Source of the DNA: Bacteroidota bacterium
GTDB lineage: Bacteria; Bacteroidota; Bacteroidia; Flavobacteriales_D; Crocinitomicaceae
Direction: 5' to 3'
DNA length: 64,000 bases
Assembly: GCA_030148165.1 (NCBI GenBank)
Contig: JASBTZ010000003.1
Span: 1,364,001-1,428,000, forward strand
How positions within the stretch are numbered: position 1 is the stretch's first letter; every line of letters begins with the position of its first letter. Below the pieces are notes generated by a model. That model saw only the letters and a program-made list of their open reading frames with translations, did no database searches and was not told where the DNA came from. The position numbers and the translations under genes are program-made. This document shows positions 1 to 64,000 of the stretch, one piece after another.

Positions 1-24
1 ACAAGAATCCTTAGACAATATATT

Positions 25-390
25 CTATGATGCTTCTCTAAACAAACCTTCGAGAGCATAGTGATTATACGGTCGCTTTAAACAATAATGAATACCAACA
101 GATCGCACTACGGTAGATAGAACTCGATCATCACTGAAGTGAGTCAACAAAACCGTTACGATATTTTGCCATTTCTGACGTACTGTATTCAGAAATTCGA
201 CCCCTGTAACCTGTTCTAACATATGATCACTCACAACGATATCTATTTGTTCCTTTTCAAGAATTGCTTCAGCTTCAAACTCGCTTGACGCCAGGAAAAT
301 TGAAAATTCAAATTTATATCTCATCTGAAACAATTTGCGGTTGTTTTTGTCTTTATCGACATACAATATATTAAGCCTCTTTTTTTTCAT
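25..390 (-). CDS. Receiver-domain response regulator (no output domain)
   Basis: A 121-residue single receiver domain. Visible motifs are the N-terminal LNILYVDKD strand, the phospho-acceptor Asp55 in VVSDHM, a conserved Thr in VLLTHF and the Lys in CLKRPY. The second residue of the usual acidic pair after ILYVD is Lys, so Mg binding may be altered. I chose the ATG at 390 because the open frame upstream runs through the terminator hairpin at 417-441. With no output domain it probably acts by protein contact or in a phosphorelay. No cognate kinase is visible; the secreted peptidase lies upstream on the same strand behind a terminator. Confidence 0.8.
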   Translation of the reverse strand: MKKKRLNILYVDKDKNNRKLFQMRYKFEFSIFLASSEFEAEAILEKEQIDIVVSDHMLEQVTGVEFLNTVRQKWQNIVTVLLTHFSDDRVLSTVVRSVGIHYCLKRPYNHYALEGLFREAS

Positions 391-416
391 TAGATACACC
401 ATAATTATTCTTATAA

Positions 417-441
417 AAAGGCACGCTAACCGCGTGCCTTT
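417..441 (-). terminator. Intrinsic terminator of the M36 peptidase gene
   Basis: Perfect 10-bp stem AAAGGCACGC / GCGTGCCTTT with a 5-nt loop, followed on the minus strand by a T-run. It lies just after the peptidase stop and before the receiver gene. The stretch between stop and hairpin carries GGTTAGTTTGAGTTTGA, which resembles the sequence before the next terminator upstream. Confidence 0.85.
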
Positions 442-479
442 GACGCTAATCAAACTCAAACTAACCGCTTAAGTATTTG

Positions 480-3400
480 CTATTCCTTTATTATCTTAAA
501 AATTTTCTTACCTCCATCGGGTACATGAACTATAATCAGGTACTGCCCCGCAGAGCCTTCAATGAGCAAGTCAATTTCCTCCAGATTTCTGAATTCTCTG
601 CTGGATAATATCTGCCCCTGAATGGTTGAAACATCTACTTTAATGTGATCGTAAAAATTGTTGAGATCAATATGAATATTACCTTTTGTCGGATTTGGAT
701 AGACCAAGACCGTCTCCAATTTATCATCTTCGAGTCCTAAAGAGTTTATGATATAGCAATTTGTCGTGTCGTAGCAGCCATCCATGTCAACAATAACAGC
801 GTAGCTTCCATTATTAACTGGTGAAAATATTTGATTGTTCTGACCGACGATAATTTCGTCCAACCCACAATCGTACCAGCTATAATTTATTTGGCCTCCT
901 GAAGATATGTTCTCTGCAAAAAGACTTGTTGCATTTAAATATTCGACATTAACATCGAAATCCGTAATCGTCAGTTCTAGGTTATACGTTGAATCACATC
1001 CATTAACAGTGGTATAGCTCTCAGTGAATAGACCGCTTTCTGTATATATTGTCCCGTTAACAGGCCAGACATATTCCTTGCAAGCTTCAACTTCTTCGGT
1101 GCTTTCGAAGCTTTCATTAATCTGTAAGTTCAGGGTAATAACCGAATCACAACCCGATACGCTTGTCAACACATTTGAATAGGTTCCACTTTGTAGGTAC
1201 ATAATTCCGGTCTCAGGCCATAGATAACTATCACAGGATGCTACGTTTATAGTTGTTGGTGGTACATTATAAGACGGAGGGAGATCGAATGCTTCTATCT
1301 GATCAACCCGACTATCACTTGATCCCTGGTCTGCTGAATAGCCTAAACCTCTGTTCGCAAACGCATTCCATAGTAAGCACTGATTCGCACCGTTATATAA
1401 AAGTTGATCCGCTTGTAAAATAGCATCGCGACCATCCACAAAACCGGGACTGCAAGGTTGAATCTTCATACCCGTAATTATTAACTGCATAGCGATATTA
1501 TTTCCTCCGCTACCATTATATAAATCGCTATCAAAACCATATTTATCAATAAGTGCCCATGTTATATCCCATAGGATGGTTGCCCACACAAAGCCTGTTC
1601 CGTGCGGTGCACTTAGATTATTTATATCGTTCGTGCTTCCATAAGTGTAGTTGTTAATTTGAAAATCCGTACTATAAGGAGCTGGACGAACACCCGCACC
1701 GGTAGAACTGTCCCCCATTACATACGTGCCGAGTGGGCGGGCGTCCGTTCCATTATCTCCAGATTCTATTGTTAACGTTAATCCTAACCAGTCGGACCAT
1801 CCTTCGCCCATCTGTTCCTGATTTTGTAGGCAGTTCACATTCGAAGCTCCTCCGGTAAGTCGACTCGAAATCCCATGACCATACTCATGAGCAATAACCA
1901 CATTATCGTAACTGCCATCCTCAGATATATCTTCACTTTCAAGAGAAGCAAATATCTGTTCTCCACTTTCTAATCTTGATAATAGTTCCTGACCAATGTT
2001 ATAGTCGACTAGAATCGAAGGGATTGTAATTGCGGGATCCGTTCCTCCCATCGAAAACATCCAACTGTTTGCTGTGTTTATAACAATTGCGGCGATAGCC
2101 CCTGCATTTTGTGCACGAAGCACTTTGTCGGTAAACATGCATCCACCTTTAACAATAACTGCTATGTTGCCATTTAGTTCATTCAGGTTTACTGGATCTT
2201 CGCAAGCATCATGTGCATTACCTTGTCCATCAACTAAAAGAATCAACTCGGATGATATTGGATTTAATGGTACTGGATTACCAAACTTAGATTCATAAGA
2301 AACATAACTGCCAGCAATTACATTAGGCGACAGTATTGTCAGAAATTCTTCGACCTTTGCCTCCCAGGTATACATCTCCATGCGCGGACTCGACCCTTCA
2401 GGAGGAGTCATAAATATGGCATTATTGAACCAGGCTCCATCGAGTGCATCTGCCATCACCTGATCTTCATCCAGACCACCATTGGTGTAGTTATTCTTCT
2501 GAAAATTGCCGGCAATCTCATCAAATCCGTAATGATACGTTATATCGTGTATCACATTATTCATGTAAAACAAATTGGTGATCGAGGCATCCATTGATGA
2601 ATCGGGCTCTCCCATTGGATTATAGTTAAAATCAAAGAGTAAGGAAGAAGTGCCATCTGAAGAATAGCCGTTACCATTCATTCCATCTTCGTCTTCCATG
2701 GCATAAACATTATTGCCTCTTGTCGAAGTAAAATCATTGCCAGAATTTCCATCGATATCATGCCAGCCAAATGGAGACGCTACGGAGTCAGCGGGATCAA
2801 CAACCAATGAACGACCTCCGAAATTTGGACTTTCAACAGGCAAAGCAAATACATTGTACACAGGTGCTCCGCCGATCTGAGATGGTGGCATTAATTGCGT
2901 ATTGGCATGTATTTCTTTGTGATCACAATGATTGTGTTGAGGATCATTCAAACGGCATTTTTGAGCCCAGTCATTTATTACTAAAAGTTCTCCGGTCTCT
3001 GTATCTACACACACATCCCACCAATGATCTCTATTTATCGATTTGATATTAAAGTTCCAGCATAATCTAAGTTCAGCTTCTTTCTGGTAGTATACTTTAA
3101 TGGGTTTTATTGTGGTTTGAGAAATATGAGGGGCTGAAAAAGTGTCGCCATCAATTGTTCTTTCAATTTGACCCTCCAACGTGATGTTTTTGTATAGCTT
3201 GTTTGCTGCTAGAGTAATGGCTTTCAGTTTGTCTACAAGAATGTTTTCATCGATAGACTTTGAGTACATCCCTCTTATCAGTCGATCTCCAGATAGTATC
3301 AACTCCTCATCACTTGCAACAAATGTTCCCGAACTATTATAAACACCAATACCATTTACTGTTTGACGGATATATATAAATTCCAGTTCTTCTTTTGTCG

Positions 3401-3581
3401 AATAATGACGATCATAGATTTCCACATCTCTTATATCTTGCTCTTCAAGTTCAAGCTTTATTCGATTTTCGTGAAGGAACCTTTCAATTCTTTCATCACT
3501 CGTTTGGGATAAACCAACTCTAATTCCAGAGACTGCAATTACTAAAAGTACTATGTTGAATATTGAATTCATTTTGTTCAC
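480..3581 (-). CDS. Secreted M36 (fungalysin-type) zinc metallopeptidase with PA domain and T9SS sorting domain
   Basis: A 1033-residue secreted protease. It starts with a signal peptide (hydrophobic stretch ending near GLSQ) and an FTP-like propeptide. The M36 catalytic domain has the zinc motif HEYGH at about residues 565-569 and a downstream third-ligand motif GEGWSDW. A PA (protease-associated) domain is inserted before it at about residues 430-540. After the catalytic domain come two roughly 45-residue repeats of the CDSYLWP...GCDS type common in Bacteroidota surface proteins, then a C-terminal type IX secretion sorting domain beginning VYPNPTKG. It probably degrades extracellular protein. 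The gene is monocistronic, ended by the hairpin at 417-441. M36 assignment is firm; the substrate is unknown. Confidence 0.93.
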   Translation of the reverse strand: MNKMNSIFNIVLLVIAVSGIRVGLSQTSDERIERFLHENRIKLELEEQDIRDVEIYDRHYSTKEELEFIYIRQTVNGIGVYNSSGTFVASDEELILSGDRLIRGMYSKSIDENILVDKLKAITLAANKLYKNITLEGQIERTIDGDTFSAPHISQTTIKPIKVYYQKEAELRLCWNFNIKSINRDHWWDVCVDTETGELLVINDWAQKCRLNDPQHNHCDHKEIHANTQLMPPSQIGGAPVYNVFALPVESPNFGGRSLVVDPADSVASPFGWHDIDGNSGNDFTSTRGNNVYAMEDEDGMNGNGYSSDGTSSLLFDFNYNPMGEPDSSMDASITNLFYMNNVIHDITYHYGFDEIAGNFQKNNYTNGGLDEDQVMADALDGAWFNNAIFMTPPEGSSPRMEMYTWEAKVEEFLTILSPNVIAGSYVSYESKFGNPVPLNPISSELILLVDGQGNAHDACEDPVNLNELNGNIAVIVKGGCMFTDKVLRAQNAGAIAAIVINTANSWMFSMGGTDPAITIPSILVDYNIGQELLSRLESGEQIFASLESEDISEDGSYDNVVIAHEYGHGISSRLTGGASNVNCLQNQEQMGEGWSDWLGLTLTIESGDNGTDARPLGTYVMGDSSTGAGVRPAPYSTDFQINNYTYGSTNDINNLSAPHGTGFVWATILWDITWALIDKYGFDSDLYNGSGGNNIAMQLIITGMKIQPCSPGFVDGRDAILQADQLLYNGANQCLLWNAFANRGLGYSADQGSSDSRVDQIEAFDLPPSYNVPPTTINVASCDSYLWPETGIMYLQSGTYSNVLTSVSGCDSVITLNLQINESFESTEEVEACKEYVWPVNGTIYTESGLFTESYTTVNGCDSTYNLELTITDFDVNVEYLNATSLFAENISSGGQINYSWYDCGLDEIIVGQNNQIFSPVNNGSYAVIVDMDGCYDTTNCYIINSLGLEDDKLETVLVYPNPTKGNIHIDLNNFYDHIKVDVSTIQGQILSSREFRNLEEIDLLIEGSAGQYLIIVHVPDGGKKIFKIIKE

Positions 3582-3712
3582 TTTAATTGTTTCACATAGC
3601 CAAAGTAGATCGAGTTGAAGGAATAATAACCTCGAAATTTTCTTACGATCAAGTTGAGTTTCCCAGTGAACGAAGTGCTTAAATCCCTGTGTAGAACAAT
3701 ATTGACAAATAA

Positions 3713-3738
3713 AAAGCCCCGGTATAATACCGGGGCAG
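3713..3738 (-). terminator. Intrinsic terminator of the small FnIII-like gene
   Basis: Strong GC-rich inverted repeat around CCCCGGTAT / ATACCGGGG, followed on the minus strand by TTTTTATTT. Between the upstream stop codon and this hairpin are three copies of GGTTAGTTT (plus-strand AAACTAACC at about 3749-3790). Coordinates are good to about 2 bases. Confidence 0.8.
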
Positions 3739-3798
3739 ACTCAAACCAAAACTAACCTATGAAACTAACCACTACTATGAAAAACTAACCATTTGAAT

Positions 3799-4218
3799 CT
3801 ATCTCTTTATTTCAATCAATCTTTTATCCGTATCGTTATATTGCCATCTCTTAACGACTTCACTTTCTTGTTTTAATACATCTACTCGAGTAATTGAATA
3901 TTGACAATCATGAACCATTTCATCATAATCTTCAAACTCATATGTTCTCAAAGATTCACCGTTACGAATTTCTCTACACTCAATCAACTCTACTTCGTCC
4001 TTGTTATTTCTTCGCTTTAATGCGTAATAACCTGTCCCATAATCATTACTCATTGTAATTCTAAAAAGGACTTTGTCATTTTGAAGACTGGCTGTTGCAT
4101 TAACACACTTCGATCTCTTCGAAAATGAAATATTCACATTAAAGTTGCTTCTGTTACTAAATGAAGTTGTTATTACTCCCAGAATTGCTATCGACATAAA
4201 TACTATCATAAATCTCAT
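3799..4218 (-). CDS. Small secreted or anchored protein with FnIII-like fold
   Basis: About 139 residues from the ATG at 4218. A longer open frame exists upstream but its first 38 residues look non-coding, and the start at MRFMIVFMSI gives a clean signal or anchor sequence. The C-terminal half has the pattern GYYALKRR...ESLRTYEFEDYDE...CQYSITRVD. This resembles the FnIII-like modules that precede sorting domains in Bacteroidota secreted proteins, but here no sorting domain follows. Function unknown. It stands alone between the SRPBCC/catalase-like pair and the peptidase, and has its own terminator. Confidence 0.6.
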   Translation of the reverse strand: MRFMIVFMSIAILGVITTSFSNRSNFNVNISFSKRSKCVNATASLQNDKVLFRITMSNDYGTGYYALKRRNNKDEVELIECREIRNGESLRTYEFEDYDEMVHDCQYSITRVDVLKQESEVVKRWQYNDTDKRLIEIKR

Positions 4219-4410
4219 ATCACGTTGTTTTCTAGAACCAAATCTAGATCGATTTAATTCGATACGAGTGTCATATTTTCCGAACGTAAGAATGGAGTTT
4301 CCCAAATCGATTATATGCATGTATTTAATCATTCCTGTGAAATCACAGAAACGAACAATTCAGGTATATAAGAAATTTAAACTCTTATTAGGACAACAAA
4401 TAGATTTGAT

Positions 4411-4914
4411 TTATTCCGATTCAATGCATCTTTTGGCATTTATAAGAGACTCCTTCATGAATTTCTTGTAAACAAAGGTTAGAAACAAAGACAGAATGGC
4501 TCTTTTAAACAGATTTTTATAATGAAATGAATAAATCCAGGTAATTCGAGTTCGTCCATCTATTTTATCAAACCACAACTGGCCGTATGCCGCTCCTGAA
4601 AGTTTCTCCAGAAAATTACTGAAATGCTTGATTGAATAATTATAACTGGCAGGCGCATCAACGTTTAGAAGCTCTTCTTCCGCAGAATCTCCACTTTCAA
4701 AGAAAACCTTTCTTTTAGCTCCGACATGATCATATGGTCCGTTGATGATTTCACAATGCGTAGCTCCTGGAATAGGTCCCGATTTTTTCAACCATAAAGA
4801 TAAATCATCACTACTTGAAATAAAGTCGTAGGCTGTTTGCAGATCACACGATACTTCTACACTTACTTTCCTGCTTAATACATTTTTATTTGGAATGCCT
4901 GTTGATTCTGTCAT
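4411..4914 (-). CDS. SRPBCC-family protein
   Basis: 167 residues with the SRPBCC (START/polyketide cyclase-like) pattern: an N-terminal strand with VSVEVSCDLQTAYDFISS, a central GAKRKVFF strand, then WIYSF and a long C-terminal helix. Such proteins bind hydrophobic ligands, lipids or steroids in a deep cavity; the ligand here is unknown. The start codon overlaps the stop of the upstream catalase-like gene (ATGA at 4911-4914), so the two are translationally coupled. A second SRPBCC domain occurs in the gene at 53076. Family call is fairly sure; the role in the adjoining peroxidase/phospholipase cluster is inference. Confidence 0.75.
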   Translation of the reverse strand: MTESTGIPNKNVLSRKVSVEVSCDLQTAYDFISSSDDLSLWLKKSGPIPGATHCEIINGPYDHVGAKRKVFFESGDSAEEELLNVDAPASYNYSIKHFSNFLEKLSGAAYGQLWFDKIDGRTRITWIYSFHYKNLFKRAILSLFLTFVYKKFMKESLINAKRCIESE

Positions 4915-5945
4915 GTCGTTTGTTCTAAAAAATCTGGGGAATCATTCGGTTCTTTCATTGGAATATCATTCTTTTCATGTCGGTATTTCGACATACCTTC
5001 ATACGCAACCTTTCGTGCACGATTAAAGCTGCCGAGTGGTTTATGAGCTGGAAGTGAATGCCATGGGTTAAAGGATAAATTGTCCCCAAATTCCATTTGT
5101 TCTTGAGAATCGAATCGCTGAGGTACGATACGCAAGGTTGCCAGCTTGACGAAAGGAGATTTCCATGGAACGGTAGGGTCTTCAATAGGCATCTCATCCG
5201 CATCTGTTTGAAACTGAACCATAAAATCGAACTGAGCTTCATGCGAATTTAAGGTCTGGGCTAAATTGATTTTAAGATAATCCGGATCAGTCGTGTTCTC
5301 GTTAATGAGCGTATTGTTTTCCGAAGGCTTTAAAAAATATTTCACTGCCCGATCTTCAGTGCCGAATCGATAGGCTTGTGTACTCCAATATGGAGTTTCC
5401 AAAGGATTTACACATTTGATTAAGGACTTTAACATACGTCCCGCTAATCCCCAGTTGAAAGGTTTCAAAAAGAAAAACAGCAGCGCGAATTTGCTTTTTG
5501 CCGTTAGTGCTTTCATTGCGCCGCGAAATTCTTCAACATTTTTCGAGAAGAAAGTCTCGCTACTCATTAGCAGAAAATCTTGCGTAGTTTCATGCTTTTC
5601 ATCTTCCAGAAGTTTGTCACCGGGGACTCCCATTAGTTTCAACGCAATTCCGCGAATATCCTTTTTCCCATCTTCCTGAGGTACGGTACTTGCGTTAGAA
5701 AAGCGGACCCAAGTATGATACGTCTTTCCAGGAACGAATACACCTACTTGCAATTCTTTAGGCAATTGCTCTTCTATCTCGAAAGCGGCCTTTACACATC
5801 CGTGCATCTTTGTGTGAACTTGACGCAACATTTTCTTATTCCTGTAAAGATCATCCACCTGCGCTTTCATTTCACGCATCATCTCATCGAAAATTTCCTT
5901 TTCATCGGATTGTGGGTACTCTTTTCCTAATTCTTTTCCAGTCAT
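4911..5945 (-). CDS. Catalase-like heme protein (y4iL/SrpA-type)
   Basis: 344 residues, shorter than true catalases (about 480 or more). The distal-pocket motif QVHTKMHGCV carries the likely catalytic His44. It is followed by VGVFVPGKTYHTWVRFSNAS and DIRGIALKLMG, which are typical of the small catalase-like heme proteins. The C-terminal FNPWHSLPAHKPLGSFNRAR segment is also characteristic. These proteins are related to catalase and, more distantly, to allene oxide synthase, so the substrate may be an organic hydroperoxide rather than H2O2. No signal peptide. The gene is divergent from the plus-strand cluster at 6025-12371 and coupled to the SRPBCC gene downstream. Confidence 0.82.
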   Translation of the reverse strand: MTGKELGKEYPQSDEKEIFDEMMREMKAQVDDLYRNKKMLRQVHTKMHGCVKAAFEIEEQLPKELQVGVFVPGKTYHTWVRFSNASTVPQEDGKKDIRGIALKLMGVPGDKLLEDEKHETTQDFLLMSSETFFSKNVEEFRGAMKALTAKSKFALLFFFLKPFNWGLAGRMLKSLIKCVNPLETPYWSTQAYRFGTEDRAVKYFLKPSENNTLINENTTDPDYLKINLAQTLNSHEAQFDFMVQFQTDADEMPIEDPTVPWKSPFVKLATLRIVPQRFDSQEQMEFGDNLSFNPWHSLPAHKPLGSFNRARKVAYEGMSKYRHEKNDIPMKEPNDSPDFLEQTT

Positions 5946-6024
5946 TTCAATACGTGAATGCGGGTTAAAGATATTGAATTATATTTACCCTTAGTGAGGT
6001 GAAAACCAGGCAAAAACTAACTCG

Positions 6025-6456
6025 ATGAAGCACATCTTATCTTCAACCACATTCAATATATTCAGTGGCCTCGCCTTATTAAGCTTTGGCATCTACGATC
6101 TTTACGAAGAGTTTTTAGATCCTTCTCACGTACACGCCTTTATTTTTATTGCCATCTTGTTGATGATAAGCGCGGTACAACACGTACACGAAGGATTGCA
6201 CAAAATTCTGGGTTTTTCTAAAAAAGAATCCATAGCACAATTTCTTGAAAAATGTAGCGGATTCTTCGAGCACAAGGGAATGCAGATAGCAATGTCTTCA
6301 ATAGTGCTAGTCGCTGGAACTTACGGAGTGATCACCAACGTGGATGAAATCTATTATCGATCCATGCCAATGACTCTTGGTATGTTCATGTTAATAATGC
6401 CTCTACTCGGTGTAGTCAACAGTACCAAAACGCTTGCTAATCAACGCAGAAGTTAA
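6025..6456 (+). CDS. Small multi-pass membrane protein, unknown function
   Basis: 143 residues with about four hydrophobic segments (near 10-25, 37-52, 88-105 and 115-132). It has a His-rich loop QHVHEGLHK between the second and third. I do not recognise the family. A near-consensus -7 element TATATTTA lies at 5980-5987. The gene opens the plus-strand unit that continues with the duplicated-domain protein, DyP peroxidase, patatin, cyclase and ferritin-like genes. A 69-nt gap separates it from the next gene, so co-transcription is likely but not shown. Confidence 0.65.
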   Translation: MKHILSSTTFNIFSGLALLSFGIYDLYEEFLDPSHVHAFIFIAILLMISAVQHVHEGLHKILGFSKKESIAQFLEKCSGFFEHKGMQIAMSSIVLVAGTYGVITNVDEIYYRSMPMTLGMFMLIMPLLGVVNSTKTLANQRRS

Positions 6457-6525
6457 TTCAATTTTGTTACTAGGAATTAAACCGGCTGAATATTAATTTT
6501 AAAATCGTAATCCAAAACCACTATA

Positions 6526-7761
6526 TTGAAACAATCAGCTGTACTTCTTCAATCATATATTAAAGCAGATAAAGTAGATGAATTAGCAGCCATTCTCGAT
6601 AAAATTGGGAATCCTGCCAGTGGTGAAGGTGAATTCTCCTTTAAGCAAATAAATTCTGTTCATTTCGCCAGATGGGTCATTGCACCGGCAAACGAAAAGT
6701 TCAAAGCCAGTGTTATCTATTCAGCAAATGTAGATGGATCTCCCGAAGCGCATTTACACGAACTTGTAAAAGAAGTTTCGAATGGACTAGATGCCATCTT
6801 ATCTTGTTGTGAGGACTACCCCGAAAATCCAACCAACGAAACAAGGCTTTCATATCTAAAAAAGAATTCCAGGAGAACGACGACTTTCTACGTGGGAGCT
6901 CCGGGAAGATCCGTATCTCAAGTACATGAAGAGGCAACATTTCATGAAGACGTAAAAGATTTCGTCGCTATTAATGGAAAAAAGTGGCTGTCGGAAAGAG
7001 AAGCATATAAGGCAATTAAGGACTTCGCTAGGTCACATGAAAAGGCGAACGATCTGAAAAAATTGAATCCACCACCCAAAGGCAAGGGTCTGACAATGAT
7101 TCTCTTTTTACTTCTACTGATCGTACTGCTTCCCCTTATTTTACTCGCAATAATTGTTTTGTTCCTTTTCTTTGAATGGCGTGAGAAACCTTTCGGCAAA
7201 CTAATAAGTCAAGTGCCGGAAGAACACATCACGAAAATGAAAGATCAAGAAGATGTCATTTATCAAAATCAACTTTCGCAAGTTTTTGAGACCAAGCCGG
7301 GGTTGCGAAAGCTAATTCTCTTGTTCTTCTTATGGGCAACCAATTTTGCAGCTAAAAATTGGTTTGTTAAAGGGGATTTAATGGGGACACCAACGATCCA
7401 TTTTGCTCGCTGGGTTTTTATTGATGGTGGCAAACGTTTCGTGTTCTTTAGCAATTTCGATGAATCATACGATGGCTATCTTGGTGACTTTGTTGACAAC
7501 AATGGATGGGGTCTCAACGCTATCTACGGAGCTGCTAAAGGTTACCCACGAACTTACTTCTTGTTTGGAGGAGGCTCGTATCATTTGTCAGAGTTTCTCG
7601 GTTGGGGTCGAATTACACAGGTTAAATCAAATGCATGGTACTCAGCTTATCCCTGGTATGGTCAACAACAAATCGTTAATAAGACTGAATTGAGACATAA
7701 TTTATTAGTAAGGGATTCTCTATCAGATAAAGAAATCAGTGAATTATTAAAACGAATATAA
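6526..7761 (+). CDS. Membrane protein with two copies of a DyP-neighbour domain
   Basis: 411 residues. The only plausible start is TTG at 6526, because no in-frame ATG precedes the first domain. An N-terminal domain (about 1-170) contains VHFARWV at residue 45, then SANVDGSPEAHL, GLDAI, and YVGAPGRSVSQV. A very hydrophobic segment (about 190-216) and a second one near 260-280 follow. A second copy of the core motif then appears: IHFARWV at about 291, SYDGYL, GLNAI and GYP. So the protein is an internal duplication around a membrane anchor. The N-terminal layout suggests a ferredoxin-like alpha+beta fold. It lies 4 nt before the DyP gene. No function can be assigned; a partner or delivery factor for the peroxidase is a guess. 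Confidence 0.75.
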   Translation: MKQSAVLLQSYIKADKVDELAAILDKIGNPASGEGEFSFKQINSVHFARWVIAPANEKFKASVIYSANVDGSPEAHLHELVKEVSNGLDAILSCCEDYPENPTNETRLSYLKKNSRRTTTFYVGAPGRSVSQVHEEATFHEDVKDFVAINGKKWLSEREAYKAIKDFARSHEKANDLKKLNPPPKGKGLTMILFLLLLIVLLPLILLAIIVLFLFFEWREKPFGKLISQVPEEHITKMKDQEDVIYQNQLSQVFETKPGLRKLILLFFLWATNFAAKNWFVKGDLMGTPTIHFARWVFIDGGKRFVFFSNFDESYDGYLGDFVDNNGWGLNAIYGAAKGYPRTYFLFGGGSYHLSEFLGWGRITQVKSNAWYSAYPWYGQQQIVNKTELRHNLLVRDSLSDKEISELLKRI

Positions 7762-7765
7762 AGCC

Positions 7766-9163
7766 ATGGCAATTGTAGAAAATCCGCGTACTTTAAATCT
7801 GGACGACATTCAGGGAATGCTGACCTTAGGTTATTCGAACCTTTATCAGACTGCCTATGTAAGTCTAAAGGTATTGGATAACTCGGCAGCTAAAACATGG
7901 CTTAAACAGCAATTACCGCTTGTCGATTCGGCAAATCATCAGGTGAAGACTTCGAGAACAGTTCATTTTGCATTTGCCGCAAAAGGACTTCTTGCACTTG
8001 GGATGAAAGAGGAAAATCTATCAAGTTTCCCGTTACCTTTCCGTGAAGGCCTCAACACAGAACATCGGACCCGAATCTTGGGAGATTATGGAGAAAATGA
8101 TCCGAATAATTGGAACTGGGGCAGTAATAATGCTGAAGAAATCCTGATGATCATGCATGCAGCAAGCGATGACGATCTGGATCGCTTCATTCAGGAACAA
8201 CGAGAAGGCATTGAATTAAATGGAGGGTTAGAAATTGTGAGAGTCATACGGGGATTTTTACCTGAAGACAACAAAGAACCCTTCGGTTTTCACGACGGAA
8301 TATCTCAGCCTGTTATTAAAGGATCCGGTAAACCAGGACCCAAGCACGACATTGTCGCAACGGGTGAATTCCTTTTGGGTTATCCAAATGAACATAATCA
8401 GATTTCATTTTCGCCAATCATTGAAGTGGAGCAAGGAGAAATGAGTTTACTTCCAAAATCAAATTTATTTCATGGAAAGCACGATCTCGGAATGAATGGG
8501 TCGTTCATGGTATTCCGTCAGATGGAGCAAGACGTGGATGGATTTTGGAAAGCGATGGAGGAGAAAACCTTAAATGAGGATGGTAGCATCAATGAAGAAG
8601 CGAAAATTCGACTGGCGGCTAAGTGTATTGGGCGATGGCCTAGCGGTGCATCCTTAGTTGAATATCCGGATAAGGATCCTGGAGGTGATCAGCATTGCGA
8701 CGATTTCGGTTATGCGGAAACTGATCCCGATGGTCTGAAGTGTCCTTTTGGTTCACATTTGCGTCGAAATAATCCACGTGATACCTTACGCTGGTATGGT
8801 AAGGAACAATCTTTAAAGATTACGAAACGTCATCGGATAATACGTCGCGGAAGAACTTATCGTGAAAATGATAAAACGGGTTTACTATTCATTTGTTTCA
8901 ACGCGGATTATGAACTGCAATTCGAATTCATTCAACACGTATGGGCAAACAACAATCAAATGCGACACCTGACGAATGATGTCGACGTAATCATCGGCAT
9001 GCCTGGAGAAGGCAATCCACACAATGATAAACGCCAATTCACGGTTGAGAATTCACCAGTTAAAGAATATTATTCGGGGTGGGATCAGTTCGTAACCATC
9101 AAAGGCGGTGCGTACTACTTCTTTCCATCCATAACAGCTTTAAATTACATAACAACTATCTAG
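7766..9163 (+). CDS. Dye-decolorizing (DyP-type) heme peroxidase
   Basis: 465 residues. The diagnostic DyP motif appears as FGFHDGISQP with catalytic Asp177. The proximal heme His is in CPFGSHLRRNNPR (His331), and a second Arg-rich motif RRGRTY follows. The ferredoxin-like duplicated fold is suggested by the N-terminal strands. There is no Tat or Sec signal, so it is probably cytoplasmic or held at the membrane by a partner. DyPs oxidise bulky aromatic substrates and hydroperoxides with H2O2. The gene sits 4 nt after the duplicated-domain protein and directly abuts the patatin gene (stop and start contiguous at 9163/9164), so these three are an operon. Confidence 0.93.
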   Translation: MAIVENPRTLNLDDIQGMLTLGYSNLYQTAYVSLKVLDNSAAKTWLKQQLPLVDSANHQVKTSRTVHFAFAAKGLLALGMKEENLSSFPLPFREGLNTEHRTRILGDYGENDPNNWNWGSNNAEEILMIMHAASDDDLDRFIQEQREGIELNGGLEIVRVIRGFLPEDNKEPFGFHDGISQPVIKGSGKPGPKHDIVATGEFLLGYPNEHNQISFSPIIEVEQGEMSLLPKSNLFHGKHDLGMNGSFMVFRQMEQDVDGFWKAMEEKTLNEDGSINEEAKIRLAAKCIGRWPSGASLVEYPDKDPGGDQHCDDFGYAETDPDGLKCPFGSHLRRNNPRDTLRWYGKEQSLKITKRHRIIRRGRTYRENDKTGLLFICFNADYELQFEFIQHVWANNNQMRHLTNDVDVIIGMPGEGNPHNDKRQFTVENSPVKEYYSGWDQFVTIKGGAYYFFPSITALNYITTI

Positions 9164-10036
9164 ATGGAACGAAAGATTGAAAATCTGGTATTTGAAGGTG
9201 GAGGTGTATTGGGAATGGCCTATGCCGGAGCCTTACAGGTTCTCCATGAAAAAGAAATACTCAACAACATCAAACGTGTGGCGGGGACCTCAGCTGGATC
9301 ATTAGTAGCTATGGCATTGAGTCTAGGCTATAACGCGTCCGAGATTAAAGACATCATTAATAATACCGATTTTCGAAAATTTGAAGATCACTGGGATCCC
9401 TTGCGAATCGCAACTAAATATGGTCTACATAAAGGCGATTTTCTATTGAGATATATTGAAAAGATGGTTGAAGACAAAACGGGAAACCCCGGATTAACTT
9501 TTCGTCAACTCGCTGAAAGTGGAAATCATGAACTTAAGGTATATGCTTGTGATCTGAACACAAGTTGGGTAAAAGAATTTTCTTTGGAAGAAACACCAGA
9601 TGTTCGTATTGCACACAGTGTGAGAGCTTCTATGTCGATTCCTTTATTTTTCTCCGCATGGCAGTTTCCTAATGGTAATCCTGATAACCACATATACGTA
9701 GATGGTGGTGCGATATATAACTACCCGATCGAAGCTTTTGGGACTTGCGATGAAACATTGGGATTCTTTTTTAAAAACCCCAACAAGCAGGTGGCTACTG
9801 ATTTTCACTATGGTCATATTTTGAAATACGTGGAAGTTTTATTTAAGACTGTTTTGAATGCTCAAAAAATTGACTTCATGGAGAATCAGGAGCAAGTCGA
9901 CAAAACGGTGTTTATTGATACACACGGTATTTCACCAACAGATTTTAAATTGGACGATGAAAAGAAGGCCAGGCTATTTAAAGCTGGCCATGACGCTACC
10001 TACGCGTATTTAGAGAAGAATCTGAAAGTATCATGA
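9164..10036 (+). CDS. Patatin-like phospholipase
   Basis: 290 residues with all patatin hallmarks: the oxyanion loop EGGGVLGMAYAG, the nucleophile motif GTSAG (Ser43), and the dyad Asp in YVDGGAIYNYP (Asp180). There is no signal peptide, consistent with an intracellular or effector-type lipid acyl hydrolase that releases fatty acids from phospholipids. Its start codon follows the DyP stop without a gap. The pairing with peroxidase, catalase-like and SRPBCC genes suggests that the released lipid is oxidised or sensed; that is inference. Patatins are also effectors in some defence systems, but no nucleic-acid sensor gene is nearby. Confidence 0.93.
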   Translation: MERKIENLVFEGGGVLGMAYAGALQVLHEKEILNNIKRVAGTSAGSLVAMALSLGYNASEIKDIINNTDFRKFEDHWDPLRIATKYGLHKGDFLLRYIEKMVEDKTGNPGLTFRQLAESGNHELKVYACDLNTSWVKEFSLEETPDVRIAHSVRASMSIPLFFSAWQFPNGNPDNHIYVDGGAIYNYPIEAFGTCDETLGFFFKNPNKQVATDFHYGHILKYVEVLFKTVLNAQKIDFMENQEQVDKTVFIDTHGISPTDFKLDDEKKARLFKAGHDATYAYLEKNLKVS

Positions 10037-10082
10037 TAATTACGTACATTAGTCGGAAGGTGACTACTATTACTCGCTGATA

Positions 10083-11372
10083 ATGAGCAAACAAGAAGCA
10101 CAATTGCCTGAGATGAATCGACTCTGGTTGCATTTTCTGGATAAAGATCTGGAGCAGGAGTTTCATCTTTCCTATGAGAAGGAAATCAGGTCCCCCCTAC
10201 GCTTTGGAATTATCATCTCGATTGCTTCGTGGTTAAGTGGTATTCTGCTGTTCTATTATACTGCGCCAGATAAACTATGGTACATGGCTCCAGTCATACT
10301 TCTTGGTATAGTTCCTTTTTTTTCCTTTATTGTTTATGCCACATATAACGATCGATTTAAGGGAAAGATACATCTTATAGGTGCGTTGTCGAATGTGTGG
10401 GCTGGACTACTTGCTATCTACGTTTGTGGCGAATTTCCAAACGGTTCAAGCTTCACGGTACCGGTTTTAATATTTATTTTGTTTTTCGGATCATATATGG
10501 TCCGTTTAAGATGGTTGGCAACTGTAACAGTATCGTTCATCTATTCACTAGGTTTTCAACTTTACATGATATACTTTACGGAGCTTACGATGGACACAGT
10601 CGCCCTGTATGCGTTTATCATGTGGCTCACATGGGTGTTCGCAGCCATGGCTGGACGCGTATCAGAACTCAAAGACAGAATTCGTTTTGCACAGCGAAGA
10701 ACGATTAACCAACAGCGAAAAGTCATCGAAAAGGAAAAGGAAGAATCTGAAAAGTTACTCCTTAACATTCTGCCGCCATTTATTGCAGACCGACTAAAAT
10801 CCGGAGAAAATATCATAGCTGATAAGCATACAGATGCATCGATTCTTTTCGCAGATATGGTTGGATTTACACAGCTTTCAGCCAATATGCCCGCCGATGC
10901 ACTCATTCGGATTCTGAATCGTGTTTTTTCGGAATTTGATCGTTTGACTGAGGAATATGAACTGGAGAAAATCAAAACAATTGGTGATGGATACATGGTT
11001 GCTGGCGGACTAATCAAAGGACATGAAAATCACCTCTATCGGATTCTAAAGTTAGGTATGGCCATGATTCACTTTATTGACGATGATGAGGAACTGAAGG
11101 ATATGGGAATTGAGGTTCGTATTGGTGTTAATTCAGGACCTGTTATTGCCGGAGTAATCGGTACACACAAATTCTCTTATGACCTCTGGGGTGATACGGT
11201 TAATACCGGTAGTCGTATGGAGGCATATGGCCAAACTGGTAAGATTTGCGTTTCTGAAGTCGTTAAACTTCGCATGGAAAAGCACTTTGAATTCGAAAAG
11301 AGAGAATTAATTGATATAAAAGGAAAAGGACCTACACAGACTTATTTCCTTATTGCAGAAAAAGAATTTTAA
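10083..11372 (+). CDS. Membrane-bound class III adenylate cyclase
   Basis: 429 residues. The N-terminal half (about 30-200) has six hydrophobic segments, followed by a charged helical linker and a class III cyclase domain. The metal-binding motif is LFADMVGFTQ, then IKTIGDGYM with the base-selecting Lys, and YDLWGDTVNTGSRM with the Asp that together with Lys predicts ATP rather than GTP. It therefore probably makes cAMP. It lies 46 nt after the patatin gene and 9 nt before the ferritin-like gene. The membrane module may sense a lipid or redox signal. The receptor could be one of the CRP-family regulators nearby; no direct evidence. Confidence 0.92.
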   Translation: MSKQEAQLPEMNRLWLHFLDKDLEQEFHLSYEKEIRSPLRFGIIISIASWLSGILLFYYTAPDKLWYMAPVILLGIVPFFSFIVYATYNDRFKGKIHLIGALSNVWAGLLAIYVCGEFPNGSSFTVPVLIFILFFGSYMVRLRWLATVTVSFIYSLGFQLYMIYFTELTMDTVALYAFIMWLTWVFAAMAGRVSELKDRIRFAQRRTINQQRKVIEKEKEESEKLLLNILPPFIADRLKSGENIIADKHTDASILFADMVGFTQLSANMPADALIRILNRVFSEFDRLTEEYELEKIKTIGDGYMVAGGLIKGHENHLYRILKLGMAMIHFIDDDEELKDMGIEVRIGVNSGPVIAGVIGTHKFSYDLWGDTVNTGSRMEAYGQTGKICVSEVVKLRMEKHFEFEKRELIDIKGKGPTQTYFLIAEKEF

Positions 11373-11381
11373 ATTCGTGCG

Positions 11382-12371
11382 ATGAATGACCCCAAGGACT
11401 GGAATCGTAATGATCTCAATGAACACCTCCAGAAAGCTGCCGAAATCGAATTCTGGACAATACCACTATATTTAACTTCGCTCACTTCAATAAAAGGTCT
11501 GTCCGAGCTAAAACCTAGTGAATACCCGCTAGACGCAAAACTAATTCTATCTGTTGTCATCCAGGAGATGTTGCATTTAGAACTGGTAATGAATCTTTCT
11601 AATGCACTTGGATTCACACCTGTACTCGGTAAGCCCATTTATAATGTTGATAAGGGCATTCCTTTTCTTCATCCGGAAGCAGATCACATACCAAATGAAA
11701 TAAAAGGATATCGTGCTATTCCGGGACCTCTATCGGAGGAAACACTGAAACTCTTTTGTGCCATCGAACTACCTGCTGTTGCTTCTTCTAAACCCTGGAA
11801 AGAAAAAGCCTATTACGAGTCAATTGCAGACTTATATGCTGGCTTGAAGGAAGCTGTGGTTCACCTTTGGGATACTTATTACATTGGGAAGGAAAAGAAT
11901 CATTTTCAGAAATGTTCATTCAACAATTACAGAACCGCAAATCATGACGAACTAGGGTTCAGCCAGACCGTTAATTCTCTGGATCAAGCCTTAAATGTCA
12001 TTGAGGCAATTGTCGAACAAGGAGAAGGTGCAGATGCTGAAGGTCATGTACCGTTGCAATACGAACCCAAAGCAAACCTGAGTAATTACGACCCCGGATT
12101 TTTTAAAGCCAGCTGGAGTCATTACCACAAATTTCATTTCTTATTGGTTCATGCGAATTCTTTGTCTAAAACCCATGAATTGGAGCCACTGAATGCTAAT
12201 ACACAATTACAATCAAAACTAACCAGTTCATTTGATAAATTGATCTTGGCGACCAACGAAAGTTTTCGAAAATCAGGCACAGAAATGACAAATGAATTCT
12301 GGTCTGAAATGGACGCCGTTCAGAAAGCACTATTTGACTTGTGGAAAGCCGGAATTACTCCCCGCTGGTGA
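11382..12371 (+). CDS. Ferritin-like (iminophenyl-pyruvate dimer synthase-type) protein
   Basis: 329 residues. The first 90 contain the four-helix ferritin-like pattern AAEIEFWTIPLYLTS and VVIQEMLHLELVMNLSNALG, with Glu and ExxH metal ligands, as in the ferritin-like domain of VioB/RebD-type proteins. The family can bind a di-iron or heme-related centre and has been linked to oxidative coupling of aromatic compounds. No violacein or rebeccamycin pathway genes are near, so the product name should not be taken literally. It is the last gene of the plus-strand unit (9 nt after the cyclase) and converges on the universal stress gene. Confidence 0.8.
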   Translation: MNDPKDWNRNDLNEHLQKAAEIEFWTIPLYLTSLTSIKGLSELKPSEYPLDAKLILSVVIQEMLHLELVMNLSNALGFTPVLGKPIYNVDKGIPFLHPEADHIPNEIKGYRAIPGPLSEETLKLFCAIELPAVASSKPWKEKAYYESIADLYAGLKEAVVHLWDTYYIGKEKNHFQKCSFNNYRTANHDELGFSQTVNSLDQALNVIEAIVEQGEGADAEGHVPLQYEPKANLSNYDPGFFKASWSHYHKFHFLLVHANSLSKTHELEPLNANTQLQSKLTSSFDKLILATNESFRKSGTEMTNEFWSEMDAVQKALFDLWKAGITPRW

Positions 12372-12388
12372 TAATTTCCAGTCTAGAA

Positions 12389-13198
12389 TTAAATTGTAAT
12401 AAACGAATATTGACTACCAACTGAAATAGACTGACTATCAAGCGTTAAAACGGGGATCTCTCCATCATTCTCTAGGAGGTGCTGAACAAATTTTTTCGAA
12501 AATATGCTGAACGTATCAGGATAATAGGTTGCTGCGATCATGTCAATTTCATCCGTCTTACAGAATTCAATGAAATTTTCAATAAAATGATCCCGTGGTA
12601 ATAATTCCACCGACGATCTGATACCTGCGTCAAGCAACAGCTTTCTTGTCGTGTTAACATTGATTGCCACTTTCTGCTGAAGACTCTCATCTTTATGCGC
12701 ACCACCGACTAATACGATTTCTGCTCCAAATTCTGAAGCTATCTTAGCGGCTGCTCTAACAATTTGAATACTTTCTTTCTCAAGGTCAATTGTCATCGCA
12801 ATCTTTTTACAATCTAGTTTTTTAGTGTGGTCTTGAATAGTTATGAAAGGCACTTTACTTTCACTTATTACATTAATGGCCTTTGCTCCCAGAAGTTTTT
12901 TCAAACCATGGGCACCATGCGTTCCCATGACAATAAAACTAACTTTCTGGCTTTCCGCTACTTTCCCTATGTCCTTTTCAATATTTCCAACGATTATGGT
13001 AGAATTGATTTCTACACTAACGTCGCATTCTGTAATCAACTTATCCAGTAATAAACTAGCTGAAGTTCGATCTGATTCACTCTGAATAATGTGTAATAAC
13101 TCAACGCTATAATTGTTCCTTTTCGCCAAATTAACAGCAAAATTTAACGCATTAATGGTGGCAGTTGTAAAGTCAATTGGGACTAGTAATTTTTTCAT
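12389..13198 (-). CDS. Tandem-domain universal stress protein (UspA family)
   Basis: 269 residues made of two Usp domains (about 1-145 and 150-269). The first begins KKLLVPIDFTTATINAL and has the nucleotide-binding loop VMGTHGAHG with a following LLGAKAINVISES. The second domain is more diverged and lacks a clear Gly-rich loop. Tandem Usp genes are frequent in anaerobic regulons, and this one lies beside the FNR-type regulators. No FNR-like palindrome is found upstream, but an AT-rich inverted repeat lies at 13248-13268. The precise role is unknown. Confidence 0.88.
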   Translation of the reverse strand: MKKLLVPIDFTTATINALNFAVNLAKRNNYSVELLHIIQSESDRTSASLLLDKLITECDVSVEINSTIIVGNIEKDIGKVAESQKVSFIVMGTHGAHGLKKLLGAKAINVISESKVPFITIQDHTKKLDCKKIAMTIDLEKESIQIVRAAAKIASEFGAEIVLVGGAHKDESLQQKVAINVNTTRKLLLDAGIRSSVELLPRDHFIENFIEFCKTDEIDMIAATYYPDTFSIFSKKFVQHLLENDGEIPVLTLDSQSISVGSQYSFITI

Positions 13199-13247
13199 TA
13201 GTGAAAGGTATTAATTCCTAGCTAAAATAATAAACTGCGCTTTAATT

Positions 13248-13268
13248 TAATTAACAATTCGTTAATTA
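13248..13268. repeat. AT-rich inverted repeat upstream of the universal stress gene
   Basis: TAATTAAC and GTTAATTA arranged as a perfect 8-bp inverted repeat with spacer AATTC. It lies about 50 bp upstream of the universal stress gene start and downstream of the CRP-family gene. It could be an operator for a regulator with a specificity different from the ATGAT-type sites. The rest of the 229-bp gap (13199-13427) holds nothing I recognise. Confidence 0.4.
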
Positions 13269-13427
13269 GTTCACATAAATATTTTCATCTAGTTGGTGGC
13301 CGTACTGGCAGTTATTGACTTGTTACTACCATTTCGCTCTGTTAGATCTGAAGAATTCAGTGATAACATGTAATAGAGAAGGAATAAAGCTGTCCTAATA
13401 GGCCAACAAAAGGCTTTATCGAATAAT

Positions 13428-14060
13428 CTAGAACTTATTAACGCCTACGATTTCCAGGCCTCTCCTATCAAGAATCTCAACACCTCCATTGAAATAGCGA
13501 ATTAACTTTTTTTCCTCCAATTCCTTAAGGATCAGTTTGGTTCGTCTACTTGAGACCCCAATGATAGAGGATATTTCGCTCAACCTGTAAGTTACTTGAT
13601 TGGATTTAGTGAGTTTCGAGCTCTCGACCAATAATGAGATTAATCTGTTGCGCGATGACTTATTTGCTCGATTCTTAACTCTTACGGTTACCGCATCAAT
13701 TCGCTTACAAAAATCCTGGATTACCAATTTTGAAAATGTTTCATTCGTAATAAGCTCTTCTTTAAAAATGGATATAGGAATTTTATAAACTACTGAATCT
13801 GAACAAACTTTAGCTGTGAACCTATATGCACTTTCAGAAGATAAAAACGAGGAAACTCCTACAAATTCGTGCGATCTTGCCGACCATAAAATCAGTTTAT
13901 CAGAAAGGATGAATACTTCGCCCTTTTCTATGTAATAAATCGAATCTACAGCATTGCCTTCTTCGAATAATGTTTTACTCCGTTTTAAAGATTTCGGTTC
14001 CAGCTTATACTTATCTATTAACTCAGAATATATGTGATTAGTTTCTTCCATCCTTGACAA
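13428..14060 (-). CDS. CRP/FNR-family regulator with unusual recognition helix
   Basis: 210 residues: an N-terminal cyclic-nucleotide-binding-type beta-roll, a dimerisation helix around residue 115-140, and a C-terminal winged helix with YRLSEISSIIGVSSRRTKLIL. At the positions where CRP and FNR carry Glu and Arg, this protein has Arg and Leu, so it should read a different DNA sequence from the two other regulators in the window. There is no Cys cluster. Its own promoter contains a palindrome of the ATGAT type at 14103-14116, so it is probably itself controlled by the FNR homologue encoded just upstream. Target genes and ligand are unknown. Confidence 0.85.
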   Translation of the reverse strand: MSRMEETNHIYSELIDKYKLEPKSLKRSKTLFEEGNAVDSIYYIEKGEVFILSDKLILWSARSHEFVGVSSFLSSESAYRFTAKVCSDSVVYKIPISIFKEELITNETFSKLVIQDFCKRIDAVTVRVKNRANKSSRNRLISLLVESSKLTKSNQVTYRLSEISSIIGVSSRRTKLILKELEEKKLIRYFNGGVEILDRRGLEIVGVNKF

Positions 14061-14073
14061 TCAAAGTTGATTG

Positions 14074-14116
14074 CAAGATATTCGAGAAATTTGTATTATA
14101 ATATGATTCATATCAA
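14074..14116 (-). promoter_or_regulatory. FNR-like palindrome and near-consensus -7 element for the 210-aa regulator
   Basis: Palindrome ATGATTCATATCAA at 14103-14116 (core TGAT-N4-ATCA). On the minus strand a -7-like element TATCTTG ends at 14074, 35.5 bp from the palindrome centre. That is one base short of the spacing seen at seven other promoters here. A further inverted repeat AATCAA-AG-TTGATT spans about 14059-14072. Confidence 0.6.
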
Positions 14117-14136
14117 TGTTTAACATGACAGAATCG

Positions 14137-14853
14137 TTAGCCTCCAAGGGTACTTGCGATTTGTATTAGTCGCTTTTTATCTTTGACCATTATCTTTTTA
14201 CCCTCCATCTCGATACAACCATCTTCCTTCAAACTCGAAAGAGATCTAATTGCGGTTTCGATAGTTGTACCAACGATATCAGCATATTCGGATCGTGTTA
14301 GATTTACATCAATATTTCCGTCGTCGTCTACACCGAAACAATCATCAAGCAATAGTATTGCCTCTGCCATACGCTCCAATACCGTTTTCTCCGAAATGTT
14401 GATTAACTTTTGTTCAGCATGTTTCAAGTCTTCTGAAAGGAGCTCCATGAGATTAAAGGATAATTTTGGATTCTCAATTATTACATCTCTGAACTTATTT
14501 TTATCCATTAGACAAACATAACTGTCTTCCACGGCTACAGCAGTTGCTTTGTACGCTTCATTACCTAACAATGATCGATAACCTAACAGGTCACCTGTCT
14601 TTGCAAACCGCACTATATGTTCTTTACCATTCTCCCCTAATTTGGTCAACTTCACTTTCCCTTTGTAAATACAATACAGGCCATTTACATGATTGTCTTC
14701 GTAAAAAATAATTTGCCCTTTACGGTAAAAATTACCGCCTTTCCCTTCGCTAATGGCTTCCTTGTAATTCATTGGAAGAGAACACAGTATGCCATCCCTG
14801 TTGTCACATTGATCGCATCTCGGAACATTTAGTTTGATTCGTTTCTTTGCCAT
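14137..14853 (-). CDS. fnr: FNR-type oxygen-responsive regulator with four Fe-S cysteines
   Basis: 238 residues from the ATG at 14853; an ATG at 14880 would add nine. The N-terminus has CDQCDNRDGILC (C-x2-C-x7-C), and a fourth Cys lies in EDSYVCLMDK, aligning with E. coli FNR Cys122 in ETSMVCEIP. All four ligands for an oxygen-labile [4Fe-4S] cluster therefore appear present. The recognition helix TRSEYADIVGTTIETAIR keeps the FNR Glu and Arg but replaces Ser212 by Ile. This fits the palindromes here, which read ATGAT instead of TTGAT. It is divergent from moeA across a perfect palindrome. It is the best candidate for the master regulator of the anaerobic island. Confidence 0.9.
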   Translation of the reverse strand: MAKKRIKLNVPRCDQCDNRDGILCSLPMNYKEAISEGKGGNFYRKGQIIFYEDNHVNGLYCIYKGKVKLTKLGENGKEHIVRFAKTGDLLGYRSLLGNEAYKATAVAVEDSYVCLMDKNKFRDVIIENPKLSFNLMELLSEDLKHAEQKLINISEKTVLERMAEAILLLDDCFGVDDDGNIDVNLTRSEYADIVGTTIETAIRSLSSLKEDGCIEMEGKKIMVKDKKRLIQIASTLGG

Positions 14854-14919
14854 AATCTTCAAATACTCAAATTTAACCATTCATCGAGCCAGATACACTT
14901 ACAATTGTTTGTCTTTTTT

Positions 14920-14963
14920 ATGATATATATCATATTAATTACTGACCGAGTTGAATAATTTTG
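14920..14963 (+). promoter_or_regulatory. FNR-like operator and promoter of the moeA operon
   Basis: Perfect palindrome ATGATATATATCAT at 14920-14933 and exact Bacteroidota -7 element TAATTTTG at 14956-14963. The centre-to-G distance is 36.5 bp, which places the site near -41.5. The palindrome also faces the divergent fnr gene, but only a weak -7 match (TGTATCTG, G at 14890) exists on that side. Confidence 0.8.
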
Positions 14964-14982
14964 ATGTTGAACAAACGAGAAT

Positions 14983-16158
14983 ATGATATCTCCAGAAAAT
15001 GCAATTCATAAAATTGTAGAATTCACACCAACAATGCCGCGTGAAGAAATGGCCTTACAGCGCGCTTTAGGACGGATATTAGCAGAGGATGTTATGTCTC
15101 AAATAGACATGCCTCCATTTGACCAATCTGCTATGGATGGTTATGCTGTACAAAATATTTCTTCAAATGCGTTTGAAATTATTGGAGAGCATAAGGCCGG
15201 AGATAAACCGACTTATGAACTGCGTGAGAATGAGGCTATTCGCATTTTTACCGGAGCTATAGTTCCCGATTCTGCATCTGCAGTTGTTAAGCAAGAAGAT
15301 GTTAAACGATCGAACCATGTTATTAATGTCAATGGTAAACCAATCGTTTCGGGAGCAAATATCAGATTAAAAGGAGAGCAGATTAAAAAGGGAAACATTG
15401 CAGCGAAGGAAGGTACCCCATTACAAGCGGGGGCGGTTGGCTACCTTAGTACCTTAGGGGTGACCGAGGTCGTGGTTTCCAAACAACCCACTGTAACCAT
15501 AATCACAACGGGGAACGAACTTGTTGCTTCTGGAAATGAGCTGAAACCGGGTCAGATTTATGAATCCAATTCCATTATGTTATCTGCGGCACTTTTTCGC
15601 GAAGGATTGAAGCCAAACATCGTAATAATTGAAGACGACAGGAATATCACACGACAAGTTTTGAAGGATGCTATAGAAGAATCCGACGCTGTCTTAATCA
15701 CAGGAGGTATATCCGTTGGAGATTATGATTTCGTATATGATGCTCTGCAAGCCCTGCAAGTGGAAGATATTTTCTACAAGGTTGCTCAAAAACCGGGGAA
15801 ACCACTTTATGTTGGTAAAAGAAATCAAACGATGATTTTTGGATTACCCGGGAACCCCGCAGCAGCATTGACATGCTACTATCTATATGTGACACCATCA
15901 TTAAGGAAAATGCAGCGTCATCAATCTCCTGAATTAGTCAGAGCCTATGCTAAAATTGACGAAGACTATCATAAGCGAGGGGGATTGAGGAATCATCTGA
16001 AAGGGCAACTTAAGGGTGAATTTGTAACAATTTTGCCCAAACAGAGTTCAGCAATGCTTGGAGATTTTACGGATGCAAATTGTATTGCCATCCTTCCAGG
16101 TGAGGATAAATTGTGGAAAAGAAATGAATTGGTAGAGGTTATCCTGCTTCCATATTAG
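14983..16158 (+). CDS. moeA: Molybdopterin molybdotransferase MoeA
   Basis: 391 residues, normal length. It has the family signature MPPFDQSAMDGYAV, the GDKP linker region, TTGNELVASGNELKPGQIYESN, the catalytic motif ITGGISVGDYDFV and GLPGNPAAAL near the C-terminus. It inserts molybdate into adenylylated molybdopterin in the cytoplasm. It heads a five-gene molybdopterin operon (moeA, moaD, moeB-like, moaE, moaCB) under an FNR-like promoter. The cofactor is needed by the nitrate reductase at 47588-51229. The gene for the guanylylation step (mobA) is not in the window. Confidence 0.96.
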   Translation: MISPENAIHKIVEFTPTMPREEMALQRALGRILAEDVMSQIDMPPFDQSAMDGYAVQNISSNAFEIIGEHKAGDKPTYELRENEAIRIFTGAIVPDSASAVVKQEDVKRSNHVINVNGKPIVSGANIRLKGEQIKKGNIAAKEGTPLQAGAVGYLSTLGVTEVVVSKQPTVTIITTGNELVASGNELKPGQIYESNSIMLSAALFREGLKPNIVIIEDDRNITRQVLKDAIEESDAVLITGGISVGDYDFVYDALQALQVEDIFYKVAQKPGKPLYVGKRNQTMIFGLPGNPAAALTCYYLYVTPSLRKMQRHQSPELVRAYAKIDEDYHKRGGLRNHLKGQLKGEFVTILPKQSSAMLGDFTDANCIAILPGEDKLWKRNELVEVILLPY

Positions 16159-16181
16159 TTGAGAAATCTAAAACAAAAATT

Positions 16182-16412
16182 ATGCAGGTTAAGTTTGTCT
16201 ATTTTGGAATGATCGCAGAGAAGCTGGGTGCTACTGAAGAAATTCTGGAATTATCAGAAGACACTCAAAATGTACGGAATTATATCCTCAACAAATATCC
16301 CGAATTGAATACGATGTCATTTTCTATTGCAATAGATCAAGAACTACAGGATGAAATTGGTGAAGGTGAAGTATCTGAAATAGCATTACTCCCTCCATTC
16401 GCAGGCGGCTAA
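16182..16412 (+). CDS. moaD: Molybdopterin synthase small subunit MoaD
   Basis: 76 residues with a ubiquitin-like fold pattern and the essential C-terminal Gly-Gly in PPFAGG, which is adenylated and thiocarboxylated to carry sulfur. Low similarity elsewhere is normal for MoaD. It lies 23 nt after moeA and 2 nt before the activating enzyme gene, so the operon order matches function. Confidence 0.92.
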   Translation: MQVKFVYFGMIAEKLGATEEILELSEDTQNVRNYILNKYPELNTMSFSIAIDQELQDEIGEGEVSEIALLPPFAGG

Positions 16413-16414
16413 TT

Positions 16415-17515
16415 ATGACTGTGCAAGAAGAAAAATATTACAGTAGACAAATTTTACTTCCTGAAGTGGGAAGCAAAGGTCAGGCATTATTGCGAAATGC
16501 TCGTGTACTTGTAATCGGAGCGGGTGGTTTGGGATGTCCCGTACTGGAGTTTTTAGCGCGCGCAGGTGTTGGTTCATTGGGAATTGTGGACGGGGATGAA
16601 ATAGATGTTTCAAATCTGCATCGTCAATCTCTTTATACGTTTCAGGAAGTTGGGGATCGAAAAGCAAAGGTTGCCAAACAGGTCCTGCAAAAGATAAATC
16701 CATACATCAGCATACAAAGCTACCCGGAGATGCTGACGAAGAATAATGCACTTGACATCATTGATGCATATGACATCATCGTTGATGCAACGGATAACTA
16801 TCCAACCAGATATCTGGTGAATGATGCTTGTGTAATACTCAACAAGCCATTTGTTTACGGCGCAATCTATCGTTTCGAAGGACAGGTAAGCGTTTTTAAT
16901 TACAACGGAAGTGCAACGTATCGTTGTTTGTTTCCAAATTATCCTGAAGCAGAATCTCAAACAAATTGTGCTACGGCAGGAGTAATTGGCATTTTACCGG
17001 GAATCATCGGTTTAATGCAAGCGAACGAAGTCATTAAGATCATATTAAACAGTGAAGAGGTACTGAGCAATCGTCTTTTAAGCTACAATGCGAAATCAGG
17101 TAAAACCAGTACGATCAATTTACGTCGTGATGACGCATTTGATTATAGTATAGTTAAAAAAGAAGATGACGGTTTGAATCATACCTATTACAACCAATTG
17201 TGTGAATCCAAAAAAGAAATTGATACCGAAACATTACTTTCAATGATTGAAAAAGCTGTCTGCTTAATTGACGTCAGAATGCCGGATGAAACACCGGAAT
17301 TTGATCATTCATCTGTGGTTTCTATTCCGCTGCATGAAATTGATACGGTACAAGAACTTCCAGAAGCTGATTTGTTTGTCACTTTTTGTAAATCCGGGAT
17401 ACGAAGCAAATCCGCGCAGGCTATGTTGCAATCGCAATTCCCGACAAAAGAAATTTTAAACTTAAAAGGAGGTATTACCTCAGAACTTATAGAATTATGG
17501 AAACTAAACCCATAA
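16415..17515 (+). CDS. moeB: MoaD-activating enzyme (MoeB/ThiF family) fused to a rhodanese domain
   Basis: 366 residues. The N-terminal 240 residues are an E1-like adenylyltransferase: GAGGLGCPVLEFLARAG nucleotide loop, DGDEIDVSNLHRQ, and catalytic-type Cys in QTNCATAGVIG. The C-terminal 100 residues are a rhodanese domain with active Cys in FCKSGIRSKSA, so sulfur activation and transfer to MoaD may be in one chain, as in eukaryotic MOCS3. The structural zinc site looks lost: the first CxxC is reduced to TYRC and no second CxxC is present. The 3' end overlaps moaE by 19 nt. Confidence 0.9.
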   Translation: MTVQEEKYYSRQILLPEVGSKGQALLRNARVLVIGAGGLGCPVLEFLARAGVGSLGIVDGDEIDVSNLHRQSLYTFQEVGDRKAKVAKQVLQKINPYISIQSYPEMLTKNNALDIIDAYDIIVDATDNYPTRYLVNDACVILNKPFVYGAIYRFEGQVSVFNYNGSATYRCLFPNYPEAESQTNCATAGVIGILPGIIGLMQANEVIKIILNSEEVLSNRLLSYNAKSGKTSTINLRRDDAFDYSIVKKEDDGLNHTYYNQLCESKKEIDTETLLSMIEKAVCLIDVRMPDETPEFDHSSVVSIPLHEIDTVQELPEADLFVTFCKSGIRSKSAQAMLQSQFPTKEILNLKGGITSELIELWKLNP

Positions 17516-17940
17516 AAAATTGTTTTAGAGATGGAGCTATCTCCAGCAGCTTTATAGGTGACTCTATTGGCAAACATCAAACAAAAACCTCAATCGGAGC
17601 ACACCAAATCTTTTTAGGTCAGGTACGAGCCGATGAAATTGATGGTCAAATCGTGACCGGCATCGAATATTCGGCACATGAAGAAATGGCAAATAAAGTG
17701 TTTCAAAGGATTCGTGAAAAAGCTTTTGAACAATTTGACTTGACTTGCATGCATATATATCATAGCCTAGGTTTAGTGCAAACCGGCGAGATCTGTTTAT
17801 TTGTATTTGTATCGTCAAAACATCGTAAAGAAGCAATGCGTGCTGTCGAGTTCGTAGTTGAAGAGATCAAATTTAAAGCACCGGTATTTGGAAAAGAGAT
17901 ACTGAAAAATTCTGAACACGTTTGGAAAGTTAATAAGTAG
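17497..17940 (+). CDS. moaE: Molybdopterin synthase large subunit MoaE
   Basis: 147 residues with the family core GAHQIFLGQVRA, IYHSLGLVQTGEICLFV and VSSKHRKEAMRA. It ends KAPVFGKEIL...HVWKVN, the form of the catalytic-Lys region I associate with Bacteroidota. It assembles with MoaD to convert cyclic pyranopterin monophosphate to molybdopterin. It begins inside the 3' end of the moeB-like gene and is followed 1 nt later by moaCB. Confidence 0.94.
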   Translation: METKPIKNCFRDGAISSSFIGDSIGKHQTKTSIGAHQIFLGQVRADEIDGQIVTGIEYSAHEEMANKVFQRIREKAFEQFDLTCMHIYHSLGLVQTGEICLFVFVSSKHRKEAMRAVEFVVEEIKFKAPVFGKEILKNSEHVWKVNK

Positions 17941-17941
17941 G

Positions 17942-18853
17942 ATGGTAGAAATTACACATAAGAATACTACACTGCGCACCGCGGTTGCAGAAGGCATTGT
18001 AAAAGTTAGCAGACAGGAAACAATCGATTCAATCCTTAACAAATCTGTTCCCAAAGGCGATGTCTTCGAAATGGCAAAAACAGCCGGACTATTTGCAGTA
18101 AAGAAAACTTCAGACATGATACCTGATTGTCATCCCTTACCGGTTGAATATACCCATGTGGATTATGAAATAGAAGGCTTATCCGTTAGAATTAAAATGG
18201 AAGTAAAGGCAATCTACCGAACTGGAGTTGAAGTAGAAGCCATGCATGGAGTAAGTGTTGTAGCTTTGACTATGTACGACATGCTCAAACCTATCGATAA
18301 AGGTGTTGAAATCAACAACATTCGATTGGTTTCAAAAAAAGGAGGGAAATCGGACTGGAAAAAATATGCTGATCAAGGACTTAATGCGGCAGTGATCGTT
18401 TGTTCAGATACCATTTCAGCCGGGTCAAAGGAGGATCGATCAGGCAAAATCATTAAAGAGAAATTAGAAGGCTTTGGTGTAAATGTAGCCGACTACACAG
18501 TGATTCCGGATGAAGTTGAGGACATTCAAAAGGTTCTTAATTCACACGTGGCGAAAGAAACAAATCTAATTATTTATACAGGTGGGACAGGATTATCAGT
18601 TAGGGATGTCACACCCGAAGCACTGGAAGACTTACTCGACCGCCGTATTCCTGGAGTTGAGGAAGCTATCCGTAGTTATGGACAGGAGCGCACACCTCTC
18701 GCTATGCTTTCAAGAAGTGTCGCTGGTGTTAAAGGAAAATCGTTGGTTTTAGCGCTACCCGGTTCTTCCAAAGGTGTGGAAGAATCAATGGATGCTGTTT
18801 TTCCGTCTTTACTACATCTGTTTAAAATATTCAGGGGGGCTCGTCACGATTAA
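17942..18853 (+). CDS. moaCB: Bifunctional MoaC-MoaB/MogA molybdopterin protein
   Basis: 303 residues with two domains. Residues 1-150 are MoaC (KTSDMIPDCHPLPVEY, GVEVEAMHGVSVVALTMYDM), the partner of MoaA in making cyclic pyranopterin monophosphate. Residues 150-303 are MogA/MoaB-like (VIVCSDTISAGSKEDRSG, IYTGGTGLSVRDVTPEA, LALPGSSKGVEES), the molybdopterin adenylyltransferase. Natural MoaC-MoaB fusions exist in Bacteroidota. It closes the core operon; moaA is separate at 30723. Confidence 0.94.
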   Translation: MVEITHKNTTLRTAVAEGIVKVSRQETIDSILNKSVPKGDVFEMAKTAGLFAVKKTSDMIPDCHPLPVEYTHVDYEIEGLSVRIKMEVKAIYRTGVEVEAMHGVSVVALTMYDMLKPIDKGVEINNIRLVSKKGGKSDWKKYADQGLNAAVIVCSDTISAGSKEDRSGKIIKEKLEGFGVNVADYTVIPDEVEDIQKVLNSHVAKETNLIIYTGGTGLSVRDVTPEALEDLLDRRIPGVEEAIRSYGQERTPLAMLSRSVAGVKGKSLVLALPGSSKGVEESMDAVFPSLLHLFKIFRGARHD

Positions 18854-18901
18854 GTTTATAGGTGGAATTGATGCAACAATTGTTAGCTTGCAAAAGAAGA
18901 A

Positions 18902-19312
18902 ATGAGCGTTTATAATTATAATAGTAATCATAAGGTAATTACCGCTATGGTGTTAATTGCTGGCATTTCTATGTTTCATTTCTTACGAAAGGAAGAAAGC
19001 GAAAACGACAAAACGTATGAAAACGGACAAATCAAATATAGTGGCAGTAAACAAGATGAACTTAACCACGGTGTTTGGACATGGTATTTTCCTGATGGGT
19101 CCAAAATGATCGAAGGTCGTTTTATTAAAGGCAAACGAGAAGGTCTTTGGAAGAACTATTACCCCAACGGTCAAATTCAAATGATTTCAAGTTATCATGA
19201 AAATCATTTACAAGGTACCTTAACAACGTACGACTCTCTTGGGGTTGTACTGAAATCATATGAATATCGAATGGATACGATATACAAAGAGCTTACAACT
19301 GAATCACTGTAA
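18902..19312 (+). CDS. MORN-repeat protein, membrane anchored
   Basis: 136 residues. A hydrophobic N-terminal segment (about 12-27) is followed by three MORN_2-type repeats with the pattern YENGQIKYSGS, YFPDGSKMIEGRF and YYPNGQIQMISSY. These are often surface or periplasmic proteins in Bacteroidota, with toxin/antitoxin-like or structural roles. The function is unknown. It lies 48 nt after the molybdopterin operon and may be co-transcribed. Its stop codon is inside the terminator hairpin at 19286-19319. Confidence 0.75.
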   Translation: MSVYNYNSNHKVITAMVLIAGISMFHFLRKEESENDKTYENGQIKYSGSKQDELNHGVWTWYFPDGSKMIEGRFIKGKREGLWKNYYPNGQIQMISSYHENHLQGTLTTYDSLGVVLKSYEYRMDTIYKELTTESL

Positions 19313-19319
19313 GCTCTTT
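19286..19319. terminator. Terminator between convergent genes, overlapping a stop codon
   Basis: A 12-bp perfect stem AAAGAGCTTACA / TGTAAGCTCTTT with a 10-nt loop. It includes the stop codon of the MORN gene and is flanked by A/T runs. It probably ends transcription from the moeA side and perhaps also from the convergent gene at 19348. Confidence 0.75.
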
Positions 19320-19347
19320 ATTATTAACCATCAACCTAATTTCTTTG

Positions 19348-19806
19348 CTAAAGTGGCAGTTCAAAACTAGTTTTCCATTTCTCTTTAGTAAACGTATTCA
19401 CGCATGTAACCCACATGAAATTGTGATCACCTTCTTTCTTCATCCATCTATCGGTAATATGGCCTGCATCACCTTTCTCATTCTTTAGTTGATCACCAAT
19501 ACGGGGTAAAAAAGGATATAAAATAGTGAGTCTTTCTTCTTGAGTTTTCACTAAAGTGGTAGCTGTTTCGAATATAATTTCTTCAAATTTTTCAGCAACC
19601 ATTTCTTCGTTCATTTCATCCTTTGCTTCTTCTTTCAGATTAGCCGACCAGTTAAAGAAAAGATCTGTTGCTTTTCTTCTTAGTTCAGGTCTAATATAAG
19701 TTGGGAAAGGTGAACGAATATGTTCACGATCGTTGAACCAGAAATCAAATGTCTGTTCAACTAATTCACTTCTTTCTACTGTATCTTTTAATAGTTCGTT
19801 CATCAT
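19348..19806 (-). CDS. Conserved-looking protein in Ric operon, unknown function
   Basis: 152 residues, acidic and helix-rich, with no signal peptide or membrane segment. Visible features are a Trp/Phe-rich N-terminal stretch TFDFWFNDRE, YIRPELRRKATDLFFNW, and a C-terminal MWVTCVNTFTKEKW. I do not recognise the family. It is not an obvious globin or hemerythrin. It lies 19 nt downstream of ric in a three-gene unit (doxX-like, ric, this gene) whose promoter has the FNR-like geometry, so a role in anaerobic or nitrosative stress is a reasonable inference. Confidence 0.7.
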   Translation of the reverse strand: MMNELLKDTVERSELVEQTFDFWFNDREHIRSPFPTYIRPELRRKATDLFFNWSANLKEEAKDEMNEEMVAEKFEEIIFETATTLVKTQEERLTILYPFLPRIGDQLKNEKGDAGHITDRWMKKEGDHNFMWVTCVNTFTKEKWKTSFELPL

Positions 19807-19825
19807 ATCTGATAAGATTAGTTAA

Positions 19826-20533
19826 TTACAGCTTCATCGCCTTCGGAAACAATATATTATTTTCCAGATGTATGTGATGATGAAGGTCTGCTTCGAATTC
19901 TTTCAACACTTTATATACTACTGTATAGGTCGCGCATGCACCTTTAGGAAGTTCAAATCCATTCGTCAAATCTCTAATCTGCTTCATGAAATCACCAGCA
20001 ATATCATGCTCCATTTCCATTCTTGAAATTGGATGTTCTATGGAGCTCCCACTAAACGTCGAGTCGTCGTCTCTTGATAATGAAATGATTGCCGGAAATA
20101 GTATCATTTCTTCCTTCTGCATATGAGATAACAATTCATCCTTCAACTTCCCGAATATTTCTTTTATTTCGATCAATTCCGGTCTCCAACCACCATGCAC
20201 CATTGCCACTTTAGAAACCAATGGCTCTAATTCCGTCAACGTCTCATTCGTGTACTTATGATGTTTATTGACAATAAAAGCAATTAACTGATCCAGGGGT
20301 AGCTCATTGAAGTCTGGTAAATCTGATGGGGCTTCATCCAGAATATATAACTGTTCAAGCACCCCCGCTAAATCAACCCCTGCTTCATTACATGCTTGCT
20401 CCACAGAAATATTCCCGCCACAGCAGAAGTCAATTCCATTTGATCGAAAAACCATTGCTTTTCGATAATCCCGGGCAACAATCTTACCCACTGTTAATTT
20501 TAAATAATCATTCTTTTCAACAACCTCTTTCAT
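19826..20533 (-). CDS. ric: Iron-sulfur cluster repair di-iron protein (Ric/ScdA/YtfE)
   Basis: 235 residues. The N-terminal ScdA_N domain has VGKIVARDYRKAMVFRSNGIDFCCGG. A hemerythrin-like domain follows with His/Glu ligands in NKHHKYTNETL, MVHGG, LLSHMQKEEMILFP, MEMEHD and HHHIHLENNILFPKA. Ric proteins restore Fe-S clusters damaged by NO or peroxide, and are typically induced with NO reductase. It lies between the DoxX-like gene and the 152-residue unknown, in a unit under an FNR-like promoter. Confidence 0.95.
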   Translation of the reverse strand: MKEVVEKNDYLKLTVGKIVARDYRKAMVFRSNGIDFCCGGNISVEQACNEAGVDLAGVLEQLYILDEAPSDLPDFNELPLDQLIAFIVNKHHKYTNETLTELEPLVSKVAMVHGGWRPELIEIKEIFGKLKDELLSHMQKEEMILFPAIISLSRDDDSTFSGSSIEHPISRMEMEHDIAGDFMKQIRDLTNGFELPKGACATYTVVYKVLKEFEADLHHHIHLENNILFPKAMKL

Positions 20534-20574
20534 CTCTACTAATTTTAATTAATATTTATTTAAATAAACTGATC

Positions 20575-20985
20575 TTATAAATTTACCTCTATGATATCTA
20601 CGTCTATACCGAAAATATCGATCAGCGAATGGAACCCAACTCCTGCCAGGAGGAAAATGATGAGTATATTCAGAAAGAACATATTTATCTCATCTCTTCT
20701 TAGGTGAACTACACCTGCCCCTGCCATCACCATAGCTAAGCCTGTTGCAGCCATTGGTGTTAATATTGGTAAAATATCCAGTCGCCAGGGAACTACTAAG
20801 CCAATTGCACCTATAACCTCCAGAAATCCAAAAAACTTCAGTTTAGAAACAGTATAATCATGCGCCCAAGTCACCCTCTTTTCGATTTTTTCAATAGGTA
20901 AAAACATTTTTAGACTTCCAAAATACAAGAAGACTACAGCAAGCCCTATTTGAATAGCCCAAATAACTGTGTTCATAATATCCAT
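20575..20985 (-). CDS. DoxX-family membrane protein
   Basis: About 136 residues from the ATG at 20985. TTG at 20994 and ATG at 20976 are alternatives. Four hydrophobic segments with the DoxX pattern QIGLAVVFLYFGSLKM, FFGFLEVIGAIGLVVPW and MAATGLAMVMAGAG. DoxX-like proteins often accompany redox or sulfur stress genes; their activity here is unknown. First gene of the ric operon. Two palindromes of the ATGAT type lie upstream. Confidence 0.8.
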   Translation of the reverse strand: MDIMNTVIWAIQIGLAVVFLYFGSLKMFLPIEKIEKRVTWAHDYTVSKLKFFGFLEVIGAIGLVVPWRLDILPILTPMAATGLAMVMAGAGVVHLRRDEINMFFLNILIIFLLAGVGFHSLIDIFGIDVDIIEVNL

Positions 20986-21024
20986 TTCATTCAATTTTAA
21001 AGTGACTAATAACTTAATATTTAT

Positions 21025-21038
21025 ATGATTAGCATCAC
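21025..21038. promoter_or_regulatory. Secondary FNR-like palindrome before the ric operon
   Basis: ATGATTAGCATCAC, core TGAT-N4-ATCA. No -7 element is found at the expected spacing on either strand. It may be an auxiliary or repressive site between the promoter below and the DoxX-like gene. Confidence 0.5.
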
Positions 21039-21079
21039 ATACTACGCTTAGGATATCGAGCCTTTCGCGACATATACAA

Positions 21080-21123
21080 CAAAAATAATACTGAGTCTAG
21101 TCAATATATATGATATATATCAT
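21080..21123 (-). promoter_or_regulatory. FNR-like operator and promoter of the doxX-ric operon
   Basis: Perfect palindrome ATGATATATATCAT at 21110-21123, identical to the one before moeA. On the minus strand an exact -7 element TATTTTTG occupies 21087-21080, with its G 36.5 bp from the palindrome centre. Transcription would start near 21074, giving a leader of about 90 nt. Confidence 0.75.
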
Positions 21124-21131
21124 CTTTATCT

Positions 21132-21175
21132 CAATTTCATATCATATTAAAAAAAATATTAGGCCAATACTTTTA
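21132..21175 (+). promoter_or_regulatory. Degenerate FNR-like half-site and promoter of narK1
   Basis: CAATTTCATATCAT at 21132-21145 keeps one half-site (ATCAT) of the palindrome. A near-consensus -7 element TACTTTTA lies at 21168-21175, again 36.5 bp from the centre. The stronger site at 21110-21123 is 22 bp further upstream (about two helical turns) and could assist. Confidence 0.5.
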
Positions 21176-21195
21176 CTTCAAGAAATTATATGATT

Positions 21196-23160
21196 ATGAA
21201 AGAACAGGACAAATTCAGGTTATTTGATTTTAAACAAGAGCGAGTTAGGGTGCTACACTACACATGGATCGCATTTTTCCTTACATTTTTTGTTTGGTTT
21301 AATATGGCTCCCTTGAAGACGGCAATGGTTGATTCATTCAGCTTCTTGGATGCAGCAAACTTCAAATCTCTGTTATTATGTAACGTTGCACTAACAATTC
21401 CGGCACGTATCATTATTGGTGCATTAGTTGACAAGCACGGACCGCGGGTGGTCTTCTCGGGTCTAATGATCCTTACTGTAATCCCAGGATTATTATTCGC
21501 TTTTGGTAACTCCTTCTTACAGTTAGTTATCACACGTCTTCTCTTGAGCTCGATCGGTGCAGGCTTTGTGATTGGAATTAAAATGACTGACAACTGGTTC
21601 CCGCCTAAACACATTGGTCGTGCAGAAGGGTTTTATGCAGGTTGGGGTAACTTCGGTTCCGCAGCTGCTGCAGGATTGATCCCTGTAATTGGACTTTCCC
21701 TAATAGGTGGACAATTCGGTTGGAGATGGGCAATGGCCATCAGTAGCATTGTTACTGCAGCCTATGGTGTTTTCTACTACTTCGCTGTGAGAGATTATCC
21801 AACAGGAAAAGCTCCGAAAACGAAGACGAAAGGATCAAGCGAATTACCTGTTTCTTCCTATGCCGGACTTTTTAGTTCACTTTTTTGGGCAATCCCCTTA
21901 TATGCGGCGCTAGGTTTACTTGCGCGTAACTTACAGAAACAACAAATCATCGATCAGGAATATCGCGCAACTATCAATTACGAAAACACGGATCAATACT
22001 TTACAGATGCCGATGCTGTACAAACGTTGACGGTAGGAGGCGTTAATAATTTCTATGTAAAAGGCGACGAGGTTCGGCTTTATAAAAGTGATGATAAAAA
22101 CGAAGCGGCATACCTAATATATACGAAGGATAAAGATACGGTAGTAAGTGACGAGATTCGAGCAAGTTTTGAAGCAAGTAAGCGCGTAGAAGTTTATAAG
22201 AAAGGTAAGCTTAAAGTCAAGTACAAGAAAAAAGGATTCATGAAGAATTACGACATGCTTGCTATGCAAAAGAAGTATAACAAAACAGAAATACAAGAAG
22301 CATACGCATCGGCTGGATTAAGCGGGTTCTTTAAAGATGGAGAAGTGGTCAGAACATTTAAAAACATGTTTAGCCTCAAAACAATGTACATCATTTGGGT
22401 TATTCTTGGATTGTTCTATATCTACAAAGCCATATCTATATTACGATTCAATATTCCACGTCTAAAAGCCGGCATACCGGAAGAAGACAAATATCCATTC
22501 AGTAGTGTCGCAGCACTTAACACGACCTATTTTGCCAATTTCGGTGCGGAACTCGCGGTTGTCTCCATGTTACCAATGTTCTTTGAGGGCATCTTCAACA
22601 TGACACCTCAATTGGCAGGATTCATAGCGATGTCCTTTGCCTTTGTAAATCTCTTTGCGCGTCCGCTTGGTGGATATTTATCAGATAAAATGGGGTCACG
22701 GAAGAAAACGATGCTTATGTATATGATCGGTATCACACTAGGATTTTTCTTAATGGGATTGATCAGCAAAGTTTCAGGTGTTGATGCAGATGGCAAGACA
22801 CTATTAGCTCCAATGTTCGATGGAAACTGGTGGATCGTTGTCTCTGTTATAATCACCATGTTCTGTTCACTATTTGTGCAAGGTGCAGAAGGGGCAACAT
22901 TTGCAATGATTCCATCAATCAAAAAAGAGCACACCGGGAAAATAGCCGGAATGGCTGGAGCATATGGTAACGTTGGAGCCGTTGCCTATCTATTCATATT
23001 AACTCAAGTAGATTACAAAACTTTCTTCTTTATCCTCTCTCTTGGAGCCGGAATAAGTGTTATTGCTTGTTTCTTCCTGTTGAAAGAACCTAAAGGATCA
23101 TTTGGAGAAGAAGAGGAGCTGGAAGAAGATATAAATGTGCAAGAGCTGGAACCAGCTTAA
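21196..23160 (+). CDS. narK1: NarK-type nitrate/nitrite transporter with large central insertion
   Basis: About 654 residues, much longer than usual NarK (430-500). The start at 21196 is preferred because the ATG at 21190 is too near the predicted transcription start. It is an MFS protein with nitrate signatures IGIKMTDNWFPPKHIGRAEG...GWGNFGSA in the N-half and GMAGAYGNVGAVAYL in the C-half. Between the halves (about residues 223-424, counted from 21190) lie an extra hydrophobic segment, a charged 150-residue soluble region rich in Lys/Asp/Tyr, and a second extra hydrophobic segment. It probably moves nitrate in or nitrite out. narK2 follows 37 nt later. Confidence 0.9.
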   Translation: MKEQDKFRLFDFKQERVRVLHYTWIAFFLTFFVWFNMAPLKTAMVDSFSFLDAANFKSLLLCNVALTIPARIIIGALVDKHGPRVVFSGLMILTVIPGLLFAFGNSFLQLVITRLLLSSIGAGFVIGIKMTDNWFPPKHIGRAEGFYAGWGNFGSAAAAGLIPVIGLSLIGGQFGWRWAMAISSIVTAAYGVFYYFAVRDYPTGKAPKTKTKGSSELPVSSYAGLFSSLFWAIPLYAALGLLARNLQKQQIIDQEYRATINYENTDQYFTDADAVQTLTVGGVNNFYVKGDEVRLYKSDDKNEAAYLIYTKDKDTVVSDEIRASFEASKRVEVYKKGKLKVKYKKKGFMKNYDMLAMQKKYNKTEIQEAYASAGLSGFFKDGEVVRTFKNMFSLKTMYIIWVILGLFYIYKAISILRFNIPRLKAGIPEEDKYPFSSVAALNTTYFANFGAELAVVSMLPMFFEGIFNMTPQLAGFIAMSFAFVNLFARPLGGYLSDKMGSRKKTMLMYMIGITLGFFLMGLISKVSGVDADGKTLLAPMFDGNWWIVVSVIITMFCSLFVQGAEGATFAMIPSIKKEHTGKIAGMAGAYGNVGAVAYLFILTQVDYKTFFFILSLGAGISVIACFFLLKEPKGSFGEEEELEEDINVQELEPA

Positions 23161-23197
23161 AATAAGAACAAATAATTATTAATAAACCTAATATATT

Positions 23198-24826
23198 ATG
23201 AGTGTTAACATAGAAAAATGGGACGTTGAAGACGAAAGTTTCTGGCAGTCCACAGGAAAAAAAATAGCAAATAGAAACCTTTGGGCTTCTATCCCTGCTC
23301 TCTTACTCGCATTCGCCGTATGGATCATGTGGGGCGTGCTAGTAAAATACATGAAAGAGTTTGGTTTTAATTTTGGCATGACCGATGGATTAGAGCCAGG
23401 GTCCGATGCTTATAACGCCGCTTTAGCTGAGGTGAACAATCTGTACTATACATTACCTGCAATTGCTGGTCTGGCCGGAGCGACATTAAGACTTCCCAAC
23501 TCATTCCTGATTTCCCTGGGAGGTGGTAGAAATGTGATTTTCTTAACTACCGCTTTACTATTGATACCGGCAATTGGTACCGGAATTGCTTTGAGCGACA
23601 TTAACTCGCCATATTTGTTATTCGCTTCAATGGCACTGCTTTCGGGATTTGGTGGAGGTAACTTCTCCTCTTCGATGAGTAACATTAGTTTCTTCTTCCC
23701 TAAGAGAATGCAAGGTTACTCTTTAGGAATGAACGCTGGTCTTGGTAACCTGGGGGTTGCTGTGATGCAGAAATTAATTCCATTCGTAGTAACCTTCTCA
23801 TTGTTTGGAGGAACTGCCGGAGCTATCGCAACAGCAAAAGGAGCTCCATTCGAAGGAATGCAGAATGCCGCATGGGTTTGGGTTCCATTGATTGCGATTT
23901 CATCATTAGTTGCCCTCACTCGAATGAACAATGTTTCCACAGGAACACCTAGCATGCCTAGTACAGCCTCCGGATTATCAAAGACATTCTATATGGTTTT
24001 GCTCGGCCTTATCTCCGCTGGTGTAGGAGCTTATTTACTTATTGGTCTCCCTTGGGGCAACTGGGGATTGAAGGATACAGCGATGTGGATCGTTCTGCCA
24101 ATCGTAATTATTTTGGCCGTTTTGTTAATGAAGCATGCAACGCCGGGAGAGATCAAAGGAAATTTGAAGAAACAATTTTCAATCCTAGGCGATAAGCACA
24201 ACTGGATCATGACTATTATCTATACCATGACTTTCGGGTCGTTTATTGGTTATTCAATGGTATTCCCAAAATTGGCGCAAGATATCTTTGTATATACGAA
24301 CCCGGCAGATCCTGAATGGGCGAATCCACATGCTCCAAACATTATGCTTTGGGCATTTTTAGGACCTGCGTTTGGAGCCTTGATACGACCAGTTGGAGGT
24401 ATTATTTCAGATAAAGTAAATAGCGGAGCCAAAGTAACCATGTGGAGTACAATCTTCCAGATTATTGCAGCACTTAGTGTAGCTTACTTTGTTGTACAGG
24501 CTAAAGGATCAGATTCACCTGAGCAATACTGGTGGCCGTTCTTCGCATGCTTTATGGTCTTGTTCTTATGTACAGGGATCGGAAATGGATCAACATTTAG
24601 AAGTATTCCTTACATCTTCTCTAAAGAAAAAGCAGGTCCTGTACTAGGATGGACAGCTGCCATTGCTGCCTACGGAGCATTCATTATTCCAAAGGTATTC
24701 GGTCAACAAGTTAAGGCCGGACATGCAGAATATGCACTGTATGGATTTGCGGTTTACTATGTGATCTGTCTTATCCTTAACTGGTGGTATTACCAGGGTC
24801 CTAAGCGCGAATTTGATAACCCATAA
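23198..24826 (+). CDS. narK2: Second NarK-type nitrate/nitrite transporter
   Basis: 542 residues, twelve or more hydrophobic segments. The nitrate signatures are GFGGGNFSSSMSNISFFFP with GYSLGMNAGLGNLGVAVMQ in the N-half, and GNGSTFRSIPYIFSKEKAG with AAYGAFIIP in the C-half. It belongs to a different NarK subtype from the gene before it. Paired NarK1-NarK2 genes or fusions (proton symport plus nitrate/nitrite antiport) are common in denitrifiers, so the two may start and sustain nitrate respiration together. Confidence 0.93.
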   Translation: MSVNIEKWDVEDESFWQSTGKKIANRNLWASIPALLLAFAVWIMWGVLVKYMKEFGFNFGMTDGLEPGSDAYNAALAEVNNLYYTLPAIAGLAGATLRLPNSFLISLGGGRNVIFLTTALLLIPAIGTGIALSDINSPYLLFASMALLSGFGGGNFSSSMSNISFFFPKRMQGYSLGMNAGLGNLGVAVMQKLIPFVVTFSLFGGTAGAIATAKGAPFEGMQNAAWVWVPLIAISSLVALTRMNNVSTGTPSMPSTASGLSKTFYMVLLGLISAGVGAYLLIGLPWGNWGLKDTAMWIVLPIVIILAVLLMKHATPGEIKGNLKKQFSILGDKHNWIMTIIYTMTFGSFIGYSMVFPKLAQDIFVYTNPADPEWANPHAPNIMLWAFLGPAFGALIRPVGGIISDKVNSGAKVTMWSTIFQIIAALSVAYFVVQAKGSDSPEQYWWPFFACFMVLFLCTGIGNGSTFRSIPYIFSKEKAGPVLGWTAAIAAYGAFIIPKVFGQQVKAGHAEYALYGFAVYYVICLILNWWYYQGPKREFDNP

Positions 24827-24836
24827 ATAAATCAAC

Positions 24837-24873
24837 TGTGGAGCAGTTGAATATATAGATCAACTGCTCCACA
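24837..24873. terminator. Long hairpin between narK2 and the porin gene
   Basis: Perfect 14-bp stem TGTGGAGCAGTTGA / TCAACTGCTCCACA with a 9-nt AT loop, followed by TTTCTTAAAATAAAA. It starts 11 nt after the narK2 stop. It may be a terminator or an mRNA stabiliser that sets different levels of transporter and porin message. No separate promoter is obvious in the 23 nt left before the porin ATG. Confidence 0.6.
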
Positions 24874-24896
24874 TTTCTTAAAATAAAACAACTGTT

Positions 24897-26327
24897 ATGA
24901 AAAATTTCAAAAAACTAGTATTAACGGGTATCGCAGGACTAATTACAGCGACATCATTTGGTCAATTTACCTTAACGGGTGAAGTAAGGCCAAGGGCCGA
25001 GTTCCGAAATGGTTACAAAAAGCCTATGGACTCGTCTCAAACAAATGCATTCTTTATTGATCAAAGAACGAGGGTTAACTTTGGATACAAGCATGCTGAT
25101 TACGAATTCTTCGTTGCGTTACAGGATATTCGTGTTTGGGGTGCGACAGCTCAGTTAAATACCTCAGATGCATTTCTTGCTGTTCACGAAGCATGGGGAA
25201 AGGCTTACCTGAACAAAGATTGGGGTCTTAAATTTGGTCGTCAGGAAATCAAATATGATGACCATCGAATCTTTGGTAACGTGGGCTGGGCGCAACAAGC
25301 GAGAAGTCACGATGGTGTACTACTGCAATATGCCAAAGATGATTCTAAGTTAGATCTAGGAGTTATATTCAATCAGTCCACGGCCGGTCTGGTAGGTACT
25401 GACTATACTGGTCCAAGTAGTTATCGGGATATGTATTATGCGTGGTACAATAATAAGTTCGGTGATAAGGTAGAAATGAGCTTGTTAGGAATGATGCTTG
25501 GTCGACAAGTAGATCACATCGATACAGCAGGTAATCCATATAAAACGATTAATTACGTAGCAACCTTGGGAACGCATACTAAGTTCAATTTCGATAAACT
25601 GAAAATTAACTTCAACGGCTTCTTCCAGACAGGATCAGATGTCAACAGTTACACCGATTCAGATGGTGTTGAAGGGGCAATGGATTACTCAGCTTACTTG
25701 ATCGGATTGGATTTGAATTATGCGATCTCGAAAGAGTTTAGTGCAGGATTAGGCTATGAAGCGCAATCAGGTCAAACAAGAACTGATACAACTGATGGTT
25801 ACAACAGTGTTAACCATACTTTCAACCCTTGGTTTGGAACGAACCACAAGTTTAATGGCTTTATGGATTATTTCTATGTTGGAAGCGGACATGGCGCAGC
25901 CGGCCTGCAGGATGCTTATCTAAGATTAAAGTATAAAAAAGGTAAGTGGGCATTCGGACTTGACGCACACATGTTCTTGACCGGATTGGGTGTTGAGATT
26001 CTTGACAATGACACATACATATCCGAATTTAATAAGAAGATCACCGCAGGTGATGCTGCAGGTGCAGCCGCATTGGATCCACGTGATTTCACATATGATT
26101 CCGGACTTGGAACAGAGCTTGATTTTCAAATTAACACGCAAATAAATAAAAGCGTAAAATTACAAGCAGGTTTTTCATACATGATGGCAACCGAAACCTT
26201 GTATTATTTAAAAGGAGTTCAATATTATAACATCGATGGTGCTGGAAACATGGCAGAGAGAGATGTTCCAGCTAACACTTGGGGTTATATAATGATTACA
26301 TTCAAACCCGATTTTTTAAAAGAATAA
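24897..26327 (+). CDS. Outer-membrane beta-barrel of the alginate-export (AlgE-like) type, probable nitrate porin
   Basis: 476 residues with a signal peptide (cleavage near TATSFGQ) and alternating-residue beta strands throughout. The N-terminal GEVRPRAEFRNGY, FFIDQRTRVNFGYK, FKFGRQEIKYDDHR-like and GNVGWAQQARSHDG segments match the alginate-export fold used widely as a general porin in Bacteroidota. It ends with a hydrophobic strand (YIMITFKPDF). Its position after two nitrate transporters and before a terminator suggests that it lets nitrate or nitrite across the outer membrane; no alginate genes are nearby. Confidence 0.85.
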   Translation: MKNFKKLVLTGIAGLITATSFGQFTLTGEVRPRAEFRNGYKKPMDSSQTNAFFIDQRTRVNFGYKHADYEFFVALQDIRVWGATAQLNTSDAFLAVHEAWGKAYLNKDWGLKFGRQEIKYDDHRIFGNVGWAQQARSHDGVLLQYAKDDSKLDLGVIFNQSTAGLVGTDYTGPSSYRDMYYAWYNNKFGDKVEMSLLGMMLGRQVDHIDTAGNPYKTINYVATLGTHTKFNFDKLKINFNGFFQTGSDVNSYTDSDGVEGAMDYSAYLIGLDLNYAISKEFSAGLGYEAQSGQTRTDTTDGYNSVNHTFNPWFGTNHKFNGFMDYFYVGSGHGAAGLQDAYLRLKYKKGKWAFGLDAHMFLTGLGVEILDNDTYISEFNKKITAGDAAGAAALDPRDFTYDSGLGTELDFQINTQINKSVKLQAGFSYMMATETLYYLKGVQYYNIDGAGNMAERDVPANTWGYIMITFKPDFLKE

Positions 26328-26356
26328 GACATAATAGTAGTTTGGGTTAAAGAAAA

Positions 26357-26379
26357 GGGAGGCAATTGAATTGCCTCCC
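26357..26379 (+). terminator. Terminator after the porin gene
   Basis: GGGAGGCAA / TTGCCTCCC stem with a 5-nt loop, followed by TTACTACTTT. It lies about 30 nt after the porin stop and closes the narK1-narK2-porin unit. Confidence 0.75.
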
Positions 26380-26485
26380 TTACTACTTTACATCTATTCA
26401 AGAGATGAAGACTTGTCGAAATATTAATTGATGTAAAATGTTTTTATAATAGTAATAATCTACCATACTTTTTCTTCCTAATTAG

Positions 26486-27652
26486 TTACTTATAGCGTCG
26501 CTTCCACTCGCGATCAAGTATCTCATATTCACGCAAGGTCTGCCCACCCATGGAACTATTTTCTTCAGCTCTTCTTATCAGGTACGGAACAGCTTTCTTC
26601 AACTCACCATATGGTACATACTTAGATGAATTGTATTTCGATAATGCCAAATTATAAGTAAGGTTATCACTCATTCCGAAAAGTTGTGAAAAGAAAACAC
26701 GATTATAATGATCGGCAATATTCAACTCATCGATCAATTTCACGCCCAATTCTATACTTTCCTGATTGTGTGTAGCTAAACATGTATACACAAATGAATG
26801 ATTCTGAAGACAGAGCCTGACAGCTTCATTATAAGATGCATCTGTCTCCTCTTTGGAGCTAAACACCGGAGATCGCCGGTTTTGAGACTTTGCCAACTCC
26901 CTTTCCTGTTCCAGATAAGCTCCACGAACAAGTTTTAAGCCCAACTTTACACCTTCTTCCCTAAACTCGCTGATTACCCGATTCAGATATGTAATTCTAT
27001 CAGTCAGATACAACTGAACCGTATTAAACACTATAACCTGATCCTTATTGAATTTCTTCATGAGATCTTCAACGATACCATCAAAGTATCCCTGGCTTAA
27101 ATATTCCTCCGCATCGAAATAGACATAGACATTTTTGCCCTTAGCATACTCGCAAATTTCTTCCATACGGGTGTGAAGGCTTTTAATTTCGGGTCTTTCT
27201 GAAACATCAGCATAGGATAAATTGTTTTTCGCAAAATCAAAAAGGCATTCACAATTGGTCAGGCTTGATGGCTTTACGCCAATGAACTGCTTTGGTCCTG
27301 ATTCCGAACATAGATCGATATTACGCAATATTTTCTTCTGATTCTGAATAAAAATCGCTTCTGAATTTTCTCCTTCCGCAACATAGTCCAAAACGGTGTT
27401 CACATGAAATGTCTTGAGTTTATTCATGGTTCCAAGTACCTCTTCGCTGTTCTCTCCTGCACAGAACACATTGAATACCGTATCCCGAATAATAAACTTA
27501 AACGGCAAATTATACTTAATAACACTAGACGCGAGAAAAGTTAGCACTCTGGACAATGCGGGTCTCTTTATTAATCCAAAAACGAATCGATTCCTACGCA
27601 AATCTCTATCCGAAAGATGCCTGAAAGCTGTCTTTGTGTTATTTAAATCCAT
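26486..27652 (-). CDS. Proline dehydrogenase
   Basis: 388 residues, the usual length for monofunctional PRODH of Bacteroidota. Motifs include VYFDAEEYLSQ, GVKLGLKLVRGAYLEQE (FAD/active-site strand), CLATHN, and the C-terminal KYVPYGELKKAVPYLIRRAEENSS. It oxidises proline to pyrroline-5-carboxylate and passes electrons from FAD to the quinone pool. Its start is 2 nt after the tryptophanase stop, so the two form an operon. This pairing of amino-acid catabolic enzymes could feed the respiratory chain. Confidence 0.93.
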   Translation of the reverse strand: MDLNNTKTAFRHLSDRDLRRNRFVFGLIKRPALSRVLTFLASSVIKYNLPFKFIIRDTVFNVFCAGENSEEVLGTMNKLKTFHVNTVLDYVAEGENSEAIFIQNQKKILRNIDLCSESGPKQFIGVKPSSLTNCECLFDFAKNNLSYADVSERPEIKSLHTRMEEICEYAKGKNVYVYFDAEEYLSQGYFDGIVEDLMKKFNKDQVIVFNTVQLYLTDRITYLNRVISEFREEGVKLGLKLVRGAYLEQERELAKSQNRRSPVFSSKEETDASYNEAVRLCLQNHSFVYTCLATHNQESIELGVKLIDELNIADHYNRVFFSQLFGMSDNLTYNLALSKYNSSKYVPYGELKKAVPYLIRRAEENSSMGGQTLREYEILDREWKRRYK

Positions 27653-27654
27653 TT

Positions 27655-29055
27655 TTATATAGAGACTTTATTATTGTTCGGCAAACACTCAAACTTTGCT
27701 GTAAAATGACGTAAGAACTCGGGCTCTTCGATTATTTTGAGTCCACTTGTTTCTTCCTTGCGTCGCAAAATCTCTTCGAACGTTTCAATCACATACTCGA
27801 TATGGCTTTGCGTATAGACTCTTCTGGGTATTGCCAGTCGAACTAATTCATAAGGAGCAGGCTCTAATTGGTTGTTATCATCGTACTTACCAAACATCAC
27901 AGAACCAATTTCGACCGTTCGAATACCCCCTAATTTGTATAATTCGCATACCAAAACCTGTCCCGGATATTCATAAACCGGTATATGTGGATAGAGTTTT
28001 TTAGCATCAATGTATACAGCATGTCCACCAACCGGCAACATAATCGGTACGCCCAGTTCATGAAGTTTACGCCCCAGGTACTCCGTACTTTTAATTCTAT
28101 ACTCCAGATAATCTGGTTCAAACACCTCTTTTAAACCAATGGCCAAAGCCTCCATATCTCGTCCTGATAACCCGCCATATGTAGTGAATCCTTCAGTGAT
28201 AATAAGCAGATTGGTACATTCTTGCGATAATTCCATATTTCGTAGCGCAAGGAATCCTCCCATATTAACTAATGCATCTTTCTTAGAGCTCATAATGGCC
28301 GCATCAGATAGATCAAATGTCATTTTGGCTATATCCTCATACTTAAAATCAGCATATGCGTTTTCCCGATGTTTTATGAAATATGAATTCTCGGCAACCC
28401 TACAGCAATCAAGAATTAAAATAATATTGAATTCATCACATATTTTTCGAACTTCCTTAAGATTAGTTAAGCTAACTGGTTGTCCGCCCCCACTGTTATT
28501 AGTAACTGTCATAATGACCCCGGCAATATTTTCAGGGCCCTTTTCTTGTACAGTTATTCGAAGCTGTTCGAGATCAATATCACCTTTAAAAGGAAAATCA
28601 GAACTCATGTCTTTCGCCTCCGGAGTGGGCAAATCGATCGCTTCTGCCCCTCTAAACTCAATGTTGGCTCGTGTTGTATCAAAATGAGTATTGCTTATAA
28701 ATACTTTCCCGGGACCGCCAATCGTACCATAGAGAATTCTTTCTGCCGCTCTTCCCTGATGAGTCGGTAGGATGTAATCCATTCCGGTTAAGTTACGTAC
28801 TGCATTTTCCATTTTCTTCCATGATCTGGATCCAGCATAAGATTCATCTCCAACATGTATTCCTCCCCATTGTTCAGCACTCATCGCTGAAGTTCCACTG
28901 TCTGTCAGAAAATCAATTATCACATCATCAGAATTCAATAGAAAAGGGTTGTAATGCGCCATCTGAAGCAATTTGCATCGCTCCCGTTCAGAATTCATAT
29001 TAATGGGCTCAATAGCTTTTATCCTGAAAGGCTCAATAATTGTCTTATGTTTCAT
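27655..29055 (-). CDS. tnaA: Tryptophanase (tryptophan indole-lyase)
   Basis: 466 residues, normal length for the PLP beta-eliminating lyase family. It has NPFLLNSDDVIIDFLTDSGT, PTHQGRAAE, GGQPVSL, and the PLP-lysine region SSKKDALVNMGGF. Two features favour tryptophanase over tyrosine phenol-lyase. The segment GGIRTVEIGS has Val where tyrosine phenol-lyase has the substrate-specifying Arg, and the C-terminus reads LRHFTAKF with His. It releases indole, pyruvate and ammonia. It lies 78 nt downstream of a thioredoxin-like gene with an FNR-like promoter and no obvious terminator between, so it may be anaerobically expressed. Confidence 0.92.
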   Translation of the reverse strand: MKHKTIIEPFRIKAIEPINMNSERERCKLLQMAHYNPFLLNSDDVIIDFLTDSGTSAMSAEQWGGIHVGDESYAGSRSWKKMENAVRNLTGMDYILPTHQGRAAERILYGTIGGPGKVFISNTHFDTTRANIEFRGAEAIDLPTPEAKDMSSDFPFKGDIDLEQLRITVQEKGPENIAGVIMTVTNNSGGGQPVSLTNLKEVRKICDEFNIILILDCCRVAENSYFIKHRENAYADFKYEDIAKMTFDLSDAAIMSSKKDALVNMGGFLALRNMELSQECTNLLIITEGFTTYGGLSGRDMEALAIGLKEVFEPDYLEYRIKSTEYLGRKLHELGVPIMLPVGGHAVYIDAKKLYPHIPVYEYPGQVLVCELYKLGGIRTVEIGSVMFGKYDDNNQLEPAPYELVRLAIPRRVYTQSHIEYVIETFEEILRRKEETSGLKIIEEPEFLRHFTAKFECLPNNNKVSI

Positions 29056-29133
29056 GCTTCGTACATTTTGAGTATGCCTTGAGAAAACTTAGATCGGTAG
29101 TTTACACCTATCCCCTTAATTTCCTTTCGATGA

Positions 29134-29712
29134 TTAAAGGCATTCAACCATCTTATTTTTAATATTCTCGTTTAATGTTATCAATTCATTTTGCATAGAA
29201 ACACCTCTGTCTTTATTGTACCAGAGTTGAACTGCCTTTTTAATTTCTGGTGAACTTCCACCAGATTTTTTAACATCTTTCACCAAAATCTGACAGGCTT
29301 TTGGTTGAGGACCCCAGACATACAAATCATTGGCTTCTTCATCCCGCACAATTAAAATTGGAATAGAGCGAGTTCCATTGGTCAGATATTGTTCAATGAG
29401 ATTACTCGAATCTCTAAGCTTTATGTCAAGGTGAATTTTCTCTGATAGCGAAGCTATTTTATTCAACATTGGCGCAACATTAGCAGCATCGGAACACCAC
29501 GGCTCAGTAATTAAAATCCAATTCTGGGTGTCTTGAATACCCTGGAAGGAATCAATTGTTTCCTTCAGGAGTTCACCGGTTTTGTTCCAACGTTTAAGCC
29601 GCGACCAATTCAATTTAACATATTCCAAATATTCTTCACTGTCGTATGGAGGATCGTTAAACTTTGACGTTAAGATCTCATTAAACTTCTCCATGTAATC
29701 ATTCCATTTCAT
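29134..29712 (-). CDS. Thioredoxin-like protein with single active-site cysteine
   Basis: About 192 residues. I place the start at the ATG at 29712 (or 29694), because the predicted -7 element covers 29728-29735 and makes the upstream ATG at 29730 unlikely. The thioredoxin fold is shown by NWILITEPWCSDAANVAPML and a cis-Pro segment TRSIPILIVRD. The active site is C-S-D-A with no second Cys, so it is not a normal dithiol reductase. Similar single-Cys proteins are frequent and uncharacterised in Bacteroidota. It is first in a possible unit with tryptophanase and proline dehydrogenase. Confidence 0.8.
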   Translation of the reverse strand: MKWNDYMEKFNEILTSKFNDPPYDSEEYLEYVKLNWSRLKRWNKTGELLKETIDSFQGIQDTQNWILITEPWCSDAANVAPMLNKIASLSEKIHLDIKLRDSSNLIEQYLTNGTRSIPILIVRDEEANDLYVWGPQPKACQILVKDVKKSGGSSPEIKKAVQLWYNKDRGVSMQNELITLNENIKNKMVECL

Positions 29713-29727
29713 CAAATTCGTTTTCTT

Positions 29728-29771
29728 CAAATTTCAGAAATCATTGACTAATATTTTGTGATTTAAATCAT
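29728..29771 (-). promoter_or_regulatory. FNR-like operator and promoter of the thioredoxin-like/tnaA unit
   Basis: Palindrome GTGATTTAAATCAT at 29758-29771. On the minus strand the -7-like element GAAATTTG spans 29735-29728; its G is exactly 36.5 bp from the palindrome centre. The element has TTTG and the A of TAnnTTTG but not the first T. Confidence 0.65.
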
Positions 29772-29951
29772 ACTCAAAAATGATCAGTTGATCTACAGAG
29801 GAAGATCAGTTCGTGTATATAAGCTAAGTTTATTCATTATTAATCAAGCCATTGAACTCGGTTTTCTCAATTGATTTTCTATTCTCAAAGTTTAAATTGC
29901 TTTTTGTGTAAACGTCTTGCTTTACTAATAGATCGCATGCTGAGGCAAAAA

Positions 29952-29995
29952 GTGATATATATCATATATTTTATCTGTTTTTTTATTGTCATTTG
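29952..29995 (+). promoter_or_regulatory. FNR-like operator and promoter of the hemerythrin-moaA-crp operon
   Basis: Palindrome GTGATATATATCAT at 29952-29965. The element GTCATTTG ends at 29995, 36.5 bp from the palindrome centre. TTTG matches the -7 consensus but the TA does not. The remainder of the 239-bp gap (29713-29951) holds the opposing promoter and no gene. Confidence 0.7.
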
Positions 29996-30012
29996 TAGTA
30001 GATAGTTTAGTT

Positions 30013-30726
30013 ATGAAAATTATAGACACAAAGACAGGCAAAAGAATTGGAAATACGACAGAGCTCGATGATAAGGCGATAAAGAAAAAGCTGAAAGAGG
30101 AAGATCCTATATTAAGAAATGCGGATAAGGATCAGAATCTTGAAGAGTTTTCGGCAATGGATCCTCCTGATGCTTATTCGAAACAACATACCATTGGTTC
30201 TTCGTATGAATTATATCATCCTTTTATCAAGGAATTAATGGATGAACATAAAGAGCTTAACGAAAAGATAGAATCATTCGATAAGGCTCTGAGTGGATTT
30301 AAAGAGAGTGGTTATCAGTTCACTAAAGAGATTATTGATTCGTTCAATGAATTTTTTACATTTTTTGACAATCACATTCAACCTCACAATGAAAAGGAAG
30401 AGAAACATTTCTTCAGAATTTTACACGAGAGGTTATTAGAATCCGGTGAACACAGTCCGGATGAAGAAAATCCAAACTCGGCCGTTCAATTAATGGAGGA
30501 TGATCACAACAAGTTCATTCAACTTGCTACACTTTCGTTTAACATGCTTGGATTAGCAACTCGCTTGCCTGATTTAAACTCAAGGGGAATTACTTTCGAT
30601 CTCGCCTATAATAACGGACGTGAATTAGTTGAATTATTAAAATTGCACATTTATCGCGAGGACGAAATTCTATTTCCACTTGCACATGAGTTACTAAAAG
30701 ATGAGGATTATCATCAGCTCACATGA
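30013..30726 (+). CDS. Hemerythrin-domain protein
   Basis: 237 residues from the ATG at 30013; an upstream ATG at 29986 lies on the -7 element. After a charged 70-residue N-terminus, a hemerythrin-like four-helix domain is shown by MDEHKELNEKI, FDNHIQPHNEKEEKHFF, MEDDHNKFIQLA and HIYREDEILFPLAHELL, giving His/Glu ligands for a di-iron site. It probably senses or binds O2 or NO. Its stop overlaps the moaA start (ATGA), so it is translationally coupled to moaA. Confidence 0.85.
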   Translation: MKIIDTKTGKRIGNTTELDDKAIKKKLKEEDPILRNADKDQNLEEFSAMDPPDAYSKQHTIGSSYELYHPFIKELMDEHKELNEKIESFDKALSGFKESGYQFTKEIIDSFNEFFTFFDNHIQPHNEKEEKHFFRILHERLLESGEHSPDEENPNSAVQLMEDDHNKFIQLATLSFNMLGLATRLPDLNSRGITFDLAYNNGRELVELLKLHIYREDEILFPLAHELLKDEDYHQLT

Positions 30727-31727
30727 TTCCTGACAATCAAATAATAGACGGTTTTAGTCGTGTTCACGATTATCTGAGAATTTCACTAACAGAAAGGTGT
30801 AATCTTCGCTGCACATATTGTATGCCGGAAGAAGGTATTCAATTGCGAGATCGCAAAGAATTTATGTCAGGAGAAGAATTAATCGTGATTGCTAAAAAAT
30901 TCGTCGAACTGGGAGTGAAAAAAATAAGACTCACGGGAGGAGAACCGTTAATTAAGAAGAATATTGATCAGATCATTCAAGGGTTGTCAAATCTTGGAGT
31001 CGAACTGGCGATTACAACGAATGCTGTCCTTCTTGACCGTTATATCGATTTGCTCTGGGACAATGGAGTTAGAAACGTAAATATCAGCTTAGACTCACTT
31101 AAAGCCGATCGATTTAATAGTATTTCCAGAAGAAACTACTTTGACAGGATTAAGAAAAACATTGGATTAGCAATTCAGCATGGGTTCAATATCAAGATAA
31201 ATGTCGTTCTCATGCGTGGTGTTAATGATGATGAAATAATTGATTTCATTGAGTGGTCCAGAATTGAACCAATCCAGGTCAGATTTATAGAATTCATGCC
31301 GTTTGATGAGAATAACTGGGATTGGAATTCTAAAGTTTCCCAAAAAGAAATCATGGATCAGGTGTACTCGAATTATGGCACTGAGAACATTATTCGATTA
31401 GAGGATGAGAAGAATAAAATCGCCAGAAATTATATGGTAACTGAATCCAGAGGTTCATTTGGAATTATTAGTTCAATTACAAACCCATTCTGTGATACTT
31501 GTAACCGAATTAGACTTACTGCAGATGGTAAAATAAAGAACTGTTTGTTTTCTCCCAATGAAACGGATTTATTAGCTGTAGTTCGCTCCGGTAAGATAGA
31601 GGATCTAAAACCTTTAATAATTGATTCCGTGAAGAAAAAGAAGAAATATCACGGGGGAATTGATAGTTTTGAAGAACTGAAAAGTGACGACATTGTGAAT
31701 CGAACAATGGTCTCAATAGGAGGTTGA
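30723..31727 (+). CDS. moaA: GTP 3',8-cyclase MoaA
   Basis: 334 residues. Radical SAM cluster motif CNLRCTYCMPEEG (CxxxCxxC), GGEPL SAM-binding strand, second Fe-S site NPFCDTCNRIRLTADGKIKNC, and C-terminal Gly-Gly in VSIGG, all required for the first step of molybdopterin synthesis with MoaC. It is separated by 12 kb from the other molybdopterin genes but shares the same type of promoter. It overlaps both neighbours by 4 nt. Confidence 0.96.
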   Translation: MIPDNQIIDGFSRVHDYLRISLTERCNLRCTYCMPEEGIQLRDRKEFMSGEELIVIAKKFVELGVKKIRLTGGEPLIKKNIDQIIQGLSNLGVELAITTNAVLLDRYIDLLWDNGVRNVNISLDSLKADRFNSISRRNYFDRIKKNIGLAIQHGFNIKINVVLMRGVNDDEIIDFIEWSRIEPIQVRFIEFMPFDENNWDWNSKVSQKEIMDQVYSNYGTENIIRLEDEKNKIARNYMVTESRGSFGIISSITNPFCDTCNRIRLTADGKIKNCLFSPNETDLLAVVRSGKIEDLKPLIIDSVKKKKKYHGGIDSFEELKSDDIVNRTMVSIGG

Positions 31728-32383
31728 TGAATCAAATACTTGAAAAATACTGTATCGAAGAATGGCATGAACTAATTGCTTATCACTGCGATGTGCTAAC
31801 ATTCGACCCTGGCGAAGTCATTTTCAATATTGGAGACAAAACAAAGGGGTTATTATTAATCGATAAGGGCAAAGTTAAAGTCCTTACATCCGGGACTTCT
31901 AATAAGGAACGAATTATCCGCTTGGCTGCAGACAATGATATTCTTGGACACAGGGGGTTTGGAGGTAACTGGACCTATTCCATTAAAGCCGTAGCTCTGA
32001 CTAAAACGATGGTGACTTTTCTTCCTCTTGGTTTGTTCAAAAAACTCATGAAAACAAATCCGGAGTTTGCTTATTACATGACGATGTTCTTTGCTGAAGA
32101 ATTAAGAGATTCTGAAAGGTTAGCCAAACAAATGCCGGTTAAGAATAAAGTAGCTTCCGTCATATTGCAATCTTACAAGGTCTTCGGTCTTAATAATGAG
32201 TCCGATAACAAACTCGCATTCACTCTATCCAGGAAAGACATTGCCAACAAAGCAGGAACTACTTATGAATCTGTGGTTCGGGTTTTAACAGACTTAAACA
32301 AGGAAGAAGTGATTGAAACTAAAGGCAAAGACATTTGTCTCAAGGACATCATTGCTCTGACAAAATTAGCTGACGGAGATTAA
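31724..32383 (+). CDS. CRP/FNR-family regulator, Dnr-like
   Basis: 219 residues, with a beta-roll sensor domain, long dimer helix and winged helix ending in RKDIANKAGTTYESVVRVL. The recognition helix keeps Glu and Arg at the CRP/FNR positions and lacks the FNR Ser, like the FNR homologue at 14137, so it can probably bind the same ATGAT-type palindromes. The Fe-S cysteine pattern is absent. Its position after hemerythrin and moaA and facing norB suggests an NO-responsive (Dnr/Nnr-type) regulator, perhaps with heme; this is inference. It converges on norB with a 4-nt overlap. Confidence 0.87.
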   Translation: MMNQILEKYCIEEWHELIAYHCDVLTFDPGEVIFNIGDKTKGLLLIDKGKVKVLTSGTSNKERIIRLAADNDILGHRGFGGNWTYSIKAVALTKTMVTFLPLGLFKKLMKTNPEFAYYMTMFFAEELRDSERLAKQMPVKNKVASVILQSYKVFGLNNESDNKLAFTLSRKDIANKAGTTYESVVRVLTDLNKEEVIETKGKDICLKDIIALTKLADGD

Positions 32384-33750
32384 TTCTCTTCGTAAATCCT
32401 ATCCCATTCAGCTTGTATCGATTTCGGAAACATGAGATAGATTAAATCTTTCCAAAGTACCTTCAGAAATTGAATTGACATGAGCGCAAGACTTATTCCC
32501 AGGATTACACCAAAAGCAACGAAGGTCATATAAAGATAGCGGGATTCATAATGCAGTTGAGAGATCATCCTTCCATCTGTTTGCTGCATCCAAATGGCTT
32601 TCTTAATACCAAGCGCTATTAATATTCCCCAAAAGCCGAGCAGGGCAACATTCAGCAAATAGAACAGATTCTTAGCTCCTTTTAAAGAGATCTTCAATTT
32701 TCGATTTTCAGTGATATAGCTAATGGAAGCAAACAGGATCATGGTATTAATACCAATAGTTGTTCCCATGGAATGAGCTACCGTAATATGGGTCCCATGC
32801 GTGAAAGAATTAAGATAAGGTATGGAAATAAGCAGAGCCATAAATAAGTTCATAAATACCCAAACATCACTCGCCATTAGAAATAAATATGCCAGTCGAA
32901 ATCGATCTTTAGATTTTTTATCTGTCGAGCGACTCCATAGGTAGATCATCCTTATGAAAATGATCCACTCTGTCATGCTGATCCCATAAGCGACATATCT
33001 TACCCAGGGCATAGTTGGAAGAGCATAGGTATGATGCGCCCAACCGAACATCAGATTTGTTAAGCCCAGAAAATAGAAAAAGAATAGAAGCCTACCTCTA
33101 CCGGGATTTTTGTCCTTTTTGATCTTGGCCATAATGAATATCGCCGTACCATACACCAGCATATTCCAACTACCCACAAAGGATCCATAGGATTTCCATT
33201 GGACCGTCATGTCTCTGATAAAATCACTTCTAAAATGACTGAACCACCAGAAGTTAGCCTCACTTAGGTGAAAAATCATAAAAACAATACCTGTCCCCCA
33301 CATCCAATAATAAACAGGCCAGTTACGAATTTTGCCCACAATTGATTTAAAATAGTTGAAACCAAATAAGCCCCACCCTACTAAAATTGGTATTATTAAA
33401 ATTGGTGGAAATTCAAGGTATTCTCGCCCTCCCATCTTTCCTAAGAAGAATGATAAGACGATACAAGCAAAGGTGAAGGCAAAAACGACATAATGTGTCA
33501 TTGCTACTCTTACTGAACGTAATCCCAGCTCTTCACTTATGTAATAATAAACTCCTCCTGTTGCAGCAAGAATTATCCAGGAAATTACCGAAGTCGTATG
33601 CATTGGACGTAATTGATTAAACGGGATGACGTCTTTGAAAAAATCCGGCAACACATAGTTGACCGAAATTAGCACACCCGCCAATGCTCCCAAAATCAAT
33701 AAGAGTAAAGCAGAAATAATGAACAGGCTCCCTATTCTTCGCTCCATCAC
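32380..33750 (-). CDS. norB: Nitric oxide reductase large subunit NorB
   Basis: 456 residues, twelve hydrophobic segments, matching cytochrome c-type NorB. Ligand motifs are RPMHTTS (low-spin heme b), FHLSEANFWW (FeB His and the conserved Glu), GWAHHTYALP (FeB His pair) and THGTHITVAHSMGTT (heme b3 and heme b His). It reduces two NO to N2O in the inner membrane, taking electrons through NorC. It is the second gene of norCB with a 4-nt overlap. No norD or norQ follows in this window; these may lie elsewhere. Confidence 0.95.
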   Translation of the reverse strand: MMERRIGSLFIISALLLLILGALAGVLISVNYVLPDFFKDVIPFNQLRPMHTTSVISWIILAATGGVYYYISEELGLRSVRVAMTHYVVFAFTFACIVLSFFLGKMGGREYLEFPPILIIPILVGWGLFGFNYFKSIVGKIRNWPVYYWMWGTGIVFMIFHLSEANFWWFSHFRSDFIRDMTVQWKSYGSFVGSWNMLVYGTAIFIMAKIKKDKNPGRGRLLFFFYFLGLTNLMFGWAHHTYALPTMPWVRYVAYGISMTEWIIFIRMIYLWSRSTDKKSKDRFRLAYLFLMASDVWVFMNLFMALLISIPYLNSFTHGTHITVAHSMGTTIGINTMILFASISYITENRKLKISLKGAKNLFYLLNVALLGFWGILIALGIKKAIWMQQTDGRMISQLHYESRYLYMTFVAFGVILGISLALMSIQFLKVLWKDLIYLMFPKSIQAEWDRIYEEN

Positions 33751-34166
33751 TTATAATTTAAATTACCCCAACCCCATTTCGAAAAATGAACATCCCTAAT
33801 CGGGTAATATCCTGTCCTGTCTACATGACTCAAAAACTCATAGAGCTGTTTTTTCTCTTCATCAGTGAAATCAAATTCGGGCATGGCTCCCATTCCACCT
33901 GAAAACATCATATGCAAATATGCTTCGTTCTTCATTGAGTCTGATGTAACGTTTGTCAAATCTGGACCCAAATAACCACCAAGTCCATAGAATTGATGAC
34001 ATGATACACAGTTGTTTTTTTGCCAAAGTCTTTCACCTTCAATGGCGGTAGCAGACATGACGGAATCTGTTGACATGCTACTTTGTGTATAGATAACGAT
34101 ATTATAGATTGTTACGATCGTAACAAGAGACACCATAACAGTTATGTTGAGTGATCTTTTACTCAT
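33747..34166 (-). CDS. norC: Nitric oxide reductase cytochrome c subunit NorC
   Basis: 139 residues: an N-terminal membrane anchor (about 8-27), heme c motif CVSCH in NNCVSCHQFYGLGGYLGPDL, and axial Met in GGMGAMPEFDF. This is the standard NorC layout with the heme domain in the periplasm. First gene of norCB. The promoter upstream combines a palindrome and a perfect -7 element; the predicted transcription start is very near the ATG, so the leader is short or absent. Confidence 0.94.
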   Translation of the reverse strand: MSKRSLNITVMVSLVTIVTIYNIVIYTQSSMSTDSVMSATAIEGERLWQKNNCVSCHQFYGLGGYLGPDLTNVTSDSMKNEAYLHMMFSGGMGAMPEFDFTDEEKKQLYEFLSHVDRTGYYPIRDVHFSKWGWGNLNYK

Positions 34167-34170
34167 GTCG

Positions 34171-34214
34171 CAAATCTACATATCACTACTAGCCTATCAT
34201 ATGATACATATCAT
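34171..34214 (-). promoter_or_regulatory. FNR-like operator and promoter of norCB
   Basis: Palindrome ATGATACATATCAT at 34201-34214 and, on the minus strand, exact -7 element TAGATTTG at 34178-34171, centre-to-G spacing 36.5 bp. The palindrome is extended by flanking ATC and ATATT. Confidence 0.8.
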
Positions 34215-34261
34215 ATATTAATGTGTTCTGGTAGTTTATTAGTAGTAATACATGTTCTTTT

Positions 34262-34305
34262 ATGATTCATATCATATATCTGCTCTATGTGATAGCTTAT
34301 TTTTG
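34262..34305 (+). promoter_or_regulatory. FNR-like operator and promoter of nadA-nadB
   Basis: Palindrome ATGATTCATATCAT at 34262-34275 and exact -7 element TATTTTTG at 34298-34305, spacing 36.5 bp. The two palindromes in this 146-bp intergenic region each match one divergent operon. The first ATG of the long open frame (34262) lies within the palindrome, so it is not the translation start. Confidence 0.8.
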
Positions 34306-34312
34306 TATTAGC

Positions 34313-35245
34313 ATGGTGAAGAATGTAAAAGAAGAAATACGTCGACTAAAGGAGGAAAAAAATGCGGTCATTCTGAGTCATTATTATCAGGATGAGGAGA
34401 TTCAGGAAATTGCCGACTTTATCGGTGATTCGCTTGATTTATCCAGAATTGCAGCCAAAGTTGATCAGCGAATCATTGTTTTCTGTGGAGTTCATTTCAT
34501 GGCTGAAACGGCTAAATTGTTAAACCCAACTAAAAAGGTACTACTTCCTGACTTAAATGCTGGTTGTTCACTTGCAGATAATTGCTCTGCTTCCGATTTA
34601 TTGGCTTTCAAACTAAAAAATCCGAAACATAAGTTAGTGACATACATCAATTGCTCAGCCGAAGTAAAAGCGATCAGTGACCTTGTGTGTACAAGCTCAA
34701 ATGCCAAAAAAATGATCGATTCATTTCCGGTTGACCAACCCATTATCTTCGCCCCTGATAAAAATTTAGGATCATTTTTAAAAACTCAGGTTGATCATGA
34801 GCTTGAACTTTGGGATGGTGTCTGCGTTGTACATGAAGCATTTTCAATTCAGAAAATAATAGACATTCGGCTTAAATACCCGAACGCTTTTATCATAGCA
34901 CATCCTGAATCGGAATCCAATATTCTCAATCTTGCACACTTCATAGGATCGACAAGTCAAATGATCAACTTCGTAACGGAACATCCGGAAGATACATTCA
35001 TCGTTGCAACTGAAGCAGGTATTTTGGCTAAAATGAAAGAACTGGCTCCTAATGCGACCATTATCCCGGCTCCTGTGAATGAAGATAATACGTGCGCTTG
35101 TAGTGAATGTGCCTATATGAAGGTGAATACATTGGAAAAAGTACTCGACTGTTTGCGTAATGAATCTCCTGAAATCAGAATTGACGCTCACATCGCAGAT
35201 CGTGCTCGCAAACCCATTGAAAAAATGCTAATGCTATCACAATGA
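34313..35245 (+). CDS. nadA: Quinolinate synthase NadA
   Basis: 311 residues from the ATG at 34313, which begins MVKNVKEEIRRL and fits the family. It shows AVILSHYYQDEEIQEIADFIGDS, the [4Fe-4S] Cys candidates in LNAGCSLADNC and NTCACSECAYMKVNT, and a conserved HPE motif. It condenses iminoaspartate with dihydroxyacetone phosphate to quinolinate for NAD synthesis. The cluster is oxygen-sensitive. It overlaps nadB by 4 nt (ATGA). Confidence 0.95.
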   Translation: MVKNVKEEIRRLKEEKNAVILSHYYQDEEIQEIADFIGDSLDLSRIAAKVDQRIIVFCGVHFMAETAKLLNPTKKVLLPDLNAGCSLADNCSASDLLAFKLKNPKHKLVTYINCSAEVKAISDLVCTSSNAKKMIDSFPVDQPIIFAPDKNLGSFLKTQVDHELELWDGVCVVHEAFSIQKIIDIRLKYPNAFIIAHPESESNILNLAHFIGSTSQMINFVTEHPEDTFIVATEAGILAKMKELAPNATIIPAPVNEDNTCACSECAYMKVNTLEKVLDCLRNESPEIRIDAHIADRARKPIEKMLMLSQ

Positions 35246-36825
35246 CAACTGATATACTCATAATCGGATCCGGCATTGCCGGTCTAAATACCGCTTGTCA
35301 GCTAGCTAAGCTAAGACCTGATTTTGAAATTGTGATTGCTACCAAATCAACATTAGAAAATTCGAATTCTGCTAAAGCGCAAGGAGGAATTGCCATACCA
35401 AAAAATGACCCAGACAGTCTTCAGAAACACGTCGCCGACACTTTTCTTGCAGGGGATCAATTCGCGGACCCCAAATTGATTGAGGATATCTTGAAAGATG
35501 CTCATAGCGTTTTGGAACAAATGGAACTGTATGACTTACAATTCGACATGAACTCATCTGGCACTTTAGATAGAACCATCGAAGGAGGTCATTCTGAACG
35601 AAGAATCGTACACGTTAAAGATTTTACGGGTAAAGCCATGATTAATGCCATGATTAAAACGCTGAAAGGGTTTAAAAACATTACTATTCTGGAGAATCAT
35701 ATTTCAATTAATCTCTTACAAAATGAAGATCCTTCACATGGCTTCTCTTGTATAGGATCTACGTTTGTATCAACGATTACCGGTGAGGTCAATAATATCT
35801 TCGCCAAAGCAACCATCCTTGCGACTGGGGGAATCGGATCATTATACAAATCTTCAACAAACATTGCAGGAACAAACGGCGAGGGTTTAGTTTTAGCACA
35901 TGATATTGGCGCTGAATTATCAAACCTCGAATTTGTACAATTTCATCCAACGGGTCTTTCAGCACCCAAGCAAACTGTCCCCCTAATTTCAGAAGCACTA
36001 CGCGGTGAGGGTGCGCATTTGGTCAATGAACAAAATGAACGATTCATGTCAAAATACGACCCCAGGATGGAGCTTGCCCCTCGCGACATTGTGTCCAGAG
36101 CAATTGTTTTTGAATTAATAAACGATGACGCCAAACATGTTTATCTGGATGCAACACATATGAACACAGATAAGTTTATGGATCGTTTTCCTGAAATCTA
36201 TAAAATATGTTCGGAAGCAAACATTGACCCTAGAACTGATCGGATTCCAGTAGTTCCTATTCAACATTTTCATTGTGGTGGTATTGAGACGGATACAATG
36301 GGTAGAACTAATATAAACTCCTTATTTGCCTGTGGTGAATGCGCATGCACATCATTGCATGGTGCCAATCGCCTGGCTTCAAATTCTTTGCTGGAAGCTC
36401 TGATCATTTCAAAACGGGTAGCAGAACTAGTATCTGAAATACCTGATTACTCTAGCAAGAGTACAACAACTTCAAAGTACTCGGCGTATTCCTTGGCCGA
36501 TAATATGTACTTCGAAAAATTAAACCTTGAAATTCAAGATATTCTGACTAATGAAGTAGGCATCATAAGGACCAAAAACGGTCTCAATTATTCAATGGAA
36601 AGACTTAGGGAGATCGAAAACGCAATAAATCAGGCAACTCCTGAAGAGCGGTCGCTTCATTATCATGTACTAAAAAGTAAAGTAAAGTCAGCAATGTTCA
36701 TTACACAATCTGCTCTTCTGCGGGATACAAATTGTGGCTGTCATTTCAACATCAATGACCAGGAGCAGAGTCAACAAATTATTTCAAACACAACAGACCA
36801 AAATGGGCACTTTTCTGTTCGATAA
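35242..36825 (+). CDS. nadB: L-aspartate oxidase NadB
   Basis: 527 residues. FAD-binding start IIGSGIAGLNTACQLAKL, then SAKAQGGIA, the succinate-dehydrogenase-like active site segment EFVQFHPTGL, RGEGAHLVNEQNERF and the His/Arg motif CGECACTSLHGANRLASNSLLEAL. It makes iminoaspartate for NadA. The enzyme can use fumarate instead of O2, which fits expression from an FNR-like promoter. The 3' end overlaps the radical SAM gene by about 23 nt. Confidence 0.95.
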   Translation: MTTDILIIGSGIAGLNTACQLAKLRPDFEIVIATKSTLENSNSAKAQGGIAIPKNDPDSLQKHVADTFLAGDQFADPKLIEDILKDAHSVLEQMELYDLQFDMNSSGTLDRTIEGGHSERRIVHVKDFTGKAMINAMIKTLKGFKNITILENHISINLLQNEDPSHGFSCIGSTFVSTITGEVNNIFAKATILATGGIGSLYKSSTNIAGTNGEGLVLAHDIGAELSNLEFVQFHPTGLSAPKQTVPLISEALRGEGAHLVNEQNERFMSKYDPRMELAPRDIVSRAIVFELINDDAKHVYLDATHMNTDKFMDRFPEIYKICSEANIDPRTDRIPVVPIQHFHCGGIETDTMGRTNINSLFACGECACTSLHGANRLASNSLLEALIISKRVAELVSEIPDYSSKSTTTSKYSAYSLADNMYFEKLNLEIQDILTNEVGIIRTKNGLNYSMERLREIENAINQATPEERSLHYHVLKSKVKSAMFITQSALLRDTNCGCHFNINDQEQSQQIISNTTDQNGHFSVR

Positions 36826-37573
36826 AATCGTGTTTGGTCCTATTAAAAGTAGGCGCCTGGGTAATTCTCTGGGAATTAATCTACTCTCAACAGAACATAA
36901 GGTCTGCAATTTCGATTGCATTTACTGCGAATGTGGTCTCTCGAGCAAAACAATTCCGGTTAAAGAAAAATTCTGCCGCATAGAATTACTTTTTTCGGAA
37001 CTTGAAAAAGTGCTATCCTCGCAACGTGAAGTAGAAATAGATGCTATAACATATGCTGGCAACGGTGAACCAACCCTTCATCCTGCTTTTTTATCGATCG
37101 CGAAGAAAGTAGAGAACCTGCGTGATCGTTATAGTCCAAATTCGAAAATAGCATTACTCACTAACGGAACAACTATTAATAAGCCATCTGTACAACAGGC
37201 ATTTGAACATATCGACGATATTTTAATAAAACTCGATGCGGGCAATGATGAGTTAATCGCAGAGATCAACAAGCCCCTGTCTCATTTCGGCATCGACAAA
37301 TTGATAGCCGGTTTGAAACAATTAAAGACTCGTGTTAAAATACAATCGATGTTCCTTGAGGGTTCAGCTGATGGGAAAGACATCAGTAATACGACCAAGC
37401 AGAATGTCGATTCATGGTTAAACTGGGTCTCTCAAATTAATCCGGAAGAAGTCTACATTTATTCGATTGACAGAGATACCCCGATATCAACTTTACAGCC
37501 GGTCGGTCCTGATAAATTAGAACAAATTGCACAAAAAGTACGCAAGCTTGGAATTAAAACTATAGTAACATGA
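36803..37573 (+). CDS. Radical SAM protein of the COG0731 type, unknown substrate
   Basis: 256 residues from the ATG at 36803. A longer frame begins at 36734 but only overlaps nadB, and the chosen start gives the family N-terminus FGPIKSRRLGNSLGINLL. The cluster motif is CNFDCIYCECG, followed by GNGEPTLHPAF and TNGTT. The fold is a compact radical SAM barrel with no added Fe-S domain visible. Its function is unknown. It is coupled to nadB upstream and to a 60-residue membrane protein downstream (4-nt overlap), so it is part of the nad transcript. Confidence 0.85.
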   Translation: MGTFLFDKIVFGPIKSRRLGNSLGINLLSTEHKVCNFDCIYCECGLSSKTIPVKEKFCRIELLFSELEKVLSSQREVEIDAITYAGNGEPTLHPAFLSIAKKVENLRDRYSPNSKIALLTNGTTINKPSVQQAFEHIDDILIKLDAGNDELIAEINKPLSHFGIDKLIAGLKQLKTRVKIQSMFLEGSADGKDISNTTKQNVDSWLNWVSQINPEEVYIYSIDRDTPISTLQPVGPDKLEQIAQKVRKLGIKTIVT

Positions 37574-37752
37574 ACAATTATTTAATCCTCCCCATCGTCG
37601 CTTTCTATTTGGGTTTTGCCTTTCTGGTAGTGTTTTTATCAAGAAACCTCAACGGTACAACCGTCAAGAGTCGAATCCTCGTATTTAGCCCGATCATTCT
37701 TGGGTTTATAATGGGTATTACTTTGCTCTTTATGATCGTCGCTACATCTTAG
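37570..37752 (+). CDS. Small two-span membrane protein
   Basis: 60 residues, two hydrophobic helices (about 5-22 and 37-57) with a short charged loop RNLNGTTVKSR. The start codon overlaps the radical SAM stop (ATGA), which supports a real gene. Function unknown; the 3' end overlaps queD on the other strand by 11 nt. Confidence 0.6.
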   Translation: MNNYLILPIVAFYLGFAFLVVFLSRNLNGTTVKSRILVFSPIILGFIMGITLLFMIVATS

Positions 37753-38104
37753 GCTCATAGATGGCTCCGGAGCTTGGCGTTTCTCTTAGCTCAACTCGAA
37801 TCAATTCGGGTAGCGAAGGTTTCAACTTATGAAACCACCAGATACAGAATAGTTCGCATGTCGGATTTTCCAGGCCTTCGACTTCATTAATAAGTTTGTG
37901 GTCTACCAATTTCAGAACTTCATTTACAGTTTGCTTGATCTCTCCAAAATCAGCAACCCAACCCGCTGGTTCATTCACTTCACCACGAAGAACAATCTTT
38001 AAATGATAGGTATGACCATGAAGCTGTCTGCATTTATGATTAACCGGAACATTAGGTAAATAATGGGCGGAGTCAAATACAAATTCTTTATAAATTTCAA
38101 TCAT
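37742..38104 (-). CDS. queD: 6-carboxy-5,6,7,8-tetrahydropterin synthase QueD
   Basis: 120 residues, close to E. coli QueD in layout: FVFDSAHYLPN (Zn His14), HKCRQLHGHTYHL (catalytic Cys25, Zn His29 and His31), GWVADFGEIK, LENPTCELF and a final ELRETPSSGAIYEP. It makes carboxytetrahydropterin for queuosine. It overlaps ctaA by 8 nt, and is likely transcribed with it. Confidence 0.93.
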   Translation of the reverse strand: MIEIYKEFVFDSAHYLPNVPVNHKCRQLHGHTYHLKIVLRGEVNEPAGWVADFGEIKQTVNEVLKLVDHKLINEVEGLENPTCELFCIWWFHKLKPSLPELIRVELRETPSSGAIYEPKM

Positions 38105-39143
38105 AGCTTTTTTTCCTTTTGGCGGTAAACAAACTGAAAGTAACTGCCATTAACAGAAGCAATGCGACCAACTGATGTAACACCCCAAGCTCAATAGGAA
38201 CGGCATAGATCAGGGTCGTTATACCAAGTAATATCTGGATTATAAATAAGGTCAGGATTAGTTTTAAACCAAGTTTTTGACTTACAGAAAGGTTCCATTT
38301 TCTGGATCTGATCAGAACGAATACAAAGTAAGCGAGTATGACAATTGGCAACCAACGATGAATGAACTGAACCCAACCACCATTTAAAAATAAAGAACTC
38401 ATCCCTTCCCTGTCTATATACATCATCATTTCAGAAGGTAGCCACGAATCGTTCATTTTTGGAAATGAATTATACATTAATCCTGCCTTTAAGCCAGAGA
38501 CGAATGCACCGTAAGTTACTTGAAGTAAGAATAGTATAAGTAGTAAGGAAATGTGCTTTTTAAGTTGAGAATGACCAGAGCGAACCTCGTATTTAATTGA
38601 CAGGGCAGTGTAGTATATATACAAGACCAACGAAAGAGCTGTAATTAAGTGAGCAGCCAACCTAATGTGACTGACATGAGGAATGTCTTTTAATCCGCTT
38701 TTAACCATAAACCATCCTAAGACACCCTGAAAAAGACCCCAGGAAAAAATAATGAGAACGCTTCGTTTTAACTTTTTATCAAAGTAACCCCGTAGCCAAT
38801 AATAAACGGCCGGGATGAGGAAAACCAAGCCCAGAATTCGACCTAATAAGCGATGCAGATACTCCCAAAAGAAGATCTTTTTATAATCCTGTATTGAAAA
38901 GTCACTATTGTAGGTACGAAACTCTGGTGTCTGCCTATAAAGATTGAACGATTCCTCCCACTCCTTCTCAGACAATGGAGGAATTGCTCCAACAATTGGT
39001 TCCCACTTGACCATCGACAAACCAGACTGAGTTAATCTGGTAATGCCTCCTACTACTATCATCAATCCAATTAACACACAACCCAATACCAACCATCGAA
39101 AAACAGCTTTTCGCTCTCTACCATATGATGATCGGACCTTCAT
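38097..39143 (-). CDS. ctaA: Heme A synthase (CtaA/COX15 family)
   Basis: 348 residues, eight hydrophobic segments. Motifs are GGITRLTQSGLSMVKWEPIVGAIPP near the N-terminus, FFWEYLHRLLGRILG (heme His), HIRLAAHLITAL, GAFVSGLKAGLMYNSFPKM, WVQFIHRWLP and LGVLHQLVAL. It oxidises heme O to heme A for aa3-type oxidases. It sits with queD behind an FNR-like palindrome, which is unexpected for an enzyme serving aerobic respiration. Confidence 0.95.
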   Translation of the reverse strand: MKVRSSYGRERKAVFRWLVLGCVLIGLMIVVGGITRLTQSGLSMVKWEPIVGAIPPLSEKEWEESFNLYRQTPEFRTYNSDFSIQDYKKIFFWEYLHRLLGRILGLVFLIPAVYYWLRGYFDKKLKRSVLIIFSWGLFQGVLGWFMVKSGLKDIPHVSHIRLAAHLITALSLVLYIYYTALSIKYEVRSGHSQLKKHISLLLILFLLQVTYGAFVSGLKAGLMYNSFPKMNDSWLPSEMMMYIDREGMSSLFLNGGWVQFIHRWLPIVILAYFVFVLIRSRKWNLSVSQKLGLKLILTLFIIQILLGITTLIYAVPIELGVLHQLVALLLLMAVTFSLFTAKRKKSYD

Positions 39144-39173
39144 TTACGTACTTCTTAATAATAATTCGCCTCA

Positions 39174-39216
39174 CAAAATTAGAGCATTTGATAGATTGAA
39201 TATTGATCTATATCAT
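39174..39216 (-). promoter_or_regulatory. FNR-like operator and promoter of ctaA-queD
   Basis: Palindrome TTGATCTATATCAT at 39203-39216. An exact -7 element TAATTTTG lies on the minus strand at 39181-39174 with 35.5-bp spacing. On the plus strand towards the ribonucleotide reductase no -7 element is found at the expected distance. Confidence 0.6.
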
Positions 39217-39324
39217 ACTTATAACTGATTACACAGCAAATTGTGCATACAATCAAATTTATTTTAGAAATACCAGTTCGAAATTGAACTTATTTAGTAG
39301 CTACCATTTTTAAAAGACGAAATT

Positions 39325-41886
39325 ATGATTGCAGGTAAAAAAAATTCCGAGACTAAAGACAAATCCCCCTTTTTCACCTTCGAAGAAGTGCTTCAAAAAA
39401 GTATGGAGTATTTCAAGGGCGATGAATTAGCAGCTACCACATGGATGAACAAATACGCCATAAAAAATAATAATGGGCAATTCCTCGAAAGATCTCCCGA
39501 TGAAATGCACAAAAGAATGGCGAAGGAATTCAGTCGAATGGAAGAGAAGTTTACCGATAATGCATTGGAATTTGAAAAAGAACATCTTTCCACCTATGGA
39601 CAAAAGCGGAAGAAGTTGACCAGTGATGCAATCTATCATTTGTTTAAAGACTTTAAATATGTTATTCCACAAGGCAGTGTTATGTCAGGTCTCGGCAATA
39701 ATCATATGCTTTCATCTCTATCAAATTGTGTTGTAATGCCTGAGATTGAGGATTCTTATGGGGGAATCTTTAAAACTGATCAACAATTAGCTCAGTTGTT
39801 CAAAAGACGCTGTGGTGTAGGAATTGACTTGTCATCATTGCGCCCAGCTCATTCTCCTGTAGAAAATGCAGCAGGAACAACATCAGGAGCTGTGTCTTTT
39901 ATGCATCGATTTTCAAACACTACCCGCGAAGTTGCACAAAATGGCAGACGAGGGGCGTTGATGTTAACCATGGATATTGCTCATCCCGATATAGCAGATT
40001 TTGTTACGGTGAAGCAGGATTTGTCAAAAGTTACAGGAGCAAATATCTCCGTCCGCTTGTCCGATGAATTCATGCAAGCGGTCCAAAATGACACTACTTA
40101 TACGCATAGGTGGCCGATAGATTCTGACAATCCACTTTTTACGAAGACAGTACAAGCAAAAGAGCTATGGCAAACGATTATAGATTGTGCCCACAACACT
40201 GCGGAACCTGGACTCATATTCTGGGATCGACAACACCATTATTCAACCTCATCTATTTATCCAGGATTTAAAAATACGTCTACAAATCCATGTTCCGAAA
40301 TAGCAATGCAAGGAGGAGACAGTTGTCGACTTATTGCTATAAACCTATTGAGTTTTGTTGATCAACCTTATACTGAGAAAGCGACATTCAACTTTGAAAA
40401 GTTTTATGAAGTGACATACGAAACCCAACGATTAATGGACGATCTGGTAGATCTGGAACTGGAGGCAATTGATAAAATATTAACCAAGGTCCAAGCTGAT
40501 CCGGAGCCGGATGATGTCAAACGAAATGAGATTGAAACATGGCAATTATTGCGTGAAACCGGAAGAAAGGGCCGAAGAACAGGATTGGGTTTCACAGCGC
40601 TTGCAGATACAGTTGCGGCATTAAACTTAAAGTTTGATTCGAATGAAGCAATCGATGAAATCGACAAGATAATGCGCGAAAAATGCAAGGCGGAGTTCGA
40701 AAGCTCAATCGACCTGGCAGTTGAACGAGGAAGCTTTGAGATATTCGATCCGGAAATTGAAAAGCAATCAGAATTCATCCAAATGCTTGAGGAGGAATTT
40801 CCGGATGTTTATCACAGAATGATGTATCATGGAAGAAGAAATATATCGATTAGCACAGTTGCACCAACCGGAAGTCTAAGTATGTTAGCTCAAACTTCTT
40901 CAGGAATTGAACCTGTGTTCATGACCCACTATACAAGAAGACGAAAGATCACAGATGAGAACGACAAAGTAGACTTTGTTGATGATATGGGAGATAAGTG
41001 GCAGGAATTCGATGTTTATCATCCAGGACTAAAAAAATGGATGGATCTTTATCCTGATAAGCGTATTGAAGACAGTCCGTACTTCGGATCGACAGCTCCT
41101 GAAATTGATTGGCAGCAACGAATTAAAATTCAGTCAGTGGTCCAAAAATATGTGACTCATTCCATAAGTTCTACCATCAACCTTCCAAATGACGTGACCA
41201 AAGAAAGGGTTAGTGATATCTATCTCGAATCCTGGTTGCAAGGATTAAAAGGGATAACGGTTTATCGCGATGGCTCTCGATCAGGAGTAATCATAAATAA
41301 GGAAGATGCTCAGTCTATCAATTCAGAAATATTAGACACGAAACCTCCTAAACGTCCGGATATCCTTGAGGCTGATGTTATTAGATTTAATAATAATCAT
41401 GAAAAGTGGATTGCAGTTGTAGGTCTATTAAATGATCGGCCATACGAAATATTCACGGGTCGGGCGGAAGATTCGTTTTATCTGCCAGGCTTTGTTGAAA
41501 AAGGATTCATTCTGAAAAATAAATCCGAAAACGGAAGTTCCAGATACGATTTTCAATACTGTGATAAAGAAGCTTACAAGGTTACTATTCAAGGATTGTC
41601 GAGATCATTCGACAAAGAATGCTGGAATTATGCGAAACTGATTTCCAGTGTCCTAAGACACGGTATGCCACTACCATATGTTGTCGACCTGGTTACGAAC
41701 CTGGATTTACATCATGACAATATCAACACCTGGAAAAATGGTGTAGCCAGAGCTCTCAAAAAATATATCGCGGATGGAACGCTGGCTCCTGATCATGTTT
41801 GCCCTTCTTGCGATGATCCGGATGGACTTATCTATGAAGAAGGTTGCCTCAAATGTAAAAGTTGTGGTCACAGTAAATGCGGTTAA
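39325..41886 (+). CDS. nrdJ: Adenosylcobalamin-dependent (class II) ribonucleotide reductase
   Basis: 853 residues. The first redox Cys is in SLSNCVVMPEIEDSYGGI, and the active-site signature reads TNPCSEIAMQGGDSCRL. RRCGVGIDLSSLRP and TVAPTGSLSMLA also match the class II enzyme. The C-terminus has a zinc-ribbon-like CPSCDDPDGL...CLKCKSC. It uses B12 to make the radical and so works with or without oxygen. The gene has its own leader and ends at a strong terminator. Its presence beside the anaerobic genes gives dNTP synthesis under anoxia; B12 supply genes are not in the window. Confidence 0.95.
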   Translation: MIAGKKNSETKDKSPFFTFEEVLQKSMEYFKGDELAATTWMNKYAIKNNNGQFLERSPDEMHKRMAKEFSRMEEKFTDNALEFEKEHLSTYGQKRKKLTSDAIYHLFKDFKYVIPQGSVMSGLGNNHMLSSLSNCVVMPEIEDSYGGIFKTDQQLAQLFKRRCGVGIDLSSLRPAHSPVENAAGTTSGAVSFMHRFSNTTREVAQNGRRGALMLTMDIAHPDIADFVTVKQDLSKVTGANISVRLSDEFMQAVQNDTTYTHRWPIDSDNPLFTKTVQAKELWQTIIDCAHNTAEPGLIFWDRQHHYSTSSIYPGFKNTSTNPCSEIAMQGGDSCRLIAINLLSFVDQPYTEKATFNFEKFYEVTYETQRLMDDLVDLELEAIDKILTKVQADPEPDDVKRNEIETWQLLRETGRKGRRTGLGFTALADTVAALNLKFDSNEAIDEIDKIMREKCKAEFESSIDLAVERGSFEIFDPEIEKQSEFIQMLEEEFPDVYHRMMYHGRRNISISTVAPTGSLSMLAQTSSGIEPVFMTHYTRRRKITDENDKVDFVDDMGDKWQEFDVYHPGLKKWMDLYPDKRIEDSPYFGSTAPEIDWQQRIKIQSVVQKYVTHSISSTINLPNDVTKERVSDIYLESWLQGLKGITVYRDGSRSGVIINKEDAQSINSEILDTKPPKRPDILEADVIRFNNNHEKWIAVVGLLNDRPYEIFTGRAEDSFYLPGFVEKGFILKNKSENGSSRYDFQYCDKEAYKVTIQGLSRSFDKECWNYAKLISSVLRHGMPLPYVVDLVTNLDLHHDNINTWKNGVARALKKYIADGTLAPDHVCPSCDDPDGLIYEEGCLKCKSCGHSKCG

Positions 41887-41904
41887 TTCGCACATAAGTC
41901 AAAC

Positions 41905-41933
41905 AAAAAAGGGACGCATTAGCGTCCCTTTTT
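41905..41933. terminator. Bidirectional terminator between nrdJ and the MauG-family gene
   Basis: GGGACGC-ATTA-GCGTCCC, with an A-run before and a T-run after, so it can act on both strands. It lies between two convergent genes. Confidence 0.9.
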
Positions 41934-41961
41934 CGTGATTAGTGAAATCTATCGATACCAA

Positions 41962-42972
41962 TCAATTTGGATCAGATAGATCTGGGTTGTTGATAAACGA
42001 AGAATCTGTAAGTGTCTTAAGAAATAGAAGGAGGTTTTCTTTCTCCTGCGCAGTTAAGCCAGCACCGCCGGATTGCACCTTTTTCATCAGTGGATCAATT
42101 GTTTCTGACCATTGTAAACCACTGGAATAAAACTCGATAACTTCCTCGAGCGTCTGATACCTGGCATCATGCATATAAGGGCCTGTGAGTTCAATGTTTC
42201 TTAGTGTCGGAGTCTTGAATTTACCCAAGTCGCCCGGATTATTCGTCTCCTCGTATCTACCATCATCCGGGAATTGATCCAAACCATTATTGTGAAATAG
42301 ATTGTCCGTCATTAAAGCTCCCCCATGACAGTGAAAACAATCGCCACGTTCCGAAAAGAAAATATCATAACCATCCCATTCCTGTGGCGTGAAAAATTCC
42401 GTTCCCTGAAGCATTCCATCATAACGGGAACGATAGGAGTTTAACGTTCTAAAGAACTGCGCTAAAGCTCTGGCCGCAAGCTTTGTAGTGATTTTACTCG
42501 TGCCAAATGCCTCTTTAAACATCGCAGGATATTCTTCATCAGCCTGCAATACGCTTACATCAGTTCCAAAAAAGTCTTCAACTTCAAACAGCATGATATC
42601 TTCCAGCTCTCCTTGTACATGACCGTTCCACAAGAAATTAGTGGAGAAACCAAGGTTAACATGTGGCATACAGTTACTTGACGGTGAGCTGAACGAGTTT
42701 TGTTGATTATGACAAAATGAGCACGACAATGATTGAGAAGGATGTAATTTTACATCATAATAAAGCTTCCTGCCTAACCTGATTCCTTCCACTGTCAACT
42801 TATTGTGAGAAGGAATTTCCATGTCCGGAAAATATGATGGAAAGCTTAAGTGATGAGGTGTTGGATTGTAATTTTGAATACGATCATTCTTACAAGCTGT
42901 TACAAGACCGAGGAGAATCAGACTAAAACAACCAATAAATAATCTATTGAATTGTACCCAAAGTAAAGACAT
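41962..42972 (-). CDS. mbnH: Diheme cytochrome c peroxidase/MauG family lipoprotein, MbnH-like
   Basis: 336 residues from the ATG at 42972; ATG 42981 is also possible. N-terminal lipoprotein signal with lipobox LVTAC. Two heme c motifs, CSFCH and CFHCH, in the MauG/CcpA layout, with KTPTLRNIELTGPYMHDAR near the C-terminal domain. The partner directly upstream is an MbnP-family protein, so this is best read as MbnH. In the known pair MbnH oxidises a Trp of MbnP to kynurenine and thereby makes a copper site. It overlaps the end of the upstream gene by about 29 nt. A plain cytochrome c peroxidase function is the alternative. Confidence 0.85.
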   Translation of the reverse strand: MSLLWVQFNRLFIGCFSLILLGLVTACKNDRIQNYNPTPHHLSFPSYFPDMEIPSHNKLTVEGIRLGRKLYYDVKLHPSQSLSCSFCHNQQNSFSSPSSNCMPHVNLGFSTNFLWNGHVQGELEDIMLFEVEDFFGTDVSVLQADEEYPAMFKEAFGTSKITTKLAARALAQFFRTLNSYRSRYDGMLQGTEFFTPQEWDGYDIFFSERGDCFHCHGGALMTDNLFHNNGLDQFPDDGRYEETNNPGDLGKFKTPTLRNIELTGPYMHDARYQTLEEVIEFYSSGLQWSETIDPLMKKVQSGGAGLTAQEKENLLLFLKTLTDSSFINNPDLSDPN

Positions 42973-43744
42973 CTGTTCCATTTTCCATTAGTGTTTGTTG
43001 TGCGGAAGAATTGCCCATAATTCCTCCACTAAATACATTAAAGTCATATAAATTAGGTTGCTGAAACCAGTTTTCAATATTCATGATAATGGGAACATAA
43101 ACATCATTGTCCGTGATCGTGAACGATTGATTCACCGTCACTTTAAAACTATATGGTACTCCTAACAATCGACCGGTGTGAACAGCGTAGTTATTAATGA
43201 CACCCGAAGAATCATATTTTCCTTCCAGTTTCATGTTGTGATATCCTCCGCCCATAGGAGTTGGCCATTCCATCAATGTTTCCGGTGGATTATTAAAATA
43301 ACCGGTGATATTGTAGGCTTCAGCTACACCAAATGTAAAGCCAACACCTGTATAAGACGTATTCGGAATAGCTTGTTTAAAATCAAGTACAACACCCGTT
43401 CCTTCCCTCACATCGACATAGTGAATATTCGATAGAATAATCGAATCACCTGACGTTTGGTACAATACCAGATCAGAAATAAAATATTTCAGTTGCTCAA
43501 TGCTGAAATCATAGCCAGCCGGATGCGTGTAGGACAGCGAATCAAAATCGAAGGATTGTGCATTTAATTGATGCTTGAATTCAACACTTGAACTGTAAGT
43601 AGGGTTTGGATAGATACATGATCCATCATCCTTCTTTGCTTTCTCTGAATAATTTGAAGCTGTTGGATCGGTACAGCCCTCCTTTTTGCAGCCAAGTAGA
43701 AAAACTATCAGTGCTGCAAACACTAAAATCTCACCCTTCATCAT
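42944..43744 (-). CDS. mbnP: MbnP-family copper-binding lipoprotein
   Basis: About 266 residues from the ATG at 43744. Lipoprotein signal with lipobox FLLGC, then a short CTDPTASNYSEKAKKDDGSC repeat of the Bacteroidota surface type. The remaining part matches MbnP: YDFSIEQLKYFISDLVLY, SNIHYVDVREGTG, VGFTFGV, MEWPTPMGGGYHNMKLEGKY and HTGRLLG. Several Trp, Met and His residues could form the copper/kynurenine site. It is paired with the diheme peroxidase downstream. Role: periplasmic copper binding; whether it serves a copper enzyme of denitrification is unknown. Confidence 0.83.
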   Translation of the reverse strand: MMKGEILVFAALIVFLLGCKKEGCTDPTASNYSEKAKKDDGSCIYPNPTYSSSVEFKHQLNAQSFDFDSLSYTHPAGYDFSIEQLKYFISDLVLYQTSGDSIILSNIHYVDVREGTGVVLDFKQAIPNTSYTGVGFTFGVAEAYNITGYFNNPPETLMEWPTPMGGGYHNMKLEGKYDSSGVINNYAVHTGRLLGVPYSFKVTVNQSFTITDNDVYVPIIMNIENWFQQPNLYDFNVFSGGIMGNSSAQQTLMENGTDVFTLGTIQ

Positions 43745-43882
43745 ACTTTGTATCCGATTATTGTAAGGCAATTTACCACATGTTCAAGATAAATTCTATG
43801 ATGGGAATCATATCGGATATTGATAATAGCTCAAGCTGATCGTATCCAGCTCCATCTGAAAACCAAAAAGCATGAAAAAGAA

Positions 43883-43907
43883 AAAGGCTCTCCGATGGAG
43901 AGCCTTT
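43883..43907 (-). terminator. Terminator of the nar operon
   Basis: An 11-bp perfect stem AAAGGCTCTCC / GGAGAGCCTTT with a 3-nt loop, followed on the minus strand by TTTTTCTTTTT. It lies 26 nt after the narI stop. Confidence 0.88.
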
Positions 43908-43932
43908 GAGGATTTGCCTTTCGAGAATAGAA

Positions 43933-45336
43933 CTAATGATTTCTAGGCTTTTTCCCGAAAGTATGCCTAGTGGAGGATCTAATTGCTTTTCTGTTCCAAT
44001 TCCAAATTACTATTTGATATTTTCTCCAGAGATAATCTATCGGAGCTACTAAAAAGTGCATAAATCTTGTGAAAGGAATTATTGCAATTATCGCGAAAGC
44101 AGAAATTACGTGTAATTGAATCCACCAAGGCATTTCCGCAACAGCTGAAATATCAGGATCAAATGAGAATACTGATCTCAAGTAAGGAGTTAAGACACTC
44201 GCAAACCATGATGAACCCCATCTAACGTAGTAAGCAACACCAAGTCCAGAGATAATTTGTGTCAACAATATTGTGTACACCACCATATCCATTTTATTAG
44301 TCACTACTAACAGGGTTTTGCTTCTCAATCTTCTTACTATTAATTGAATCAGACCCCATAAAGCAGCTAATGCGAAGGCAAAAGAAGCCAGCTCAAGGAT
44401 CAGTCTTCTAACCGGTTCTCCGTTCCATGCAATCACCGCTGATGGAACCAGGAAGGCAATTAAGTGACCGAAAAACAAGACTAATAATCCCCAGTGGAAT
44501 GGTTGTGAACCTCTGAATAATTTCTTTCCTTCTAAAAATTGAGTGGAAAGAGAAGACACTTTAAAGCCTTTTTTCTTGTATCGATAGATACTACCGACCA
44601 AAAATATTCCGAATGCGAGATAAGGAAAGGCTAAGAACATCAGCTGATCGATCATTCCATAATTACCTTCTAAAAGTATTTTTAGAATAAATATTGCTGC
44701 TGCCGCAATGATAAGATACATAGAGAAAATACCAGGATAGTTTTTTACCTGATGAGGATTCGCGTGAACTCCAAGATTATTCATTTCTCTGAACACTCTG
44801 GTTTTAAAACGATAGGTAAAGAAAAGTGCAAAGGCAATTGCAATTAACGCGTACAATACATATTTGAAATTTATACTGTACCCTGCACCCGTGTCAACCG
44901 AGGCACCATCTGAACCACCTCCGCCGGAAGTTGTTGCAAGCTCTTCGCTAGATACTCCGTTCTCTTCGATGTACTTAATCAAATCTGCCATTTCTTCGTC
45001 AGATAGATCATAATTCGGCATCATTATTTTGTTGTACTCCTCGAAAATTGCAATCGCATCCTGATCACCCGAATTAATTAATTCCTGAGAATTTCTAATC
45101 CACTTCGCGACCCATTCCGGATCTCTTCTCTCCATCAGACCGTTCAATCCTGGACCCGTCATCGACTTGTCACTTAACATGTGACATGTCATACAATTCG
45201 TATTGAATATCTCCTCACCCGTCTTCGCCGATACATTGGTTCCAGACATAATGAAACTTAGGAATAACAGCATTGTAGTTAACTGATTCCAAATTCTGTG
45301 CTTGTTAAACATGAGATTCCTTTTCATCTTATTCAT
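43933..45336 (-). CDS. narI: Nitrate reductase gamma subunit NarI with fused cytochrome c domain
   Basis: About 467 residues from the ATG at 45336, chosen because it gives a good signal peptide (cleavage near TNVSA) and follows the narJ stop. Residues 25-110 are a class I cytochrome c with CMTCH and a Met ligand candidate in IMMPNYDLSDEE. A Gly/Ser linker follows, then a NarI domain with five to six hydrophobic segments. The heme b ligands are present as FHWGLLVLFFGH and LHVISAFAIIAII...TRFMH. Normal NarI is about 225 residues and has no heme c. The fusion suggests that electrons may also come from or go to periplasmic cytochrome c. Confidence 0.88.
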   Translation of the reverse strand: MNKMKRNLMFNKHRIWNQLTTMLLFLSFIMSGTNVSAKTGEEIFNTNCMTCHMLSDKSMTGPGLNGLMERRDPEWVAKWIRNSQELINSGDQDAIAIFEEYNKIMMPNYDLSDEEMADLIKYIEENGVSSEELATTSGGGGSDGASVDTGAGYSINFKYVLYALIAIAFALFFTYRFKTRVFREMNNLGVHANPHQVKNYPGIFSMYLIIAAAAIFILKILLEGNYGMIDQLMFLAFPYLAFGIFLVGSIYRYKKKGFKVSSLSTQFLEGKKLFRGSQPFHWGLLVLFFGHLIAFLVPSAVIAWNGEPVRRLILELASFAFALAALWGLIQLIVRRLRSKTLLVVTNKMDMVVYTILLTQIISGLGVAYYVRWGSSWFASVLTPYLRSVFSFDPDISAVAEMPWWIQLHVISAFAIIAIIPFTRFMHFLVAPIDYLWRKYQIVIWNWNRKAIRSSTRHTFGKKPRNH

Positions 45337-45350
45337 TCTTATATTAATAC

Positions 45351-46052
45351 CTATTGTCTTATTTCTTCTGGTTTGGGGATAGTAGTAGAGCACGAAGTAT
45401 CACAATTTCCACTCAGCACCGTGCCAACTGTCCCCCCAAGTGTTGGAACTATTTCCGGGTCATCGAATCGATTTTCATTATAGTCAGCATTCACAACTAC
45501 CTGTAAAGCTTCGATTGCATTTTGGTAGATGTTCTTGTTTTCGACATCTTCCATAATTACGACTTTCTGTTTTTTCCTTCGAACCTTATCTTTCAATGCC
45601 ATTCTAGACTCTTCAAATTCCTGCAACATCTTTTTTATTGCCGGTTTCATGATCCGTTCTCCGAATTCTACAAGAAATTCTTCATCCTGATTTTGGGCCA
45701 TCATTGTCAGAACATTTGGCAAATTGTCAGCTAGTTCTTCACCACAATCATTGTTCAGTTTTTCCTGTTCTTTTTTCATCTGAACTAAAAACTCACCGCG
45801 TTTATAGTCTTCCGCGAACAAGACATAGCCGATATCCAAATAACAAATTGCTTGAATATGAAAGGTTTTGCCAAATATTTCTTCGATCTCAAAATCACTG
45901 TGAGACTTGATATACTTAACAAATGGCTCAAGCTTTTCAGCTGCTTCCGGATATGCTGTCATCAAATAACTATGACATTCTTCCACACGCTGCTTATAAC
46001 CACTCATCGGGTATCGAAAAAGCTCAGCTATATGTTTATATTGATTTCTCAT
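45351..46052 (-). CDS. narJ: Nitrate reductase assembly chaperone NarJ
   Basis: 233 residues, helix-rich, TorD/NarJ type: LFRYPMSGYKQRVEEC, HIQAICYLDIGYVLFAEDYKRGEFLVQM, and ELADNLPNVLTMMA. It holds NarGH for molybdenum cofactor insertion in the cytoplasm and is not part of the final enzyme. It lies between narH (11-nt gap) and narI. It ends in a Cys-rich tail GNCDTSCST of unknown meaning. Confidence 0.9.
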   Translation of the reverse strand: MRNQYKHIAELFRYPMSGYKQRVEECHSYLMTAYPEAAEKLEPFVKYIKSHSDFEIEEIFGKTFHIQAICYLDIGYVLFAEDYKRGEFLVQMKKEQEKLNNDCGEELADNLPNVLTMMAQNQDEEFLVEFGERIMKPAIKKMLQEFEESRMALKDKVRRKKQKVVIMEDVENKNIYQNAIEALQVVVNADYNENRFDDPEIVPTLGGTVGTVLSGNCDTSCSTTIPKPEEIRQ

Positions 46053-46063
46053 TTCAATGATTT

Positions 46064-47557
46064 TTATAATCCTCTTGCCGGTCGTTCCTTAAATCCGAAT
46101 CCGGTTTCACCTTTCGCATCCGCAGTTGCTTCTAGCATCTCTATAGATTCTTCACGATGTGCTGGCGGTATCACGAATCTTTCTTCAAATGTTGCCAACG
46201 ATGTTAATCTGAATATTGCATTTGCTGTATCCGGACCTATCTTCGATTTTGCCATTAAATTTTTGACATCTTCTTCCGGAAGATCTCCAACCGTAGCATT
46301 TCGACGATGCATTTTTACAGAAAGTAATTTCTCATATACATCTCGTATGATGTTTGTGTCACCATTTGAGAACAGTGATGCAAGATATTTCATCGGTACG
46401 CGGTTGTGGTCAATTCCAGGGAATAGATCTTCTGAAGTAGTTTGATAAATTCCCTTCTCATCTACTTGTGCCATAGCAGGAAGCATTGGCGGTACGTAGA
46501 AAAGATTTGGAAGTGTTCTAAACTCCGGGTGAAGAGGTAATGCAATTCCCCATTCCTTAACGAATTTATACACTGGCGACTCCTGAGCAGCTTTAATTGT
46601 TGAATCATGAACACCTGCTTTACGAGCTTCCTCGATCACTTTTGGATCGTTCGGATCTACGTATATATCCAAATGGTTAAACAGTAGATCTTTGTCATCA
46701 GACGCTGCCACATTTGCAATCTTATCAGCATCATAGAGCATAACACCCAGGTAACGGATACGTCCTACACAAGAATGCATACATGCCGGTGCCTGACCAG
46801 ACTCTAATCTCGGGTAACAAAGAATACATTTCTCTGATTTACCAGTATGCCAGTTATAGTAACTTTTCTTGTAAGGACAAGCTGTAACACACATACGCCA
46901 TGCACGACATCTTTCCTGATTGATCAATACAACTCCATCTTCACCTCTCTTATACAGTGCTCCCGATGGACATGATCCAACGCAGGCAGGGTTTAAACAG
47001 TGATTACAGATACGAGGAAGGTAATGGAAGGTCATTTGCTCCAATTGGAACATTGCTTCCTGGTCCACACGATCCAGGTCTTTAAAGTTTACGTCATTTC
47101 TCGCGTAATCTGGAGACCCACCTAAATCATCATCCCAGTTCGGACCTGATTTTATATCGATCGGTTCACCTGTTACCAAAGAAACTGCTCTACCAATTGG
47201 TTGATCGTTCCCTTCAGGTGCTGTAAATAGATCTTGATATTTATACGCCCATGGGTGATAATAATCTTCTAAAGTAGGCATGTTCGGATTGTGAAAGATG
47301 TTCTTCAACCCTTTCAACTTCCCAGCTCCTTTTAGCGAAACTGTATCTCCGTTCTTAACCCATCCTCCCTGATATATTTCCTGATCTTCCCATTTTGTAG
47401 GATAACCGGTTCCTGGTTTCGTTTCGACATTATTCCACCACATATATTCTGCTCCTCTACGATCCGTCCAAACATTTTTACATGCGACCGAACAGGTGTG
47501 ACACCCGATACATTTGTCGAGGTGAAAAACCATTGAAACTTGTGCTCTAATATCCAT
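46064..47557 (-). CDS. narH: Nitrate reductase beta subunit NarH
   Basis: 497 residues. Four ferredoxin-type clusters are visible: CIGCHTCSVACKNVW, CNHCLNPACVGSCP, CRAWRMCVTACPYKK (Trp in place of one Cys, giving the [3Fe-4S] cluster), and CILCYPRLESGQAPACMHSC. It carries electrons from NarI to NarG. The length and order match E. coli NarH. It lies 30 nt after narG. Confidence 0.96.
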   Translation of the reverse strand: MDIRAQVSMVFHLDKCIGCHTCSVACKNVWTDRRGAEYMWWNNVETKPGTGYPTKWEDQEIYQGGWVKNGDTVSLKGAGKLKGLKNIFHNPNMPTLEDYYHPWAYKYQDLFTAPEGNDQPIGRAVSLVTGEPIDIKSGPNWDDDLGGSPDYARNDVNFKDLDRVDQEAMFQLEQMTFHYLPRICNHCLNPACVGSCPSGALYKRGEDGVVLINQERCRAWRMCVTACPYKKSYYNWHTGKSEKCILCYPRLESGQAPACMHSCVGRIRYLGVMLYDADKIANVAASDDKDLLFNHLDIYVDPNDPKVIEEARKAGVHDSTIKAAQESPVYKFVKEWGIALPLHPEFRTLPNLFYVPPMLPAMAQVDEKGIYQTTSEDLFPGIDHNRVPMKYLASLFSNGDTNIIRDVYEKLLSVKMHRRNATVGDLPEEDVKNLMAKSKIGPDTANAIFRLTSLATFEERFVIPPAHREESIEMLEATADAKGETGFGFKERPARGL

Positions 47558-47587
47558 AATTCTACTATTTGTGTCTGCTTAATTCTA

Positions 47588-50500
47588 TTAATATTCTACC
47601 TTTTCCATTTTTCTTACCAACACGTGGGTATCTCTATTGACACCAACCGGTCCCCAGTAATTAAAATGATAAGTAAATTGTCCATACCCGCCACACATTA
47701 AGTTTGGTTTCAAATGGACACGCGTGAATGAGTTGTTCATACCTCCCCTTCTTGGTTCTCCATTTTTACCTCTTCTTTCTTGTGATTTCGGAATATTATA
47801 CGTTCTCTCAACCGCGTGATAAACAATACATACTCCTTTCGGAATCCTTGCTGATACACAAGCTCTTGCCACGTACGTACCGTGGTCATTATAAACCTCA
47901 ACGTGATCATTATCATTTATCCCCAGTTCGGCAGCATCTTCTTCACTGATCCAGCATGGTTCATTACCACGTGACAGCGTCAACATACGAAGTGTGTCTC
48001 CATATGTAGAGTGAATGTGCCACTTACCGTGCGGAGTCAAGCAATTCAGCATTTTAGCTTTACCGTCGTTAACTGTTTTTCTCAAGTCACCATACGCTTC
48101 CGGTGTTGGAGATGGTTTGTATGTTGCCAAATGTTCTCCAAATGCGATGTATGCATCGTGATCCAGGTAGAAGTGCTGACGTCCGGTCAATGTTCTCCAA
48201 GGAACCAGCATGTCAACATTATACGTGTATGCCGCATAGGTTCTGCCGTCATGCATTAAACCTGACCAAAGTGGTGAAGAGTTATAACGTTTCGGCTGTG
48301 CCTGCAAATCTCTGTATTCCATTTCGATCTGCTTGTACTCAGTTCCGAGGTCAGCAATTTCTGCAACACCGATCTTCTTCGCCATTGTTTGGTATGCGCG
48401 TTCTGTCAATTTACCATTGGTCAGAGTAGACAACTTAAGTACCGCGTTGATAGCTTCCACATCATCCTTCAACGATGGGTACTCCGTACCGTCATCCCAT
48501 TTGGTAATGTGCTGTCTGTGTTCCAACATTTCTTCGTAAACATCTGCGCACTCATAGTGGTTACCGTGAGCACCTAATCCGTTTTCAGCTACCCCTTTAC
48601 CAAGTGATATGTATTTGTCATAGATCTTGGTATAATCTCTATCCTTGAATACAATTTTATGCATTGTCTTACCAGGGATTGCCTCACATTCGCCTTTACT
48701 CCAATCCAATAGTCTTGGTTGTGTAATTTCATCGGCTGAATCATGAGATAAAGGAACGTTTACTACATCCTTCATAACATCTGGTAAATATGTTTTAGCC
48801 ATTTCACTCATTTTCAAGGCTAATCCTTCGAATATCTGCCAGTCAGATTTTGACTCCCAAACCGGAGGAATAGCTTCAGATAGCGGGTGAATGAACGAGT
48901 GCATATCTGTTGAGTTGATATCTGCCTTTTCATACCATGAAGCGGTTGGCAACACGATATCAGAATAAAGAGCTGAAGTATCCATACGGAAGTTGATATC
49001 AATAACAAGGTCCATTTTACCTCGCGCACCTTCTTCTTTGAACGTGATATCTTTTACGATATCACCAGCTACTTCATCCGCGATTTTGTTTGTGTGCGTA
49101 CCCAGATAGTGATCCAGGAAGTACTCGTGTCCTTTTGCCGAAGTACCGATCGCATTCCCTTTCCAGATAAACCAGTTTCTAGGGAAATTGATTTCTTCAT
49201 CCGGCTCAACAATGGAGTGTTTCAATTCTCCTGACTTCAACTGAGAAACAATGTAATCTCTCATCGCATCATCTGTCGTATGACCTGCAGCCTGTGCTTC
49301 CTTAACAATATCAAAGTTGCTCTTGTTATACTGTGGGTAATAAGGCATCCATCCATTACGAACTGCTTTCACCGCCCAATCTGCTGAGTGCATGTTCGCC
49401 AGCTCATTATCCGGTGCAGAGTTATAGTATTTTTGGTTGCCATCATATCTCCATTGAGAAGAGTTTATGTAATGCCAGATCGGACCTTGTTGTAGTCGAG
49501 GTGCTGTACCCCAGTCTTTCGAACTCATGATTGTAGCCCATGAATCCATTGGAGCCAATTTCTCCTGACCAACATAGTGGTTCATACCACCACCGTTCTT
49601 ACCATTACATCCCGTTAACATCTGAGCCATGATCGCTGAACGATACATGAGGTTATTATGGAACCAGTGGTTGATTGCTGCTCCAACGATCACCATACAT
49701 TTACCTTCTGTTGTTTCCGCTGTGCTGGCCCACTCTCTTGCCAATTGAATAACTTCTTTTCTACCTATTCCGGTGAAAATTTCCTGCCATGCAGGAGTAT
49801 ATGCCTGGTCCTTATCATCGTATGAATCCGGATACTCACCTTCGAGACCACGACCCACACCATACTGTGACATAGTAAGGTCATAGATAGTTGCTACCGG
49901 AACTTTACCACCATCAACTGTATCTACATATCTTACAGGAACTCCACGCAGTGCTTTTTTATCCAGACCGAATTCAGTAAACTCAACCTGAAGAACTTTA
50001 TCACTTTTATCGATGAAAGTTAATTCCGGATCGTATGGCTTATCTGTTTCACCATCTTCAAACTTCATGTTCCATTTTCCTCCTTCACCATCCCAGCGAT
50101 GACCCATACTTCCTTTAGGCATTACCAGGTCACCAGAATCCGTGTCAAAGTTCAGGAATTTCCACTCTCCGTTCTTAACGTCTTTGTATTTTGAAATTCT
50201 ATTTGCCCGGATCATTCTTCCCGGAAGGAATTTGCCATCTTCTTCATGCAATTCAACCAGGAATGGACAATCAGTATATTTCTTCACATAGTCGATGAAG
50301 TAAGGAGTCTTTTTGTCCACATGATACTCTTTCAGGATCACGTGTGTTACAGCCTGCCAAAATGCTCCATCCGAACCGGCATGAACCGGAATCCATTGAT
50401 CAGCGTGTTTTGCCACCATGCTAAAGTCTGGTGACATAACCACTGTTTTTGTTCCGTTGTGTCTAGCTTCTGAGAAGAAGTGAATATCCGGTGTACGAGT

Positions 50501-51229
50501 CATACCTAGGTTCGCTCCCATGGAAACGATAAACTTAGATAAGTACCAATCTGCACTTTCACATACATCCGTTTGCTCACCCCAAATCTCAGGATATGCA
50601 TTCGGTAAGTCACAATACCAATCGTAGAAGCTTAGGTTAATACCCCCGCACAATTGAATGTATCTTGCTCCGGACGCATAGCTCAACATACTTTTTGCAG
50701 GAATCGGTGCGAAACCTGTAATTCTGTCTGAACCATACTTTTTAATTACATAAATATTTGCTGCAGTGATCAGTTCTGTGATTTCATCCCAGTGAACTCT
50801 TCTGAATCCACCTTTTCCTCTGGCCCACTGATAACGTTTACGTTTTTCAGGATCAGCCTGTAAATTTGCCCAAGCCTGGACAGGGTCACCACCACACTTT
50901 TTCTTTTCTTCGCGATACTGATCTAACAGAGCTCCCCTAATAATTGGATATTTAACACGAATGGGACTATATAAGTACCATGAATATGATATCCCTCGTT
51001 GACACCCTCTTGGTTCATAAGGAGGAACTTCTTTGTTAAACTGTGGGTAGTCCAGTTGTTGCATTTCCCACACAACGATACCATCCTTGACGTGAATTGC
51101 CCAGGAACAACCACCAGTACAGTTTACTCCGTGAGTACTTCTGACAACTTTATCGTACTGCCATCTGTTTCTGTAAAACTCTTCCCACTGTCGTGTTTTC
51201 GGGGAAATTATATCTTCTATCCAGCTCAT
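47588..51229 (-). CDS. narG: Respiratory nitrate reductase catalytic subunit NarG
   Basis: 1213 residues, close to E. coli NarG (1247) along its whole length. The N-terminus has [15 protein letters not shown] and EPRGCQRG for the FS0 cluster with its His ligand. The molybdenum Asp lies in [21 protein letters not shown]-type sequence. There is no twin-arginine signal peptide, so the active site is cytoplasmic. It reduces nitrate to nitrite with bis-MGD molybdenum cofactor. Second gene of a five-gene operon with a cytochrome c gene before it. Confidence 0.97.
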
Positions 51230-51272
51230 ATTTCCTTATATTAATTCGTTAGAATTTCTTTTTTAATGATAA

Positions 51273-51863
51273 TTAATGCTTGGCATCCCAAGCTTTACTT
51301 TGGCGGACAAAAATGTCCTTCTTAACCATATGTCTTTTACGTTTCCACCAGAGAATATTGATCAGCAAAATAATCGCGATTAAACCACCGATTCCTCCTG
51401 TAAGAAAGTAACTCGCCGCTGATTTTTGGCTCTCTTTATTTTCAGCAGTTTCCTTGAAAAAAGCCGTCAATGACGCACGTTCTTTTTCCGTTAATTCGTG
51501 ATTCTGATAAGATGTTGCCATAGCAGGGAATGGAGGTGCTGACAACCACCCTGTAATTCCTTCACCCATCCTTTCGTAAACATCCGATAGATCTTTTGCG
51601 AACAATCCTCCCGGGATCATGTTTTTATGATTTACATTATGACATGTTATACATGCTGGTCCTCCCTTAATAAAACTTTTAGACCCCTCAAAGTATTGTC
51701 GACCAAGTTTAGAACTGGCTCCGGTCATACTTGCGACAACTTCTTCAGAATCAGCCTCTGAACTTGTTGCAACATCAGCACTATCAACACTTTCCTGAGC
51801 ATAGCTTGGACTCAGAAAGGCTAGGCCAATGATACATGCTCCAATTTGTACTTTCAATTTCAT
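51273..51863 (-). CDS. Membrane-anchored monoheme cytochrome c heading the nar operon
   Basis: 196 residues from the ATG at 51863. The 14-residue upstream extension (to 51905) would overlap the predicted -7 element and is rejected. Signal peptide ends near SPSYAQ. The heme motif is CITCH in GGPACITCHNVNH, with Met candidates in FPAMATSYQNHELTEKE, and a C-terminal transmembrane helix (about 150-172) follows. It is like NarC-type cytochromes found with some nitrate reductases. Together with the heme c in NarI it gives this enzyme two periplasmic cytochrome c modules. Confidence 0.85.
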   Translation of the reverse strand: MKLKVQIGACIIGLAFLSPSYAQESVDSADVATSSEADSEEVVASMTGASSKLGRQYFEGSKSFIKGGPACITCHNVNHKNMIPGGLFAKDLSDVYERMGEGITGWLSAPPFPAMATSYQNHELTEKERASLTAFFKETAENKESQKSAASYFLTGGIGGLIAIILLINILWWKRKRHMVKKDIFVRQSKAWDAKH

Positions 51864-51892
51864 CTTAAATAATTTGACAATTAAATCTACCT

Positions 51893-51936
51893 CAAAGGTG
51901 TGCATGATAAAATGGTCAAACTATGATTTATATCAT
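51893..51936 (-). promoter_or_regulatory. FNR-like operator and promoter of the nar operon
   Basis: Palindrome ATGATTTATATCAT at 51923-51936. On the minus strand the -7-like element CACCTTTG spans 51900-51893 with its G exactly 36.5 bp from the centre. Predicted transcription start is near 51887, about 24 nt before the cytochrome c start. Confidence 0.75.
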
Positions 51937-52224
51937 ATTATTGACTGATATTTACCAACTCAAATTGATTTGAATTATGTTAATTCCCTGAATTTATCGG
52001 AGTTATATGCATGGATTGGAAGAGCCGAATTATTAGTTCCGATGGTGTATCGGATAAGATATTGTCAGAAATTCGAGGTCTTGTAAAACAAAATAGAGAA
52101 TAGGGGCTTGGATCTTCAGGTTAATTGAAAGCTATTTGCTTTTTGTCGCTTTTTCTTAACTTACAATCGCAAAACATTTAAAAGACGCGGGGGTGGTATA
52201 GCTACAAAACGTTAGTAGAAATAA
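51937..52224. other. Intergenic stretch with one doubtful 30-codon frame
   Basis: No recognisable gene lies between the nar promoter and the lipoprotein gene. One short frame at 52011-52103 (+) reads MDWKSRIISSDG... to 30 residues and ends in TAG; it has no clear ribosome binding site and is only a weak candidate. A GC-rich patch GACGCGGGGGTGGTATAGC followed by ACAAAACGTTAG lies at about 52184-52213, just before the next gene. Confidence 0.3.
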
Positions 52225-52641
52225 ATGAAGCTTTATTCATACATAGTACTTCTCGCTGTAATAGGCATGTCAAGTTGCTCAAACAAACACAAAGAGGTTA
52301 CCATATTCTCCATACCAAATGACGCAACACCTTCAGAACTAAAAGAACAAGGATTTAGAATATCCAGAGATCTGAACTTTGTAAACGAAGTCGATAGCGA
52401 ACATAATGGTAAGATCGAATACTGTCAACTTGATTTAGTATATGCTCAAGTGAATATAGATTACGGTGAAGATACAACACGAATTAACCATTATTCGATA
52501 AACATAGACTTCAAGCCCTTTCAAGAATTGACAGGGAAAAAAGCTAAAGCTTATTCCACTGTCAATATAGATGGGTTTAATTACAAAGCTAAAGTTAACG
52601 ACGATCAGATGTCGTTATACTTAACAAGAATTGGAAAATAA
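52225..52641 (+). CDS. Small lipoprotein, unknown function
   Basis: 138 residues with a lipoprotein signal and lipobox GMSSC at residues 14-18. The mature part is a small alpha/beta domain of alternating strands (KIEYCQLDLVYAQVNIDY, HYSINIDFKPF, YSTVNIDGFNYKAKV). I do not recognise it. It is directly followed by a membrane protein gene whose GTG start abuts its stop, so the two are coupled. Confidence 0.65.
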   Translation: MKLYSYIVLLAVIGMSSCSNKHKEVTIFSIPNDATPSELKEQGFRISRDLNFVNEVDSEHNGKIEYCQLDLVYAQVNIDYGEDTTRINHYSINIDFKPFQELTGKKAKAYSTVNIDGFNYKAKVNDDQMSLYLTRIGK

Positions 52642-53055
52642 GTGGCACTACTCGTAATTGCCATATTAGCCATTGCTGGGTTAACCACTACAATTGGATT
52701 ATTGATCTTCCATATCCTTGCTCTCATTAGTAAAAAGTGTGAATTGTTACCTAAAGTCGCTGTTTCCGCATTAGCTGCATTCGTGATTGTCATAAACATT
52801 AGTCTTTTACACACTTCAGCACTAGACAATCTATTTAAACATTTTATATTCTATAGCATTCTTACGAATTACATTCTTACGGTTGCATTTCTTCGAAAAA
52901 TATATCGTGAGAAGGATGAGTATTTTCCGCTAAATGACAGATTGCGCAAAAGGAGTAACGTCTTAGCACTTGTCCTTTACGGTCTTGTTTCCATCATTTT
53001 TCTTTATTTCTCCGTACATGGTCTTTATGTTGGATGGCAGGAAATCATGTCGTAA
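52642..53055 (+). CDS. Four-span membrane protein, unknown function
   Basis: 137 residues from a GTG start at 52642, which follows the previous TAA without a gap. Hydrophobic segments near 2-27, 40-55, 68-84 and 106-127. No motif recognised. It is probably co-transcribed with the lipoprotein and the SRPBCC membrane protein on either side. Confidence 0.6.
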   Translation: MALLVIAILAIAGLTTTIGLLIFHILALISKKCELLPKVAVSALAAFVIVINISLLHTSALDNLFKHFIFYSILTNYILTVAFLRKIYREKDEYFPLNDRLRKRSNVLALVLYGLVSIIFLYFSVHGLYVGWQEIMS

Positions 53056-53075
53056 TTCGCTACCTTTAAAACAAG

Positions 53076-54002
53076 ATGATGAAGCCTAATAAATACACAG
53101 TAATGATACTCACTGCTATTGGAGCAATGGTTCTTGGTGTTTTCTCCATTTCATTAATGAATGAATATGGTTGGACCCTTTTCTTTCTTGTGCCTGTATT
53201 AATTGGCTTTTTTCCATCATATATCATTGGGCGATCAAAGCAGATCAAACCAATAGAAGCGTGCGAATACAGTTTCATCACCTTTGGAATTGTCATTTTG
53301 TGCTCGCTGGTTCTTGGCTTTGAGGGATTAATCTGTATTGTCATGGCTGCTCCGATAGGAGCGTTAGCCGTATGGTTAGGATCTTATCTGGGATATTTAG
53401 TGTCGAAGAAGAAATGGAGTAATAGAAATATAAGTTCCGCGATCATTCTCTTCTCTATAGGATTCCTCAGTTTTGACCATGTCAACGAACCAACCCCAAT
53501 GATACCTGTAACAACTGAGGTAATAATTAATGCCCCAATTGAGGAGGTCTGGAACAATGTTGTGACTTTCGATAAAATTGACGAACCAACGGATTGGATA
53601 TTTAGTACGGGTATCGCTTACCCAACAGATGCAACAATTGAAGGGTCTGGAGTGGGCGCAATGAGATATTGCAATTTTACTACAGGTAGTTTCGTGGAAC
53701 CAATAACGAAATGGCAGGAGCCAACACTTTTAGAATTCGATGTAATTGACCAACCAGCTCCTATGAACGAGTTCAACCCATTTTGGGACATTCACCCGAA
53801 ACATTTGGATGGTTATTTTCTATCACATAGAGGCCAGTTTAAGCTAAGTATTATTGAAGACGGCAAGACCAAATTGTCAGGCACAACCTGGTACTCTGTT
53901 GATATAACACCAGAGTTTTATTGGAGTATGTGGTCAGATTTTATTATTCATCGGATTCACAAAAGGGTGTTGAATCATATTAAGATTGAATCTGAAAAAT
54001 AA
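53076..54002 (+). CDS. Membrane protein with C-terminal SRPBCC domain
   Basis: 308 residues. The N-terminal half has about five hydrophobic segments (to residue 125), and residues 140-308 are an SRPBCC domain starting VTTEVIINAPIEEVWNNVVTFDKI. It continues with GVGAMRYCNFTTGSFVEPI and a final helix near WSMWSDFIIHRIHKRVLNHI. The layout suggests lipid binding at the membrane. It ends the three-gene unit from 52225. Function unknown. Confidence 0.7.
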   Translation: MMKPNKYTVMILTAIGAMVLGVFSISLMNEYGWTLFFLVPVLIGFFPSYIIGRSKQIKPIEACEYSFITFGIVILCSLVLGFEGLICIVMAAPIGALAVWLGSYLGYLVSKKKWSNRNISSAIILFSIGFLSFDHVNEPTPMIPVTTEVIINAPIEEVWNNVVTFDKIDEPTDWIFSTGIAYPTDATIEGSGVGAMRYCNFTTGSFVEPITKWQEPTLLEFDVIDQPAPMNEFNPFWDIHPKHLDGYFLSHRGQFKLSIIEDGKTKLSGTTWYSVDITPEFYWSMWSDFIIHRIHKRVLNHIKIESEK

Positions 54003-54028
54003 TCATGAATTACTGTAAATCAAAGGAT

Positions 54029-56170
54029 CTAAAAGGTAACTTTAGTGTGTATTAACACACTCTTGATCCGATTCTTTTCCTCTTCGGAAAAATTATTCCC
54101 GGAAAGATCTAGCGTGATTAGTTTTTTCATGTGACTCATGTCATCGGGTAGCCGTGTCAATTGATTGTTTGACAAATTCACATCGCTTAACTTACCAGCA
54201 AAAGGAAGGGCTTCCGGAAATTCTGTCAATTTATTATTAGAAAGGTCAAGTTCTCTTAATCTCAGATGACGCCTTAAGGTTGTTTTCACTGAAGTTAGGT
54301 TATTGTAAGAAAGATCTAGTTTTTTTAAATCCCTCGTTCGCAATGAAGCAATTTTCGTTAGGTTATTATGTGAAAGATCCAATTCCTTCAAATACTTCAT
54401 ATATCGTAGTTGATTCGGGAAGTCAGACAAATTATTATTCGAAAGGTTCAATTCGACAAGGTATTTAAGCTTTTCGAATTTGGCGGGTAATTCTTCCAGC
54501 TCATTATAGGAAACATCTAATTCTTTTAAATACTTTAAAGTGCTTATACTACTTGGCAAGGAAGACAAATGATTATGACTCAAATTCAATTCTTTTAACG
54601 CGTACAATCTGAGAACCCAATTGGGAATCTTGTCAAGATTTTCATGACTCGCATCCAGAATTCTAACCTTTCTTTTTCTATAACGAGCATTTTTTAAGTA
54701 ATAGGTTTCATAACTTCTGCGACCAAAAGTTCCTCCTGTACATCTATTACCTGACAGTTTCAGTCGTATATCCGGTAAAGAGGTAACCTTACCATTCTTA
54801 CCGAGTTTAGCCTGAATATTTTCAATATCCTGATCAATTGTATAAATTCCTCCACCGGTTGTATTAGCGAGGTAAACATAGTGTTGGTTGACTCCCTGAC
54901 GCTTTTTATACCCGCAAAGAATTATCCTAACCGGTACACCGATTCTGTCGGCTAATTCAATGTCCCGGACACATGCATTGTTGTCAGCAATGAGCACTAT
55001 TTCTGAAAACCGAGGGTACTCATCCATTGTTTCCAGAATTGCTTCGATGTCATTTTCGGGACCATCGCCACCCCCCCCTTTAAGCATGACCAGATTAAAC
55101 AAATCAATCAATTGTGGAATATTATCAGCCTCTTCAGAATAGATTCCTTCCGTCATACCAATTTCCTTATCTTCTGTCGACTTATGATCACCATCATTAA
55201 ATAAGGTTAAAGCCTGAATGCCCGATTCCTCAAAATTTAAAAGGTGCCATTCTAATACTTGCGCCCCGTAACCGTACATACTCCCGGTCCAATCATTAAT
55301 AACTAACATGTCATTCCACTCCGGATGACGGTCAAGCACTTTCCTAACAACGGGATCTGAGGTTGGAAATCGCTTGATAAATGCTTCCACCTCATCGAGG
55401 TATATATTGTAAGTCGTGGAATCTATCTCAGACAAATCAATATCTGGTGCAGTTTCAATGCTTTCTTCTAGGTAATGTTTGAGACCAACAATTTGAACGT
55501 CTAATGACTCGTTGGCAAGTTCAGCTTTAATAGAATCTGGAAGATGATAATTCTCCAGTAAGTATGTTACATTAGCTTCAATCTCCTCAAAACTCATTTG
55601 TTCCGACACAAGTCGTTCCTGTTCAACATTAATTGTTTCGACCTTCGTTAGATTAAGTGACTCTTCAATGGGCTCTTCCTTTTCAAGTTCATACCAGACA
55701 ACAACTCCATGAAAAAGCGTGTTTACCTGTTTGTCATTTTCACAGTGCGTTTGGAGAACCTTATTCCATTCCAAATCTTCACTATTTAAAGCAGGATCCA
55801 TGGCAAAAGTTGCCCGTAAGCGATTAAACAGAAGTGGATATATCTCGTGGTAGACACCCTTTCTCAGAGGATACTTCGAATAGACGATATCAACTCTGAC
55901 TGGTATTACCGTATCACTTATATCAAGCCATTCGGCCTCATTGACAAACTTGGACGACCTGAATCCGTTTTTGAGATAAATACAGTTTGTATTTTTCTTC
56001 TCATACTCATGAATTTCAATCGTATTTAATTGGTTTGCGATTTGTTCGCCATATTCAGAAGGAGATTCCAATAATGCTTCGTCGAATTTTAACTGGGCAT
56101 TCGATATGAAACTCATATTAATTAGTATCCCCGTGATAATGTATATGTTGTTCGAGCGGAATTTCATCAA
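54029..56170 (-). CDS. Secreted protein with vWA-like domain and C-terminal leucine-rich repeats
   Basis: 713 residues. Signal peptide ends near SFISNAQ. Residues 30-270 are unassigned. A vWA-like domain occupies about 285-470, with DWTGSMYGYG (modified MIDAS, D-x-T-G-S), a GGGGDGPENDIEAI segment and IVLIADNNA. Residues 500-713 hold about eight leucine-rich repeats of the type LNLSHNHLSSLPSSI. This is an unusual pairing. The acid-rich MIDAS suggests metal-dependent ligand binding; a periplasmic or surface adhesion or sensing role is possible. It is a single gene on the minus strand. Confidence 0.8.
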   Translation of the reverse strand: MMKFRSNNIYIITGILINMSFISNAQLKFDEALLESPSEYGEQIANQLNTIEIHEYEKKNTNCIYLKNGFRSSKFVNEAEWLDISDTVIPVRVDIVYSKYPLRKGVYHEIYPLLFNRLRATFAMDPALNSEDLEWNKVLQTHCENDKQVNTLFHGVVVWYELEKEEPIEESLNLTKVETINVEQERLVSEQMSFEEIEANVTYLLENYHLPDSIKAELANESLDVQIVGLKHYLEESIETAPDIDLSEIDSTTYNIYLDEVEAFIKRFPTSDPVVRKVLDRHPEWNDMLVINDWTGSMYGYGAQVLEWHLLNFEESGIQALTLFNDGDHKSTEDKEIGMTEGIYSEEADNIPQLIDLFNLVMLKGGGGDGPENDIEAILETMDEYPRFSEIVLIADNNACVRDIELADRIGVPVRIILCGYKKRQGVNQHYVYLANTTGGGIYTIDQDIENIQAKLGKNGKVTSLPDIRLKLSGNRCTGGTFGRRSYETYYLKNARYRKRKVRILDASHENLDKIPNWVLRLYALKELNLSHNHLSSLPSSISTLKYLKELDVSYNELEELPAKFEKLKYLVELNLSNNNLSDFPNQLRYMKYLKELDLSHNNLTKIASLRTRDLKKLDLSYNNLTSVKTTLRRHLRLRELDLSNNKLTEFPEALPFAGKLSDVNLSNNQLTRLPDDMSHMKKLITLDLSGNNFSEEEKNRIKSVLIHTKVTF

Positions 56171-56257
56171 GTGAATGTTTTATTATAAGGCAGGGATGTA
56201 ATTAAGTAACCACCTTTTCACTCAATTTATTGCATGCCAATTATCATATCCTACTTA

Positions 56258-58615
56258 TCACTTATCAATCACCTCAAAATATTTGGAAGTCGTGTTACCA
56301 TCTTCGCTTACAATTGTGAGTTTATGTTTCCCGACTTCCGGTTGGAATTTAAGTTGATGAAGCTCTGTTGTTTGTCCGTAAAACTGATCATCCAAATGCC
56401 AGAACAGAGTTTTGGAAGCCCGGCTGCACGAAGCCTCAAAGATCACATGCGTTTTCTGTTCGTTGAGATCGACAGGTAAGTAGACGCGTTGATTGTTTCT
56501 CGGGTAAATAATTGCTAAGGAATGATCGTTCAAGCGTGATGTACAGTTGGATCGATAGCTCGGCAATGACTTGTATTCCGGGTGATTTGTCCGATAAAAC
56601 TTTTCAATAGAAGCCGGTACAATAAACCAGGGCTTGTGCACCATATTATCTGGTATTTCACAATCTGAATCAACCCGAAACGATTCTGACTGATCCAAAT
56701 GGATGAGTTGGTGATACGGACAGCCATTCGATTCAAGCACAGTCTTAGGAACAGATTTTAACTCACTCTCCGGGCAATGCAACGAGGCTCTGTGGCCACT
56801 TTGTCGGCAGATTTTAACTTCCTTAAATCTGTCAAAGGGTTTACGAAACCAGCTCTTTGCTTTGGGTAGATCATTGAACACATCAAATAGGATCGGTGCA
56901 GCTGCGGTGACCCCTGTTAATCCCGGTCGACCCTCTCCATCAGCATTACCAACCCATACAGACACGACATACTTTGGCGTCACTCCAACAGCCCAAGCAT
57001 CACGAAAACCAAAACTCGTCCCGGTTTTCCAGGCAATTTTCTGCGAGGAGGAAAAGAGTTGCCAGTTGTTTTCGGCATCCGGACGATTAACCTCCAACAT
57101 GGCGTCAAAAGTTGAGTAGATACAAGCACGGTCGATCTTTAAGTCGTCCAAGTTGGGTTGCAGAACGACAGTTGGATCAAATGAGATCGATTTGCTTTGG
57201 CCGTACTGTAGTTTTTGCGCCATGCGGGTGTACACATTTCCGAGATCGAATAGGGTGACCTCGGCTCCGCCAAGTATCAAACTCAATCCATAGTGTGATG
57301 CAGGTTTATCCAGTGTAGAAAATCCCAAATCCCTCAAGTCACTATGAAACTTAGTGATTCCGTATCTATTCAGTAAATGAACCATTGGGATATTCAGACT
57401 ACGCGATAAAGCCTGATCTGCATGTATTAGTCCGTCGAAATTTCCCGCATAATTCTTTGGAGAAAAGCCGCCGAACTTCGATGGTATATCTACCAGTAAC
57501 ATACCCGGTGTTATCTGACCGGATTCCTGCGCCTTAGCATATAAAAAGGGTTTGAGGATACTACCTGTGCTTCTTCTCGCTGTAATGCAGTCAACGCGAT
57601 TTGCGTGTTCTGATCCCGATCCTGTGGAATTTCCAACATACGCAATGATCTCGCCAGTTTCGACAGATGTAATCATAACGGCTGCATTGAATATCTTGTT
57701 TTCCCTCAATAATTGCATGTGATTTTCCAAAGTCTGATTAACCTGATCCTGAAGTTGTCCATTTAAAGTGGTGTGGATCGTCAGACCCTTTTTACCGTTA
57801 CTGATTAATCGATTCATCAAATGCGGAGCTAAGCGCGGCAAAGCCAACGGTCTGTCCGGCAGCGGTTCCATTATTGCCGTTTCGTATTCCAGCTCATCTA
57901 GTTTGCCGATATCCAATAGTCGTTTCAATAACCTGTTTCTCTTCTCCCTCAAACGTTCATGATTTTTACCTGGATAGATCAGACCCGGTGCATTCGGTAA
58001 AACGGCTAAGGTCGCGGATTCAGACCAGCTTAATTGATGAGATGGTCTTCCAAAGAAGCGCCAGGAAGCGGCATCCAGACCCACAACATTGTTACCAAAA
58101 GGAGCATGTGAACTGTAAAGCTTTAAGATTTCATCTTTCGAATAGCTCAATTCAATTCTGGTTGCCAGGACTATTTCAAGTAATTTTTCGGAATAGGTTC
58201 TGGGCGGATTTTTTCGCATCAAGCGGACGAGTTGCATGGTGATTGTACTACCTCCACTGACTCTTTTTCCCGTACTTATATTCTGATAGACCGCGCGAAT
58301 CATCCCTTTAATACTAACTCCGGCGTGGTCAAAAAAACGTCTGTCCTCAAATTCTATAATGCATGTCTTAAACTTCTCCGGAACTGAATCGCACTCCGGA
58401 AACCTCCATTGTTCATCATCAGAAATATGAGCTCCCAATAATTGACCTTTGTTGTCAAGCAGAACTGTCGATGTACTATCCTGGAACAACTTCTCAGGAA
58501 GACAATCATAGTACCATAAAGCGAAACTGAACAGACACAAAAGGTACATCCGACGATTGAACCATTTGATCCGGCTTCGCAACACGTAATAAGGTCTTAT
58601 ATAAGCTAAATACAT
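56258..58615 (-). CDS. pbpC: Penicillin-binding protein 1C
   Basis: 785 residues. N-terminal membrane anchor, then a GT51 transglycosylase domain with FEDRRFFDHAGVS, GGSTITMQLVR and LKLYSSHAPFGNNVVGLDAAS. A transpeptidase domain follows with SxxK in RRSTGSILKPF, SxN in SRSLNIP and KTGTSFGFRDAW. A C-terminal BiPBP_C-like beta domain (about 690-785) completes the PBP1C layout. It builds peptidoglycan in the periplasm. Near-consensus -7 element AAAGTTTG lies on the minus strand at about 58647-58640. PBP1C is commonly paired with alpha-2-macroglobulin, which is present here 4 kb away. Confidence 0.94.
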   Translation of the reverse strand: MYLAYIRPYYVLRSRIKWFNRRMYLLCLFSFALWYYDCLPEKLFQDSTSTVLLDNKGQLLGAHISDDEQWRFPECDSVPEKFKTCIIEFEDRRFFDHAGVSIKGMIRAVYQNISTGKRVSGGSTITMQLVRLMRKNPPRTYSEKLLEIVLATRIELSYSKDEILKLYSSHAPFGNNVVGLDAASWRFFGRPSHQLSWSESATLAVLPNAPGLIYPGKNHERLREKRNRLLKRLLDIGKLDELEYETAIMEPLPDRPLALPRLAPHLMNRLISNGKKGLTIHTTLNGQLQDQVNQTLENHMQLLRENKIFNAAVMITSVETGEIIAYVGNSTGSGSEHANRVDCITARRSTGSILKPFLYAKAQESGQITPGMLLVDIPSKFGGFSPKNYAGNFDGLIHADQALSRSLNIPMVHLLNRYGITKFHSDLRDLGFSTLDKPASHYGLSLILGGAEVTLFDLGNVYTRMAQKLQYGQSKSISFDPTVVLQPNLDDLKIDRACIYSTFDAMLEVNRPDAENNWQLFSSSQKIAWKTGTSFGFRDAWAVGVTPKYVVSVWVGNADGEGRPGLTGVTAAAPILFDVFNDLPKAKSWFRKPFDRFKEVKICRQSGHRASLHCPESELKSVPKTVLESNGCPYHQLIHLDQSESFRVDSDCEIPDNMVHKPWFIVPASIEKFYRTNHPEYKSLPSYRSNCTSRLNDHSLAIIYPRNNQRVYLPVDLNEQKTHVIFEASCSRASKTLFWHLDDQFYGQTTELHQLKFQPEVGKHKLTIVSEDGNTTSKYFEVIDK

Positions 58616-58705
58616 ACACTATGCTTTAAAGTAAATATCCAAACTTTGAATCACATCATGGAGTCGGTTTTATTATTTGTACCTATTTCTTTAGAAAGCG
58701 TTTTC

Positions 58706-58713
58706 TATCTTTG
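58706..58713 (+). promoter_or_regulatory. Bacteroidota -7 promoter element before the sensor kinase gene
   Basis: TATCTTTG, an exact match to TAnnTTTG, 17 nt before the GTG start. No well-spaced -33 TTTG is seen (nearest at 58676-58679). No FNR-like palindrome. Confidence 0.5.
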
Positions 58714-58730
58714 ATTATATTAGAAACACT

Positions 58731-61700
58731 GTGAAATCCCTGCTTAATTTTCTGATTGCTATTCTGCTACTACTTCCAGTGGTTGGCCGGACACAGCAAT
58801 ACAATTTCAGGAGTTATAATGTGGAAGATGGTCTTGGTCAGTCTCAGGTCTACACGATATGCCAAGATCAGCGAGGTATGTTGTGGATGGGAACACGTGG
58901 CGGAGGTATCAGCATTTTTAACGGATTTAACTTTAAATCGATTTCTAAGAAGGATGGATTGGTCAGCAATTACATCAACGAAATCATCGAAGATTCGAGT
59001 GGTATCATCTGGATTGCGACGAACAGTGGTTTGATGCAATTTGATGGTAAGAAATTTCTCTCTGTTCATCTGCCGGGAAATGAAGCGATTGTCGTTCACG
59101 ATCTCTTTCTGGATGGCAAAAGTCAGGCTCTTTTCTGTGGCACCAACAAAGGAGTGTTCAAAGTAATTAATGGTAATGCTTCCAGAGTCGGTGCTAATCT
59201 GGGAGTGAACAAAAAGGTCGTAAGTGCTATCTATTTTGATGAAGACCAGTCCCTTTGGTTAGGAACAAATAATGGCTTGTTTAGAATCATTGATGATCGT
59301 TTGATTGATTATTCAGAGGAATCGGTGTATATGCGAAATGCTATCACCGTCATACGCAAAGACGATAAGGGTCATTACTGGTTCGGAACCTATGGAGATG
59401 GCCTGTATTCCTATAATGGATCCATGTTCTACAGAATAGACCCTGGCCATGAGTTGTACCGTCAAACCGTTTTTGATGTCTATTTTGATCAGGATAAACT
59501 GTGGATCGCTACACTGAAGAACGGTGTTGTACAATACGATCGTAAAACGAAATCTTTTAGCGCCATTTCCGATAAGGAAGGGCTAAGCAACAACCACGTA
59601 CGTTGTATCATCAAGGATTTGAACAATAACTTTTGGTTTGGAACTTCCGGTGGAGGCGCTAATCTATTTTTAGGTAAACAATTCACCACTTATGATCAAA
59701 GTTCCGGGTTAGCAGGAAATTATATTTACAGCATTCTCCGGGATTCTCAAAACAGGCTCTGGATAGGAAATTCTCAAAAAGGGGTATCCGTTTTATCCGA
59801 AGAAGGATTTATCAATTATTCAGGCTCATCAGGTGAATTCTTCAATGTCAAAGTAAAATCTATTGCCGAAGATCACGAGGGAAATATATGGTTAGGGACA
59901 GATGGGCAGGGCGTTTATGTGTATGACGGTAATGAATTTACCGCTGTCACCGAACTGGACAGGGCTTACATCAAACAGATCAAAGTGGGTCCGAATGGTC
60001 ACATTTGGTTGGCCACAGCCGGAAGTGGTATCATCGAAGTGTCCAGAAAAGACAAGAACCTTTTAATCGAGAAGTGGACCACACAAGAGGGCATTTTATC
60101 GAACCGAATCAATGCACTTCATTTCGATAAACAGAATAGACTTTGGTATGGTACCGCTGAATATGGTATCGGATGTATCAACTTGGATCATAGACCAATC
60201 GATCGATTTAATACTGAAAATGGACTTATATCAAATATGGTGAGGTCTATAAGTGAAGACAATAAGGGACAACTTTGGATAGGCACTGCTGATGCCGGAG
60301 TTTGTTCGATTTCGATCTACGATAAACAAAAGAGTATTCGTGGTGTCAGTCAATCTTCCGGACTTACTTCAAATAACGTTTATCTGTTAACGACTGATAG
60401 CGATGGTAATGTCATTGTAGGAACTGAAAAAGGATTGGACTTTGTTTCCTTTAATGAAAGTGGCGCGATAACCCAGATTCGGCATTTTGGAAAGCTTGAC
60501 GGGTTTACGGGTGTTGAAACCTGTCAGAATTCGGTCTGGAATGATGCCAATGGTTCTATCTGGTTTGGAACGATTGACGGATTGAGCCATTTTAATCCGG
60601 CTGAACTCGTAGCCAACAGCGAACCACCTATTCTATCCTTCACTGATTTGAAAGTATTTTATGAGAGCTATCCGGAACAAGATCGATATCTCGTTAATGG
60701 TCGGCAAAAACAAACACTCATTTTACCCTATCATCAAAATCACCTGACCTTTGATTTTATCGGAGTCAATCTGGCCAGACCAGCTGAAGTGACTTATATG
60801 TGGAAGCTCGATGGTTTTGATGAAAACTACTCCCCTGCTTCCTTTGAAAGGAGTATTCTTTATTCCAATCTTAATCCGGGTAAATATACCTTCTATTTAA
60901 AGGCGGCAAATGAGGATGGTGTGTGGACAGAAGAACCGATGAAGTTCGAATTCGAAGTTCTTGCTCCTTTCTGGCGCACTGCCTGGTTTATCGGTTTGAT
61001 GATCATGCTGGTTCTGATCATCTTAATCGTCGTGTTCGCGTTGTCATTGAAACGTGTTCGTCGGAAGGCCATGCAACATCAGCAGAAAATACAGTTCGAA
61101 AAGGACTTTCTTGAGCTGCAACAAAAGGCTATCAGACTTCAAATGAATCCGCATTTCATTTTTAATGCGATGAATTCCATTCAGAGCTTAATTGGCTCAG
61201 GTCAAGAAACCGAGGCAAGATATTACCTGGCAAAATTCTCCAGACTTATGAGGCAGATTCTGGACAATTCAAGAAAGGATGAAATTTCACTGGAGGAAGA
61301 AATCAATACATTGGAAAACTATCTTTTAATCGAACAATTCTGCAATGGAAAGCGATTTAATTATCAAATTAACGTTGAAGAAAATTTGGAAACAGACTTC
61401 ATTAATATACCGCCAATGTTGATTCAACCTTTTGTAGAAAATGCGATCAAACATGGAATGAAAGGACGTCCCGAAAATAGCCTTGATGGGTTGATCTCCA
61501 TATCATTCAAAGAACAGGACGGAATTTTGGAATGTGTCATTGAAGACAATGGAATCGGGCGGGAGAAAGCCATGGAGCTAAAAGAAGCCAGCAAAGAAAC
61601 CTATCATGAGTCAACCGGTCTGGAAGTAACAGAAGAGCGTCTTGAGCGATTAGACATAAAAGATGGTATTGAGCCACTTGAAATAATTGATCTACATGAA

Positions 61701-61751
61701 AATGGTAAACCTGCGGGTACAAAAGTTATATTACGAATACCAATAGATTAG
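58731..61751 (+). CDS. Two-component sensor: Reg_prop propeller, Y_Y_Y domain and LytS-type histidine kinase
   Basis: 1006 residues from a GTG start. A signal peptide precedes two seven-bladed propellers built from Reg_prop repeats (patterns like GLSNNHVRCIIKDLNNNFWFG, here shortened), covering about 25-620. A Y_Y_Y domain (about 660-740), one transmembrane helix (about 745-772), and a His_kinase/HATPase module follow, with phospho-acceptor candidate His808 in QMNPHFIFNAMNS and N-box ENAIKHGMKG. It senses an unknown periplasmic ligand. The cognate regulator starts 2 nt after the stop. The pair lies between pbpC and an alpha-2-macroglobulin gene on the opposite strand. Confidence 0.93.
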   Translation: MKSLLNFLIAILLLLPVVGRTQQYNFRSYNVEDGLGQSQVYTICQDQRGMLWMGTRGGGISIFNGFNFKSISKKDGLVSNYINEIIEDSSGIIWIATNSGLMQFDGKKFLSVHLPGNEAIVVHDLFLDGKSQALFCGTNKGVFKVINGNASRVGANLGVNKKVVSAIYFDEDQSLWLGTNNGLFRIIDDRLIDYSEESVYMRNAITVIRKDDKGHYWFGTYGDGLYSYNGSMFYRIDPGHELYRQTVFDVYFDQDKLWIATLKNGVVQYDRKTKSFSAISDKEGLSNNHVRCIIKDLNNNFWFGTSGGGANLFLGKQFTTYDQSSGLAGNYIYSILRDSQNRLWIGNSQKGVSVLSEEGFINYSGSSGEFFNVKVKSIAEDHEGNIWLGTDGQGVYVYDGNEFTAVTELDRAYIKQIKVGPNGHIWLATAGSGIIEVSRKDKNLLIEKWTTQEGILSNRINALHFDKQNRLWYGTAEYGIGCINLDHRPIDRFNTENGLISNMVRSISEDNKGQLWIGTADAGVCSISIYDKQKSIRGVSQSSGLTSNNVYLLTTDSDGNVIVGTEKGLDFVSFNESGAITQIRHFGKLDGFTGVETCQNSVWNDANGSIWFGTIDGLSHFNPAELVANSEPPILSFTDLKVFYESYPEQDRYLVNGRQKQTLILPYHQNHLTFDFIGVNLARPAEVTYMWKLDGFDENYSPASFERSILYSNLNPGKYTFYLKAANEDGVWTEEPMKFEFEVLAPFWRTAWFIGLMIMLVLIILIVVFALSLKRVRRKAMQHQQKIQFEKDFLELQQKAIRLQMNPHFIFNAMNSIQSLIGSGQETEARYYLAKFSRLMRQILDNSRKDEISLEEEINTLENYLLIEQFCNGKRFNYQINVEENLETDFINIPPMLIQPFVENAIKHGMKGRPENSLDGLISISFKEQDGILECVIEDNGIGREKAMELKEASKETYHESTGLEVTEERLERLDIKDGIEPLEIIDLHENGKPAGTKVILRIPID

Positions 61752-61753
61752 TC

Positions 61754-62503
61754 ATGAAGAAATATACAGCGATAATCATTGACGATATTGAACAGGCACG
61801 AACGACGATCAAGCAAGACCTGGCGACTTATACCGAAGATTTTGATGTAATCGGTGAGGCCGGAGGTGTCATCGAGGGTGCTAAATTGCTAAAGAACGCC
61901 ACTCCTGATGTTCTTTTTCTGGACATTCAAATGCAAGACGGCTCCGGATTCGATCTGCTCGATCTTTTGCCCGAAATCCCATTTAAGATCATTTTTATCA
62001 CAGCTTCAGACGCACATGCCATCAAAGCATTTCGGTATGCGGCAATTGATTATTTATTGAAACCAATCGACCCGGATGAGCTACAAAATGCGTTGAACAA
62101 GTTCAGAAATTCAGGAATCAACGAAAATGAAAAGTATCGCTTTCTAAATGAACGGCTTAAGAACTTTAATAAGCCCAACGAGCGATTGGCGCTACACTCA
62201 CAGGATAAAATCCAGATTGTGGAAATACAGTCGATCCTTCGATGCGAAAGCAGTGTGAATTACACGACCTTTTTCTTTAATAATGGAGACCAGGTTGTGG
62301 TGACAAAAACACTCAAAGAATTCGAGGACCTGCTTTCAGATCAGGGGTTTTTCCGAGTACATCAATCTCATCTCATCAACACGAAATATATACGGGAATA
62401 TGTCAAAACAGATGGTGGGCATTTAATGCTCTCAGATGATACCATGATACCCGTTTCTGTGCGTAAAAGACCGATTGTCATGAAGATGCTGGAGAACATA
62501 TAG
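61754..62503 (+). CDS. LytTR-family response regulator
   Basis: 249 residues: a receiver domain with acidic pair Asp10-Asp11 and phospho-acceptor Asp57 in FLDIQMQDGSGF, Lys in DYLLKPIDPDEL, and a LytTR DNA-binding domain with ILRCESSVNYTTFFF, TLKEFEDLL and FFRVHQSHLINTKYI. It is the partner of the sensor upstream. Targets are unknown; cell-envelope genes beside it are candidates. Confidence 0.94.
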   Translation: MKKYTAIIIDDIEQARTTIKQDLATYTEDFDVIGEAGGVIEGAKLLKNATPDVLFLDIQMQDGSGFDLLDLLPEIPFKIIFITASDAHAIKAFRYAAIDYLLKPIDPDELQNALNKFRNSGINENEKYRFLNERLKNFNKPNERLALHSQDKIQIVEIQSILRCESSVNYTTFFFNNGDQVVVTKTLKEFEDLLSDQGFFRVHQSHLINTKYIREYVKTDGGHLMLSDDTMIPVSVRKRPIVMKMLENI

Positions 62504-62538
62504 GAGAAGAGAACAAGTCCTCCTCTCCTAAAATCAAT

Positions 62539-64000
62539 CTACTTTACGGTTATCCACTTACCTGGAATTCTTGCGTGTATCGCGTGATCATACATCGCTT
62601 CCGAGTACAACGTTGGATGATAGTAATGGCCCTTGTATGTGGCACTCAAAATCACCCGAATTGTTTTAGATTGTCCCGGTCGTAAGTTGTAGTAAGACAA
62701 TACACGATCATCCCGAATATCCTGATACCGTGCGTCGTTCACGACTCCTTTATTTCCAAACAAGCGTGTATTATGAATCTCCCAGCCACTTGGAAATATC
62801 TGATTCAAAGCCATTTGTTCATAGTACTCATCCTTCGAAGTGTTGGTCAATTGCACTTCAGCAATAAACTCCGTCCCTTGCTCAATGGTGGTAATATCAA
62901 TCCTGTTACCTTCCAAATCAGTGTAGTTTAAAGACATGTTCAGCTTAGAGAATTCCTTTTTCTCCTTTTGCTTGAAAGGCACTTTTTCCGTTGTAACAGT
63001 TATAAATAAAGGACTTATTCCTTTATTAGTGATGGAAACAGATCTGTTTTTAACACCACCCTTCTCAGAGATTCTAACCGTTCGCATCTTTGATCCTATC
63101 GTACCTGACTTGTGACTTCCTCCATCAATGCTGTATTGATAAGATACCGATTTCGATTCGTCACCAAGCTGGCAATATTTCGCAATGGCTAGCAGACAAT
63201 AGGATGTTTCCTGCGTGCTCATCCATCTCTTCGATCGCATTTGTTGCGCTATGTATTTCATCGTCTGAAGACCATCATTCTTCTGATTCAATATGCCCTG
63301 TACTTCAAGGATTATTGCTTTATCACGTAAACCTGAACCAAATGATCTGGATAGCTCCTTGTAATAACTTACATCGGTTGTTGCACTCTTCATTAGTTTC
63401 TCGGCTGCTTCTGCCTGTCCAATGATAGCATAGGCACTTGCCAATCTCCATTTTGCGACATTCGATAAATTACGTTGTTCCCTGAGTCTGTTCATTGCAC
63501 CAATTTCCTGATTGTTGCAAAGTGCCAGTAGATACAAACGGTATGCCTGTGTTAGCTGGTCTGACGAACTCTCTCTGCCTCTTACGCTCGTCGACAAGGT
63601 CCAGTTTCGCGCCTTTTCCCGTTGATGAGCAATCCATTTGTTTTTCATCCCTGAAGGAAGTCGGTAGCCGCGCAATTCAGCTTCCAGTAAAAAATGTCCT
63701 GCATAATTTGTACCCCAGTCGGTGGTATAGTTTTCCCCTGGCCAATAAGCAAATCCTCCATCGCTGGTCTGGAACAATTGCAGTCTGTCAATTCCAGCAC
63801 GTATATTATGGTCTATTTGTTTCTTCTCTTTATCTGTTAGAATAAGCATGGAACTCAAATAAAGCTGCGGAAAGACTGCACTGGTAGTTTGTTCGACGCA
63901 TCCGTGCGGATAGTGAACGAGGTAGTTCAAGCGCTTTTCCAGATTGATCGCCGGGAGTGTTGAAAATTCGATGGTTCCCGAATTCGTTCCTCGTAAGCCA
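62539..64000 (-). CDS. Bacterial alpha-2-macroglobulin family protein (3' part, runs off the window)
   Basis: At least 486 residues of the C-terminal part; the frame stays open to the window edge and the true start is outside. The thioester motif is seen in YPHGCVEQTTS, followed by the alpha-helical thioester domain (GIDRLQLFQTSDGGFAYWPG, NYAGHFLLEA, helical repeats) and a C-terminal receptor-type beta domain. Bacterial alpha-2-macroglobulins trap proteases in the periplasm and are normally next to pbpC. Here they are separated by a two-component pair on the other strand. Confidence 0.9.
   Translation of the reverse strand, partial: GLRGTNSGTIEFSTLPAINLEKRLNYLVHYPHGCVEQTTSAVFPQLYLSSMLILTDKEKKQIDHNIRAGIDRLQLFQTSDGGFAYWPGENYTTDWGTNYAGHFLLEAELRGYRLPSGMKNKWIAHQREKARNWTLSTSVRGRESSSDQLTQAYRLYLLALCNNQEIGAMNRLREQRNLSNVAKWRLASAYAIIGQAEAAEKLMKSATTDVSYYKELSRSFGSGLRDKAIILEVQGILNQKNDGLQTMKYIAQQMRSKRWMSTQETSYCLLAIAKYCQLGDESKSVSYQYSIDGGSHKSGTIGSKMRTVRISEKGGVKNRSVSITNKGISPLFITVTTEKVPFKQKEKKEFSKLNMSLNYTDLEGNRIDITTIEQGTEFIAEVQLTNTSKDEYYEQMALNQIFPSGWEIHNTRLFGNKGVVNDARYQDIRDDRVLSYYNLRPGQSKTIRVILSATYKGHYYHPTLYSEAMYDHAIHARIPGKWITVK

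Follow-up and report, generated by a model that had tools for sequence, protein, structure and literature searches.

Regulator genes and palindromes in the window

The window (the whole stretch of DNA analysed, 64 kb) carries three genes encoding proteins of the CRP/FNR type. One of them, crpB (14137-14853, reverse strand), encodes an FNR-type protein with the Pfam domains cNMP_binding and HTH_Crp_2. The FNR cysteine set is present: C13, C16 and C24 form a C-x2-C-x7-C arrangement and C114 is a fourth cysteine, aligned with that of E. coli FNR. The three N-terminal cysteines were found in 8/8 crpB proteins with a complete start (the one of the window included), and the fourth in 9/9. The score of crpB against the NCBIfam FNR model was far below the cut-off (91.8 of 228 bits). 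Among solved structures it matched best to 2gau, from the Crp/Fnr family, with the FNR chains ranking lower, and a structure model built from two sequences had a mean pLDDT of 36.8. The crpA gene (13428-14051, reverse strand) encodes a CRP/FNR-like protein with a different recognition helix and is a probable target. The product of crpC (31727-32383, forward strand), a gene located beside ric2-like, moaA and norCB-like genes, is a CRP/FNR regulator without the cysteine set and a possible second binder.

The identities of the genes beside the palindromes were obtained with Pfam and NCBIfam models. The NCBI cut-offs were reached by NarG and NrdJ, but not by NarK1, which scored 289.5 of 311.7 bits, or by the ric2-like protein, at 31.5 of 204.7 bits. 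The labels hemN-like, norCB-like and nadB represent our own reading of domains or translations; the pair formed by a cytochrome c and a COX1-family protein at 34201 was read in this way as norCB-like. A T9SS sorting domain (PF18962) is also present; together with the promoter type it points to Bacteroidota as the probable phylum.

Ten palindromes had been listed in the initial annotation. Their coordinates proved to be exact, the core TGAT-N4-ATCA was present in 10/10 and all of them were intergenic according to a codon-based gene caller, which assigns ~92% of the window to coding sequence. The site at 34262 counts as intergenic only with the nadA start chosen by this caller (34313), and not with the ATG inside the palindrome. 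The description of the ten as copies of ATGAT-N4-ATCAT had to be corrected, with both ends present in only 5/10 (14920, 21110, 34201, 34262 and 51923), and the set was not complete, since an intergenic site at 43798-43811 had been overlooked.

The site at 14103-14116, with an exact core, lies in the intergenic region before crpA; a site before crpA was also present in L005, a metagenome-assembled genome (MAG) that was the sole relative among 23 related-locus stretches. The site at 14920-14933 is located between crpB (reverse) and moeA (forward) within a perfect 16-mer (TATGAT-N4-ATCATA, 14919-14934), and a -7 promoter box (TAnnTTTG, the type used by Bacteroidota promoters) is found towards moeA at 14956-14963. 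Two intergenic sites, at 21025-21038 and 21110-21123, precede both narK1 (21190, forward) and doxX/ric1 (reverse), the latter site with a -7 box facing doxX/ric1 and none facing narK1. Those at 29758-29771 and 29952-29965, each with TTTG in register, lie before a thioredoxin-like gene (29134-29712, reverse) and before the ric2-like gene, moaA and crpC (30013, forward), respectively. Perfect 16-mers include the sites at 34201-34214, before the cytochrome c and COX1-family genes (norCB-like, reverse; -7 box at 34171-34178), and at 34262-34275, before nadA-nadB (34313, forward; -7 box at 34298-34305). The intergenic site at 39203-39216, between ctaA (reverse) and nrdJ (forward), has a -7 box facing ctaA and none facing nrdJ. 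The overlooked site at 43798-43811, before mbnP-mauG (reverse), is another perfect 16-mer; no TTTG was found in register, and its matrix score (19.5) exceeded those of six of the ten listed sites. The top matrix score of the window corresponded to the perfect 16-mer at 51923-51936, before the cytochrome c-narGHJI genes (reverse). As the initial annotation had stated, no intergenic palindrome was found at unrelated genes in the gene calls of the whole window.

Frequency, spacing and promoter register of the palindromes

The window contains 14 copies of the core TGAT-N4-ATCA versus a mean of 3.52 (sd 1.64; maximum 8) in 100 dinucleotide shuffles of the same DNA, and 11/14 cores fall in the intergenic bases, which make up 8.1% (binomial p 3e-10). 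The four cores beyond those initially listed are the intergenic one at 43799 and three inside genes, at 22724 (narK1), 47904 (narG) and 55185 (an LRR gene adjoining pbpC). The longer form ATGAT-N4-ATCAT is present in 7 copies, 6/7 of them intergenic, and TGATATATATCA occurs at three places in the genome, all within the window. In the whole genome (3.507 Mb, 18 contigs) 203 bare cores were counted (~3.7 per 64 kb), which is near expectation and indicates that the bare core alone is no marker. Contrary to what had been proposed, the regulon is not local either: 25 copies of ATGAT-N4-ATCAT occur genome-wide and 8/18 of those outside the window are intergenic, and of the 9 perfect 16-mers in 3.5 Mb (9/9 intergenic) 5 lie in the window and 4 outside. 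The E. coli-type sequence TTGAT-N4-ATCAA was found 25 times genome-wide and 0 times in the window, with 1/15 examined copies being intergenic.

A matrix scan comparing intergenic and coding DNA had been put forward in the initial annotation as a check, and it revealed intergenic enrichment in the window. The matrix (16 positions) was trained on 15 intergenic sites of L005 and of the related genomes G118, G019, G010 and G115, which had been selected for the exact core. At a score >=12, 11 intergenic matches and 1 coding match were obtained in the window versus 0 and 5 in a 400-kb sample of the same genome; at >=14 the counts were 10 and 1 in the window and 0 and 0 in the sample. This sample consisted of twenty 20-kb stretches (37.7 kb intergenic) hand-picked at round coordinates; none of the 18 outer ATGAT-N4-ATCAT sites falls within them, and the zero count partly reflects this choice. 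The whole-genome count of 16-mers is free of such hand selection.

The spacing between the half-sites was analysed in the window and in G118, G019, G010 and L005. Intergenic palindromes numbered 25 at spacing 4 versus 9 summed over 12 other spacings (0-3 and 5-12). Coding palindromes were also increased at spacing 4, although less so (18, compared with 6.8 on average and at most 10 at the others), and in G118 the coding ones at this spacing (7) outnumbered the intergenic ones (6). Whole-genome counts at spacings 4 and 7 were 25/15 in the genome of the window, 21/15 in G118, 18/12 in G019, 12/10 in G010, 8/11 in G105, 6/6 in G075, 7/14 in G114 and 12/11 in G115; G002, a genome with no crpB match, still gave 21/16. 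This whole-genome count was discarded as proof, being too weak when spacing 7 is equally common or commoner in many relatives. Nor was a reversed-pattern control taken as proof, since words of that kind could just be less common.

The tetranucleotide TTTG was located at offset 33 from the site centre in 15/41 gene-facing sequences, a partly dependent set (orthologous promoters or both sides of one site) derived from 27 sites oriented to genes within 260 bp with the exclusion of L005, versus a mean of 0.32 and a maximum of 4 at other offsets. In 78 control sequences, from sites inside genes or facing no gene, TTTG appeared at this offset in 3, with a mean of 0.64 elsewhere. It was missing at +33 in 26/41 sequences, including those of mbnP, nrdJ and the bcrC genes of G118 and of the genome of the window (G000). 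In Flavobacterium psychrophilum the sigma-A box TAnnTTTG occupies positions -12 to -5, as described in PMC9723704, and together with the TTTG register this would place the operator centre at -41.5, the class II position of FNR, a deduction drawn from sequence. The implied +1 base was A in 25/41 sequences, where it was the commonest base, and A was also present in 22/41 two bases further.

Consensus of the proposed operator and its recurrence in related genomes

The consensus over 26 intergenic sites from six genomes was TATGAT-N4-ATCATA. The outermost base (position -1) was A in 42/52 half-sites and T in 4 (Fisher p 4e-12 versus other intergenic TGAT), in agreement with the earlier observation that it differs from the T of E. 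coli. Position -2 was T in 39/52 half-sites, and the second inner base was T in 35/52. In the recognition helices of crpB, crpC and a second FNR homologue, encoded elsewhere in the genome next to a hemN-like gene (C18:69099-69755), the Glu and the Arg are kept, and Ile or Val occupies the place of E. coli Ser212. Glu209, Ser212 and Arg213 are presented in PMC4505428 as the main base-reading residues of FNR, and in crpB the Ser of this trio is replaced by Ile (Ile202). The loss of the outer T may be caused by this change in the helix, and with this paired change (outer T to A, Ser to Ile) the base-reading code of CRP/FNR proteins can be tested directly.

Matches to crpB at E<=1e-30 were present in 52/120 genomes of the order (the one of the window included), many of them being other FNR paralogs. 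Close relatives (44-53% identity) were found in G105, G075, G118, G019, G114 and G115. Three of the 12 genomes tested contained narG (G118, G019 and G010), and an intergenic site preceded the cytochrome c-narG operon in 3/3. The intergenic site between moeA and crpB was also present in G118, G019 and L005, and a site before crpB was found in four genomes. G118 showed further sites before proline-dehydrogenase-like, membrane-protein and ric2-like genes and before the counterpart of the window gene at 19348, and in G010 three intergenic sites were located, one preceding the narG operon, one behind moeA and one preceding a tnaA-like gene. No intergenic TGAT-N4-ATCA was detected in the stretches of G105, G075 and G114 despite their crpB relatives (45-53% identity); G114 carries TGAC-N4-GTCA instead.

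Outside the window, a bcr locus lies on the same 1.5-Mb contig, ~825 kb before it. The bcrC, bcrB and bcrD products reached the NCBI cut-offs and bcrA stayed below (425.9 of 578 bits); had and oah also reached them, with dch (227.3 of 292.5) and the hydroxybenzoyl-CoA-reductase-like subunits below. Perfect 16-mers precede bcrC and a ferredoxin-led hydroxybenzoyl-CoA-reductase-like (hcr-like) operon in this genome. At E<=1e-60, bcrB was found in 3/120 genomes of the order (G000, G019 and G118), and an operator was located before the bcr operon in 3/3. In the 115 kb around bcr in G019 and G118 there were only three intergenic sites, before bcrC (both genomes) and before the hcr-like operon (G118); the bcrC site of G118 lies ~165 bases upstream of the gene and has no TTTG in register. 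Both of these bcrB carriers belong to the three narG carriers among the 12 genomes tested. Benzoyl-CoA reductase is mentioned for Rhodocyclaceae and Peptococcaceae MAGs in PMC8099898, and no report of Thauera-type anaerobic benzoyl-CoA degradation in Bacteroidota was found in a literature search of open-access papers.

The proposed regulator and comparison with known systems

These results make it very probable that an FNR-type transcription activator of this Bacteroidota uses the palindromes as its operators, with crpB as the candidate binder, an assignment made from DNA and protein sequences. From the initial idea of a complete, local FNR-type regulon, the FNR-type operator at anaerobic operons is retained, and completeness and locality are not. 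At low oxygen, a crpB dimer, in which the four cysteines would ligate an O2-labile Fe-S cluster, is proposed to bind TATGAT-N4-ATCATA and, centred at -41.5, to contact RNA polymerase on the -7 box TAnnTTTG (class II activation). The presumed direction of control is positive: the nitrate reductase, nitrate transport, NO-reductase-like, Fe-S repair, molybdopterin, quinolinate and haem A genes of the window would be switched on, as would the benzoyl-CoA reductase and hydroxybenzoyl-CoA-reductase-like operons elsewhere in the genome. With less assurance, we consider it more likely than not that nitrate respiration and Thauera-type anaerobic degradation of benzoyl-CoA are coupled by one and the same FNR-type regulon in three or more genera of a single Bacteroidota family. 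This regulon would have an operator of its own, TATGAT-N4-ATCATA at -41.5 of TAnnTTTG promoters, recognised by helices in which Ile or Val replaces Ser212.

The proposed main binder is crpB. A different assignment, which we consider unlikely, is that crpC fulfils this role as a DNR-like regulator responding to NO or nitrogen oxides, with crpB as only a target or partner. The crpC gene sits in an island with ric2-like, moaA and norCB-like genes, its product shares the helix pattern E-x-x-hydrophobic-R with crpB, the relatives closest to it (45% and 42%) come from G019 and G118, both of which also carry narG and bcr, and DNR of Pseudomonas uses an FNR-like box (PMC1274295). However, G010 keeps its three intergenic sites while the only crpC matches in that genome (E<=1e-5) are the crpB relative and a 357-aa protein, ~30% identical; the presence of a crpB relative and the lack of a detected crpC ortholog in G010 favour crpB, and the site preceding crpB in four genomes also argues against crpC. 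Sharing of the operator is compatible with these data, and crpC may act as an NO-responsive partner at it, as DNR does with the FNR-like box in Pseudomonas.

It is more doubtful still, indeed improbable, that the second FNR homologue is the binder and that crpB and crpC are specialised accessories. This protein has three N-terminal cysteines plus a fourth, and proteins with its helix occur at many other loci, but its own promoter region contains TGAC-N4-GTCA, hinting at a separate operator. Among 15 other loci examined, TGAY-N4-RTCA was present in this region in 5 (4/5 with a TGAC half) and absent from it in 10, and genomes with this type of protein (e.g. G070 and G106) gave no bcrB match. A chance origin of the palindromes in AT-rich intergenic DNA agrees with the near-expected genome count of bare cores (203 in 3.5 Mb) and with the mild rise of coding palindromes at spacing 4; it is contradicted by the intergenic spacing peak, the matrix trained elsewhere, the register of the -7 box and the recurrence across genera, and it was rejected on the spacing, matrix and register tests as extremely improbable.

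The crpB system resembles E. coli FNR in the core TGAT-N4-ATCA with its 4-base spacing, the deduced -41.5 position, the CRP/FNR domains (Pfam), the three N-terminal cysteines plus a fourth and the nitrate-respiration targets. It differs from it in the outermost A and the extended T-A flank of the operator (TTGAT-N4-ATCAA in E. coli), the helix Ile for Ser212, the TAnnTTTG box in place of the -10 box and the score below the NCBI FNR cut-off. The control of nitrogen-oxide reduction genes is shared with DNR/NnrR; in contrast to these regulators crpB bears the cysteine set, and the DNR-like candidate here is crpC. AadR of Rhodopseudomonas is an FNR-type regulator of anaerobic aromatic degradation. 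AcpR of Azoarcus, a relative of FNR, acts from position -41.5 on a promoter of the benzoyl-CoA pathway according to PMC6678401. The phylum, the promoter type and the outer base of the operator distinguish the present system from both AcpR and AadR. HcpR2 of Bacteroides and Porphyromonas, from the same phylum, also belongs to the CRP/FNR regulators and controls nitrogen-oxide stress genes, but in the account of PMC1274295 its box is GTAACnnnnGTTAC in most HcpR2 genomes and its regulon comprises only hcp genes in most Bacteroides.

No description of an FNR operator for Bacteroidota was found in the open-access papers searched. The operator and promoter architecture proposed here for oxygen control in this phylum is base-exact and testable, and it would tie a nitrate-reducing Bacteroidota lineage to anaerobic aromatic-ring degradation under one switch. 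It would also allow the prediction of anaerobic genes in uncultured Bacteroidota; such MAGs have been queried with a MalR matrix from Bacteroides, as reported in PMC8510549.

Aromatic-ring degradation genes

The bcrCBAD, had, oah, dch and korAB-like genes of a benzoyl-CoA pathway of the Thauera type were located on contig C14 of the organism's own genome, G000, at about 513.8-539.5 kb (stretches L071, L172 and L065), and an operon for ferredoxin, XdhC and hydroxybenzoyl-CoA-reductase-like products adjoins these genes. The genome carrying this pathway is probably that of a member of the Bacteroidota. Among the 120 genomes of the order, bcrB matches (E<=1e-60) were obtained in G000, G019 and G118, and none in the other 117 at the same threshold. 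Two further TGAT-N4-ATCA palindromes lie inside the bcrC gene itself, at L065:10754 and 10853 (C14:538753 and 538852). When palindromes in coding DNA were counted by spacing over the islands of the window, G118, G019, G010 and the related locus L005, spacing 4 was also raised, with 18 occurrences where the other spacings averaged 6.8.

FNR-type regulators and their candidate operators

The intergenic region between the hemN-like gene and the second FNR gene of the own genome (C18:69099-69755) contains TGACATACGTCA (L067:4964-5072). Palindromes with a TGAC half were also present upstream of second-FNR-type genes at 4 of the 15 other loci examined (L016, L023, L025 and L032), which suggests that this other FNR uses a second operator, related to that of the window. 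The relative of crpB (14137-14853, minus strand), the four-cysteine FNR-type regulator of the window, carries an in-frame TGA in genome G115 (L101/L012), so that the part with its cysteines may be disrupted or the result of misassembly.

Secreted protein and cytochrome c genes

One predicted operator, a perfect TATGAT-N4-ATCATA 16-mer at C18:54891-54906 (L066), precedes a gene whose secreted product ends in a T9SS tail and was read as thioredoxin-like. At the cytochrome c gene of the window (51273-51905), offset 34 from the centre of its own operator (51923-51936) carries TTTG, past the first ATG; hence, the true start is probably a later ATG, ahead of a signal-peptide-like stretch. A cytochrome c domain is also fused to the nitrate reductase gamma subunit (43933-45393).
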